From Chloranthus sessilifolius (Eukaryota; Streptophyta; Magnoliopsida; Chloranthales; Chloranthaceae), in assembly GCA_021018995.1 (NCBI GenBank), contig CM037593.1:19059810-19123809 (forward strand): a stretch of 64,000 nt of DNA, in the 5' to 3' direction. The notes beneath the pieces were generated by a model that made no database searches, had not been told where the DNA came from, and saw only the letters and a list, made by a program, of their open reading frames with translations. The position numbers and the translations under genes were made by a program. Of the stretch, positions 1 through 64,000 are shown piece by piece (position 1 is the first letter of the stretch; each line of letters starts with the position of its first letter).

Positions 1-430
1 CATATTAGAAAAGTGACCTTAACATTACGTGCACACTTAAAATTGATTTTAAGGTCATTTTTTTGAGTGTCTACGACATGAAATAAAAAATCGACCATCT
101 AATGGTATGCCCATGATTTCAAGATCTATCATGTGAAAGATTGGGACAACAAACAATCTCCATTGTTTGATTCAATGCAGTCAATGTATTTCAGTGTGAG
201 TGAACTCAAAGATTTGGTGGGTGGATTTAAAGGTACCCTTTAGAGACTTGTGTTAGGTGGAAGAAAAAATTTGATGGATTGATGATATGCCCATAAAGCT
301 CAGTCTCAAGATCTACGGTGTGAAAGATTGGGGTGAAAAATAATCCTCATTGTCCGATTCAAAGCAATCAATGGGTTTGAAGGAGTTTCAAATGTAGGGG
401 CTTTCAGTATTTATTTAGGCCCAAATTTAG
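1..430. repeat. Degenerate copies of foldback MITE family A
   Basis: Two stretches (about 60-200 and 255-420) match the arm of MITE family A (compare 45484-45908). Each has a run like GGTATGCCCATGATTTC followed by a 'gatct..gtgaaagattgggg' block and a 'ctccattgttcgattc' block. Termini are not clear. No gene is seen in the first 530 bp. Confidence 0.5.
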
Positions 431-529
431 GTACCCTTTTATGTTATTGAGTGAAAAACAAATAGTAACTATGTTTGTTGCACTTACCGGGTTAGTATGA
501 AATCCATTGAATTTATCTACTTTGAGATA

Positions 530-690
530 AAATAGGCATAGAACAGTTTTATCACTTAAAATAACTCTCTGTCAAAGCAAATGAGGCAAGGAGCTGTGTT
601 ACTAAATTGTAAAAGTAGTTCTCTGTCAAAACTAAAAAGTGAAAAAAGTTGCTCTTTTGCCCCAAAAGAGCTAACCCAAACGCAGCCTCA
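530..690 (-). repeat. MITE with CTGCGTTTGGGTTAGCTC ends (partial copy)
   Basis: Reverse-complement relative of the element at 53399-53605. Both share the terminal run 'gagctaacccaaac(g/a)cagc' and the internal 'cacttaaaataactc..caaagcaaatg..ggagctgtgttac' block. Short ORFs over both copies encode similar peptides only because the repeats match; they are not genes. Confidence 0.6.
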
Positions 691-824
691 GGAAGAAGAA
701 AGAGAAGGGAGGCAGAGGAAGTGAGTGATTTTGATTGGTGCGTAAGTTTGAAAGAGAGTTTGTTGGTGTGAACACCGTTAAAATAGAAAATATTTGCCTT
801 AAAAAAGGGCGTCATTATTTGCCC

Positions 825-1197
825 ACACTTTTTAAGTGATTGCACTGAGATTAAAAAAAGACTTTGTATTTTAAGGACATGAGACATGTGAAAATGCAAT
901 TTAGGCCGTCTAATTTAAAGTTCATGATCTATAGATCCTTAGTGGATAAGATTAGAGCAAAACACGATATTTATCATATGATTTATTGTTGTCAACCGCT
1001 AAATCAAATAATAGCCTTTGACTGCATTTAATCACATAATGAAGATTATATTTCATGCCAATCTTATCCACTAAGGATTTATAGATCATGAATTTTAAAT
1101 CAGACGACCCAGATTACGTTTTCACTGATCATGTGTCCCTAAAATACAAAGCCTTTTTAAAATCTCGGTACAATCACTTAAAAAGTGAGTGCAACTA
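825..1197. mobile_element. Foldback MITE with ~145-bp arms
   Basis: The left arm (from about 825, 'cacactttttaagtgattgca') is mirrored by the right arm ending about 1197 ('tgcactcactttttaagtgattgta' on the complementary strand). Inner arm ends are 'ccttagtggataagatt' and 'aatcttatccactaagg'. The arms diverge by scattered substitutions, with an AT-rich spacer of ~110 bp. Long-armed foldback elements are typical of Mutator-like or foldback MITEs; I did not find a clear target duplication. Confidence 0.7.
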
Positions 1198-1795
1198 ATG
1201 GCTCCCCTAAAAAAAATTGCTTAAAAGGATTAAAAAGGCAATTGCAGATAGAAGGAGACAAGTTTGTGAGTTCTTTTAAAAACGTTTTTTAACTTGAGAG
1301 TGTCCGAACTTTCACTTATTTACCTGATAGGGTCAACAATTCATTATTTACCAATCAAGGTTCAGACCTTGTAACTTGTTTTATTATTTACCTATATAGC
1401 TAATTTTTTTTTAAATAGATGCAAATTCAATTCAAAATTATTGACACTTGCGTTAATTTAAATTAAATAAAAAAATTAATTAGAAAAAAATGCCCTTAAG
1501 TCCCATAAGAGATGGATCACTCTTGCAAAATCGATAGGTCCAACATGAGACCAACCAATTGGACTTATAAGAGACCGACCAACTAGTTTCATATGGGACT
1601 CGATTGATCAGTCTGATTTGAACCTAAGAGCATTTTGTCTCTCGTTTTTCATTTAATTCAAATTTAAACAGATATAAAAAAAATTCAGTTGAATTTATGT
1701 ACAATGTTAGAATTATTCAATAAATCTAGACCATGTTTGTTAAATAATGAATTGTTAGATCTTGTGAGGTAAAAAATACAAGATTTGTTAGATGA

Positions 1796-1938
1796 TTGAG
1801 CTCAGTTGGTATCTTCCCCCTTTTTTGAGGGATGAGGCCTTGAGTTTTAGAATTTATGTTTGCTTCCTCCGTTTGTATTAACATAGGTAAGTGATTTGTT
1901 ATATGAGATTTATTAAAAAAAGAAAAAGAAGAAAAAGT
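1796..1938 (+). mobile_element. Possible degenerate tRNA-derived SINE
   Basis: GAGCTCAGTTGGT (1799-1811) resembles a tRNA D-loop/A-box. A weak B-box-like stretch follows (around 1834-1850), and the segment ends in an A-rich tail (about 1912-1938). No target duplication was found, so this is tentative. The flank 1200-1790 is AT-rich and unassigned. Confidence 0.3.
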
Positions 1939-1974
1939 AGGGCTCTAATCCTTGACTCTTATATCGAATGGGTA

Positions 1975-2250
1975 GCTTTAACGCCCACAAAATCTTCAAG
2001 GGCACCTACGCCCAAAATCATTGATTGCTTCGGATCACACGATAAAGATCCTATCCAAAAAAAGTATCCCTAAAATCACATGGCACATATGACACTCAAC
2101 CATGACTATAGGGCTACGTTTTTAGGATTTGTGCCATGAAATAAAAAATTGACTGTTGGATGTAATCTCAAGGTCTCTCATCTTGAAGATTAGAGCGAAA
2201 TGCGTTCTCCATCATCTGATTCGAAGAAATTAATGATTTTGGATTTAGGT
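1975..2250. mobile_element. Foldback MITE family A copy
   Basis: Contains 'gggcacctacgcccaaaatcattgattgcttcggatc', an inner palindromic pair (cacatggcaca.. / ..tgtgccatg) and the 'ctccatcatctgattcgaag' block shared with 43498-43810, 45484-45908 and 53735-54060. Divergent copy, no intact target duplication seen. Confidence 0.6.
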
Positions 2251-2412
2251 GCTCGGGAAGATTCTGCCGGTGCTATTAAAGCTGCCCATATCTCATAACT
2301 TGTTCCCCTCATTCACAGCTAATGGAGGGGAATATTTTGACCCTATGAGGAAAACTCTTCAATATTCTGGTTGGACTTGCATTTTGGTTTTGAAACAACA
2401 ATCACCCAGATC

Positions 2413-2806
2413 TAAGGATGCAAATTCGGTGTATCGAACCAAACTGAAATTGAAATTGAAATTGATTTTTTCGGCTTGGTACCCCCATACCAAAACCGAA
2501 TCAAAACTCATTTAGTTTGGTTCGGTTCGGTAATTTTTTTTTTGTCCTGAAATCGACATCAAAAACAAAATTGATTCGATTCAGTTCGGTTCAGTGTGAG
2601 TATTTTATCTACTTTTTTTATGTTTTTTAAGGGATTTTTTTTGTTTTTTTTTATAACTGTTTTTTTGGTTTGCTCATCCTACACCCACGATTTTCGATTT
2701 TTTCCACCCTAGATCGGTTTGATTCGTTTTGATTTTTGATTTTCAGTGCGGTTTGGGCTGGTTCGGTGTCCTCGGTTTGCAGTTCGGTTTCGGGTTTGCA
2801 TCCCTA
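2413..2806. mobile_element. hAT-like MITE, 'CCGAACC' family (copy 1)
   Basis: Ends are TAAGGATGCAAATTCGG (left) and CGGGTTTGCATCCCTA (right), an imperfect terminal inverted repeat of the TAGGGATGCAA type used by hAT elements. The interior is built of CGGTTCGGTTTTGGTTC-like runs. Same family as 44529-44735 and 52827-53153. Flanking octamers do not match here, so the target duplication has decayed or one end is slightly off. It abuts the TATA promoter. Confidence 0.6.
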
Positions 2807-2916
2807 AATTGTAAAAATCTATCACGTGCGTCACGTGGACCTCATTTCGTGGTTATCTAATTTAGGCATAAAAAACCAAGGATCTCATCAATTCTGCTAC
2901 ATAGAAAGGAAAAGAA
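2807..2916 (+). promoter_or_regulatory. Short upstream region of TATA with twin G-boxes
   Basis: Two CACGTG palindromes at 2823-2828 and 2832-2837, followed by an AT-rich GCATAAAAAACC stretch near 2867-2878 that could act as a TATA element. G-boxes are bound by bZIP and bHLH factors and are common in light-regulated plastid-protein genes; a role here is inferred. The hAT-like MITE at 2413-2806 ends directly upstream, so either the promoter is very short or the MITE is part of it. Confidence 0.5.
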
Positions 2917-3204
2917 ATGGCGATGTGTTGTGGGCTGCCAATAATTTCTTCTGTCCACACAAAGATTTCTTCCTCTAACTCTGTTTACTTCAACAATGGT
3001 AGAAGAGAGTTGTTGAAGAAGAATAATAGTAGTAGAATTGTGGGCTTCAATAATAAATATAATAATAATAATTGTCGGTGCATGTTTGGGCTGGGGATGC
3101 CGGAGCTGGTGGTCATCGCCGGAGTTGCCGTCCTCGTTTTCGGTCCTAAGAAACTTCCAGAAGTCGGTCGGAGCATTGGTAAAACTGTCAAAAGCTTCCA
3201 ACAG
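2917..3204 (+). CDS. TATA: Thylakoid cpTat translocase subunit TATA/Tha4, exon 1
   Basis: Encodes residues 1-96 of the small Tat subunit that assembles with TatC/Hcf106 in the thylakoid membrane and moves folded twin-arginine proteins using the proton gradient. Residues 1 to about 54 are rich in Ser, Asn and basic residues and poor in acidic ones, as expected of a chloroplast transit peptide. The mature part begins near FGLGMPEL. The transmembrane helix is about 62-76 and carries the family's essential membrane Glu (E63). The hinge FGPKKLPE is at 75-82, followed by the amphipathic helix through GRSIGKTVKSFQQ. The ATG sits in AAGAAATGGC and is the first start after the promoter region. Exon 1 ends in phase 0 after CAG at a GTTTGT donor (3205). 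Without splicing the frame adds only VCFSF and stops. The closely related Hcf106/TatB is less likely because the complete protein is short (139 aa) and the membrane helix is TatA-like. Opposite-strand ORFs here are shadows. Confidence 0.95.
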
Positions 3205-3954
3205 GTTTGTTTTTCTTTTTAATTATTATTATTATTTTTTTTAATTTTCTTTTTTAAATTCGTTTTTGTGGGTTTTTAGTTCTGATGGATTGTTTTGATT
3301 TTGGGTTAAATTTGTTCTATGAATCAAACCCAATTTGATTCACTGGGATTTTTGTCTGGTTTCTTTGAAGGGGTGGTTTACTGAATCCTGTGGGATTTTT
3401 GTGAAGTTTTAGATTATCTGTTGATCTCATGAAGCAAGTGTTTTTTTTTTTCAATTGATTACTGTGGAGTTATTTATTTATTTATTTTTTATAGGTAAGC
3501 TGGAATTTAAATATTGGAATGATTATTATTATTATTATGGTTTTTGTTGCTATTGTTTGGCAACCCCTATAGTTGTTTAAGCTTCTTTCTAAAAACCTCA
3601 ACTTTTAGATAGGTTTATGCAATGGTTATATCCATAAATTCTTGCGAGCCATGAAAGCCAAGGATGAGCTCTTCTTGGATTTGAGTGACAAATGTCTTCA
3701 GTGGTGGTCATGAACCTCCCTCCCCAAATTCATGGATATAACATTTTCACTTTTTTTTTTTAAAATCTCAACTTGTTGATGTTGCTTCATTGATCGGTAA
3801 CTATTAGTTGGATTAGAGAAGAGCTGAACTGACAAAAGATGCATGCAAAACAGTTAGTTGGTTGGTTTTTAGGCAAGCCACGTTTTGAGGAAAAAGTTTA
3901 CACAAAGTAGGAAAAGTGTATATATATTCGTATCGATTTGGAGGTGGGCTATGA

Positions 3955-4468
3955 TAGGGTACCCGTTCTTATTCATTGTCCTTTCTCCTTTTATATTTGG
4001 AGTGCGGTGCTTAGTCTATTTCATGTGAGCTGGTGAAATCCATCTTCTGTAGCTAAGCTGATCGTTATGTGATGGCATGGGCCTTTCTCTGCCCATGGGC
4101 GAGTTCTCTGGCTCATGTCGCTTCTCGTGGTCTTTTGTGCTATTTGGATGGAGCACAACCAAAGGATTTTCCGTCGGCAACGTCGTGGGCCGGAGCTAGT
4201 TCTCATTCATGTCTCGGAGATGATTATCAGCTTGGCCATTGCTCATCAGGACTTCCGTGATCTTACTAGATCGCTTATTTTCCTTGACTGGACTGAGCTT
4301 CTTGACCCGGGATTTGGGCCCTAGGGCTTCTACCGTGTTTTGTCTTTTTGTTGTTCTTTTTTCATTTATTTCTTTCTTTTCTCCTTTTTGCTTGGTGGCT
4401 TGCTGCTTTGACGCTTCTTTGTAATTTTATTACCTTAATGAAATTACTTTACCAATAAAAAAAAAAAC
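3955..4468 (+). pseudogene. L1-type LINE 3' end with poly(A)
   Basis: 5'-truncated LINE fragment. In one frame (about 4115-4321) it reads LLVVFCAIWMEHNQRIFRRQ, the tail of the zf-RVT region found at the end of plant L1 ORF2 (compare CAIWLERNNMIFRRK in the LINE at 14861-22068). A ~130-bp T-rich 3' UTR and an 11-A tail (4457-4467) follow. The other reading frames are broken. The 5' target duplication was not found. Confidence 0.75.
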
Positions 4469-4499
4469 TCTAAGAAGTAAAACATGCATCTTGAATGAA

Positions 4500-5390
4500 T
4501 ATAATGAGAGTATCTAAGACATGTATGAAAGAGAGATAGCTAGTGTAAGGATCATGTTTGGAGAGATGACTGAATTCCCGATTAGGGTCGTGTTGCATCA
4601 AGGACTGTGTTGCATCGAGCGTTTGCGTGAAGACCTTATTTATTATAGTTGTGGATGAATTGATAGTAGAAACACAAGTGGAATATCCACAGTGTATATT
4701 GTTTGTTGATGATGTGATGCTAATTGGCCAAACAAGAAAAGTAAATGATATATAACGATGGAGAAAGACTTTAGAGTTAAGGGGTTTGGAAATTAGCAGA
4801 ATGAAAACACAATATGTGGAGCATAAGTTTAGTTTATAGAAAAGTAGGGAGAACGATTTGGTCCAAATAGAAAACCATTTAGTGCTAAATGTAGTTACAA
4901 TTGATTGTGGGTTTGAGGACATCTCAGATAGTATCAATGTAGGGTGGGTGAGATAAAGAACGACGAGTGGTGTGTTGTGTGGCTACATGTGCCACTTCAA
5001 TTGAAGGGACATTTTTATAAAGCCACAATAAAATCTGCATTACTATATAGCGTAGAGTGTAGAGTCTTGGGCTATGAAGAAGTGAACAAAAGATTAGTAC
5101 ATGTAATTGAGATGAGTATGCTAGGGTGGATACATGAATTAAGAATTAAGGTAGAATTAGTAGGACATAATAATAAGTTTATGGGCGGCCCTAATAAAAG
5201 AGAGCATTAAGGAATCTCATTTGAGATGATTTGGACATGTCCATCGAAGACTTGAAACAACCCTTATATGAAAGATTGAAACGATACAAGTGAAAGAAAG
5301 TGGGAGAAAGGGAGGGCCAAGAAGGATATGGAGGGAAGTAGTGAGAAGTGACATGAAGTATTGCAGAGTGATAGAGTTTAGCCCTAAAAG
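4500..5390 (+). pseudogene. RTE-clade LINE reverse-transcriptase remnant
   Basis: Broken frames on the plus strand carry the layout of plant RTE reverse transcriptase. In order: an EFPIRVG.HQG-like block (about 4565-4600), a VLFVDDV-like catalytic block (about 4695-4720), then YSVECRVLG (5047-5075), the MSMLGWIHE block (5113-5140), and 'LRWFGHVHRR'-like sequence near 5220-5250 in another frame. Numerous stops and shifts make it non-functional. Assignment to RTE rather than L1 rests on the motif order and the SE/CWA...M.MLRWM-type block. Confidence 0.6.
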
Positions 5391-5555
5391 GAAATTAATT
5401 CTCTCTCTCTCATGCGCATAAAGGTTTTCTTGATCATCACGCTCCCTTTTCGCCTTTTCTTTTTATTGAAAGAGGCTCTCACTCTAATCGAGAGAGGTTA
5501 CATCTCTCTCAATTTGGGGAAATGTTGTGGTTGAAGAGAGATGTCCGCACACAAA

Positions 5556-5618
<63 letters not shown>
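5556..5618. repeat. (CA)n/(TA)n compound microsatellite
   Basis: About 40 bp of CA repeat running directly into about 20 bp of TA repeat. The flanking 5400-5410 is a short CT repeat. Confidence 0.95.
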
Positions 5619-5770
5619 GGGTAATGATAACCAAACATTAATTGGTTACTTGAGTTGTGATTGGTTCATGTAAATTTTCATCTTTTGAAAAGTGAAAAGG
5701 TGGTTATTGTAGGTCAATCACAATTCAAGTAACCAAAGGTTGTTAGTCACTCGAGTGAGGCGAACATTAT
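5619..5770. mobile_element. Small foldback MITE between two microsatellites
   Basis: Left arm 'ataaccaaac..ttggttacttgagttgtgattgg' pairs with right arm 'caatcacaattcaagtaaccaaaggttgttag'. Total ~150 bp, bordered on both sides by TA repeats, a common insertion setting for Stowaway/Tourist-like MITEs. Class not determined. Confidence 0.55.

Positions 5771-5772
<2 letters not shown>

Positions 5773-5821
<49 letters not shown>
5773..5821. repeat. (TA)24 microsatellite
   Basis: Uninterrupted TA repeat of 48-49 bp, followed by imperfect CATA repeats to about 5850. The stretch 5850-6560 has no recognised gene or element. Confidence 0.95.
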
Positions 5822-5823
<2 letters not shown>

Positions 5824-6624
5824 TACACACACGCATACATACATACATACATGACTGGTTCAAACCGGTCCAACCACTTGTCTAGCTGTTTTGGGCCAGA
5901 TCGGCTTCCTTTACAGTTTAAGCTTCAATCTGGTTTTCAAAACACATAATTCTCGGCCGTAGAATGATTGTATCTAACCATTCGTGGCCCTAGGCCATTT
6001 AGAAAGGTGCTTAGTATTGTGTTCGTAGAGTAGAGAAATTGGCTTCTTGGGGTCCGGTTTCTTATGTCGTAGTCCATATTCTTATGCATTGTTACCTTTG
6101 ATAGAGCTCACTAATATATGTTTAAGATTAATTCAACAGAGCTTCTAATTAACCTCTATGGATATCTCCAATATGTTTAGCTAGGGTAAAAACATCAATC
6201 ATGTTATAGTAATAGAAAGTCCCAGACAAAGTCCTTGTACATCAAATTAATAAAGCGTCTACCGTACATCACCCACAAAAAAAAGAAGGCACCAACTTAT
6301 TTGGCATATATGTCTCGTCTTTTGTTATCAATGAAAAATATGGAAGGAACATCAGCTAGCTATCTCCACAGCAGATCCTCTGAGCTGCAGAAAGTGATTG
6401 GATGCTTTATTTCATCAGGATGGAATGAGCTACAACGTCTCGTGCTGAAAGTTGCTATGATTTTGGCATTCAATGTTTTTTTTTTTTTTTCAGGGTGAAG
6501 TGATTGCCAGCCAACCAGTCCTCATATGGATGTGTGATATCTGCTGCTACAGAGTTACTTGAAGATAGATTCCGATGATAGTAGCCAAAATGACCCTGAT
6601 ATAATTAATGCATGAGGGCAAGTA

Positions 6625-6845
6625 TGGACATAAAATATAATTAGAGCAGATAAATGGTGCTGCCACTAAGCGAAAATATCCAAGTACGGCCATCCTATGT
6701 TATTTATATAGTGAACAATTTGCCTCACATCATGATCATAATGTCGGGCATATTGTTCCATATAAATAACATAGAATGGTCGTACTGTGGATATTTTCAC
6801 ATAGTGGCTACACAATTTATCTAATCTAAATGGATTTTGTGTCCA
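6625..6845. mobile_element. Foldback MITE, tandem copy 1
   Basis: The palindrome spans the whole 221 bp. Left end TGGACATAAAAT is mirrored by ATTTTGTGTCCA, and the inner arm 'gccactaagcgaaaatatcc' by 'ggatattttcacatagtggc'. It lies in a 288-bp direct repeat (6563-6850 / 6851-7135), so the MITE was copied with its flank. Short ORFs over it are artefacts. Confidence 0.75.
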
Positions 6846-6911
6846 ATTTAAGATAAATTCCGATGATATTAGCCAAATGACCCTGCTATAATTAATGCAT
6901 GAGGGCGGGCA

Positions 6912-7131
6912 TGGACATAAAATCTCATTAGACCAGATAAATGGTGCTGCCACTAAGCGAAAATATCCAAAGTAGGGTCATCCTATGCTATTTATAGTGA
7001 ACAATATCCCTCACATCATGATCATGATGTGGGGCATATTGTTCTCTATAAATAACATAGAATGGTCGTACTTTGGATATTTTCCCATAGTGGCTACATG
7101 ATTTATCTAATGTAATTGGATTTTGTCTCCA
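6912..7131. mobile_element. Foldback MITE, tandem copy 2
   Basis: Same foldback element as 6625-6845, with a few substitutions and small indels, in the second 288-bp unit. The shared flank 'gataaattccgatgata..agccaaa.tgaccctg' proves a segmental duplication, not two independent insertions. Confidence 0.75.
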
Positions 7132-7350
7132 ATTTTCCCTTGAGTCATTCGCGTTGATCTAGAAGAGTGCTTATATCCAATGTTTTGGACACCTTAAACT
7201 TTTGGTGTTCCATATCTGAAACACCTTCTGTTGGAACCAACCATAGTGTCAAAATATTCTTATTACGTATCTCTTGATCTTATTTTTATCTAGTGAGAGC
7301 AGAATTTCATCAAGAAAATGACAACTAGAGGAAATATCCTATGAAAGTCC

Positions 7351-9599
7351 TGTTATATATATTAGTGTAGTAATATATATTTATTGTTTCAAATTAAGTT
7401 TATAATTATCATTATATATTAATAATAATTCAATGGCAAACTTGTAAATATTATTTTCTCTCCAAAAAAGTGTCTTTTCAGATTTTGATTGATCTTTTTA
7501 CCGTTAGTTGAAAAGACACAAGTCTGACATCTCTTTACCGTAAATCTAAAAAACACAAGTGAAATCAATTTGTCTTTGTCGTTATCTGAAAAGACACAAA
7601 TCTGAAATCTCTTCACCGTCATCTGAAAAGACACAATGCTTCGGATTTCTCTCTATAAATAGAGATAAGATCTTTGCTAGAAAGACACAAGACAACAGAA
7701 ATAATAATCTGTCTTATTTTCTTTATTTAAGAATCTTTTTGTATATCTGAAAATCTGTGTGACAAGTTCTTTTTCTAGAAAGTGCAAAATAACATATCTG
7801 AAATTGAAGATGCATGTACAAAGGTTTTTCTAGTCTCTAAATATTTTGATTTCAAGATGGCTGAGGATAAATCGATTCTTGAATAAGTTCAAGAATTATA
7901 GTTTATTGTCACTGAGATGAAAGTCTTATGTATTTAATGAAGTGTACTAAACCTGATATAACATTTATAGTAGGGATAATGAGTAGATTTATTAGCAATC
8001 CAAGGTCAAAATATTGGGAAGCTATCCTTAGAGTGTTGAGATATTTGAAGGGAACGATGAATTATAGTTTGCAATATAGTGGCATGCCTGAACTCTTTGA
8101 GGGATTCACTGATGCTACTTGAATTTTTTATTCATCTGATTCAAAATCTACAAGTGAATGAATTTTTACTTTGACAGGAGGAACATAATCGTGGGGGTCT
8201 AGCAAACAAACATGTCTGTCTGATTCAAATATGGAATCAAAATATATAGCATTGTCTACATGAGCAAAAGAGGCAGAGTGGCTTCGAAGCTTCATAAGGC
8301 ATTACTTTGATACAACATATATATGCTTTATTGTGATAATAAAGTTGTTTTACAAATTTCAGGTAATAAGAAATATAAAGGGAAATCAAGGCATATAGGC
8401 CTTAGATATAACATTATTCAGCAAATGTTGAGTGATGGGGTGATCGTGTTGGACTACATACCAACTTCTGAGATGCTTGCGGATTCACTTACAAAAGCAC
8501 TACTTAGAGATTCAGTATCGAGGGGGATGGTCCTAAGACCGATATCTTTAAAGGCACAGTAGTTGAACCTCAACTTAGTAGAGTTGGAGATCCAAATCCT
8601 AAGGTGAACAGGATAAGAAACTACTTCGTGACTTTTGAAAGTGCACATAGGTATGCTACCTATTGGCCATCCCTATGGTGTTAAATTTCGTGCACATCTT
8701 TTGTAATGTGAGAGTGTGAATTTAACTCTTAATGATTCTGTAGGCATTCATTTATTGGGTTAATAAAGTAGTTATAAGATCACTCATGACAGATTCACCT
8801 ATATGAGTATGGAGTAAAGCCGCTTGAACAGAGATTCAGTCTTCTATCTGAGATTCTCATGAAATCAGGATTTTAGCGCACGACTGTAAAGCGCAAGCCA
8901 TATGTCACTAATGATTTAGGTCATAGTAAGTGTATATGTAATTCTAGTTTTTAGACAGGTTTTAAGTTCAAAGTTATAAGCTACTTAAAATCCTTATAAA
9001 CTTTGAGTTGTATGTACTAGTCAAAGGTCCAAGCCAAACGGTACCTCTGATGATGCTTAGTATGATCGCTCTGATACACAATTTTTTTTATTTTAAAACA
9101 AGTGGGGAATGTTATATATATTAGTGTAATAATATATATTTTATTATTTCAAATTAAGTTTATAATTATCATTATATGTATTAATAATTATTCAATGGCA
9201 AACTTGTAAATATTATTTTCTCTCCAAAGAAGTGTCTTTTCAGATTTTGGTTTATCTTTTTACCGTTAGCTGAAAAGACACAAGTTTGACATCTCTTCAC
9301 TATAAATCTGGAAAAACACAAGTCTGAAATCTCTTCACCGTGAATCTGAAATGGCACAAGTGAAAGCAATTTATTTTTATCGTTATCTGAAAAGACACAA
9401 ATCTGAAATCTCTTCACCGTCATCTGAAAAGACACAATGGTTTGAATTTTTCTTTATAAATAGGGATAAGATCTTTGTTAGAAAGACTCGAGACACAACA
9501 AAAATAATAATCCTTTTCTCTTACGTTCTTATTTTCTTTATTTCAGAATATTTTTGTGTATCAGAAAATCTGTGGTAGGTTCTTTTTCTAGAAAGTGCA
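7351..9599 (+). mobile_element. Ty1/copia retrotransposon, internally deleted
   Basis: Two LTRs (7351-7786, 436 bp; 9110-9599, 490 bp) begin TGTTATATATATTAG and end AGAAAGTGCA. The right LTR has an extra ~38-bp unit of a short tandem repeat containing 'gacacaagtctgaaatctcttcacc'. A purine tract (AAGTGGGGAA) sits immediately before the right LTR, giving plus orientation. A gag start (ATGGCTGAGGATAAATCG, from 7857) is followed almost at once by the end of reverse transcriptase and RNase H, so protease, integrase and most of RT are missing. Flanking pentamers (AGTCC / ATCTA) do not match, so the element may be rearranged. Confidence 0.85.
7928..8560 (+). pseudogene. copia pol remnant (RT end and RNase H)
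   Basis: Remaining pol of the element at 7351-9599. The first block, 7928-8122, contains CTKPDITFIVGIMSRF and WEAILRVLRYLKGT, the copia RT-RNase H linker. A broken middle follows, then 8323-8562 with LYCDNKVVLQISGN (RNase H active-site Asp region), SRHIGLRYN and YIPTSEMLADSLTKAL at the C-terminus. In-frame stops around 8120 and 8260 disable it. The motifs resemble Tork/Ale-type copia families; lineage not resolved. Confidence 0.8.
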
Positions 9600-9848
9600 A
9601 TCTATAAAAGAGCATTCTTGGCAAAATCGGACTCTATTATATTTTGAAGACGGATTTGCTGGGAACCCAATCGCATTTTCGTTTATCCGACGGAGTGGGA
9701 GCGTTTATTGCCTTTAAGACAACCTAGTGAACCACGCGCCTCCGAGTTATTTTTAATACCATTTATTTCAACAATGAACCCCATCTATTTTATTTACAAA
9801 TACCATTTTCAACAAGTCCAACAATCTTCGGATTCAAAACAAGCATGT

Positions 9849-10878
9849 TGCTGCGGGACAAACGTTAAAACCCTAATTTGTGCGAGTTAAGATTAACTTC
9901 ATATTAAAGTGAATAGCAGAAATATTCGAAATCACCCAAACACATAAAATAATCCAATAGATTTAATTAAAACAAGTAGGTTAACTCAAATTTTAGCACT
10001 CACATGCATCGAAATTTCGCGATCTAGAAAAATGGCTCTGATGAAGGAACTCGAGTTTCGATCCAGTTTAGGGCACCAAGCGACAATTACGGTATCATCT
10101 CTTGACTCTCCTAGGATTTGAACAATTAAGGCTTGAAGGATTAACTCAATCAAAAGGGGAAGATCAAAAGATACTAATTAATAAGGGTTCGGGGTTTTGA
10201 TTTTATCAAGGAAATAAGGGAAAATATTACCTGACAATAATTAAAGAAAAGACAGAGTAGAAAGATAGAGTTCTAAGGCTATACACCAAGGGGTTCCGAG
10301 GCTTCACACTAAGGTTGTACGTTGATTTTGCACAAAGTCGTAAGAGAAATGAAGATTCACTCATCGAGTTTGAAAGATTCACTTTTTTGGTTTAAAACTC
10401 TTCACAAGTCTTCTAGGGTTTGTACAAAAGCAAACTCTCAATTTCATTTATTAATAATCTACTCTCTATTACAAAGTTTATAAGAACCTTATATAGTAGG
10501 CCTCAATAGAAGAAAACCCTAAAACAATAAAGCACGAAAATGACAAGTTTGTCCAAGAAAATTAAAATTTCGTCTTTTGGCGGACCTGACTTACGCGTTA
10601 AATCGATCGATCGATTCTAGAATCGATCAATCGATTTATAAATTTATAAATGGCTCAAAGTATCTGTCCACAATCGATCGATTGAAAGTTTGGATTCGAT
10701 CGATCGACTGAGAAGAATAAGTTCGCCAGAAGTTTAAAAGCCACTGTCCTCAATCGATTGATTGAGTATCTGGGATCTATCAATCGACTAAAACACGCCC
10801 CAAATCTTCAATTTCTTCCGACACTAGAAAATCTTTTGTGGCCCAAATCCGACGCTCTCATTCTTGATGTCCCCATCA
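9849..10878 (-). repeat. Gypsy element 3, LTR
   Basis: On the minus strand it begins TGATGGGGACATC and ends near GTCCCGCAGCA, the same LTR ends as the other gypsy LTRs in the window. It contains the CGATCGATCGATT repeats also seen at 31240-31400 and 40650-40830. The adjacent polypurine tract on the minus strand is AAGGAGAAT (10879 onward), marking this as the 3' LTR of an antisense element. Confidence 0.75.
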
Positions 10879-11880
10879 ATTCTCCTTGGGTGGGAGAACT
10901 CGTCTCGGATGAGTTGTAGAGCCCATGCATAATACACTTTGGGTGCTCAGCTCCCGGTTTGTCTTTTCATGCTGTGAGATATGCATGACGCTTGCCCGCA
11001 TTGATAGTGCAGTTTGGAAATTCTAGAAATTCCTCATTCAATCTTTTCTCATGTTGCACAGGTTGGATACGGGTTATGAACTGGGTAAATGGGTTTGGTT
11101 CGATTGCTTGGGAAACAAGGAACAGGTCAAAGGACATAGTTGCAAGACCTAAAATAGGTGTAAGATCTTCCACCGCAACTATCAGATGATTACCCTTGTC
11201 TAGAGGAAAATTTAGACTTCCATCATTACCTCTTTTCAAGATCGAAAAAGGCTTCATATGCTCGGAACTATCGCGAGTTAACACAAAATTGTTATTATTA
11301 AACTCATTAAACAAATTCATTGTGTTGGTGACATTCTGTGTATTTTCATCATTCAATAAAATATGATCGTTAATCTCATGCAAATTAGAATGCTGACACG
11401 TTCCTACCGACTATAACAACTCATGCGGTTTGGACACACTACCACCTCTTTCTTTGGGAATAAAAAACCCTCCTAACACAACCTATGGTTTTCACAGGAA
11501 TTTCATCCTCCTCATCACTTGACATTTCAATAGGTTCGTGCACTTCTTCTAACTCATTGCCCTCTTTCTCGGCATACTCCTGAATAATCAAGGTTTGGGC
11601 TTTACTGGGACATTGAGATACGAAGTGACCAAAGCCTTGACACTTATGACACTGTTGTGGTGCACGCCCAAAATTCTCAATCAGTTTTCCTTTACTCTTG
11701 TCAATCTGAGGAGGATTGACTAATGGTATCATTCACCCTTTCAGGAGGATTAGATCGAAAATTGAGATTAGAGGATTTAGATCGATCACTGACTGGAGCG
11801 TCTAGATACCTCTCTATTCTATCCATAGTCTTAGCGTTGATATCGACTAACTAATCTTCGCTCACTTGAGGGATACAAAA
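10879..11880 (-). pseudogene. Gypsy element 3, gag remnant
   Basis: On the minus strand 11732-11439 reads APQQCHKCQGFGHFVSQCPS, a CCHC zinc knuckle (C-x2-C-x4-H-x4-C) of gypsy Gag, followed by an acidic stretch. 11383-10967 is another open stretch of uncertain identity. Reverse transcriptase and integrase are absent between the Gag knuckle and the polypurine tract (~550 bp), so most of pol has been deleted. Confidence 0.65.
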
Positions 11881-11939
11881 TTTTTTCGAGTTCACTTTTC
11901 TAATTTGAAGTGATAATCCACGTCAACGTGTTCTGTTCT

Positions 11940-13190
11940 ATCGTGGTATACTGGATGTGCAACAATGTGAGGAGCCACTTCATTCTCACCATAAAGGGTC
12001 ATAGGTAGCTCTTTACATGAATCTTAGGATCTGTCAAGAGAAATCTGGTCCACATCCCTCCACATGGACATGGCTATATACTCATCCTCTGTGCTGGAAT
12101 TAGATAGGAGATGCTTTTTTTACTTTTTCATGTGACTAGATAGCCTCCAAGGACAGTGCGGTAATCAGTGGTGGACCTCCTATCACTTTGGGATCCATCC
12201 TAATCAGCATTAGTAAAAATTTCAACACGACATGACCATGATCACTGTATAATAAGCCTTTGCTTCGATTGCCCTTCAAGTATTGTAGGAATTTATACAC
12301 AACATGCAGATGAATAGTCTGAGGTGAGTGTATGTGCTGGTTCACTACACTAACAATATAGGCAATGTCAGGACGTGGTAGTGAGATATATGAGCTTTTC
12401 TACAAGCTTTTGATACATGCCAGAATCCTTAAGAGGTTCACCATCTTCTGCATTAATTCTATGATTTTAATCCATAGGAGAGTCAAGGCTAGCACCCTAA
12501 CATTCCCATGCTTGTTTTAGAACATCAAGTGTATACTTTCTCTGGAAATACCTTCGATCTGGCAACCTCAATTCCAAGAAAGTATTTTAAAGGGCCTAAA
12601 TCCTTAGTATCAAACATTCAACTCATCACATTCATGTGCTATTTAAGCCTCATAATTTCATCATCATCTCGAGTGACAATGATTTCATCCATATAAACAA
12701 TTACTATAATGAGCTGAACGTCCCGTTTCACAAATAAGGTGTGATCATAATTGCTCCTATTATACCCAAACTTTACAATTGCATTGGTAAACTTTTTGAA
12801 CGTGCTCTTGGTGACTGATTCAATCCATATATTGCCTTTTTAAGTCGACATACTTGTCCCTTCTCCCTTTACCAATGAAGCCAGGAGGAAATGCTATGTA
12901 AACCTCCTCTTTAAGATCTCCATGGAAGAATGCATTCTTAACATCAAATTAATGGAGAGTTCATATCTTATGAGCACCAAGAGATAAGAGGAGACAAATA
13001 GAATTTAACTTAGCAACCGGGGCAAAGTAAAAGAAGGAAAAAGGTAGGTTACCGAGAGGAAAGTCTACCTGAAATTGTACATTTATAGGATGGTCATATT
13101 CCACACGCATTTCATGTTGCAACAAAGATTCTGCTTAGCCATTTAGAAAAGTACCTAAGTAACAGACTCAAAAGTAAAAAAAAAATAGAT
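11940..13190 (-). pseudogene. copia reverse transcriptase remnant
   Basis: Minus-strand frames, broken many times, carry copia RT features. They include a [17 protein letters not shown] block near 12950-12900, [13 protein letters not shown] around 12890-12855, VYMDEIIV near 12700-12670 (the YxDD-like catalytic region, degraded), then IAYIVSVVNQHIHSP around 12370-12310 and YKFLQYLKG (12285-12262). No LTR of its own is seen. It adjoins the gypsy gag remnant and ends just before the LTR at 13214. Confidence 0.65.
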
Positions 13191-15071
13191 AATCAAAAAA
13201 GATATAACAGAGTTGATGGGGACATCAAACGCTACAAGATGTATAGGAAGCACAAAAAGAAATTCAAAGCATTAGGGCGTTTCAAAACACTTTGGAAGGA
13301 CCATGAAGACCCATGTGCACGTGTGCATCACGTGAGCAGACCCCATCCTAGGAAGGCACACACATGGGAAAAAGAAAAGGAAAGAGGAAAAGAAGGATGA
13401 AAGAACAAGCGAGATAGAAAACATTTCTCTGTCCAATTTTGACCAGAGAGATATCTGAGAGCGGGGAGAAAACTCACTCGAGCAAGATTCAGACTCCCTT
13501 GAACAAGATCGGCCTGAGAGTTGGAAAGTTGTGTTGTTTAACTCGCTTGAGCAAGTCCTAATCTCGTTCGAGCGAGATCGTGACGTAGACTTAGTCTGTT
13601 AGGCGTATTTTGAGAAGAAAATTTATGTTTTCAATTTTTTAGTTACTAGGAATTTCTAGTTTAAATGTTTAGTCTTAGCTAGGGTTTCTTTGTCTATTTA
13701 AAGCTTTGTAAGGACAATTAGATACAATAGTTTATGATTAATAAAAATTTATGAGTTTTGCTTTGTGTGATTTTTTGAGAATTTGCGATGAGTTTTCATT
13801 GAGAGAGTGATTCTTTCAAAATCCGAAGCATGATTCTTCAAATTCTGAGTTTTGGGGTTGATGCAACCAATAATTTCCTAGGTGAAATTCCTTGGATTTT
13901 CCTATCTTCTCAATTATTTCTAGGTAATCTTAGCCTTTTATTTATCTAATTAAAATCATTATAAAACCCATTAAAAATATCCTTTTTGTTTATGGTTGCT
14001 TGAGTTTGTTCTTTAATTCCCTATTATCGAAATCCCATGATTTTCCCTTGAACAATTAAAAACCCTTTTGGACTTTAAATTCTTCAAACCCTAGAGAGGA
14101 GCTAAGAATCACTGATACTCCAAAAGTGGTGTTGTACTCGTGCCCGATATGTATCGGGTTCGAGATACCTATACGATATGGCTGCATGCGTATGCCGTAT
14201 GCACCCGTTTAAAAAAAAATGGATTTGTGCCGCATGCGCCCAATATGTGCAGGATACATCTGCAATATGTCTCAGGTGCGTGCGGGATACTCCTGCTACT
14301 TGGCAACCTGTTTTTTTTTCTGTCCATATAATTGGCGTGACACCCAGTTTTCTTTTTGACTTTAGAGTATTTTTGAACCCTTTATCTCTCTCCCTCCCTT
14401 TATCTCTCTCTCTTTCTCTCTCTCCAGTGGCATAGGTGCACAACTCACTAAAACCATATTTCTCTCCCTCTCCCTCTCTCCCCTCCCTCCCCCCGTGGCA
14501 CATGCACAAACAACTCACTGAAACCATCTCTCTTTCTCTCTCCCCCTCCCCATCAACACAACCCTCTCCTCTGAAGTCACATATTAGTAGATTATACATA
14601 CCCCGATCAACGGTGAACACAGGTTGTAACCTACATTCAAGAGAACCCATCCGACGGTTGAGGTTAGTGTTTTTTCTTCTTCAGTTCTTCCTTTAATCAT
14701 CTTTAGGCTTTATGGGTAAATTTCATAGGGTTTTCTACTAATTTTTTTTAAAGTTGTTTTGTGCATTTTTACTTTTTGAAATAACAAAAAAAAATATAAA
14801 TATATATGTCTAAATATTTTTTAATATATGTATCCCTGCCATATCATATCCTGATTTTTTTTTTTAAAACGATAACAAAGACTCATATATATAAAAAGAA
14901 GGGTTACAAAACGAAGAAAAAGAACACACCTTGGCGGGTAGTAAGATGCTACTCGAACAAAGCAGTCACAAAACAAACAGCCGAGCCCTCCTAAAAGAAA
15001 CTCACTCTCGTGGCCATAGCCGGGCCAACGATGCAAGCCAAGACCCCATCACCATCGAGGACTCTAGCACA

Positions 15072-18063
15072 TCAGTCTTCCCACAAGGAGAGGAAGTGTA
15101 GCAGGCTGTCATTGAACGTCACAATCTTGGTGGTGTTCCAATTGATCACTAGTTCTCTAACGTCCCTGATGACCATCGTGAAAGGTTTTGCCTTGCGCCT
15201 GAAGATCATATTATTTCTTTCCAACCAAATCGCGCAGAAGACCGCGTAAATTGTTAGCTGCCATAACTCCTTCCTCTGGTCCTCAAACTTCATCTCTTTC
15301 CATATCTCCATCATCTGCCCGGGCCAACACGGGAGGACCCACTCGACCTTGAAAATCTTGAATATCTTCTGCCAAATAAATCTGGCGGTAGGACAGTGCA
15401 GAAATATATGATCTATGGATTCTCTCCCTTGCATACACATCATACATTTGTTTGTTACCGGTATGTTTCTTCTGTTCAAATGGTCCCTGGTGAGGATTTT
15501 CTTGTCGACCAACCAAGCAAAGAACCTAATCTTCGGCGGCATCTTTGCCTTCCAAAAGCCACATGTGCCCCCATTCCTCTTAGTCTTACCTTTAGCAGGT
15601 TATAGAAGGATTTAACAGTGAAGTTTCCTTTGGTGGAGTGTTTCCACAGCCATATATCCTGCTTGTCGCATTAGGAGTTGCTTCCCCCAAGAGGTTCAAA
15701 AGCCTGTGATATTCTTCCCCTTCCCATTCCCTCAATGGACGTCATAGCTGTATATTCCATTGCGAGTTTCCTTCGGATATGTGCACCAAGGAGCGAACCA
15801 CAACCTCCTTGTCAGTTGTTAAGTTGAAGATCGTCGGAAACCTCCGGAACAAAGGTTAGTCTCCCATCCAAACATCCGTCCAGAACCTAATCCTCCGACC
15901 GCCCCCCTAGCTGAAAATTGTTCCATCCGAAATGTCTTGCATAGCCTCGTTAATTGCCTTCCACGATGTCGAAACCCGATTGGAACTAGTAACCTCCCTG
16001 GTCTCCTCCCCATATTTAGCCCTGACAACTTGGTGCCAGAGGTTGCTTCTTTCCTTTTCCACTCCCATCCTCCACTTCCACTTGGCAAGGAGGGCCATGC
16101 TCACCAATTTCAGATTCCTGATTCCTAGGGCCCCATAATCTTTATCCTCGCAACACTGCTCCCACTTGACTAAGTGTATCTTCTTCCGATCACCAGCTGC
16201 TTCCCAAAGAAAATCCCGGACAATTTTTTCTAACTTCTTAGTGATCCCAGCCGGAGCTTTAAGAAAGGACATCATGAATATAGGTATGAACGCGAAGGTC
16301 GATTTTATAAGGGTCAACCTTCCCCCATAACTAAGCAATTTACTCGTCCAAGTCGCCAATCTTCTTTGGAATCGCGTAATGATATTATCCCAAACACGCA
16401 TGTCGTTTCTCCTGGTTCCCAGAGGGATCCCAAGGTATGGAATAGGGAAAGTAGCTATGCGACATCCCACCCTCCTCGCGACCCTCTCAGAAACCTGTGG
16501 CTGCGTATTAATACCCGAAATACTTGACTTGTGCAGATTAATCCTTTGACTTGAAACAACTTCAAAGATGGTTAGGATGTCCGTGGTTGTCCTTAGTTCC
16601 CTGTCCCCATTGTTTCCGTTGCAAAAAACAAGGTATCATCTGCATACTGTAGATGAGATATCGATTGCCCGTGTGCTGCAGTGTTGAAGCACTTTATCAG
16701 ATTAAGCTCTTCCGCTCTCTTAAACAGATTATGTAGCGCCTCCCCCTACACAGTTAAAGGGCAACGGAGAAAGCGGATCCCCCTGTCTAAGGCCTCTCTT
16801 GGTGCGAAAATACCCGTGCGGAACTCCGTTAACCAGAACCGAGAGACGAACCGACGAATAACAACCTTTCATCCATTTTCTTCACCTTCCGCCAAATCCC
16901 ATTCTCTGAAGCACGTAGTCCAAGAAGTCCCACTGAACTCTATCGTAGGCTTTTTCCATATCAATCTTGAAAACCCATCCTTCCTCTTTGCCCTTCTTAG
17001 CCGAGTGTATAGTTTCAGCCGCCACCACAAAAATATCCATAAGTTGTCTTCTCGGTATGAATGCCCCTTGAACGTTAGAAATGAGCTGATCTATGACCCT
17101 CTTCAGGCAGCACCTTGGCTAATATCTTGTAGGCACACCCAATAAGACTAATGGGACGGTACTCAGACAGGGAGCTGGCCCCATCACGTTTCGGAATGAG
17201 CGCAAGAAAAGAGGAATTGAGCGTCTTAGCCACTCTCCCTGTCTCGTGGAATTCTTGAATCATAGCCATTAAATCGAATCTGATAGTGGACCAGCAATTC
17301 CTGTAGAATTCAGCGGTGAAGCCATCCGGCCCCGACGATTTGTTGCTGCCCATACTGTTAAGCGCCTTTCTCACCTCATTTCATCAAAAGTTCTTTTCAG
17401 TTCCGTGGCTTGGTTGTGGGTAATAGATAGGAAGGGAATCCCGACCATTCTCGGTCTAGCGACCACATCTGCTGAATATAACTGTTCATAATACTTCACA
17501 ATTCTGCTCGGAATAAGCGTTGGATCGGAGTGTGCAGTTCTATCAATATTAATAGAAGCGATGTGATTTCTTTTCCTCCTCCCGTTAGCAACCATGTGGA
17601 AAAATTTGTTGTTCCCATCTCCTTCCCTTAACCAGTGCGCTTTAGCTTCTCGCCTCCACAGCTGCTCTTCTTCCAGCACCCGACGATTGTATTCGATCTT
17701 GAGAACAGTCCTAATTTCCTTTTCATTCTTAGACAGCGGAGCCAACTCTTCCGCACCATCCAATACCGCAATCTCGGCCAAGATCCTACGCTTTTCACCC
17801 TTAGAATTTCCATAGACTCCTTTGTTCCAGTCTTTGATTTTACCCTTCAAGTTTTTGATCTTAGTATTAAAAATAAAAGCAGGTGATCCGGCCGTGTTGT
17901 CAAGGTTCCACCATTCGTGAACCAGCCCCTTGAACTCCTTGTTCTGCTGCCATGCGTTATTAAATCTGAACAGTCCCGGCTGTGATTTTTCTTCTTTGTC
18001 CCTCGGAAGCCAAGACGATCGGTCTATGGTCCGATACAGTTGAGGCCCAAACCTTAACCCCAA
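15072..18063 (-). pseudogene. L1 ORF2, reverse transcriptase and zf-RVT
   Basis: Continuation of ORF2 in several frames. 18063-17371 is the linker (AHWLREGDGNNKFFHMVAN). 17374-17075 is the RT start (NKSSGPDGFTAEFYRNCW, SFLALIPKRDGASSLSEYRPISLIGCAYKILAKVL). The palm between about 17075 and 16480 is broken. 16470-15907 is the RT C-terminal part (PYLGIPLGTRRN, WTSKLLSYGGRLTLIKS, FLWEAAGDRKKIHLVKW). 15542-15072 is zf-RVT (FFAWLVDKKILTRDHLNRR, CMMCMQGRESIDHIFLHC, CAIWLERNNMIFRRK). At least four frame changes disable it. Confidence 0.85.
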
Positions 18064-18715
18064 GGTTCGTCATTATTTCGTGAAAATTCACACAACATAG
18101 GAACCGGTCTAATCTGCATAGTGTCGGATCATCCTGCCCGTTGGCCGAAGTAAACCTTCCCCCGGACATCCCAAGGTCCATCAAGGCCCCTTGGGAGATG
18201 AAGTCCGAGAACAGCTTCGCTGCCATAGTGTCTATGATTCCGCTGTTTTTCTCGTCTTCGCTTAGAAGGGCGTTAAAATCGCCTCCGATGCAGACCGGGA
18301 GATCCCATCTCCCATGGATCGCGTTTAATTCGAAGAACTCCTTCTTGCCTCTATTTTTACTCGGCCCATAAACCGAGATCGCAACCCACTCTTTGTTATT
18401 TCTGTGGTCTTGGAGATGCGCTGCAACCGTGAAATTCCCCGTTTCCGAGTCCAAGCACTTGTGGCAATCCCCGTACCATGCAAGAAGAATGCCTCCCCTA
18501 GATCCCTCCGCTTCAAGCGTCCTCCACTCCCATGAGCTATTCGGGAGCACCGATCGAATTAGAGTAGCGTCCTCTTTGCCCCATTTAGTTTCTTGCAAGC
18601 TGATGATCTTCGGACGCTGCTGCACGAGAAACGATTTAACCAGTGCCCTTTTGTCAGCAAGACCAAGCCCGCGCACATTCCAACTAATGACTGACATTAG
18701 AAACTCGGCAATCAA
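17960..18715 (-). pseudogene. L1 ORF2, endonuclease domain
   Basis: An open frame of ~250 codons encodes an apurinic-type endonuclease, which nicks target DNA to prime reverse transcription. Visible motifs in order: ISWNVRGLG (metal/Asn site), LQETKW (Glu), VYGPSKN, GGDFNALLS (Asp/Asn), RLDRFL, and SDHRPIVL (catalytic Asp-His). All key residues appear present, so the domain looks intact even though the rest of ORF2 is frameshifted. The frame is lost just after SDHRPI and resumes in another frame (18063-17371). Confidence 0.85.
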
Positions 18716-18786
18716 AAAACACCCTGCGACAGAGGCAAAAAGCCCCTAGTTCCCCCCCTCCGAAAGTGGGCCCTTATCCTTCACGC

Positions 18787-19059
18787 CATGGATCAAAATG
18801 CCGAAAAACACGTACGTATCGTCCGGTCAAAAAACTGATACGTATTGGACGATACGTATCGGTACCGGTTCGTATCGAACGATACATTGAATTTATCGTT
18901 CGATACATACATATATTTTAATGATACGATAGATTTAATGAACCATATCCTTCACGTTCGATACATACATATATTTTAATGATACGATAGATTTAATGAA
19001 CCATATCCTTCACGTCCGATACCGATACGTATCGGTATCGGACGATATTTTGATCCATG
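18787..19059. mobile_element. hAT MITE (CATGGATCAAAAT family), copy in L1
   Basis: 273 bp flanked by a perfect 8-bp duplication CTTCACGC (18779-18786, 19060-19067). Ends CATGGATCAAAATGCC and GATATTTTGATCCATG are inverted repeats shared with the 5.4-kb hAT at 34637-40045. The interior has many CGATACGTATCGG-type palindromes and a 56-bp direct repeat ('cgatacatacatatatttta...'). It has no coding capacity and presumably depended on the hAT's transposase. Confidence 0.9.
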
Positions 19060-19069
19060 CTTCACGCAT

Positions 19070-21640
19070 TTCCTTCGAATTTTCCTTGCTCTAGAATAGA
19101 ACAGGCCCCACTTCGAACTAATCCTGCCCATCCTTCCCTTGATTCTCTTTGCCTTGGTAAGCTTCTTCCCCCTTTCCAGAATCTCTCCATAGAGTTTGAT
19201 CAGGCCCTCCCAGTCAGCACCGAAAGAGATCCCTAATTCAGATCCCATCCTCATCATTCTTTCTCCAGCCTTGGCTGATTCCGCAGACTTACCGATGCAA
19301 CTCTCCTCTAAGATATCTTTCGTTTGACTTGAAGCTGAGGTCTCCCCTTCGAAGGTCTTCTTTATGGCTCGAGATTGGTCCTTTCCTGGCGATGGGGTTC
19401 CACCTTGCATCGTCGACCTGCTACTGTGCCAATACAAATGCATTGCTCACCCCAAACCTTGTTAGAAAAACCAGGATCAATGTTGGGTCTAGAAGGCCTT
19501 GGATCTCGGGGCATCAGATCACATTTAATGGCCCCATTGAGATGGCCCATGAAAAGGCCCTGGTCCAGAATTATTGGGCGGGTCCGCCCCCTTCATTCGG
19601 GCGTTAAATCTAGAGCCCTCACTAGCCCCATCTGGGGGCCACGTATTAGGCCCATGGGTCGTTGCCTGTCTTTGTCCCTCACCCATTTGATTGGGTTCCG
19701 ATAGAGACCCACTTACCTGCCCGTCTGCCTTGTGCATCATTCGGGTGTGCGGAAGGCTGCTCGATCCATAATCGCTGACTTTGGAGCAGCTGACATGCGA
19801 TACCGAGTCCCCTTGGGACCCGCTGACCCAATTAGCGTCTTTAATACCCGATCCGACGATTTCTTTTTGCTTAGGCCCACAGGGTTGGCCCACGCATGTA
19901 CCGGGAATACTAGTAAGGATGTAACTAGGGGAACTAACGACGTTAACTTTAGAATGAATTTCGTAGTGGCAGTCCGTAAGGTTTTCGTCAACTAATCCCT
20001 CTTTTCCTTAACAGTAGCGTGGAAAGATAATCTCGAGTCCCATTCCATCCCGCCTTGGTCACCACGTGTCCATATGACATCAGGCGATAAGGACAACTTT
20101 TCTTCGACTGTACCCATCAGCCTATCTCTCTGCCCCTCTTCATTAAAACATCTGTCCACTTCGTTCTTATCATGGGACACGTGGCCCTCCTTGGAGAAGC
20201 GACTCTGTGAAATCTTATAAAGACCTCCATCCGTCTTGTTCTACGCATTACCGTCCCGCTCGAGGAGTTCCTCTTGCTAACAGTCTAGCCCTTGTCTATC
20301 CCTTTCCAGAAGGTTCTCTTGCGACAGGATCCAGATCTTGTCTGCCCTGTCTGTCCTTTCGAACGTCGTCCTCATGGCACGTCATCCTGCCCAAGTGGTG
20401 GAGCCCCCCCGGGCAGCGTACACCGGGAGCGTGGGCAGATCCTGCGTCGCAAAAAGCCGGATCCTCGAGCTCTTGAATTTTGGGAACTCCGCCGGCTGCC
20501 ATCGATGCCCTTCCCTATCAACTCCTCTCGCGTCATCGAGAACTACCCCGTTAGCCCTCAGCGCGTGCTTTACTTCACTGGACCCTATCCGTCCTACATC
20601 TCCTATGCGGTCGAATCGCTACCCTTTTGTGTCGGTCCAGTTCCACCCATCACCGGTGCCTGCGCCCCTCGATGGGGACATCTCCCCGCCTCGGAATGTC
20701 AGCCACGTTCTCAGGGTGAACTACTCTCCTAGCGTACCTGATGTTTATCCTCTGAGCAGTGAGTGTCAACGCCGAGGAACAACCCGCATTGGCATCCGAT
20801 GTTGCTGAGGACCTCATTGGTCCATAGGAAAGGTGGAAGGCCGTAGATACAGAGTCAGTACCCATCATCTTTCTCCTTTTGTATGTTAGAGGTGAAGATC
20901 TCTTCGTCCCATCGTCGACAAGTAATGTAGCTGTCACCCGAAATAGAGGTTCCCATTTTGACCAGCCTCTCGGTGGACGCCGTCTCCTTCGCGAACGCTG
21001 CCAAGAAATAGTTTTTGGTTACTTTTGAAACTGTAAATCTTTTATTGTATATAGGCCCCAGAATATGTTTAAATGGTTGTAAATGTCCTCTTTTTGGAGA
21101 AGGTTGTTGACTTCAATGAATACAAAGCATTTACTGTTTGTCTCTGTCCTTTTTAAGTAAATATCTCCCTCTAGTAGGATTGTGGGGATGGGGTTGGTAG
21201 GCCCCTCCGGTAGTCTAAGCATATCTCTCGCCCTGCGCCGGTTGCAGGTTGCCTTCATGTCCTTCTCCAATATTTTCAATAGTCGCTGTGGTCTAGGGGG
21301 CACTCTCGTTGCCCTGATCTCTGTGACACTCTTTCCTGGGAGACCCAGAATCCCGGAAAAGGGAGTTGACATGTCGAAAGCTCTGCTTGGCAATGGACCA
21401 TCTGTTCTTCAGGTCACCTTCTTGTCTGCTTGAAATGAGAGGTTGGAGCTGGAAATTCCTCTACGAGATTTGTTCATCCTACGGGTAGTATCCTTCTCAA
21501 TCCGCTTTCCCGAACTCCAGTGGGCATCACATTTTGAAGCGTGACACCTGATCCGCCATTTGAAGTTAAGATTACCACCCCTCTCACATAACCAGTACCC
21601 TTCACGAATCACTAAATGAAGACTCCGATTCTCGGCCATT
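19070..21640 (-). pseudogene. L1 ORF1 remnant (nucleic-acid-binding protein)
   Basis: Minus-strand open stretches run 21639-21409, 21393-21019, 20937-20650, 19991-19737 and 19443-19060 in changing frames. They are basic near the N-terminus (WSSGKRIEKDTTRRMNKSRRG), contain repeated RNA-chaperone-like stretches and end in a Ser/Lys-rich tail (KTFEGETSASSQTKD; GEILERGKKLTKAKRIKGRM). Position upstream of the endonuclease identifies ORF1. I cannot point to an intact DUF4283 or zinc knuckle here. Plus-strand ORFs of 146-156 codons at 20292-20808 are shadows. Confidence 0.5.
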
Positions 21641-22415
21641 GAGCCTTTAATTTTTAGACCATCGATCTCAACAAAAGAGGAATCTCAGCGAGAATGTGAT
21701 TATTGATTCGGCATATAGTATCCTAATACAATGACGCATTCAATCACGACATGAATCATGTGAAAGGTATAACGTATCACAAATACGGAATCACAACAGT
21801 AATAATCAATCGTACAACATCCTATATCGGTCTACAAGATCGATTTAGGTGGAATAGCTCTTTTATTGTCTCCGATAACCAAGATCGACGGTTATAACCA
21901 AGTATTCGATGATAAACAACATGCATAAACTTAAAGCCGTACGATTCAATAATTAAGACAAGAAATGATGGAATTGAAAATAAATTAAGTACTCATCTAG
22001 GGGTCGCTTCCTCCTTGAACGAGGGGTTTAGCCGCACATCCTCGATCTGAATGCAACACACGAATTCGTATCCTGATTTTTTGAAAATTACCGAATCGCC
22101 ATACCCGTATCGTATTGTACCCATATCCCGTATCTGTGCTTCCTTGGAGAGGAGTCAAGAAACATCATCTTGAATGTCGTTTGGTACCTTCAACTAGATC
22201 GAAACTAGAGACTATCATTGGACCCTATTTCTAGATCGGGAAAGTCTATATGCAGACGAAACGCTAAATCGGATTAATCGAGCTGCCCAATTGAATTTGT
22301 TTTATATCTTATGTGGTTTTAGGGATAATTTTGATAATTTCGCTGCTCAATTAAATCCCAATTTGATTTCAAATCGCATATATTGGGTTAAACGTTTTTG
22401 TCCTACATCCAAAGT

Positions 22416-23209
22416 ACTAATAAAGAATTTTTATTCTTGATACCACTGATGAATAAAAAATTTGTGGTCTTGAACATCTGACCTGTGTAGCGTCTATGCC
22501 GATCGTTCCTCAGCAAATGACTTTAGACTTGCACTTTATATGGTAGTCAAGTGAATGGGCTCCACAAAAAATGGAGTGGAAAAAGTTATCTATAGACAAA
22601 CTAATTCCCGCATTCCAAGTATATATCCTTCGCTCTGGCACTAGAATCACATTAGTTTCTCTAATTAACGAGAAAAACAATTGAAAACTAATAAAGGGTA
22701 ATTGAGAACTAAAAAAAGATATATATTTTTCTTTTTAAATTGTAATCTATAAAGTGATTTCAAAATGTTATTCTCTACAGTCTATCATTACAGATTAAAT
22801 TTTTTGTATTAAGTATTCCAGGGTGATCCCAATGTTTTCTGTGATGTTTAACGTGTTTTTGTTTTCTTGATTGTGTATGCCTCCCTGTTTGAGAGGTGTT
22901 CCTTCCTCATCCCTACCTGGAGAGACTGAAAAGCAAAATTGCAATACAAACCATAAAAGGTTGTAGAATGCAAAAACAGTGAACCCCCCCAAAGTTCTAT
23001 CTGGGTCTCATGCATCAGGGATAGTCTGAAATTGCAATATCCTATTATCAATCAAAATAGCAATGAGCCAAGAAATCGGAAACCATGACCTAACCCTTTA
23101 TGGTTCCAAAAAACATCAAATTGTTCTTGTTGCTCTTGAAATCTTATCCATTCTCAATAAGTTGATAAAAGCTCGAATTCAACAAGGTTAATTTAGAGAC
23201 AATTTGACG
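22416..23209. other. Unassigned intronic stretch
   Basis: AT-rich sequence between the solo LTR and gypsy element 2. No coding frame with a recognisable domain, no terminal repeats and no convincing tandem structure. Confidence 0.6.
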
Positions 23210-23214
23210 CGGGA

Positions 23215-26200
23215 CGAAAACCCTAAAATGCAGAATATGATTTTTTTATGCAATTTAGCCGAAATTAAATAAAATAATTCAAGTTTAATCGCAAAATTAT
23301 CTTAAGATACCTTAGGGTTGCAGAATTTTGATGAATAGATCACACGAGATCCAGGTAGGGTCAAGTCCGATGTGCAAGTACTTTTAGGTTTGAGGCGAGA
23401 TCGGCCTAGAGATAGGACTCTAGCTTTTTCCAGGCTTCGGCGTTCGTCTTCGATCCGACGTAGATTCGCAGGCTCTAACTAGGGCTTTGGAAATAGGTGT
23501 ATAGTTTTGTAATGGGCTTATGGTTTGATTTATGGCCTAGAAAAGGGTTTTGGGCTCTGTTTGATTTGGGGATTCGGAAAGGGATTCATGTTTCTAGGGA
23601 TCAAGAAATCAATAGGTTAAGATATAGGAAAAACAAGCAGGGATCAATAAGGCAAAAGATTCAAAGAAGACAGTGATAGATAATAGAGAAAATAACAATG
23701 GCTTTTGGGAATCACTCCCTTGGCCTCACATCAAACTCATCTCAGGCAAAGAATATTCAAGCATAAAAGCATTCAAAATATTCAATAACTAAATAAAAGT
23801 CTTTACAAGCTTCAATATATAGGCCATCAATAATTAAACTCGAAATAAAGAGTTTTAATAGAAATAAAACACTAAAAAGGAAAGTTTTCGCAACAAAAAA
23901 CTCGAAATTAGAAGTCTCATCATGACGTACACGGACGTCCGTAGTGCCCCACGGACGTCCATGACCTACGGACAGATAGGGGGCAAAATCACGAACGTCC
24001 GTCACTGTTCATGGACGTCAGTCACTGTTCATCGTGAACAGTAAAAATTTATTTATTTATTTATTTTTAAAATTTATTTTTTTTCTTGATGTTCCTTGTC
24101 ATTCTCCTCCACTCAATGTTTCATCACCGATGAAACACGCATGTTATACTCAGACTCGGGCTCCCTCTCCTCTTCTTTCGACGCCGGTAGAAACGATGTG
24201 GTCCAAATCCAATGTCCATGTATGTGGCGTCCCCGTCAATTCCCCTGGACAAAAAAGGTTTCATCACCGATGAAACGCGCTCGTGGTAGATGTCTAGCAG
24301 GTCGGGGTTCAAGCGACGAACTTCATTCTCGTGGACCCAAGTGTTTTCGGACTCCGGTTTGCCGACCCATTTAACCAAGTACTTCTGGAATCCTCCGTCA
24401 TGTGTAGAAACGGCATGATCGTTGATTATATCCTCTATCTCATCTGATCTCTGTCTGCTTAGGGAAGGAAGAGGTATAGGTTGCAAGGTTGGATTGGGGA
24501 GTGGGCTAGGAAGTGGCTGGAGTGGGTTTTCAGGAGGTGGGGTGAAGCCCAAATAAGGAACCAAGTCCTCCACATTGAACATTGAACTAACCCCCGTGTC
24601 TGGAGGAAGCTCAAGCACGTATGCATTAGGACCACTCTTAGCCAAAATTCTAAAAGGCCCAGCGCCTCGGGATTGGAGCTTCTTTGCGGATCCCGATGGG
24701 AACCGCTCAGGCCTAACCCGAACCATCACATAATCACCCACGTGAAATTCTTTATAATGCCTGTGAGCATCTGTAGATAATTTATATTGATTGTTGCTTG
24801 AATTAATTTTCTGTTTAATTTCGGCATGCAAGCTATGAATATGTTGTGCAAATACATCGGCAGACTCTGACACTCTATGGGATGCAAAGATGGGGATCAA
24901 ATCTAATGGGGTCCTAGGCCTATGACCATGCACTACCTCAAAAGGACTCATGCCTATGGACCTATTGACAGAATTATTATATGCAAACTCAGCTATGGGT
25001 AAGATGGTATCCCAAGTCCTAACATGATCACCAACAAGACTACGAAGGAGATTCCCAAGGCTCCTATTGGTGCTTTCGGTTTGGCCATCCGTTTGAGGGT
25101 GGTAAGCTGTTGAGAATTGGAGCAATGTGCCCATCATGTGCCAAAGAGTCTTCCAAAAATAGCTAGTAAATTTAACATCCCTATCAGACACAATGGTTTT
25201 GGGCAACCCATGAAGACGCACTACCTCCGCGAAAAATAATTTAGCAATATGAGATGCATCGGAGGTTTTGGAACAAGGAATAAAGTGGGCAATTTTGGAA
25301 AATCGGTCTACTACGACAAAAATGGAATTGTGCTTCCTAGGGGTCTTAGGAAGTCCAAGCACGAAATCCAGAGAGGTCTTGCCACGGTGTGTGTGGCACG
25401 GGTAAAGGAGTGTACAAGCCAGTATTTTGTTTGGTCTGTTTTGACACTTGACAAGTACGACAATGTTTGACAACCCGAGCGACATCTCTCATTAGGCTAG
25501 GCCAAAAGAACCTATCCTCTCTGGCCTTAGCTTTTATTACGCCCGAAATGTCCGGCCATCCCTCCAGCATGTAACTCCCAAATGAGAAAGTCACGCAATG
25601 AAGTGTGAGGGATGCAAAGGCGATTGCCTTTAAACAAGTACCCATCCTGGATGGTGTACACAGAGTGTGTGCTAATCAGGTTACTAAGGAGAGCAGTGTA
25701 CTCAACCCCAAAATCTGGGCACTCGGGGTACTCTTTTTTTAACTGTTCGAACTCGAAGTCACCTCTAAGTGCTCATTCAGCACCACCCTTATGCTTTAAT
25801 ACGAATGTGAACCCTTGAAGGTACTCAACCCACTTCGGGTGCCTTGGGTTCAACTTCTTCTGTGAAGCAAGAAAGCGTAAGGCTTCATGGTCAGAGAACA
25901 ACACAAATTCATGCGGTCTAAGGTAATGCTTCCAATACCAAAGAGATCGAACGACCGCATAGAACTCCTTGTCATAGGTGGAGTATTTTTGCTTCGCCTC
26001 GTTAAGTTTTTCACTAAAATAGGCCACAGGGTCGCATGCGACTTCGAAGACAGTGATAGATAATAGAGAAAATAACAATGGCTTTTGAGAATCACTCCCT
26101 TGGCCTCACACCAAACCCATCTCAGGCAAAGAATATTCAAGCATAAAAGCATTCAAAATATTCAATAACTAAATAAAAGTCTTTACAAGCCTCAATATAT

Positions 26201-26439
26201 AGGCCACCAATAATTAAACTCGAAATAAAGAGTTCTAATAGAAATAAAACACTAAAAAGGAAATTTTTCGCAACAAAAAACTCGAAACTAGAAGTCCCGT
26301 CATGACGTCCACAGACGTCTGTAGTGCCCCACAGACGTCCGTGACCTACGGACAGATAGGGGGCAAAATCACGGACGTCCGTCACTGTTCATCTTGAACA
26401 GTAATTTTTTTTTTTTTTTTTTCTTGACGTTCCCCGTCA
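23215..26439 (-). mobile_element. Ty3/gypsy chromovirus element 2, deleted
   Basis: Flanked by a perfect 5-bp duplication CAATT (23210-23214, 26440-26444). The complete 3' LTR is 23215-24101 (887 bp), bordered by a minus-strand purine tract AGTGGAGGAGAA. The 5' LTR is present only in its outer ~395 bp (about 26045-26439) and is fused directly to pol inside the RNase H region, so primer-binding site, gag, protease and most of RT are missing. The two LTR copies share long blocks such as 'gacagtgatagataatag'. Remaining pol runs from 26040 to about 24270. Confidence 0.9.
24124..26078 (-). pseudogene. Gypsy 2 pol: RNase H, integrase, chromodomain
   Basis: 26078-25773: FEVACDPVAYFSEKLNEAKQKYSTYDKEFYA, LFSDHEALRFLASQKKLN (RNase H). 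25645-25346: H2C2-type zinc region (VARVVKHCRTCQVSKQ). 25485-24124 is one 453-codon frame with SLDFVLGLPKTPRKHNS (first catalytic Asp), VSDRDVKFTSYFW (second Asp), [17 protein letters not shown] (Glu region), a C-terminal GPF-type domain, and a chromodomain near the end (FQKYLVKWVGKPESENTWV). A chromodomain at the integrase tail identifies a chromovirus. The integrase-chromodomain frame looks nearly intact. Just beyond it a ~140-bp direct repeat ('tttcatcaccgatgaaac' at 24118 and 24258) sits before the 3' LTR. Confidence 0.88.
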
Positions 26440-26800
26440 CAATTCAGTCCACCCGTGCTCCCCAAGAGGGGGATTACCTAATCAATTGGAAGGTTCAAAA
26501 AAGCCATCTCTTGATCTCATTAACCTCTCACATAAGTGATTGACTGAGCCTATCTGTTGCTTATCCCATTGAGCACTTGAAGAATGGTATTGTTTAACAA
26601 TGCCTATATTTCTGCCTGGATCTGACACACAATGTCGATTTCAGTAATCTGTTTTTCTTTTTATATAAAGGTTGTGAACAAATTGTGAGTAAACTTTTAG
26701 GCTTGGGCATTTCAGATTCAGATACATAGCACATTGCTTGAGAAAAATAAATTAAGAGAAAATTAACAGCTAAAAACATCAAGGTTTGGGTGCTTCAGAT

Positions 26801-27083
26801 TAAGGTGTCAAACTCGGTATTGGTATCGGGTGTCGGTCCCTCTTGGACCGATACGTATCAGCCGATACGGATATGGTATCGCTGATACCATATTGGTCGA
26901 TTTTTTTCTTCTTTTGAAAAGAAAATATAAAAAATGGTTGAATCGGTCCGTATTGGCTGATACTGACCAGTATCGGTCCGATACTGATGCAGATACCAAT
27001 ACCACCCCGATACCTGTATTGGGGTGGTATCGGTTCTCGACAAAACCGATACAAATCGGTATCAGCAGAGTTTTGATACCATG
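26801..27083. mobile_element. hAT MITE related to the CATGGATCAAAAT family
   Basis: 283 bp between perfect octamers CTTCAGAT (26793-26800, 27084-27091). Ends TAAGGTGTCAAACTC and GAGTTTTGATACCATG form an imperfect inverted repeat. The interior is dense in 'ccgatacgtatc / gataccgat' palindromes. It is a diverged subfamily of the MITEs at 18787 and 29911. Confidence 0.8.
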
Positions 27084-27110
27084 CTTCAGATTCAACAAAC
27101 AGATCATTAC

Positions 27111-27152
27111 TTAAGAAAAAGAAATTCGGAGAAGAATTTCTTTTTCTTAAGT
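27111..27152. repeat. Perfect 18-bp-arm hairpin
   Basis: CTTAAGAAAAAGAAATTC pairs exactly with GAATTTCTTTTTCTTAAG around a 6-bp loop. A 15-bp direct repeat (TGATGATCTCTTGGC) follows at about 27153 and 27174. Purpose unknown; possibly the edge of the LTR that follows. Confidence 0.85.
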
Positions 27153-27170
27153 GATGATCTCTTGGCCTTA

Positions 27171-28132
27171 TGTTGATGATCTCTTGGCTTGAACGGCTAA
27201 TTGTGACGGGGCCAATACTCGAGCTTGCAGCATGGTGCATGTGGCACGATATGTGGTGCCCGGAGGGCACGCGACATGGGGCCAAGTGGGCCCGGCGACG
27301 TGGTCGCGTTGCGAGGACGCGACACAGTCGCATGGGGGTAGGACGCGGGGACGTCACGGTCGCGACATAGCCAAGGTGGGCTAGCAATGCAAGAGGCGTT
27401 GCGGTATATCAAACCAAGGGGTTTGAGGTTCTCCTGCCGTTCTGGCTGAATGACTGTTTTTACCCTTATATAGGGGAAGGGAGCTTGAGAGCTATTCCCC
27501 CGCACATGGGGCCTTGCATTGCCAGAGGGGACGCAAGTGTCTCCTAGGCCTGAAAGGGTGGGCCTAGGACGTCGACGCAGCGATGCCGTGTGGCACCCAA
27601 GGGAGGTTGAAGTATGGCCCCGGACTACACGTCGCGGTGCATACGGCTGGGCAACCTCGTGGGACTCAGTTTAGCACGACAGCATGTGGGCTAAGGAGGA
27701 ACGGTGCTAGTAATTCGGAACGCACACGAAGGCAGGCTGCGTGGGACTCAGTTGAGCACGCGAGCGCGAGGCACAAGGCTGTGGGCTTGGTTCGGCAGGC
27801 GGGTGAGGTACTAGTGCAGTGCACAGGGTGAAGCTTGAGCAGGCCAAGTTTAGCACAGTGGTGCAAGTGGCATGTCGTAAGGGGCACGATGAGCCGAATG
27901 GTAGGCCGTGAAACAGAGGTAACCACATTGGGGGAGTTCCCGTCCTCTAGGCAGGTGGTATCAGAGCTGATGTGTAGATGAGTTGACTTCGTTGCACGCG
28001 GTAGCGAAGCACCGCGCGGGTTGAAAGCACGTCGAAGGACGCCCCGCGACTGTTGGTATCAGAAGTAGGCTGACCTAGCGAAGCATGCGTTAGGTGCCGC
28101 ACGGGACTGAGGTTGCGGAAGTGCGACCCCGT
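27171..28132 (+). mobile_element. GC-rich LTR fragment with initiator-Met PBS
   Basis: TGGTATCAGAGC (27956-27967) is the standard plant retrotransposon primer-binding site complementary to initiator tRNA-Met. A plausible LTR end (GGCA) lies two bases upstream. The ~780 bp before it is markedly GC-rich (runs such as 'gcgaggacgcgacacagtcgc') against an AT-rich surrounding. A second, imperfect PBS-like run (TTGGTATCAGAAG) occurs near 28052. No gag or pol follows, so this is a fragment or non-autonomous element. The 5' LTR edge is approximate. Several GC-rich ORFs here are spurious. Confidence 0.6.
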
Positions 28133-28139
28133 GACATAA

Positions 28140-29070
28140 TGCCTCTGCCCTCTATTTCCTCTCTTCTGCTTGGAATGCTGTTCTGAAAAATGATTTTAAT
28201 TGTGAATTTAACCATATACCTAAGCATGCTTTATGCTTGTGGAGGGCTGGAATTATTAGGCTCCCAACTTCAAAAAAGAGGTTTGTCTATACCCTCAAGA
28301 TGCTCCCTTTGTTGGAGTGACAGGGAACCATGATCATATTTTTTGTGGGTGTAGCTCACGGGATGGATTTGGAGACCTCTTCTGGTTAGATTTGGGATCA
28401 GGAAAAGGAGGCTTGGAAATCTCATGCAGGAGCTGGCTTTCATCCATAACCAATTTGTGGGAAGAGGGAAACTTGTGCCGTTGCCAAGCTCGCTCTTGCA
28501 GCCTTTTCCATAGCTGGAATGAGTGGAAAACAGAATTTTTAAAGGCAAGATGAGACGTAAGTCTATTCTGAGGAAGACAATCAAATCAAAATCTTAGAAG
28601 GGTCTTTAGTGATATCCCTCAGCTGATAACAAGAACCATTGTGGCTCATTGGGGATGTGAACTGAATGCGAAGAAAGAAGAAGACAGGGTCTGCTCATGG
28701 TCCAATCCGGATCATCAATCGGCAAAGGTCAATACTGATGGTTCTGCAGGCCACCGGACAGCAGGGATGTCCTTATGTCGGAGCTTGAAGTAATGGTGCA
28801 ACTTGTTCAGCTTGCCAAGGGTTTCAATATTCCAGATTGTTGGCTTGAATCTGATTCTTTTACTGCTGTAAACTGCATTCTAAAGGATCTATCATTCCTT
28901 GGAATGCAAAGGCTCTAGTGACTCATATCACTATAAGTGCGATTTTTTTCAGAACTTCAAGATTAGTCCTACTTGGAGTGAGGGAAACAAATGTTCTGAC
29001 GTTCTTGCAAAGCTAGGAGGAACTTTATTTTAAATCTTGATGCTCAGGTTCCTTCTCCTATTGAAAGGGC
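28140..29070 (+). pseudogene. LINE 3' fragment: zf-RVT and RNase H
   Basis: Plus-strand frames carry a zf-RVT-like block (IPKHALCLWRAGIIRLPTS near 28215-28275; GNHDHIFCGCSSRDG at 28323-28368). An RNase H domain follows in shifted frames (KVNTDGSA near 28725-28750, WLESDSFTAVNCILKD near 28840-28890, NKCSDVLAKLGG near 28985-29020). RNase H at the end of ORF2 is seen in some plant L1 lineages. The 5' part is missing and several frameshifts are present. A T-rich 3' region continues to about 29300. Confidence 0.7.
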
Positions 29071-29149
29071 GGTTTTGGATGGCATGGAGGGTAGGTGTTT
29101 CGTCCTTAGGGGTTGGGATTTCATCCCTAGTGGCTCGTAATGCGCTTGT

Positions 29150-30205
29150 CTTAGTTCTTTTTTGCTTTGGTGTGTGTGTGTGTGGTCTTTTTGTGGGCTC
29201 TGGGACTGATGCTTGTTTTGTTGTGGCTCTTTTTTTTATTTTTTTATTTTTGCCTTGTTGTTTCCATTTGACAGGGGAGGGAGGTCCTCATCCACCCCAG
29301 GCAGTTGAAGAGAGAGAGAGCTAATAACACTAGCCAACAACTTTAATGTTTGATTGATTGTATGGGCTATTCTAATGTGATGTGGTTCTGTGTTGAGGTC
29401 AGGGGTTCAAATCCCATGCTTATCTATCAAAAACAAAAATGGGATGTGGTTCCCCCAAGTCTTTCCCCAAAATGACGATTTAGGGTTTCAGATGGTAAAT
29501 ATTTTTTTTCTTAGTTCTTTTTGCTTTGGTATGTGTGTGTGGTCTTTTTGTGGGCTCTGGGACTGATGCTTGTTTTGTTGTGGCTCTTGTTTTTTTTTTT
29601 TTCTTTTTGGCTTGTTGTTTCTACTTGCTTTGGTATGTGTGTGTGGTCTTTTTGTGGGCTCTAGGACTGATGCTTGTTTTGTTGTGGCTCTTGTTGTTTT
29701 TTGTTTTTCTTTTTGGCTTGTTGTTTCTACTTGACAGGGGAGGGGGATCCTCATCAACCTGATGCAGGTGATTGGAAAAAGAAATTCGGGGCAGAGAGAG
29801 AAAAAACAAATAACCCTACCCAACAACTTTAATGTTTGATTGATTGTATGGGCTTTTGTTATGTGATGTGGTTCCGTGTTGAGGTCAGGGGTTCAAATCC
29901 CATACTTACCCATGGGTCAAAATCTCGGGTTACCGATACGTATCGTCCGAGCTCCAAAACGATACGTATCGGACGATACGTATCGGTACCGGTCCGTATC
30001 GAATGATACATTGAATGTATCGTTCGATACATTCAATACAGTTGAATGTATCGAACGATACAATCAATGTATCGTTCGATACCAATACCGATACGTATCG
30101 TCCGATACGTATCGGTATCGGACGATATTTTGATCCATGTACTTACCTATTCTTTCTCCAAAATGACGATTAGGGTTTCAGATGGTAAATTCTTTTTTTT
30201 TTTGG
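29150..30205 (+). repeat. Direct repeats of a LINE 3'-end segment
   Basis: The block 'gctttggt(a/g)tgtgtgtgtggtctttttgtggg..' occurs three times (about 29165, 29521, 29628). A longer unit including 'gacaggggaggg', 'gaggtcaggggttcaaatccca' and 'ccaaaatgacgatt(t)agggtttcagatggtaaat' occurs at 29165-29500 and 29628-30190. The second copy is interrupted by the hAT MITE at 29911-30139. GGTTCAAATCC looks like a pol III B-box, but no matching A-box is evident, so I do not call a SINE or tRNA. Confidence 0.75.
29911..30139. mobile_element. hAT MITE (CATGGGTCAAAAT family)
   Basis: 229 bp with a perfect 8-bp duplication TACTTACC (29903-29910, 30140-30147). Ends CATGGGTCAAAATCTC and GATATTTTGATCCATG are shared with the 5.4-kb hAT. 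The interior is almost wholly composed of CGATACGTATCG-like palindromes and 'gaatgtatcgttcgatacattc' runs. The insertion splits the second copy of a direct repeat, so the duplication can be compared with the intact copy to confirm the empty site. Confidence 0.92.
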
Positions 30206-31424
30206 ATAGGTAAGCAAGGGATTTGGACACATGGTAAAATCTTGGGGGGTGGTGTCACATGGTAAATTCTTGGTAAGAAAGAAATCCGATTGCATAAGTG
30301 AACTGGTAATCTGGTATGGAATGACGATGGTTGGAGTCATTCCGTTGCTATATGTTTATTTAAATGCAAGATGAAGAGTTGTATGGGAATTACATGGAGA
30401 GAAAGGAAAAATGGAGAGAAATGGGAATTACATGGAGAGAAAGGAAAAAAGGGAATGTGGGGCATTTTGGGTGTATGAATTACAAAAATTTGAAAAGATA
30501 GAAACACTTGTCTTTTTGTGAAGGGTCTATATATATCAAGAGGTGATGCAATGCTTTGGCAGCTTCTTTGTGTTGCTTTAAAGCATTTAAATGTATTAAT
30601 CTGAGGGCCTTCCTGATGCGAAAACTAACACATGCAAATGTTAGGGCTGAGATTAATAAAAAATTTAATGCAAATAATTAAAATACCAAATTCCTAAACA
30701 GTTTATCACAGAAAATACTAAGATATTCAATTAAATGATTTTAGGTCTAGCCCGGAACAGTGCTACTTTCGCGTTCGTTCCCTATCGGATCTAGAAGATT
30801 AGGGTTTTTAGCGAACGGCTAGATCTCCGACAGTTGTAGGGTTTTGAACAAACTCGCAAGCGAGTTCTTTTGCTACCGTGCAAAAAGAAAGGCTAACATT
30901 AGGTTTTAATGGTGGAATGAATAGATTAGGGTTAAGGTACTTACGTAACTCGTAGATCAGAGAAGATAGAGGAAAAGTTGGCCTCGTACCAAACCGCACG
31001 TGGGACGATGAATCGCTCTTCGGTTGAGAGAATCACACCCTCACAGAAAACTCATGCAAAGTTCTCAAAGTTGCAAAAGCAAAATTTCATTAACCATCCA
31101 TTAATTAAAGTTGTTTTTACAAGCCTTTAAATAGGCTAAGCAAACCCTAACTCGAAATAAAAGAGTCTTAATAACTTAAAATACTAAAATGGCAAGTTTT
31201 GCAAAAGAAAACCAAAATTCCGCCTTTTGGCCGACATAATTTACGCGGTCGATCGATCAATTTTAGAATCGATCGATCGACTGAGAAATAATAAATTTCC
31301 CCGAAGGCTTTGTCCACAATCGATCAATCGACTGAGAAGAGTAAGTTAGTTTGCCAAAAACTTGTCCTCTGTCCTCAATCGATCAATCGGATGCCTGGGG
31401 CCGATCAATCGACTAAAACACTCT

Positions 31425-34400
31425 TCAGTTCTGCAAATTTGTGCAGTTCTTCTTTCGGACCACTTTCACGTTCTTCTTTCGCCTTCGATAAGTTATGGGC
31501 AGCTGCCTGAATCGGATGTCCCCATCAATTCTCATTGGGTTAGAAGGGTTCATCCCCGATGAATATTGGTTGTGATAGAGTTCCAGGAGATCCGGATCAA
31601 TCTGTTGAAATTCTTCTCTTGTTATCCACATATTCTCCGAATTGGCTTTTTCTTCCACTTGACCAGGTACTTCTGAAGTCCTCCTTCGTTGGTGGACACA
31701 ATCTGATCCTCCAAAATATCTTCAATGATCTCACGAGATGGTCGTGTAGGTGGAGGTAATGGCATGAGGAGAATGGTGGTAACATTAGAGGTGGAAGGTT
31801 CAAATGGGTTTGGCAAGATGTTTGAATGGCCATGGAATGGAACGAGATCCTCCACGTTGAAGGTCGTGCTAATCCCCAGTTCTGGTGGTAAATCTAGGAT
31901 GTAAGCGTTATAACCGACATGCTTTAAAATCCTATAAGGTTCAGTACCACGAGCTTGTAACTTCTTTACAACCACTTGAGGTAATCGCTCAGGCCTATTC
32001 CGAACCATCACAAAATCATCCTCGTGAAATCCTTTGATCCTTCTATGAGACTATGCAAAAATTTTGTATCTTTCATTGTTCATATTAATTCGTCTTGTAA
32101 TCTCAACATGCAATTCATGAATGTGATGTGCAAATGTAGATGCAAACTCTGACGACCTTTGATGAACTGACATCGGGATTAGGTCTACAGGTGTCCTAGG
32201 TTTATAACCATGCACGATTTGAAATGGACTCATACATGTGGTTTTATTAACCGAATTATTGTATGCAAACTCCGCTACAGGTAGGATGAAATCCCAATTC
32301 CTAATATGCTCACCTACTAGACACCGTAACAAATTACCTAAACTGCGATTTACAACCTCGGTTTGCCCATCAGTTTGGGGGTGGTATGCAGACGAAAACT
32401 AAAGCCTGGTCCCCATTTTGTGCCACAGTATCTTCCAAAAGTAACAAACTTGACATTCCGATCAGACACTATAGTTTTAGGTAAACCGTGCAGACGAATA
32501 ACCTCATTAAAGAAAAGTGTAGCAATGTTACTTGCATCTGAGGTCTTCGAACACGCGATGAAGTGAGCCATTTTTGAAAAACGGTCAACGATGATGAACA
32601 CCGAATCATGCTTGCGGAGGGTCTTAGAAAGGCCTAACACAAAGTCCATAGAGAGATCTTATCACGGGGTGTGTGGCATAGGTAAAGGTGTAAATAACCA
32701 GGTGTTTTGCCTTTGTTTTGCCAGTTGGCAAACACGATACTGGTTGATGATTTTGACAACATCTCAGGTGAGATTGGGCTAATAAAGTCAGTCTTCAACC
32801 AATGCAACAGTCTTGTTGCGACCGAAGTGGCCGGAAACCCCTCCAGCGTGTATTTCCCAAACAAGAAAGTCTCGTAGAGGAGTGCGGGGAATACACAAGC
32901 GGTTTTTTAAGAACAAATACCCATCCTGTAGGGTATATTTACTCTCTCACAAACTGTTCACTCAGAAGTGAGGGGTACTCTTCTCCAAAATTCGGACATG
33001 TAGGATAATCTTCTACGAGACGATTGAATCTGGTCACCTCAACACTTAATGAGTGTAATGTCGCAACTTTGCAGCTTAGTGCGTCAGCAGCTCGATTCTC
33101 TACACCAGCCTTATGTTTTAGCACAAAGGTGAATCCTTGAAGTTGCTCAACCCATTTCGCATGTCGCGGGTTTAACTTCTTTTGGGAACTCAAAAATCTA
33201 AGGGCATCATGATCAAAGAACAAGACAAATTTATGTGATAGCAAATAGTGTTTCCAATATTTGAGAGATTGCACTACCGTATAAAATTCTTTATTCTAGG
33301 TAAAATATTTTTGCCTAGCCCCATTTAACTTCTCACTGAAATAAGTTATCGGATGACCCTCTTGGCTCAACATTCCTCCAATACCTACATCTGATGCGTC
33401 ACACGCTACTTCAAAGACCTTAGAAAAGGCAAGAAGGCACATGACAGGAGCTTCCGTCATTCGGGACTTAATATCCTTAAAGGCTTTTGCTGCAGCAGAT
33501 GCCCATTTAAACTCTCCCTTTTTTATACAATCGCTGATAGGGGATGTTACCTTACTGAAGTTACGGATGAACCGCCTGTAAAAAGTCGCTAACCCATGGA
33601 AGCTACAGACTTCGTGAATGTTTGCAGGTTCTGGCCATTCCACAATGTTTTGGAAATAACATTGGTACAATTCGACGATGATTCAACAAACTTTCTCACC
33701 ACACTTGGCTATGAGATAAAAGATGTTATTTTATTCCACTGCCAATCAGCACTCTCCTTAGATTGGGCTATAGCACATCTAACCACAAGAGCCCGTGAGG
33801 TATTACCCTCCTCAACGAGGTAGGAAATTTCCCTAAGACAAGCCACAATCCATTCCCCTGCAAAATCTTCCTCATCGCTAGGGAACGATTCAGGCTCATA
33901 GACCTCTTCATCTCCCTTATTTTGTTCATTCTCAATATCTTTGGTTATGAACAATTTTCGAGAGAGACATTGTGCTGCCAAATGTCCGATGCTATGACAC
34001 TTGTAACACTTGTTTTGACCACCACTCTTTGGTGGCCTTCAAGCAATCCCTTATCAACTCTGATAACTGGTGTGGCAATTGTAGTGGACCTAGCTGACGA
34101 GGTATTGGCATTGGGTCTTGACTCAGGATAGTCAGACCTATAATCGGGGCCCACTAGTATCGAATCGTTTGGTTTGAGGGGTATTGAGGTACATTCTAAC
34201 TCTTCGACTCTAAATAAACATTCATCTAAATCGGTAATGGGGTATGGAATGAGTTCCCTTTGTAGTTATGGGCGAAGGCCCATCCAAAATCGGGATAAGG
34301 TAACTCTTTCTGGCTCATCCACATTGGCTTGGGACATTAGGTCTTCGAATTTGTCAATGTATTCTGTGACCGGTGAATTCCCTTGACGCAAAGATTACCA

Positions 34401-34636
34401 CTGATCAAGAAGACGTTCATCATAAGAAAGATGAACATACTTCTCGTTTGGTTGGATCTTCATATCATCCCAAGTGGAAATGGGAAGAAGACCCTGAGAC
34501 TGCCTATAACACTCTAATGTCATCCAGTAAAGCCTAGCTTGACTCATTAGTTTGACCTTGACAAACCGGACCTTATGTTCCTCAAACATGACATACCGCT
34601 CGAAGTAGTTTTCCATGCAAGTCACCCACTCGAGAT
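31425..34636 (-). pseudogene. Gypsy 1 gag-pol remnant
   Basis: Right to left: Gag (34715-34395 region: LEWVTCMENYFERY, VKLMSQARLYWMTLE, YDERLLDQW). A CCHC knuckle sits near 34000-33960 (CYKCHSIGHLAAQC) and an acidic Gag tail at 33981-33709. The RT-RNase H linker and RNase H follow (33670-33296: FHGLATFYRRFIRNFSKV, FEVACDASDVGIGG; 33274-32939: LFFDHDALRFLSSQKKLN). The integrase zinc region is at 32864-32640, and its core at 32649-32350 ([24 protein letters not shown]) and 32332-32051. The chromodomain is in 32011-31622 (IEDILEDQIVSTNEGGLQKYLVKWKKK). Protease and the RT palm are missing. Multiple frameshifts; not functional. Confidence 0.88.
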
Positions 34637-34981
34637 CAAGGATCAAAATACCGGTTTTCCGGTATGTATCGTCCTGACCTCCAGGACGATACGTACTGGA
34701 TATCGGCCGATACATTCAATGTATCGGCGATACATTCAATGTATCGGTTTGATACATTGATTTATTTTATTTTTTTTCTAAAAAATCCCAAAAAATCAAG
34801 AAAAATAAATGTAATGATTTTTTATTTATTTTAACTTTTTTTAAAATTTATTTAAGCCTTAATTTGATGCATATTTCATAATTTTATCAATGCATAACCT
34901 AAATTTCATTGTATATAACTCATGATCAAAATTAAAAGGTATATTATACAAGAAAAACTTACTTTAAAGCCACATTGAATT

Positions 34982-37900
34982 TCATGGTGGTTCTGGGCCC
35001 TCATGATCATCATCGGTGCGTGAGCTTTTCTTATAATGTTGGCCATATTGATACCCAAGATCATATGTGCCCCCTTCAAACTGAGGCATTAGCGATGAAT
35101 ATGACTCAGTGTAATAGGTAAAGGTTGGTCCTCCAAAAATTTGACCAACGAAGTCATATGACTCGGGGTAGGGTGGTTGAGGCCGATAGTATGGGTTACT
35201 GGTTGCTGAATCTTCGGTATTTTGCAAACTAAATTCTCCGAAGCTAGAAGTCATATAAGCCACATCATCTTGTGGACCTTGTGGTGGTGGTGGTGGTGTT
35301 TGGTAAGATTCTGACTCTCTTCTTTTTTCAACCCCTCCACCTCTAAATGTAGGAGTGTCATACATTGTTACCGGCTCATCATCCCATGCGGCAATACCTT
35401 CATAAGAATAAGGATCAACACCATCCACTTCACCACTAGTGTCATCGTGGGTTTCATCGCCTCCATCATCACCCCCACTATCACCCCCATCATTGTCATT
35501 ATGACTATTGGGCTCCGTTTCGTCATTAGATCCAACCATTGGATGACGATTCAATCTTCTTTTCCGCCTCGGTGGTTGGGAAGTCTGCTCCTCCGCTGCT
35601 CTTTCAGCATTATCCGGCCATGCGGTGCCCTAGTATCCAACATTGGCCCTTCTCTCTCTTCGATTCCCTGATTCAAAGGGTCATCCTCCGTGAATATATA
35701 ATCCAACTGGATGAGATCAAAATATTTACTATCTGTAAGATAGAATACGATAGATGAATTAGATATGCCTTATCAATTAGATCAAATAAAAATTGTATGA
35801 ACTAAGACTTCATATAATTGCTTACCATGATTGGTCCTCTCCATATTTCTGACCGTTAATCGCATATTATAGTGGCAGTAGACTACTTTTTCCAATCATT
35901 TCATAGTTAGCCTATTCCTTGTCTTCGTATGAATGAGAGAAAAGGTGCTTCAATTCCGTTCACAGTTGAACGAGGAATATGTTTGCGATAAAACCCTCAT
36001 TACAACTTGCCTCAGTATTGGGCCATCACCTCCATAATGCATCCACCAATCAGTGAGTTTATCGTATTTGATTTGGGATTGCGCTAACGGGGTCCCAAAT
36101 GACCCATGTCTCTTACGAAACATGTCAATCTACAAAGATGGAATACAATAACTCATATATCAATATAATGTTCATATGACATTTGACTTAGTCATAAGGT
36201 ATGATTACTTACATCTCTGATGGCTTGACCTTAGTCGGCTAACTCAGGGAGCATTCATTGGATCACATTAAGCAAATCACTGTACACTTCATCAGACTCA
36301 CTTAACTCGAAGCGTCGCATATATTGGAAGGCCGGATTCAAGTAGTGTGCTATACATTTCATTAATATATGAAAATAATGAATAATATGAAAAATAATAA
36401 ATAAATAAAAATCACTACATAAGCAGTTTAACATGTTATACCTGCGGCATGCAAGTACTGATGGAATTGTGCATCCCTTCTCTTGTCGTTGATCGTCCAA
36501 TATCGTTTATATTTTATAAGGAATTTGATTTTTATAGCCAATTTTGCTTTATCCATCGACTCGTAAACATACCCCATCGGTGGTTTTTCATCACCATCCA
36601 CCAACCTCAACACTTGAACCAACGAGATAGTAATGACAATCATGTGGTCAACATCTGCCCAAAATTGGGGGCTGTAGATCAGGTTAGCAACTTTATTGTA
36701 AGCAGGTCTCTTTGATCGTGGGAGTTCTAACTCATGTTTTCTCCCTTCTTCGGAGTTGACCATGCTTTTCAGCTCACGCCTATATCTAGTTAAACTTTGT
36801 AGGGCTAGAAATTGTGTAGCAATTGTGTAATCGCAGGCCGGAGCAGCTCGTTCTTGGTGAAGTCTCTCATCAAATTCACCAACTTGTCACTGTTGTATAG
36901 GTAGGAAGTAATCGTTCTTCCCTTCTGAATAATTGTCTGTGCCTTGCTTCTCTTTCCCAAATCCTCAAGAATGAGGTCCACGCAATGAGCGACACACGGA
37001 GTCCAGTACAAGTGACGTCTCTTCAACATTAACTGTCTTCCTGTGGTTTTGTAATTAACAGTATTGTCTGTTACCACATGCACAACTTGGTGCTCTCCAA
37101 CACCTTCAACTACTTTATCCATTAGATGAAAGAGGTAATCAGCCGTCTTCGCATGTTTATAAGCATCAACTGATTTTAGAAATACTGTCCCAGCATTGCA
37201 GTAGACTAAAAAGTTTATCAAACTCTTCCTTGTGGGACTGGTCCATCCATCGCACATAATTGTGCAACCTCTCTCATTCCATACTTCCTCAAAACTGTTC
37301 ACATAAGCTTCTATCTCCTTGTACTCATCATCTAATAAAGGCCCAGATACCTCGTATGCAGAAGGCTTTTTGACTCCTAGACCAGCTTCTGCACTTGTAT
37401 CAATTATACTTTTGAAGTACGACGACTCCACAACTTGACTCGGAATGTGATTGTATATTACGAACTTTGCAATCGATTTTCCAAGCCTCTTTCCCCATTT
37501 TTTCAGTGAAATTGTACTCAATTTACTTTGCTTGGAGCTTTCTGTCTGATACATAAACGGATCCATGGGACCTGTAGTAGACAGCCTGGTCTCCCTCACT
37601 GATGCTGACCTATGCAACCCGACAGTCTCATGAATATCCTTATCATCATCAACATGTGGCCTATGACTAGATCTACCACTAGCAACAAGCATGGATGGGC
37701 CCCTCAAGCTGGATCGAAACCGATAATCGGCTTCTTGATCTCGTCGTTGTCGTGCTTCTCTAGCACTGTCCCTCATGACTCTAGCTGTCACAACATCCTC
37801 ATCTTCATCCTCATCATCCCCAGGTCCAGGTTCAGGAAACTTCGGATCTCCCCTCCTTATTCTCATATATTTCTCTAACTCGGTCGGCTTCTTTCTTTTA

Positions 37901-38109
37901 GCCGACTGTAAACTGGCTCTAACATCTTTCACCTCTTTGAGTATATTAGGACACCATTTTGTCTCTCCCTTAACGTGAGCCAAATGCTCCTTCAATCGTA
38001 TGATACCTCATCTTAGTAATTTTTTCCCACAAAGCTTGCATTGCATTTGGAGTCTATCACCATCTATTGTTGTGCTGTATTGCCATGCTGGATCTGATGA
38101 TCGTACCAT
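34982..38109 (-). pseudogene. hAT transposase (BED, DUF659, dimerisation domain)
   Basis: Minus-strand gene starting MVRSSDPAWQYSTTIDGD (ATG at 38109). A BED zinc finger follows (CKLCGKKLL..., RLKEHLAHVKGE) with an in-frame TGA at 38008-38010, 33 codons in. 37995-36805 is a ~396-codon frame with DUF659 (IMCDGWTSPTRKSLINF with catalytic Asp; VVHVVTDNTVNYKTTG with the second Asp; WTPCVAHCVDLILEDLGK). A one-base shift near 36825 changes frame to ATQFLALQSLTRYRREL and 36763-36428. A 92-bp GT-AG intron is likely at 36350-36441. The dimerisation region (WWMHYGGDGPILRQVVMRVLSQT; CERNWSTFSLIHT in shifted frame) lies near 36060-35910. The tail to 34982 has a PRRKRR basic cluster and an acidic, Pro/Tyr-rich C-terminus. 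One stop and about two shifts suggest recent inactivation. Confidence 0.88.
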
Positions 38110-38149
38110 ATTTATTTCACCTGTATGCATGAACAAACGATTGGATTAA

Positions 38150-38745
38150 ATTAAAACATTTAGATTACACTTGAAAATAAAATTTATTTGATATTATTCT
38201 AATTTTAAAAAAATTTATATTACATTTGAAAAATTATTTGATATTATTCTTATTTTTAAAATATTAGATTATATTTTACCAAATTTATTTCATATTATTC
38301 TTATTTTTAAAATTTTATTTGATATTATTCTTATTTTTAAAAATTTATTTGATATTATTCTTATTTTTAAAATATTAGATTATATTATTCTTATTTTTAA
38401 AAATTTATTTGATATTATTCTTATTTTTAAAATATTAGATTATATTTTATCAAATTTATTTTATATTATTCTAGTTTTTGAAAATTAATTTGATATTATT
38501 CTTTTTTTTTAAATATTAGATTATATTTTACCATATTTATTTCATATTATTCTAAAAATATTGAAAATATTTGAAAATAATATTTAGCTGATATTATTCT
38601 AATTTTGAAAATATTGCTGTATTAGAAAATCATATTATTCTAATTTTTAAAATATTTGAAAATCATATTAATTTAAAATTGATATGTCACATGCATCATA
38701 TTTATTTGAAAATCATATTATTCTAATTTTTAAAATATTTGAAAA
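38150..38745. repeat. AT-rich tandem repeats in hAT 5' region
   Basis: Repeated variants of 'gatattattcttatttttaaaa' and 'atattagattatattttacc', roughly 20-60-bp periodicity, degenerate. Lies in a presumed intron of the hAT transposase gene between the BED exon and the 5' end. Confidence 0.75.
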
Positions 38746-38754
38746 TCATATTTA

Positions 38755-39135
38755 TTTGAAATGGATGTGTCACATGCATCATGGGCTATGTGTGACTTGT
38801 GTAATTGATGTGTCACATACCCCATGACACATGCGACAGATGTGACACATGTGTAATTGATGTGTCATGGGGTATGTGTCACATGTGTGATACATGTGAC
38901 ACATCAATTACATATGTCGCGACACCTGTGTCACATACCCCATGCCACATGTGACACTGTCACATGTGTAACACATGTGATACATCAATTACATGTGTCG
39001 CGACACCTGCGTTACATGTGTTGTGTTATGGGGTATGTGTCACCTATGTCACATGAGTTTGATCAACGTTTGACCCATGGTCACGACACATCACACGTGA
39101 CATGTGTCACATGTGTCACATGTGCCGCGACACAT
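38755..39135. repeat. Palindromic ACATGTGACAC/GTGTCACATGT array
   Basis: About 380 bp packed with inverted and direct copies of CACATGTGACAC, interleaved with 'catcaattacatgtgtcgcgacac' and 'tgtgtcatggggtatgtgtcac' modules. It can form extensive hairpins. It lies in the hAT 5' region, where subterminal repeats in this superfamily bind transposase, but it is about 1 kb from the terminus. Not a CRISPR array: there are no unique spacers of constant length. Confidence 0.8.
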
Positions 39136-40961
39136 CACTTACGTTAAGTATTTATAAATAATTTTATAAAATAAATAAATTAAGTTTTTATATTTTAAAT
39201 AAATTAAGTTTTTTACATTTTAAATAAATTAAGTTTATAATAAATAAATTAATTTTAAAGGGTAATTAAGTTTTATATAATATAAAAATACTTAATTTAT
39301 TTTTAAAACTTAAATTACTAACATAATTTATTTTTAAGTATTATATAAAAACTTAATTTTGTTTAAAAAACCTAATTTACTAACACAAAAAAATTTCCTA
39401 GTTTTAAAAACAAATTTAAAAATGCAAGTAAATAGATCTACCCATATTTTTGATAGCTATAATGGGATCTATTCAAAATTTTAAGATCTACCATATTTTT
39501 GGATAGATCTACCCATAAATACGGTAGATCTAGTGAAAAAAAAATTAAAAACGCAAGTTATATGATGGTAAATAATACCTTCCCTTAAATATTCGGCGAA
39601 AATGTGAGTATGTGACTATCTGGTGGCTAAGATTTCAGTCTCCGGTGGCTAAGAAAGAAGAAATGCTAAAGAAAAATTTGCAGGTGACGAATGTTGCTTG
39701 AAAGAAGCCGAATGGGAGACAAAAAGCCCCCAAAATGGGCCTTAAATCGCGACTGAAAAGTAAAGGGGGGGCCAGGCCGATATTTTCAAATTAACGAACG
39801 ATACGGGCGATAATTTGCCCATATTGTCCAATAATTTGAAACTTTTTTTTTTTAAGTAATACAGATATTATCAGACGATACATTGAAATTATCGTCCAAT
39901 ACGGGCGATAAATTGCCCGTATCGAACGATAAATATCATAATTTTAAGGGGGTACGATACAAAGGCATTGTATCCTACTGCCGAGGTCCAAAGCCGAGAC
40001 GTATCGGACGATAGGTATTGGTATCGGATGATATTTTGACCCATGGCCGAGATTAATAGAAAATTTAATGCAAATAATTAAAATACCAATTTTCTAAACA
40101 GTTTATCACAGAAAATACTAAGATATTCAATTAAATGATTTTAGGTCTAGCCCGGAACAATGTTACTTTCGCGTACGTTTCCTATTGGATCTAGAAGATT
40201 AGGGTGTTTAGCGAGCGACTAGATCTCCGACAGTTGTAGGGTTTCGAACGAACTCGCAAGAGGGTTCTTTCGCTAGCATGCGAAAAGAAAGGCTAATATT
40301 AGGTTTTACTGGTGGAATGGATAGATTAAGGTTAGGTACTTACGTAACTCGTAGATCAGAGAAAATAGAAGAGGAAAAGTTAGCATCACACCAAACCGCA
40401 CGCGGGACAAAGAATTGCCATTCATTTGAGAGAATCACTCCCTCACAGAAAACTCAAACAAAGTTCTCAAAGTTGCATGAGGCAAAATTTCATTAACCAT
40501 TCATTAATTAAAGTTGTTTTTACAAGCCTTTAAATAGGCTAAGCAAACCATAACTCGAAATGAAAGAGTCCTAATAATTTAAAACACTAAAATGACAAAT
40601 TTTGCCAAAGAAAACCAAAATTCTGTCTTTTGGTGGAAATAACTTACGTGGTCGATCGATCGATCTTTTTAAGATTCGATCGATTGATTGAGAAATAATA
40701 AATTTCCTCGAAGCTCTGTCCACAATCGATCGATAGAAAGTTTGAAACCGATCGATCAATTGAGAAGAATAAGTTAGTTTGCCAAAAGACCTGTCCTCTG
40801 TCCTCAATCGATCGATCGGTTGCTTGTGGTCAATCGATCGACTAAAACACTCTTCAGTTCCGCGAATCTATGCAATTCTTCTTTCGGACCACTTTCACAT
40901 TCTTCTTTCACCTTCGATAGGTTACAGGCGGTTGCTTGAATCAGATGTCCCCGTCACTTCC

Positions 40962-43480
40962 CCTTAGTCTGCTCTCTCTATTATTTAAAGCATTCTCGTG
41001 ATTGAAATTTTGAGTTTCTTTCTAGTGCTTGCTCATTATTTTAATATTTCTTGCATCTTCACACTTGAATCTCCAATGTAGATTCTATGCTTATTATAAA
41101 TAAATAAAAATTGAAAATTTGAGCAATCGCTGCAAAATTATTTGTAACTTTACAAACAACAATTGCTCAATTTTTTTACTATAATAAGCGATGAGCAGGC
41201 TTATCTTAATTATCTTAATGTGATTGTGGGTCCTTGAAAATTGTGAGCCACATATACCCAACTCATAAATATTAAATGTAATTCACATATACCCAACTCG
41301 ATATATGTGAATGGTGTAGAGACTAGGATGAGGGTACCCAAAGGCTCCAGCTTGATCTTGACAGTATAAAAGTTTTGATTCTAAATGATTTATAGCCTCA
41401 CTTGAACCGAGAGCCTAGAGGCATTCTCGGTAAATGGCCACCCTCAGGAGCAAAATAGTAATTGAGTTTTATTCAGGTCAATTGAGGATTTGAAATCAAG
41501 AACTTCGTTAGAAATAAAATGTAAATATATATTATTAAAGTGACCTAATAAATTCATTATAAGTATCTGTAAGAGCAGATCAGTCAAACCATGTTCCACT
41601 TACTCAAACCATGTTCAACTTGGTCAAACTTAGTCAGCATAGTTCACTGATGACTTGGGGTTATGTGTCGATGTCATCGAATCATGACGAAACTTCAAGG
41701 GTTTCTCAAATACCTCACAATATTGTTGCATATGCTTTCGAAAGTCTGAAATAGTGAGTTATATCACTATGAAGGGCATCAGAGTGAAGAGATATGGCAA
41801 TCGAAGCGATTACAAAACAGTTGGTGTTAGATCGATGACCATTGATGTACATCGAAGCCTCCAATCAGATAAATAGGAATTAAAAAGCATTTATAACCCT
41901 AATAACTGCTATTGATGAATCATTATACACATTGAGGGCTCATTGTGTTTATTGGGGCATAAACCCTAAGTTTGACTGAGTATAACTCTCTTATGGTCAA
42001 CTTGTAAAACATAATCGATAACCAGGGTTTGTGTAGGTAATGATGTGTCTCAGCATTTGGCCCAAAAATGGTCAACCAAGGACTTTTTATGGAACCTTAA
42101 CCTGTTTTCCAAATTCATGTGCTGCTGCCATCCAGTTTATTAATGCATGATGTCTGCAACCTTTATAGTTGGCTCTGCTTCCCAGCCGGCAGTCCTTCCC
42201 TTCTCCCCTGGGCATATTTTGTCTACTTTCTTTACTTCATCAGCCAGCGTAATTGCCAATGCATTATTTTAAGCGCTTTCCACTGTATCCCTGGATTTCT
42301 TTCAGATGAGGAATGTTAGTTAATCCATGTGTAACAGAGTTCTCTTTCCTAAAGATTCAGCTCGAGTTCGAAACAGAACAATATTTTGGTTTATTACTAA
42401 TTACAATTTGACATAAGTCCTTTCTTCTAATTTGTCTATCCATGGAATTGGAATTCTTCAACCTTTTTCCCTTGTCTATAAATCTCTAATTACCTCCTCC
42501 ATAACTTTGGAACATTTCTATCCACTTCTTCTTGTCCCAATCCTTACTCAGAGGAGGCTTAATGATGTGTATGATGTGACTGGAAATGGTTGTGGTGGTC
42601 ATTTTGGTTTTCCTTCGATTCTTAACTCCTGAGTTGTGGAGTGGGACGGAGAAACTATGGGACTGTGTTATGAACAAGAGGTAAGGGGCCACTCCTTCCC
42701 GTTATTTGGCTCTTTCTTTGGTCCATTAGGAAGTTGGGCCAATATACTCGTCAGAGTTTTGGAGTGGCAATGGCTCACATGAAGGACTTCACCCACCCAA
42801 CATTTTTGTTTTGTTTTACATGAACTTATTCGCTAGGATGTGGCGATGGCCATTCTTTTGAAAGTGTGATAAGCTTTTGGATGAATTCTCTCTTTTGCAT
42901 ACCAATTGATGTACATACGGATAGGCAGGAGAAATACAAGTCATATATATAGCTGATTTTTTTCTTCGATAACTGAGATTTTTGTTTCGATTAGAAATGG
43001 AAGAAGTTTATGAATTATTAGATGTGTTGATGGTAAGGAAATGCGACTAATTGACATGAATGCCCAAGAGAGAGAAAAGAAACAAAAATATATGGCATTC
43101 ATGTTAAGTGGATGCTCTCAAGAAAAAGGTTTATTTGTTTATTTATTTATCAAATGTTAGTTATAAGCCATCATGCATTTTTTTCTTGTTTAAAAAAGGA
43201 AGTTCCTTCTGCTCTCATCTTTTGCTTCTCCTTAAGAGTTCCGAAAGGAGAAGTGAGAAGCAAAAGATGAGAGAAGAGAAGACATCTTAAAGGGTGCTGC
43301 CCTCTCTCTATCCTGGGGGGTGGGGTCCATCTTATCTGATATTAGTGAATGTAAGTGGATGTTTTCTGTCACAAATTTATTGCAACACGTTTTTTTTTTC
43401 TTTTTTTTTTTTTCTAGTTATTAACTCTACATTAAAATAATCGCTCTCTTGTTATTACCTATTGGGCGCCTGTATTAACA
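40962..43480. other. Unassigned 3' part of the giant intron
   Basis: No retrotransposon domain, terminal repeat or credible ORF. 41150-41600 and 41900-42700 are ordinary AT-rich sequence. A near-perfect inverted repeat 'ctcatcttttgcttctc' / 'gagaagcaaaagatgag' lies near 43214-43272 (possible small foldback). Short T-runs near 43390-43413. Confidence 0.6.
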
Positions 43481-43497
43481 CCCACTGAACATCAGAG

Positions 43498-43810
43498 AGC
43501 ACCTACACTAAAAACAATTTACTGCTTTGAATCAGCCAATGGAGACTGTTTTTCTCCCCAACCTTCCACATAAGGGATCTTGAGATGATGTGCGTACCAT
43601 CAGACGGTCAGTTTTTTATTCCACGTGGCACAAATCCAAGAACGTGATAAAAAAAAATCACGTGGCACACATCAGCTCAAATCTGATTTTCAAATCACTT
43701 CTTTGGGATGTGTGCCACGTGGAATAAAAAACTGACCGTCCGATGGTACGCCCATGATTTCAGGATCCCTTGTGTGGACGATATTTATGTTGTATGATTA
43801 CTGCAGTAAA
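43498..43810. mobile_element. Foldback MITE family A (best palindrome)
   Basis: Core 43574-43770 is a near-perfect palindrome: left 'gtaccatcagacggtcag', 'ttttttattccacgtggcac'; right 'gtgccacgtggaataaaaaa', 'ctgaccgtccgatggtac'. Outer arms carry the family A blocks 'gcacctacactaaaaacaat' and 'caatggagactgtttttctcc'. It sits ~180 bp upstream of the TATA exon 2 acceptor. Confidence 0.8.
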
Positions 43811-43992
43811 TCCCCATATGGCTCTGAAGCCTACATCGATTAATTATAACTTAGCAAAATTTATAACACGATCGATTGGTTTAAGCTATTGTGGTTATAT
43901 TTAAGTCCTTGAGGTTAGCTCCTTAATTTTGGGTTACTGATTTTTTTCTTTTATACTGCTAGTCTTGATCTCTGGATCCTTAATATTTGCAG

Positions 43993-44124
43993 GCAGCCAA
44001 GGAATTTGAGACAGAGTTGAGAAAACCTGAAGACACAACTGAATCCCCTGCAGAAGAGGAAACCACAGCGGTTAGTAAAGATGAGAAAAAAGATCTTGAA
44101 GTCTCAGGTGCAAAGGAGAGTTAA
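43993..44124 (+). CDS. TATA: TATA/Tha4, exon 2 (C-terminal)
   Basis: Completes the gene begun at 2917. The acceptor is TTTGCAG (ends 43992), preceded by a T-rich tract from about 43939. In phase 0 the first residues are AAKEFETELRKPEDTTES, which joins exon 1 to give SFQQ-AAKEFE. That junction lies inside the amphipathic helix and is conserved in plant Tha4 proteins as I know them. The remaining residues form an acidic Glu/Lys/Ser-rich stromal tail ending in AKES and TAA at 44122-44124. The joined product is 139 aa, close to the usual length of plant Tha4 precursors. No residues appear to be missing at the junction, so no intermediate exon is needed. This exon is too short to appear as a stand-alone ORF. 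Confidence 0.92.
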   Translation, partial: AAKEFETELRKPEDTTESPAEEETTAVSKDEKKDLEVSGAKES

Positions 44125-44300
44125 TGAATTCAGTTAGTCTTATTCTTCACGTCTTTCCATCAACAATTGGAGGTTTCTGTGTTATAACAGTGGGGTTTTT
44201 GGAGCCTAGTTAGTGGGCAATTTCTGCTTCCTGTTTCCATAATTTGGATATTTATTATTATATTATAAATGTGGTGACCCATATTTTATATTATGGCATG
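44125..44300 (+). other. Probable 3' UTR of TATA
   Basis: Sequence after the TAA has no coding potential and contains AT-rich candidate polyadenylation elements (TATTATTATATTATAAATG near 44250-44272). The 3' end cannot be fixed from sequence. The next clear repeat begins at 44529. Confidence 0.4.
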
Positions 44301-44528
44301 CAGATGCAGCATCAGAACTTAGTTGTTTGAGCATCCAACGCAGCGTAATGCACGATCGGATGGTAATAGGAGGTGGGACCCATCATCACCTGTAAAAGTA
44401 AAATGCAGCTATGTTGGTACTTTTGCAAATGAAGGATGGGGTTCCACCTTCCCATTGTAAATTAGTGGAGTCTCAGACACTCTGCTTATGGTAGTTTTTA
44501 GACAGCTTTGTGAGTTCTATTTCTCCAC

Positions 44529-44735
44529 TAGGGGTGCAAGTTTTGAACCAAAAACTGAAACCGACCGAAAAACCAAACTGAAACCAATCCAAAACCCAAA
44601 AAGAAAAGTCCCCATCTTTTGAGGTAACGGTTTGACCGAAACCAAATCTTTTCGGTTCGGTTTTGGTTTAGGCTGAAGAGGACCAAAAACAAAAAAAAAT
44701 CGGTTTTGGTTCAGTTAACCGAATGTGCACCCCTA
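44529..44735. mobile_element. hAT-like MITE, 'CCGAACC' family (copy 2)
   Basis: 207 bp. Ends TAGGGGTGCAAG and TGTGCACCCCTA. Flanking octamers TTCTCCAC (44521) and TTCTTCAC (44736) match 7 of 8, consistent with hAT insertion. Interior of 'aaactgaaaccgaccg' and 'cggttcggttttggttt' runs. Confidence 0.8.
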
Positions 44736-45483
44736 TTCTTCACCCATTTTCATTTACTTGAGATTTTATTTTCCTCTTCTCGTAGTTGAGCTGTTTCAGG
44801 CTGGCATGATCAATCTTTTCAAATGGTTTTCTTTAAAAAAATTTCCTATTAGGGCTACACGTCACTTCATCATACGATTCTCATTCTTTTTTTGCTTTTT
44901 ATTTTTTTTATTTTTTTTTGAGGAACTTACGTTTCTCATTCTTAATTTCTTGTTATTGTGCAGTATGCCATAGCATAAGCATCTCAGGCTTCTCAGCTGC
45001 ATTCAACTCTCCTATTTGTGTGTTTTGGTTACCTCCTTGTACAAATGCTCATTTGATACAAAGTGGCACTTGTTACGATAGTGGACTAAGTCAGGGTTTG
45101 GGAAATTTTCGGGAAAACTATATAGACAAATTATATATTATTAATAAATAAATAAAAATATAAATTTTTTGGAAAGAATCGAGAAAAATAAAATTGTTTT
45201 ATGACTTTGCCATTAAAAAAAAATAAAATTGTTTATATGACTTTGCCTCTTTTAAATATGTGGTCAAAGTTGGGGAAAATCAATGGACCAAATTTTCAGG
45301 GCGTTAATTTATCTTTGGCTCATCAAATAGCGGACAAAAAATCAATTTTTTGTTTAATCACATGTCCCATGGCTAATCAACCAAAATAGGATTTTTTTTG
45401 GGTTGATCATCCCACAATGCATGTGATATGGCAACTGGGTGCACAGGTCGCTATAGTTTTTAGGGTACGTCTATTAGCGCTTA

Positions 45484-45908
45484 TGCAATCTCTGAAAGTG
45501 CCCACGTGTGCAACCCCTTCAAAACCATTGATTGCTCTGAATTAGATGATGGCGATTGTGTTTCACCCTAATCTTTCACACAATAGATCTTGAAATAATA
45601 TCGCACTTATCACACTCTTAGTTTTTTATTCCACATGTCATAGATCCCCCAAAAATGCCTTTTGAATTCTGACACACATCACGCTCAAACATGATTTTAG
45701 GTCCATCTTTTGAGAGATCTGTGACATGTGGAATATAAAACTAACCGTCTGACAGGTGCAACAATCCAACTCAATGAATCACCCATTTGGACATGATCTC
45801 AAGATCCCTTATATGAAAGATCGGGGTGAAACATAATCTCCATCATCTAATCCGAAGCAATTAATGGTTCAGAACGAGTTTTCGATGTAGGCACTTTCAA
45901 AGATTGCA
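45484..45908. mobile_element. Foldback MITE family A, complete copy
   Basis: 425 bp with 19-bp terminal inverted repeats TGCAATCTYTGAAAGTGCC (one mismatch). Internal palindromic blocks include 'ttagttttttattccacatg' versus 'catgtggaatataaaactaa'. Followed directly by a 17-G run (45910-45926). Serves as reference for the other, degraded family A copies. The adjoining 44744-45480 has no recognised feature. Confidence 0.8.
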
Positions 45909-45909
45909 C

Positions 45910-45926
45910 GGGGGGGGGGGGGGGGG
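45910..45926. repeat. Poly(G)17 run
   Basis: Seventeen consecutive G next to the family A MITE. Length may be uncertain because such runs are error-prone in sequencing. Confidence 0.9.
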
Positions 45927-46408
45927 AAATGAATGGATCGCTATAGGGAAAATGCGTGAGGAAGCAGCATGGATCGCTATACCTCAATGCAAGATCCAAT
46001 GCAACGTGGCATGATCAATCCAAAACAACACATGTTTTTGGTTGGTTGGTCATGTCGTGTGTGGTTTAAAAATATATTATTTTTTTTTTACATTTTTTTG
46101 TCCTCATTTGATGAGTAGATATCATAATCACCTTACAAATCTGGTGTATTAAATTTTGACCCTTTAACCAACTTTTCAATAATGGATACATAATGGATGG
46201 CCCAAATTTTTTGTGAGACACTTAATAGATCTTATCAAAGCTACCGTGGCACCTCATTCGCCTTATTGTGCCACATGCCGCAAGACGCATAATCCCAGCC
46301 CCTCAGAGAAATTTATCTAACCGTAACTTTTGACCAAAGTAAATCCCAAGCTATAGAATATCCGCGTGGTGAATATAGTAACAAAGTTCGGACGGCAGGG
46401 GATCAATC

Positions 46409-46775
46409 TAGGGCTGCTGTCAACGAGTTGGGTTAGGTTAAATTTTTAATAGCCGATAAGAAACATGAAAATGTCCGACAAGACCTGACCTGATGGTAAA
46501 TACAAGCGGACTCAACACGAAAACTAGACCCAACCCGATGCTTGACCAGAAAACGCGACCCGACCCTGACAAAACCCCCTCTTTTTCTAATGTTTTAGGT
46601 ATAAAATAATATCAGGTCGGGTTGATCTGACCCGGTCCAGAAAAGTATATTGGTTGACCTGAAGGTCAGGTCGGATGTCTCATGCCTGACCCAACCCGAC
46701 AAGTGAACTTTTTGTACCCGACCTGGTACAAAATCAGGTCAGCTATTAGGTCGACCTGACCTGTTGACACCCATA
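46409..46775. mobile_element. hAT-like MITE rich in 'ACCCGACC' motifs
   Basis: 367 bp. Ends TAGGGCTGCTGTCAAC and GTTGACACCCATA are inverted repeats. Flanking octamers GATCAATC (46401) and GATAAATC (46776) match 7 of 8. Interior made of 'gacctgacc', 'ccgacccgac' and 'ggtcgggt' repeats. Non-coding. Confidence 0.75.
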
Positions 46776-46889
46776 GATAAATCCGGTTCAACCCAAACAT
46801 GCTACCTTAGGAAAAAAAAAATTGGTGTGTAATTTAAAGCCATAAAAATCCTTCAAAATAGATAATTACTATATATATTTATACGACCA

Positions 46890-47325
46890 GCTCTCCTGAC
46901 CATCATTTAAACACTAAAATGATATTTAAATTATCTTAAACAATGAATAATTTAAGATATAGTGATCTGTACTACCAAAATGATAGATCAAAGATTGACG
47001 TACCATAGGCCCAAAAATGGTGTTTTAGAGAGATTTATGCCATCTGATCTGTAAACTTTAATATCAACCGTTGTTTTTAATTTTAATGGCTGGTATTAAA
47101 CTTCAACAATCAAATGGTTCACATCCACTTATAGGCATGTTTCTTTCGGCTAAGAGAGGTTCCAATAATAGATTCTCACTTGAACCATTAAGATTAATCA
47201 AAGATGATGACTACATAGCATAATGATAATCAAACTTCAATGGTGTGAGATTAAAAGTCCAAATTTAATGGTATAAGATCAGTTAAACACCATTTTGGTG
47301 TTTAAATGTTGTTCGGGAACCATTA
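46890..47325. mobile_element. Foldback MITE family B
   Basis: Outer arm 'accatcatttaaacactaaaatgatatttaa' is mirrored by 'gtgtttaaatg..' at the right end (47283-47325). Related sequence ('ccattgaag', 'gacagttaaataccaaatgg') recurs at 47411-47530 and 52558-52680. Ends approximate. Confidence 0.55.
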
Positions 47326-47327
47326 TT

Positions 47328-47329
<2 letters not shown>

Positions 47330-47411
<82 letters not shown>
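47330..47411. repeat. (AT)n(GA)n compound microsatellite
   Basis: About 50 bp AT repeat running into about 32 bp GA repeat. An ORF over it encodes only Ser-Leu and Ile-Tyr runs. Confidence 0.95.
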
Positions 47412-47413
<2 letters not shown>

Positions 47414-47941
47414 TAATGGCTCTTGACCGACAGTTAAATACCAAATGGTATTTAAATGATCTTTCACCAATAAAATGTTACTTTTTATCTTACACCATTG
47501 AAGCATAATTTAAACAGTGTGCCATGTGACACATATCTATGATCAATCTAAATTGCCTAAGTGGCAATCCATAGTTGGAACATGTCTCACCAAAGGATCT
47601 TGCTTCTAAGTGGATGTAAACCGTCTGATCAGTGAACTTTAATATCAGCCATCAAAACTAAGAACAACCATTGGTATTAGAGTGCACAGAAAGGATGGTT
47701 CGAATCTCCGAATATTTTGACCCATAATCCTTCAATTGATAATATATCACGTTGACGGTATGACTTTTTTAAATCATAACTCACGAAATGGTGTAAGATG
47801 GTTTAAACACGCAATGGCGGAGCCACGTTGTTCAATGGGGGGTCCTGGGATCCCCCATCGCAAGTTTTTATTCTTTAAAGTCTTCTAAGTTTCATCTTTT
47901 CAGGGGCAAAATCTTTTAATAAGGATCTCTCAAATCCCAAA

Positions 47942-48900
47942 ACTTCTTTTTCTTTTAGAATGAAAGGAAAATTCATTAAAATTCTGAAAAAACGGAGATA
48001 GGAATGTGTGGAGGGACATCCTCCAACAAACATTGTTGATATCATCCGCAAAGAAAATGTGTGATATGTTTGGTGCGCCTTTACAGATTTTTAGTTCTGA
48101 AATCTTTCCATCACTATAAGCAACTGTTAGAAGCGTAGAAAATATTTTCGTACACAATACAAACAAATGAGATAAAGGATCTCCTTGTCGGAGTCCTCTA
48201 GACGGCCTAACTTCCCCAGTAACACACCCGTTAATGACAAAAGAATAAGAGGCAGTAGAGACGCATCTTATTATGAGCCTACCCATTTTTCACAAAAACC
48301 CAATTTTACAAGTGATTTTTCCAAAAAAATCCACTCCACACGATCCTACACTTTACTCATGTCTAACTTTAAAGCACATTCCCCGACTTTCCCGATCTAT
48401 TTGTTTTTCAAAAAATGAGTGAGTTCAAAAGTCACATGGATATTATCAAAAATTAGTCGACCCGAAATGAACGCGCTCTGATTTTCCGAAACAATAGATG
48501 GGATAACAATTTTTAAATGATTTGCAAGAACTTTGGAAATGATTTTATACAAAACATTACAAAGACTAATTGGACGAAAATCGCTAGGATCAATGGGATT
48601 ATTCTTTTTTGGTATTAAAACAATATTAGTATGATTAAAATAATGAAGGAAGGCTGAACCATTAAGATAACTGAGGGCACAATCAATGACGGATTAACTA
48701 GTAAAATGCCAAAACTTTTGGAAAAATATGGGAGACATACCATCCGGCCCTGGTGCTTTCAATGGCGCCATCTGAAACAAAGCTTTTTTTTCCTCCGTCG
48801 TAGTAAAATCCCAAGTTAGCCAATCATTTTGCTCGGTTGTAACTTTTGGAGTGACTTCATGCAGTACTTCATCGATTCTAACTGGCTAGGAAGTGGTGAA
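47942..48900 (-). pseudogene. LINE ORF2 RT remnant with 3' deletion
   Basis: 48770-48290 contains degraded RT fingers ('ap.gpdGmsp.ff' and 'ialipK' equivalents in broken frames). 48286-47930 reads [22 protein letters not shown] and ISHIFFADD, the palm motifs including the catalytic Asp pair. Coding then ends abruptly in 3' UTR-like sequence. Confidence 0.8.
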
Positions 48901-49376
48901 CAATTTCTAATAATATTGGATAATGATTTCTTCCACGCCCTTCCCTGGTTCCTTCCACACCCCATCGCCATCTTTGAGGCCATAAATAACATTTCTTTTC
49001 TTCCTTTTCAATGCCTTTGAATGGAAGAACGCGGTATTGCGATCGCCTTCGCATAACCATACTTCCTTCAAACGTTGTTTCCATATAACCTCAGCCTGTT
49101 TCAGCAGCTCATCAATTTCAGCCTTAATGTTTTTCTCCGTAACTTGGCAGCAATTATCGCTGGTTTTCAGAGATTGAAGTTCCTTCGTCTTCTGATTTAT
49201 TTACGTCTCACATTTCCAAAAGAAATCCTATCCCAGACCTAGATCACAGTGGATGTCCTTCTAATATAATTCATAATATCTTCCATTGGGTTACCCTTGT
49301 GAGTATTAAACCAATTCCCCTGCACCTTTTTTTTGCATTCCTCGGATTTCAGCCACATTGCTTCAAACCGAAATGG

Positions 49377-50125
49377 TCATGTGCCTTGCCGGATAGAGAT
49401 CATAGGTTTATTATGAATAATGATGGGTAGATGGTCAGAAATCGAGCTAACGAGAACTCTGACACAAGCTTCTGGAAAAACCCGTGACCAATGATTAGAC
49501 GCCAAAGCCCTATCTAGCCTTTCCATAATTTGTTCTTCCCCTTCTCGTATATTATCCCAAGTGAATTTGGGCCCAGAAAATCCCATATCAACTAGGCTGC
49601 AAATGTCCACTACATCCCGAAATCTACTAATCTGGCTCGGGTCTCTTAGTGACTTTCCTTTCTTCTCTTAGTTGGAAAGGATCTCATTAAAATCCCCAGC
49701 ACAAAGGCATGGAGTAGCCACATTTATATGCAATCTGCGAAGCATGCTCCATGCCTCCTCCCTTTTACTGGCCACTGGTTCACCGTAGAAGCCTGTGAAC
49801 CTCCATGTAAAGCCATTAGTTTCCTCTTCACACTTTACGTCAATGTGATATTTTGAAAATGATTGGAGATGAATCATGATATCATCCTTCCACAATAACG
49901 CAAGACCTCCCGATCTGCCAGAACTATTCACATAGATACCTCCTTGACAACCCAGCTTCCATTTATATTTTCCATTTTTCTTCCTGCAAGTTTCGTTTCC
50001 ATGAGAAAGACGATTTTGGGATCTTCTTTAGTCACCAATTGGCTAAGAGCTCGAACTGTCCTAGGGTTCCCAAGCCCTTGGCAGTTCCAACATAATGTTT
50101 TCATTTTTGTCAGCAGGGTTGGCAA
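49377..50125 (-). pseudogene. LINE ORF2 endonuclease domain
   Basis: Three consecutive open pieces: 50125-49928 (MKTLCWNCQGLGNPRTV, FLMETKLAG), 49931-49668 (GGLALLWKDDI, WRFTGFYGEP, CLCAGDFNEILSN) and 49610-49377 (GFSGPKFTWDN, ERLDRALASNHW, SSISDHLPIII). These supply the catalytic Asn, Glu, Asp-Asn and Asp-His of APE-type endonucleases. Frameshifts separate the pieces. Confidence 0.85.
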
Positions 50126-50386
50126 GCAACCACCGCCCTTGGATCAATTAAATTGGCCATCGTTCGTGCAAACTTTGACCGTCCCTGAAGTGATTGAGTT
50201 GAGGCATCCTTCTCACTAGCAATAAGAGGTAAGAACTTTCTTTTTTCTCGTTGGGCCGGACCTGATTCAGTGAAGTCAACAATCTCTTTTGTGATAAGGG
50301 TTGAAGGGACAATGACTGGGTCATGGCTACCCCGAGCTAGTCGTTTGAAATTTCTGAAATTCAATGTATTGGTGGGCAGTGATTTC

Positions 50387-52111
50387 TCAAAAGATGATAG
50401 TATTCAATGAACTCGTTTGGGTGGAAGGGACGGATGGTGGCGTTGAGTTACAGGTAGGTGACGTGTGATCTTGATCATCAGTTACGGGTGATTTCAAGTG
50501 TGAGAAGGTGGATTCCTGAGGAATAATTGTTTTATTTTGGGTATTAGTAGGATTTGAAATGTGTATAGAATTGGGTAGAATTGGGCAGCTTTGAAGATTA
50601 GATTCTTTGGAAGTTAATGGAACGTGGGGTAGAATTGGGCAGCTTTGGAGATTATTGGGACGCGGGGTGAGGATGAGGTTATTGGAACGTGGGGTGAGGA
50701 TGCAACGTGGGGTAGAATTGGGCAACTTTGAAGATTAGTTACTTTGGAGGTTATTGGAACATGGCGTGAGGATGCAATGTGGGGTGAGGCATTCGATGTT
50801 TTTTTTATTTCAAAATTCAAATAGATTTTAGAACGGTTATTGGAACTGTTATTGATAGTCTTATCGGGTTGACTCGGGTTAGATTGTTTATTGAGTGTGG
50901 CACCGGGTTGAGTCGGGTTAGATTGGCTATGGAGTGTGGCACCGGGTTAACTCGGGTTAGATTGTTTATTGAGTGTGGCACCAGGTTGACTCGGATTGGA
51001 TTGGTTATGGAGTGTGGCACCGGGTTGACTCGGGTTTGATTGTTTATTGAGTGTGGCATTGGGTTGACTCGAGGTTGATTGTTTAGTGGGTGTGACATCG
51101 AGTTGACTCGAGGGTGACCGATGTGACTCTGTGGTTTCAGTGGAAAGGGTGTTGTTTTTCCTGTGTGTCACATGCTTCAGATGACAAGGGGGTGAGGCAG
51201 ATTCAGTGACAACGATCTGGCTGGTGTTTTTTGAATGGCTGGGATAAGAAAAGAACAAGTTATCTCCATCGGGGAAGGGTTGTCTTCAAACTCCGGATTA
51301 ACACTCTCATCAACACCTTCCCTTATTGTCTGATTTACAATTGGACAAGAGTTCTTACCAATATGACCTTCTTTCTTGGGTATCTCCCAATAACTTGTTT
51401 GAGCCAGTACCCATACTGCTTTGTTGTAGGGTCTCCATCATAATCCACACATTCTTTATCACTATGGCCAATCTTTCTACAAAGAAACAGAAAGTGGGTA
51501 GACGCTTATACTGAAAATTTATCCATACCGGATCCCAATCCTCCATCTAAATCAAAATACCTCTTCGAAGCGGCTTAGTAATATTAATGATGACCCTAAT
51601 ACGTAAGTATTTTCCCCGGGCCTTACCTTCATCATCCGTATCCACGTTTATCACTTCTCCACAATGATTACCGATCCTAAACCCCAACGATCTGTTCATG
51701 GCCTCAACTGGTAAACCGATTACTCTGATCCAGAAGGTGACTTTTTCAAAAGATATATTTGCTATTGGAATGTCACCATTTAACTCGGATAGCACCAGAA
51801 TATAGTTATCAAATAAACCATGGACCCATCAATTGCACTCTTTTCAACTGTAGTGCTTGTTGGAATTTGAAAAGGAAGATGTTCTCGTCCATCTCCTTCA
51901 CGTGTACCCTATTATGGAGATTCCATGCACGGATGATGCTCTCCTTCGCTGCTTCTTTATTAAATTTCGGAGAACTAATGACCTTCCCAACAAGGCAATA
52001 TTTGGTGCTTTTAAAGATGTCGAGACTCTCCTCTCTTGAAATTGTGATATGATCCTCTTCATCAGTAGTTAAGACCATTTTCTTATTCCACTCATCATAA
52101 ATGAACTCCAT
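50387..52111 (-). pseudogene. LINE ORF1: DUF4283-like, zinc knuckle, 13-aa repeats
   Basis: 52111-51809 and 51795-51547 form the DUF4283-type N-terminal domain of plant L1 ORF1 (KYCLVGKVISSPKFNKEA, FLFKFQQALQLKRVQLMGPW, VTFWIRVIGLPVEAMN, GEVINVDTDDEGKARGKYLRIRV). A zinc-knuckle region follows with a frameshift (51546-51355; CFF..CRKIGHSDKEC when read across frames). 51098-50817 is a 39-bp tandem repeat encoding NPVPHSINNLTRV-type 13-residue units, six or more copies. 50820-50560 has a second repeat set (NNLQSCPILPHV). The C-terminal tail to about 50110 is basic. ORF1 binds LINE RNA in known systems. Confidence 0.75.
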
Positions 52112-52826
52112 TTTAAAGAAAAGTAAATTTGCAGAATATCTCTATAGAAAGAGATAGGAGAAGAAGAGACGACCTCTTCAGAAATTTTTTATCCACAAAT
52201 TGTTTTAACAGAAATAGACTCCCAAATTTCTCTCTCTCTCTCTCTCTTCCCAAATATGACTCACAAAATTCTCTCTTTCTCGCTCTCTCTCTCTCCAAAT
52301 CCTATCCCAAAATTCTCTCTCGGATCCCCAAGCCGAGCCACTCTCCATTCTCCAATCTCCATCTTACTCTCTCTCTCTCTCTCTCTCAAATCTTAGCCAC
52401 CCATCTCTTTCTATGACCTATCATTCACTCTCTATCTGTCAAGATCTCAAATTGTCATCGATTTTTCAGTGAAGTCAAAAGTATGTTATAATTATTATTT
52501 TTTAATAAACAATAAAAACCCTAATTTATTACTCAAAGTATAATTATTTTTAGGGATAATGGATTCTGACAGACATTTATACACCAAATAATATTTAAAC
52601 AATCTTCTAGCATTAAATTAAAAATTTTTGATCTCACACCATTGAAGTGTTCTTTACTATTAAGACATATGGCACACATTTAAGGGATCCCCCATTAGAA
52701 AAATCTTGGCTCCGCCATTGTAAACACGTGTTTAAATCGAAGAGTCGGTCCCATATATCTCTATTTTAAAGGTATATAAGTTTTACATGCAATATTTATT
52801 TTATTCACAATTGTATGACTTGCATC

Positions 52827-53153
52827 TGGGGAAGCAAGTTCAGTGTACCAAACGGAACCCTAATTTTTTGGTTTTCAGTAATCCCCCCAAACTGAAACCG
52901 AACCGAATTTCGGTTTGGTAAAATTTTTTTTCTAAAATCAACGCCGAAACTAAAACCCATTCGGTTTGGTTTGGTGTTTGTATTTTACCTAGTTTTTTCT
53001 GATTTTTTTAGTTTTTTTCGGTTTACTCATTCTACCTCCACGATTTTCGATTTGTGCCACCCTAAATTGAAACCGAACCGATTTTCGGCATGTTCAAACT
53101 GGTTTGGGAGCCTCAGTTTGGTTCAGGTGTTCGGTTAAAAGCTTGCATCCCTA
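52827..53153. mobile_element. hAT-like MITE, 'CCGAACC' family (copy 3)
   Basis: 327 bp. Ends TGGGGAAGCAAGTTC and GCTTGCATCCCTA. Flanks CTTGCATC / CTTGTATA match 6 of 8. Interior 'ccgaaccgaatttcggtttgg' type. Same family as 2413-2806 and 44529-44735. Confidence 0.65.
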
Positions 53154-53398
53154 CTTGTATATCATAAAAGCGAATAGTTCACCGAACATGAATAATCAAA
53201 GATTCGGTATTATTTGCTGAATCGCCCTTTATTGGGAGATTTGTTCGTCGACAGTAAAATCTTCAACACTCCAGCGAATTTTACAGAATACTCGATAAAA
53301 TTAGCCAAATGTTGTGACACTGATAGTGAGTTGCTGACTAATGTGCGTCTCCCATATGATGGAAGTAAGACTATTCTAGTCCAAAACTTGGTGTTTTG

Positions 53399-53605
53399 CT
53401 GCGTTTGGGTTAGCTCTTTCGCTCTTCAACTACTTTCATGTTTGGTAACACAGCTCCTCGCCCCATTTGCTTTGGTGGGGAGCTATTTTAAGTGATAAAA
53501 CTGCTCTTTGTTTGCTCTTCTATTAGAGCAAGTAAAATTTGCTCTGGCATAAAGCAGGCAGAGAGCTGCTTTTGCTCTTATAAGAGCTAACCCAAACACA
53601 GCGTT
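53399..53605. mobile_element. MITE with CTGCGTTTGGGTTAGCTC ends
   Basis: Terminal inverted repeats CTGCGTTTGGGTTAGCTC and GAGCTAACCCAAACACAGC, ~205 bp. Partial relative at 530-690. Target duplication not clear, so superfamily unresolved. Confidence 0.75.
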
Positions 53606-53734
53606 AGACTCCTTAAAATGATTCTCGAACTACAATAACTTAATATTTCAGTCCAAGTTATTAAATCCTCCCAATACATAGATGATTGAATAAAATAATG
53701 AGTAGCTTTATTCACACCTACTGAATCTTGAAAT

Positions 53735-54060
53735 ATGCTCAAACCAAAAATCATAATTGCTTTAGATCAAATGTTGGAGATTGTTTTTTGCTCTAATGTT
53801 ACACTCAATGAATCTTAAAATCATGGAGCACCTATCAGACGGTTAGATTTTTATTCCACATGTCACAGATTCCAAAAACGTGGCCCTAAAGTCACATTTG
53901 AGCGTGATGTGTGCCACATGACTTTAGGGGCCATATTTTTGGGTTATGTGCCATGTGGATAAAAAACTAACCGCCCAATAGCTGCGCCATGATCTCAAGA
54001 TCCCTCTTATGGAATATTGGAGCGAAAAATGATCTCCATCATCAATGATTTTTGGCGATT
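53735..54060. mobile_element. Foldback MITE family A copy
   Basis: Palindromic core: 'gacggttagatttttattccacatgtcacag' against 'ttatgtgccatgtggataaaaaactaaccg', plus 'tgatctccatcatc' outer block. The following 54070-54900 has no assigned feature apart from short repeats of 'gctaggagagagctatgcc'-like sequence. Confidence 0.7.
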
Positions 54061-54939
54061 CGATAGGCGTGAATAAAGCTACTATAAAAGAACATGGAAC
54101 ACAAAATAAGGAAATAAAAAAAAAATGAGAGAGACAGAGAGAGAATATAGCCAACTTGGATGGGACTATATTGCATAGGCATAGCTCTCTACTAGCCCCT
54201 GCCATAGTAGAATTCACTTGCTTTAGCAGGTTCGCATCCTCTTTGCTAACATCCTGGCATAGTATAGTTCACCTGCTACCTCCTTGATAACTCTTTGCAT
54301 AGAAAGATTTTATGCAAGATTTGCCTGTTCAGTAATTCTACCCTCCTCTCTACTCACTCCTTGCCAAAACAGATTTATTTGCTCTGATAGGGAGTTAATA
54401 GAGAGCAGGGAGGTTGCTGCTAGAGTAGGGAGTTAGGAAAGAGAATGAAAATCAACTAAAGCAAGTGAACTCAGCTGTGGTAGAGGCTAGGAGAGAGCTA
54501 TGCCGTACACAACCTTAAATTATTAAGGTATGGACACCTTAGTTTATTTTTCTCTCCTTGTTCTAGGAACTTATTTTTCTTTCAAAATATAATTACCAAA
54601 TATATAAAAGATGAATGTTTACTATTTTTCAGTCAGATTATGTGGCACAAGCGTGCAACATAGTGGGCCTAAGCATTGCAGCCAGTCGTACCGTGCCACA
54701 TAAGTTGTCTGCAAATTGTCTATCAAACTCTGTCTATCGTTTATAATTTTCCTTAATTTAGTGTCAGCTACGCTGTTACTCTTTCTCAATCTCTCTCAAT
54801 AAAACACGAAAGAATTTGGTTGGTGGTGAGTGAAATCTTAAAGTTCATCCACTTGTTTGCATGTTATTTTTCATCTTCTTCCTCTTCCTCTTCCTCTTCC
54901 TCTTTCTCTATTGTTCTGGCAAGTCTTCTGTTCCGGTGA

Positions 54940-55140
54940 GTACTCCGTTCGGGTAAATCGTTCACCCCAATGAAACCCCCTTTGAAACCGACTTCTTCTT
55001 CTCCATCACTCCGGTGAGTCTTCCGTTCTGTGGGTACTCCGTTCCGGTGAGTCGTTCAACCCTATAAAAACCCCCTTTGAAACCTACTTCTTCTTCTCCA
55101 TACGTTTCGGCGAGATCTTTAGTTCGGTGACTCGCAACGA
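54940..55140. repeat. ~115-bp imperfect tandem repeat with CCGGTGAGT
   Basis: Two units (about 54900-55014 and 55015-55113) share 'ggtgag..ttccgttc', 'cgttcaacccta' and 'aaaccccctttgaaacc.acttcttcttctccat', with a third partial start. A (CTTCCT)n tract precedes at 54878-54902. Function unknown. Confidence 0.65.
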
Positions 55141-55252
55141 GTGATACATCCCTAAGAAATACTTTTGAAACTCACTTCTTCATCTTTAAACTTATAAAAA
55201 CCCTTGGAAACCCTGAAAAGAAAGAGAAACGTAAGAAGCAGTAGTTTAAAAT

Positions 55253-55381
55253 TGACGGTGGGTACCCACTGTCAGTTTTTTAAATTTGATAGTGGATATC
55301 CACCATCGGCTTTAACTTGCAATGGGTACCCATTAGCGTTGGTGTCAAATTTAAAAAACTGACAGTGGGTACCCACCGTCA
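55253..55381. repeat. Perfect 37-bp inverted repeat with nested palindromes
   Basis: Left arm 55253-55289 and right arm 55345-55381 are exact reverse complements (TGACGGTGGGTACCCACTGT... ). The 55-bp loop itself contains palindromes TGGATATCCA and AATGGGTACCCATT. Possibly a small foldback element or a stable RNA hairpin. Confidence 0.9.
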
Positions 55382-55942
55382 CACACAAACACCTTTTTTT
55401 TTCTTCTTATGTTTCTCCTTGTTTAGAGAGTTTTCAAAAGGAATAAATGCGTTTTGAAGTTTTCTCTCTCTTTTTCTTCTCCTTATTTTTTTATTATAGA
55501 GTTTCAAGAGAGTTTCAAGCTTCTTCTTCTTAGAGTTTCGAAGGGTTGTCGTTGAGCAGGGAAGATGTGGGTGTACAGATAGAATTCACGCATAAATGGG
55601 TGAACTTAAAAATTTGGTGGGTGGAAATCCAGGACTCATTTCTTTTTCATCTGCATGTGGGTTTGCAACTTTCATACGTTCATACAATTAATCCTCATTT
55701 GATTTCGATTTGTTGATGTTTCCAGGGGCTACCCATGATGGAAAATTTAGAGGCCTCTGCAAATTCAATTGGTTTATCTCTCAAAGTATTCATGAAGATT
55801 TGATCGGTTTTGGAGTTGCTCAAGTATTTATCAAGAATTTGTAGGAGTTGCATTTCAGACATATTGATATTACTCAATTTTTTTTTTTCTAAATTTTATT
55901 TTGAGTACCTTTATTTTCACCCACCAAATCTATGAGTTCACC

Positions 55943-56650
55943 CATGGGTCAAAATATCGTTCGATACCGATATGTATCGGTTTTGGACGTGGGTGATACG
56001 ATAAAATGAGTTTTTATCGTATTCCCTTTAAAATATAGTAGTTATTGTCTGATACAGGCAATTTATCGCCCGTATCGGACGATAATTATCACCCGATAAT
56101 TCGGAGGATTCCCAGGTAAAAAAAAGAGCAAATTATTGTCCGATACGGACGATAATTTGACCTTATTTTCCGATAATTTTAATTTTCTGCAGTGGATCCC
56201 CCTAGCTCCTTTGACGCGTGAAAGAGTGTTATAAACCCCTCTTTCTTCATTTTCAACTCCAACAACCATTTTTTTAGTTTCTCTTCTTGCTACTCTTACA
56301 CGGGAGAACTATTTTTTACGCTTTTGGTGTCGAATCGACGCCGAATCAAGTGTCGAATTACCGAAAAACGTGTAAGGTACGTGTTCTACCATTATAAGTC
56401 ATTTTCTCCTTATTTTTTATGTTTTAGGGTTTAAAATTTCAAGATCTACCCTTAAATATGGTAGATTTATCCTTGAATTTGAAGATCTACTCATAAAATT
56501 TGAAGATCTATCCTTTAAAGTTAAGATCTATAATTAAAAAGTCAAGATTTACCCTTAAATATGGTATTGATTGCAAATTATCTGTTATGGCCTTAATTAT
56601 CATGGTCACTTATAAAATAACTATTGATTTATAAAAGTTAGCTTGGGAAA
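55943..56650 (+). mobile_element. Truncated 5' end of the CATGG..TCAAAAT hAT
   Basis: Begins CATGGGTCAAAATATC and aligns with the reverse-complemented 5' end of the hAT at 34637-40045. Shared features: 'gatacg..gataaatatc' palindromes, 'caatttatcgcccgtatcggacgataa', later a 'gatctacc..taaatatggtagat' region. The 3' terminus and transposase are missing, so it is a deletion derivative or abortive copy. 56650-57735 beyond it has no recognised gene. Confidence 0.7.
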
Positions 56651-57734
56651 TCAAGTCGAAGTCCGCCCGATTAAATTTCAGGCTTAAAGTGGTAGCCTGT
56701 TGGAGCTTCTAAAGCAGGGCCTAAACCCCCTTAAATCGGTCCGGGACTATATTTGGGCTGGGTCAGGCTACCCTGCCCGTTGCCACCCATTTTCATAGAT
56801 CTATATACTCTTTAAATCGATATTTTTACACCTCTACTTTGGTACACAACCCGTCAGCCTTTGCGCCTCTACTTTGCATTGTGCACAACTTAAGACATCA
56901 TAGTACTTTAATATGAACCGTTATTTATATCTACTATAAGGTCCATGTTAAAGTGTTATGATCAGATGACATGACACTAACCCAGGGTGGACAATTAACT
57001 AGAGCAGTAGGTTCTAATGTGCTATAGTGAAACTGATAGTTAAAATGGATAAATCGGTCACATTAGGATCTCACCATATAAGAAGGTTCGCTTGAAATCA
57101 GACGGTGAAGGGAGTCGATCTCTTGTCATTATATAAGAAGTTAAGGACTACATGATATTAAATTTAGAAATTAAAAAGTTATATCATATACCTTTTCTTT
57201 CAATAAAACGAAATGGATTAGATAAAGTGTTAACAAGTACTTTTGATGCAGATGTCTTAGGGTGCTACTTCAGAAATTATGGTGTGATATGCATCACGTC
57301 TAGGGTTCCATTTGTCTTTAATGCGCAAAGGACAAATTTATATCTTTTAATAAGTGATACATTATACCCTATTTTATGGGCAAAGGTCAAGTCTTGCTAA
57401 GTAGAATAGAATTTTCAGTCCTACCCCATCTACTGCCCTTGGAAATAGGAGAATCTTAACGGCATGTCATGCAATAAAAAGTGAAAATAAAATAAAGCCC
57501 AGATTCCCCAATTTCCAAGGGCACCAGATGGGATAGAACTGGAAATCCGATTCGGCATGGTAGGATGCATGGTAAGACCTGACCAGTCCCCTTATTTTAT
57601 AATAAATCTATGTAGATTTAATAAATTAATGAATGGGACCTTATTTAATAATATATCCTGTAAATTGTAAACAAAGCCTACCCATTAAATTAATCTTCTA
57701 GGGTTCTATTTTCTTTTAGGCGACCTTTATAACG

Positions 57735-58361
57735 CATAGGGAGTCTTGGAGGGCACCTATGCCAAAAATCATTAGTTCTTTTGAATTAGACGATGGAGAT
57801 CATTTTTTGTCCCAATCGTTCACAAGGAATCTTGAGACATGAGTGTACCATCAGATGATTAATTTTTGAATCCATATGACACAGTGCCTAAAAATGTGGC
57901 CCTATTTTTTGAGATATGTGTCACGCAAAATGAGAAGTTTATCGTATGATGGTACACTCATGATCCCAAGATTACTTGGGCAGAAGATTGGGGCAAGAAA
58001 CAATTTCTATAGTCCTTCACGATTCCTCGGGTGTTAACAAAGCTATCCTTTTCTTCAGTATCTCTAAACATAGAGCGGGGGAAGGGGGGGTTGGGTGAGA
58101 CGAAAAGATCGAAAGAGTATTTTTTACAAATAACGTAAACATGCCCTTAATCTTTCAAGTAACTATAAAGGTTAGGATATCTCTATTTGCACCCATCGAA
58201 TCTCTAAGGACACCAACGCCAACAACTATTAGTTATTTTGAATTAAAACAATAGAGATTCAAGGAATCTAATCTCTAAGGGCATCTCATCGAGGCCTTTT
58301 TGATGGGGACATCCGATTCAAGGAGTCGCTTATCATCTATCGAAGGCGAAAGAAGCATGCG
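57735..58361. repeat. Family A MITE and first 598-bp tandem unit
   Basis: 57764-58361 is the first of two 598-bp units that I read as identical base for base (second 58362-58959). The unit comprises most of a family A MITE ('gatggagatcattttttgtcccaatcg', 'gtaccatcagatgattaat'), a second MITE-like start, the 5' end of a LINE, and the first 61 bp of a gypsy LTR (TGATGGGGACATCC at 58301). Confidence 0.92.
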
Positions 58362-58959
58362 AAAAATCATTAGTTCTTTTGAATTAGACGATGGAGATCA
58401 TTTTTTGTCCCAATCGTTCACAAGGAATCTTGAGACATGAGTGTACCATCAGATGATTAATTTTTGAATCCATATGACACAGTGCCTAAAAATGTGGCCC
58501 TATTTTTTGAGATATGTGTCACGCAAAATGAGAAGTTTATCGTATGATGGTACACTCATGATCCCAAGATTACTTGGGCAGAAGATTGGGGCAAGAAACA
58601 ATTTCTATAGTCCTTCACGATTCCTCGGGTGTTAACAAAGCTATCCTTTTCTTCAGTATCTCTAAACATAGAGCGGGGGAAGGGGGGGTTGGGTGAGACG
58701 AAAAGATCGAAAGAGTATTTTTTACAAATAACGTAAACATGCCCTTAATCTTTCAAGTAACTATAAAGGTTAGGATATCTCTATTTGCACCCATCGAATC
58801 TCTAAGGACACCAACGCCAACAACTATTAGTTATTTTGAATTAAAACAATAGAGATTCAAGGAATCTAATCTCTAAGGGCATCTCATCGAGGCCTTTTTG
58901 ATGGGGACATCCGATTCAAGGAGTCGCTTATCATCTATCGAAGGCGAAAGAAGCATGCG
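58362..58959. repeat. Second 598-bp tandem unit
   Basis: Direct continuation of the first unit with no visible differences; the remainder of the LTR follows only this copy. Either a very recent tandem duplication or an assembly artefact. Confidence 0.92.
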
Positions 58960-60122
58960 AAAACATCTCGAAGGCTCCAAAACGGAGAATGAATGGTGTT
59001 TTGAAAATTTAAAGCATTGACATTCGTGAGTCTCGTCCGCAGATTGGTAGCTAGATGAGTTTTGACGCAAAACCTGTCGTTTTAGAGTTGTAATTATTTT
59101 TGGATTAGTTTCCCTATTTAAATTATTTAGAGGTCACACACATATATGTGATATGTGACTATTAATTTAATCACTTTCAGCCCAATCATCAAAAAAATCG
59201 TCATCAATTTATCAATATATGTTAGAATTGTGTGATTCTTATCTTATTGAAAAACTACTTCGATAAACTTTCAAACAAGATTGATTTCACGTCAATCAGA
59301 CATCATCTGGACCTTTAAAAATGGTTACATAATAAAAAATAGGAATAGTGGTGAAAATAATTATGACCGTTGGATTAAAAAGTTTTAATAATTGATTAGA
59401 AGTTTTATTTTTAGTAGTATTCTTAGGGTTTCTTTTCTTTATAAATACACATTGTAATCTCTTATGAGAATATTAAATGGACAATTAATAAAATTTATGA
59501 GTTTTGCATAGTGCGAATTCTAGAGAACTTGAGATGAGTTTTCATTAGAAGAGTAATTCTTCTCGAACTTGAGATGAGTTTTCATTAGAAGAGTGATTCT
59601 TCTCTCGCGTGCGATTTGTTGTAAAGCCAACTTTTCTTCCTTGGAGTAATTCATTGGATATTCTATCCATTTTCTATTTTATATTTTAATTATTGTCAAG
59701 TAATTTATCTAATTTGCTTCTTCAATTGAAAACTCATAAATCCAAAAATATCTTTTTTTGTTATATTATTGCTGGGATTTTGTTCCCAAATTCATAACCC
59801 TTATTTGTTGATTCCCTTTAAACGATTTATACCCTTCGGGCCTTAAATTATTCAAATCCTAGCGATGAGTCAAGAGACAAGATCGAGATTGTTACTTAGT
59901 GCCCTAAAGTAGATCGAAACTAGAGTCTATCTTTAGACCTATTTTCTAGATCGGAAAATTCATATGCTAACGAACGCTAAATTGAATCAATTAAATTGTC
60001 CTAATAAAATTGTTAAATATTTTATGTGTTTTAGGATTAATTTCGATATCTCTGCTGCTCAATTAAATCTCAAATTGATTTCAAAATTACATAACTAGGG
60101 TTTTAGCATTTTTCCTGCATCA
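58899..60122 (+). mobile_element. Solo gypsy-type LTR
   Basis: Begins TGATGGGGACATCC, ends TTTTTCCTGCATCA (1.22 kb). Flanks CTTTT (58894) and CTTCT (60123) match 4 of 5. Homologous over its length to the split LTR at 13214-22410. No internal domain remains, indicating LTR-LTR recombination. Confidence 0.8.
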
Positions 60123-60129
60123 CTTCTCC

Positions 60130-62150
60130 TATTTACTTGAAAGAGATTTTTTACAGGGTTCTATAAAACCCCTAAATATCTCAAATGCACCTCCTGTTTC
60201 TCATCTAATTTTTGCTGATGATTTATTCCTAATTGGGGATGATGATGTTAGATTTGCTTATGAGACAAAAAAGTCATTAGATAAATTTCATTTGATGTCT
60301 TGGCTTAAAGCTAATGATTCAAAAAGTATTATTATGTGCAGCGAAGCTTGCTCTGATAAAAGGCAAATTATTGAAGAAATGGGATTCACTAAAGGTAGAC
60401 TCCCAATTAAATATTTAGGCCTTCCATCATCTTCAGGAAGGATGACTCAAGAACATTGGATGAAAGAGTAATCTTCTTCCTACGGTGGGAGACATAGAAC
60501 TTATAAAACCAGTTTTAAACAGGTTCCAAATTTATTGGTCAGGAGTCTTTTTGCTTCCAAGAGGTATCTTTAAAAGAATTGAGAACATGTTTGCTCGATT
60601 CTTATGGAGAGGACCTTTGTTAGCACAATCTTCACAACTTATTAGTTGGAATAGAGTGTGTAGACTTATTGAGGAAGGTGGAGTGGGTCTTCGCAAAATT
60701 ATTGATTGGAATAATGCAGGACTATCAAAACTCTTTTGGAATCTGGTCAATAATAAATGTTTATTGGCGAACTGGTGTAATTGTAACCTCTTCCTAACAA
60801 TTACTCCTCGGCATGGAGAGGTATCTTGAGAGTCCGAGCTAGATTCTACAAAAGTTAATATCCGATTTGTTATTGGTGATGGGATTTCTACGAAGTTTTG
60901 GAAGGATTCGTGGCTAGATGAGGGCATTCTAATACATGATTTTGGAAGGTGCACTATGATACATTCGTAGTGGGTGGACCTTATTTCTAATGGGGATTGG
61001 AATCTCCCAAATCCAACCACAACTCCTATGGAAGAAGCTTGGGCTAGAGTTAAAAAACATCCTATCATTCCTTCCTTTTTAAAGATGTGATTGTTTGGAA
61101 ACCTGAGTCCAATGGCAAATTTTCGTTGAAATCTGCTGATTATAGTTTAAGAAGACCCCATTTTAAGGTGAATTGGAATAAGTTTTTTTGGCATAAGAAC
61201 AGAATTCCGAAGCATGCATTCTGCACATGGCTTGTGATTAACAATAAGTTGATGACTATGGATAACATAGTCAAAAAAGAGGGATCATGATTCCATCTCA
61301 TTGCGAAAATCACAATCATCTTTTCTTTCAGTGTCCTTACTTGACATGGATTTTGGAGATTAATCAGAACTTGGTTGTGTATTAATTACAGTACTATTGG
61401 AACTTTAGATCAGGAGCTTATGTATTGTATGGAAAAGATGAAAACTCTAAAGGGGCATAGTTCGGTGATTAGTATTGCTTTTGTTGCAGTCATCTGGCAT
61501 CTATAAAACAATTCTTCTTCATCGTATCATTGAAGATATCTCTCTCAAGATTGCTGATGAGTATGAAAAAGGTAATATGATAGATGCTTTTAATTGGAAT
61601 ATAGGTCACTGTGATAATCAACAAACTCTCAATTGTCAGTGGAACCCTCTAGATATAGGAATGATAAAAGTTAAATTCAGATGCTTCTCTGAAGGATAGT
61701 AAAACTAGTATTGGTGGAGTTATAAGGAACAATGAAGGAAACAATATTGCTGCATATTGTGGTCAGTGTGTGGCAAATGATATGACAGAGGCTGAGATCG
61801 AAGCTATTAAAATTGGAATTCAATGGGCTTGCTGGAATTCAAAACTTGCAAGTAGAATCTGATTCAAATGTTGCAATCAGGAGTGTAACAAGAGAGTAGT
61901 TTCAGTATCCTTGGCGTTGCATTCATCACATTGAAGAAATTAAAGCTGTGTAGCACTATGCAAAAACTGCTCCTTCATGCATATTTTGGTGAGAGATAAA
62001 TCACGTAGCAGATCATCTTGCAAATCAAGGGCTAGGGAAAGAATATGTGGTCCGATGGATTGATGAATTTTCAGATGAAATAATTAGACTGGCTAGGAAG
62101 GACCTGATATGTGTTTTTCTCGAGGATAATCTTTACATCCTAATAATCTT
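60130..62150 (+). pseudogene. LINE ORF2 remnant: RT, zf-RVT, RNase H
   Basis: RT palm with VSHLIFADDLFLIGDDD (about 60196-60245), then LPIKYLGLPSSSGRMTQEHW (60400-60460). RT thumb 60485-60829 (IKPVLNRFQIYWSGVFLLPRG, FLWRGPLLAQSSQLISW, GGVGLRKIIDWN). zf-RVT 61087-61290 (DVIVWKPESNGKFSLKSA, FFWHKNRIPKHAFCTWLV) continuing as a C...H-type block near 61300-61350. A degraded RNase H follows at 61600-62050 (GGVIRNNEGNNIAA, ADHLANQG-like). Several stops and frameshifts. Confidence 0.85.
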
Positions 62151-62419
62151 GATTCTTGGGGGTGAAGGCGATGCCGAAGTTCTCAAGATTTTTTGGGAGT
62201 GTCTTTGTAATTTTCCTCTTTTTTCTTCCATTTTTATTGAAGAGTGGGGACCCATTAACCCCAACAAAATTAATTATAAGAAAAAAAAACCAACAATAGA
62301 GATTGTTTTTGTCCCAATCTTGGATTAAACTGAGCGTATCACCATATGGTCAGAGTTTGATTTCATGTGGCATACATCGTGACCATCTGATCAAATGTGC
62401 TTCTCTCTTCTAAAAGTGC

Positions 62420-63190
62420 CTCTCTTGCCTCATCTCTCACGCTACCCTCCCAACAAGGGCTTTGCACGTGCAGTTGAGAAGGTGGAAAAACATTAAGGCC
62501 TCGTTGGTTTGCTGGGGAAAGCTCAGATTCTGAGCTTTCTCCTCAAAAAGTGCAAAAATTTTTCAGAATCCCCCTTTCCTTTGTTCGGGAGTTTGGCACC
62601 GTTTCTCAGTTTTGAGCCCACTTTCTGCCGACAATGACGTTTGCTTTTCTGAGCTTTTTGCTCAGGAAAGGTCAGGAACGGATGGGGGTTTTGTATAGTT
62701 CTCTGTAGGCTATACACCCAGTTGTAACTTCAACCTGTACTATTTCAACGGCTATAAACAAGGTGATTTATGTTTCCTTCATTTAACTGCCTTTTCTTTT
62801 ACTTACAAGTTGTGTTACTCAAATTAATTTGGAGCCACCATATTAACCCTTGGAAGTCATTCCGTTGAAGGCAATAATATATTCTTTTCAATGTTGATCT
62901 TTTCAGGTGTTAGCTCCATGGAGCTTGAAGAAGAGTGATGAGACCTCTCACTGGTCTTCTCTCATGGGTGTCTGTCTCTTCCCTGTACAAGTCCCTTGGA
63001 TGCTTGTACTTGTGGAGCTACATGAGCAAGGCATAGTGGAGGCCCCCTCTTCTCCAGCAGATATGAGGAGGGCTACACTCATAACTATCTGCAAAGAGGG
63101 TCTCGAATAGTGTGGACTGTGCAACAGTAGCCATTAGATCTACATTCACAGCTACCTACATGACCAGTTGGCAGAGGATCTGGAAAAGTG
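62420..63190. other. Unassigned 3' region
   Basis: 62495-62700 begins AAGGCCTCGTTGGTTTGCTGG, resembling the GGCCTTGTTTGG start of common plant MITEs, with internal inverted pieces ('gctcagattctgagc'). 62907-63110 is an open stretch of 67 codons with no recognised domain. Small hairpins such as GTACAAG..CTTGTAC (62986-63010) are present. Confidence 0.4.
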
Positions 63191-63262
63191 TGTTGTGAGT
63201 ATAAAAGGCCCCCACCCCATGGCTTTCTTCTCACATCTCTTCCTTTCAATCATCTTCAGGTA
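63190..63262 (+). promoter_or_regulatory. Possible core promoter and leader
   Basis: GAGTATAAAAGGCCCCC (63197-63213) is a good TATA box. About 30 bp downstream starts a CT-rich leader (TCTTCTCACATCTCTTCC), ending in CAGGTAACTG (63258-63267), a good splice donor. No downstream ORF is visible in the window, so a host gene or non-coding RNA reading rightward is only a suggestion. Confidence 0.4.
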
Positions 63263-63566
63263 ACTGAAATTATGTTGTTCATAATATTGGCATTGTATTT
63301 AAATTTATGAGCTGGAGTTTTAGGAAACAGGGGCAGGCCTTATATTTTCGATGGAGTTATAAGCTAGCTGCAGCCATTGGAGCTAACTTATAACAACATC
63401 CATTGTTAGAGGTGATCCTAATTTTATCACACATCGTCACTCACATATAAGATGCCATCTCCACCCCTCTCTGTTAGAGAGACAGATAAAGCAATTATTA
63501 TAGCAGCTAGAAGCTCTGTTTGTAGAGAACAAATACCCACAGAAGAAGGATCAATTTATTATAGGA

Positions 63567-63618
63567 GCTAGAAGCTCTGTTTCTACTGAGTTAGCCTCCA
63601 TGAGAGTAGAAACAGAGT
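63567..63618. repeat. Hairpin next to the long TA tract
   Basis: CTCTGTTTCTACT (about 63572-63584) pairs with AGTAGAAACAGAG (63604-63617). A direct repeat 'ttatta(t)aggagctagaagctctgttt' precedes it (63497-63520, 63559-63580). It immediately precedes the TA tract. Confidence 0.6.
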
Positions 63619-63621
63619 CTG

Positions 63622-63622
<1 letters not shown>

Positions 63623-63716
<94 letters not shown>
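63623..63716. repeat. (TA)47 microsatellite
   Basis: Uninterrupted TA repeat of ~94 bp, the longest in the window. 63717-64000 has no recognised feature. Confidence 0.97.
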
Positions 63717-63720
<4 letters not shown>

Positions 63721-64000
63721 GCTGGTTTTGAACTAATTTTTTAGAATTATGCTTAAATGAATGCTATGTTTATGAACTAATTTTCTGTTTTGATGATAAG
63801 TTGTTTACCATCCTGGTCAAATTGGGTTGGTTTTGGATCTTTTAGCTGATTTTTTTCTTTTTTTTGTTGCCATCCTGGATCTTTTACCTAGTTTTGGATC
63901 GTTTAGCCTATGGCTTTAGAATCCATAGGCTGTTTCAATATTCTGTAGGTGGTCTACTCTTTAAATCCAATGACTTTGGAGGAACAACAAACTGTTTCTA

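Follow-up and report, generated by a model that had tools for sequence, protein, structure and literature searches.

Long introns filled by transposable elements (TEs) are a described feature of Chloranthus. According to the available text of PMC8626473, introns of matched orthologues in Chloranthus spicatus average 3,681 bp as against 153 bp in Arabidopsis, LTRs are apparently the main contributor to this length, and expression drops once introns pass 40 kb. For C. sessilifolius, the accessible part of PMC8626421 reports that TEs accumulate in introns and that 8,187 genes are above 20 kb. Very long introns are also reported for Cycas (about 1.5 Mb, with the longest-intron gene being expressed; PMC9023351) and for giant sequoia (about 1.4 Mb; PMC7642918), but these are tens of times longer than the one described here. 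Rice OsIBM2 is reported to be needed for mRNA production through heterochromatic introns, and in the Arabidopsis ibm2 mutant transcripts end early in such introns (PMC7145194). In the literature searched for TATA/Tha4 gene structure, we found no publication on the TATA intron itself.

The gene described here lies in a 64-kb window of C10, the whole stretch of DNA that was analysed, and positions given without a prefix refer to this window. Its protein agrees with chloroplast TATA/Tha4 of the cpTat pathway in domain, in length and in the conserved block FGLGMPELVVIAGVAVLVFGPKKLPEVGRSIGKTVKSFQQAAKEFE, many of its near relatives carry the annotation 'TATA, chloroplastic', and we observed no notable difference between the proteins. 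Its intron is like the long introns reported in the available texts on C. spicatus and C. sessilifolius (PMC8626473, PMC8626421) in lineage, with the family very probably being shared, in its retrotransposon filler and in the exon structure that has been kept. It differs from the pattern given there in that it concerns a single named small gene at the 40-kb end of the range, and in that its filler is partly LINE, hAT-type and unclassified sequence.

Structure and identity of the TATA/Tha4 gene

Exon 1 (2917..3204, + strand) opens with an ATG, codes for 96 amino acids ending in SFQQ and is followed by the donor site CAG/GTTTGT. Exon 2 (43993..44124, + strand) follows the acceptor TTTGCAG/GCAGCC, starts with AAKEFE and codes for 43 amino acids plus a TAA stop. 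The intron between them (3205..43992, + strand) is of the GT-AG type, in phase 0, and 40,788 bp long. The CDS amounts to 288 + 132 = 420 bp, stop counted, and the joined product to 139 aa. The coordinates, the phase and the GT and AG sites agree base for base with the two-exon gene proposed in the preliminary description. The initial 100 nt of the intron are 66% T, and five branch-point-like YTNAY matches lie 9, 24, 39, 52 and 66 nt before its end, a motif so short that its occurrence is weak evidence.

When the joined 139-aa protein was compared with Pfam, TatA_B_E (PF02416) matched residues 59-109 with an E-value of 3e-21 and a score of 74.8 bits against a curated cut-off of 21, which places the protein in this family. 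The domain straddles the exon junction at residues 96/97, and the conserved amphipathic helix block is reconstituted there, as had been proposed. From what is known of TatA, we take exon 1 to encode an N-terminal region (a putative transit peptide), the transmembrane segment, the FGPKKLPE hinge and the start of the amphipathic helix, and exon 2 to encode the remaining helix and an acidic tail. An N-terminal extension, which varies among relatives, is present ahead of CRCMFGLG, and the product is likely to be targeted to the plastid.

Homologues numbered 804 at E 0.001 or better, and 120 of these were listed. The names among those 120 are TATA, TatA, TatA/B/E, generic Sec-independent translocase and hypothetical or uncharacterised protein; the label Hcf106 or TatB was absent from the names shown among them. 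Judged by the names of its nearest relatives, the protein is of the TATA type and not of the Hcf106/TatB type. The TatA_B_E match and these names together uphold the TATA/Tha4 identity given earlier. Across the exon junction, the block F[QRK]QAAKEFE is uninterrupted in 113 of the 120 listed homologues (804 found), and the other seven carry a one-residue variant of it, also without a gap. The pairing of the two exons is therefore not a matter of chance. The top match, P0003, is a transcript-derived protein of a related plant (source eukprot, with a Trinity transcript name). It shares 72 of the 95 residues aligned in exon 1, and 41 of the 43 in exon 2, with the C10 protein, and its alignment runs through the junction ungapped.

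A second TATA gene and the function of the C10 copy

The 2.17-Gb genome was searched with the joined protein, and the best seven candidates were scored. Six matches were obtained at E up to 1: exon 1 (E 1.2e-58) and exon 2 (E 3.3e-17) on C10, two matches on C1, a fragment on C4 (E 0.11) and a fragment on C15 (E 0.27) which contains a stop. No further exon-1-like or exon-2-like piece on C10 was present among the seven scored candidates. At C4:140374466-140374540, on the minus strand, profile positions 1-25 of TatA_B_E were also matched (E 5.9e-5); this partial match perhaps represents an Hcf106/TatB gene with its intron elsewhere.

A second, more compact TATA copy, which the preliminary description had suggested looking for, is the one on C1. 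Its exon 1 (138826512-138826841) ends in SFQQ as in the C10 copy, its exon 2 lies at 138836732-138836866, and its GT-AG intron of 9,890 bp interrupts the same codon in phase 0. The same intron position is hence found in a homologue whose intron is shorter, and since position and phase are identical in the two genes, the intron is older than the TATA duplication. The C10 intron is much the longer of the two (40,788 versus 9,890 bp), and the change in size is probably due to growth on C10 and not to shrinkage on C1. Comparison of the two introns gave no blastn match at E 1e-4 that would represent shared ancestral sequence and allow the original intron to be traced.

Nei-Gojobori estimates for the paralogues gave dN 0.29 and dS of about 1.8, which is near saturation, over the whole CDS of 138 codons. 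The corresponding values were dN 0.08 and dS 1.65 (also near saturation) over the 40 codons of the transmembrane and helix part of exon 1, and dN 0.21 in exon 2, where synonymous sites are saturated. Constraint acts on the coding sequence at both sides of the intron. The divergence of the paralogues is far older than the repeat pairs measured in the intron, so by itself it is no proof that constraint continued after the intron had grown. On this later period the close match of exon 2 with P0003 may be more informative. P0011, which also bears a Trinity name, is closer to the C1 copy, sharing 75.9% of aligned residues with it as against 58.0% with the C10 copy. Since P0003 matches the C10 copy and P0011 the C1 copy, each paralogue has a transcribed counterpart elsewhere.

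Based on these observations, we are confident that the C10 locus is a functional nuclear gene for a thylakoid Tat subunit, whose pre-duplication intron was enlarged to 40.8 kb by transposons. A single coding intron would have been in place before the duplication that produced the two TATA genes, and the C10 intron would have reached its present size as transposons inserted into it again and again over a long period. RNA polymerase II would read across the entire intron and the spliceosome would join 3204 to 43993, yielding a 139-aa preprotein; we infer from sequence that the gene is transcribed and spliced in this species. It had been suggested that the gene may be disrupted. This finds no support in the open exons, the agreement of exon 2 with P0003 or the presence of the intron in both paralogues, and the gene is very probably functional. 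The C10 copy may be expressed weakly compared with the one on C1, because expression in C. spicatus reportedly falls past 40 kb (available text of PMC8626473). With a second TATA gene on C1, the essentiality of the C10 copy is unproven.

It is improbable, in our estimate, that the C10 gene is undergoing silencing or has already lost its function, such that the polymerase stops or the transcript is polyadenylated within the TE-rich intron, a 101-aa product ending in SFQQVCFSF is made, and the C1 gene carries the function. An in-frame stop is indeed found at intron bases 16-18 and the genome does have a second TATA gene, and the premature ending reported for Arabidopsis ibm2 (PMC7145194) and the lower expression reported for C. 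spicatus above 40 kb (PMC8626473) are in line with this reading as far as those texts go. Against it, the reading frame is intact in both exons and exon 2 retains 41 of 43 residues relative to P0003, although, with K2P values of 0.05-0.11, the intronic repeat pairs are not young. We attach a similarly small probability to the giant intron serving as a brake or timer, with the C10 copy being slow, weak or under intronic-heterochromatin control and the C1 copy, with its four-fold shorter intron, supplying the bulk. If this were true, the paralogues would be divided by intron length and not by protein function. With a 40.8-kb intron in one copy and a 9.9-kb intron at the equivalent codon of the other, the two TATA genes of this genome make a neat pair in which to study the effect of intron length on the output of a small chloroplast gene. 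Finally, a misjoin that put exons 1 and 2 at their present spacing, a possibility raised earlier, is very improbable: an intron rich in repeats is a setting in which chimeric contigs can form, but the whole 64 kb are free of any N or ambiguous base, which excludes an N-padded scaffold join from 3205-43992, the two exons complete one domain in order, strand and phase, and no other partner for either exon was reported on C10 among the seven scored candidates.

Transposable elements in the intron and comparison with control genes

The intron had been described as filled with transposons, and it does contain a LINE, a hAT-type block and three pairs of LTR-like repeats. A weak LINE zf-RVT-like fragment lies at 3965..4231 in sense (+) orientation (tblastn E 1e-14, 31% identity), and the two scanned ORFs which overlap it gave no Pfam match. 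LTR-like direct repeat pair C spans 7351..9600 (7351-7787 and 9110-9600, K2P 0.073). A zinc-knuckle (gag-type) fragment at 11460..11657 is antisense (-) and matched zf-CCHC at 2.9e-4, with 21.2 bits against a cut-off of 20.8; by tblastn it matches the zinc-knuckle ORF at 33712-34038. The LINE core, also antisense (-), occupies 15075..18745 in several broken frames, with Pfam matches to Exo_endo_phos (1.8e-9) and zf-RVT (2.1e-20).

Gypsy element A (23666..26392, - strand) is shortened and of the chromodomain type; its repeats (23666-24012 and 26046-26392) are 347 bp long and 95.4% identical (K2P 0.048), and enclose RNase H, integrase and a chromodomain. Gypsy element B (30645..40960, - strand) is older, with repeats at 30645-31531 and 40045-40960 that are 86% identical (K2P 0.11), and has decayed to separate pieces at 31622-34038, which comprise a zinc knuckle under the cut-off, RNase H, integrase and SH3. 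Inside the repeats of element B lies a transposase fragment with DUF659 (36808..38007, - strand, PF04937 at 6.9e-56), which we take to belong to hAT. No convincing case of target-site duplications was found for the LTR-like pairs, nor of terminal inverted repeats for the hAT-type block. The ORF at 33712-34038 was considered as a Gypsy reverse transcriptase and rejected, being a zinc-knuckle ORF (zf-CCHC 0.0011, just under the cut-off); blocks matched by this ORF alone (11460-11657, C13 offset 48285 and C2 offset 16883) are therefore zinc-knuckle-like and weaker evidence of Gypsy. Self-comparison revealed a MITE-like fold-back at 43565..43778, about 215 bp upstream of the exon-2 acceptor, which has relatives near 45521-45752, 53802-54039 and 57749-58014. 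In addition, positions 6559-7135 hold a 286-bp unit in two tandem copies (89%), which are themselves palindromic.

Four assigned blocks span 18,964 of the 40,788 bp, so that the extra length consists of TEs over 46% of the intron, and the remaining 54% is without assignment. Since the repeat ends are alignment ends and target-site duplications were not found, the ages of the repeat pairs are rough; at 1.3e-8, the substitution rate for grasses, they come to 1.9 (A), 2.8 (C) and 4.2 My (B). At 1.51e-9, the rate applied in the available text of PMC8626473, the same rough ages become 16, 24 and 36 My.

As a control for intron length we used glycogen/starch phosphorylase (PF00343), which gave 44 genome matches, and measured two of the genes, one each on C13 and C2. 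The 18 gaps were taken between the ends of profile matches and hence approximate intron lengths. For 10 of them, the profile matches on the two sides are contiguous or overlapping in profile position, so that each gap corresponds approximately to one intron; three of these are 9.7, 12.8 and 15.9 kb long and seven measure 0.2-1.7 kb. The other eight reach 26.4 kb, and some of them may conceal unmatched exons. The 40.8-kb TATA intron exceeds every measured control gap, including that maximum with its possible hidden exon. It is bigger than any control, yet of the same kind.

The preliminary description had called this a striking case of intron gigantism. The size itself stands, with no control reaching 40.8 kb, but 'striking' is overstated, since TE-driven long introns are prevalent in Chloranthales according to the published texts available (PMC8626473, PMC8626421) and three introns of the two control genes measure 9.7-15.9 kb. 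The TATA intron is an ordinary case of the known TE-driven expansion in Chloranthaceae. As a discovery it is one further instance of what has been published for this family, and it is for this reason a sound annotation of modest interest.

Antisense bias of the intronic TEs was considered as a mechanism and dropped, as the controls show no consistent bias. The survey used 11 ORFs of the window as queries, which miss other kinds of TE, and blocks were grouped by eye. The C10 intron has six TE-like coding blocks, five of them antisense; if the hAT block is left out, the figure is four of five. Retroelement-like blocks in the C13 phosphorylase gene are antisense in five cases and sense in three, with two hAT blocks in sense orientation, and one C2 phosphorylase gene has none antisense and two sense. 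None of the 11 queries matched the other C2 phosphorylase gene or the C1 TATA stretch.

Other sequences in the intron and its flanks

The intron contains 203 ORFs of 60 aa or more, of which 142 were scanned against Pfam (136 together and 6 singly). No host-gene domain was found in these 142; the matches were to retroelement or DUF659 domains and to zinc knuckles. Among the flanking ORFs of the same minimum length, 61 of 83 were scanned and gave just LINE-type domains and DUF4283. Nothing was found in the window by Rfam at gathering thresholds or by a tRNA scan. Downstream of the gene, LINE-type stretches lie at 48400-52141 on the minus strand (RVT_1, endonuclease-like and DUF4283 pieces) and at 60079-61859 on the plus strand (zf-RVT and RVT_3 pieces). 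A near-perfect tandem duplication (607 bp aligned, 99.8%), with a fold-back in each copy, occupies 57759-58963, and positions 63623-63716 form a perfect (TA)47 microsatellite. Elsewhere in the genome, we noticed that plastid matK has a nuclear copy on C2, with an open frame of 433 aa. This copy is 96% identical to a Chloranthus cluster and 87% to Hedyosmum, and membership of the plant in Chloranthaceae is very likely. MatK_N gave 30 genome matches, many of them containing stops, which indicates repeated plastid-to-nucleus transfer.
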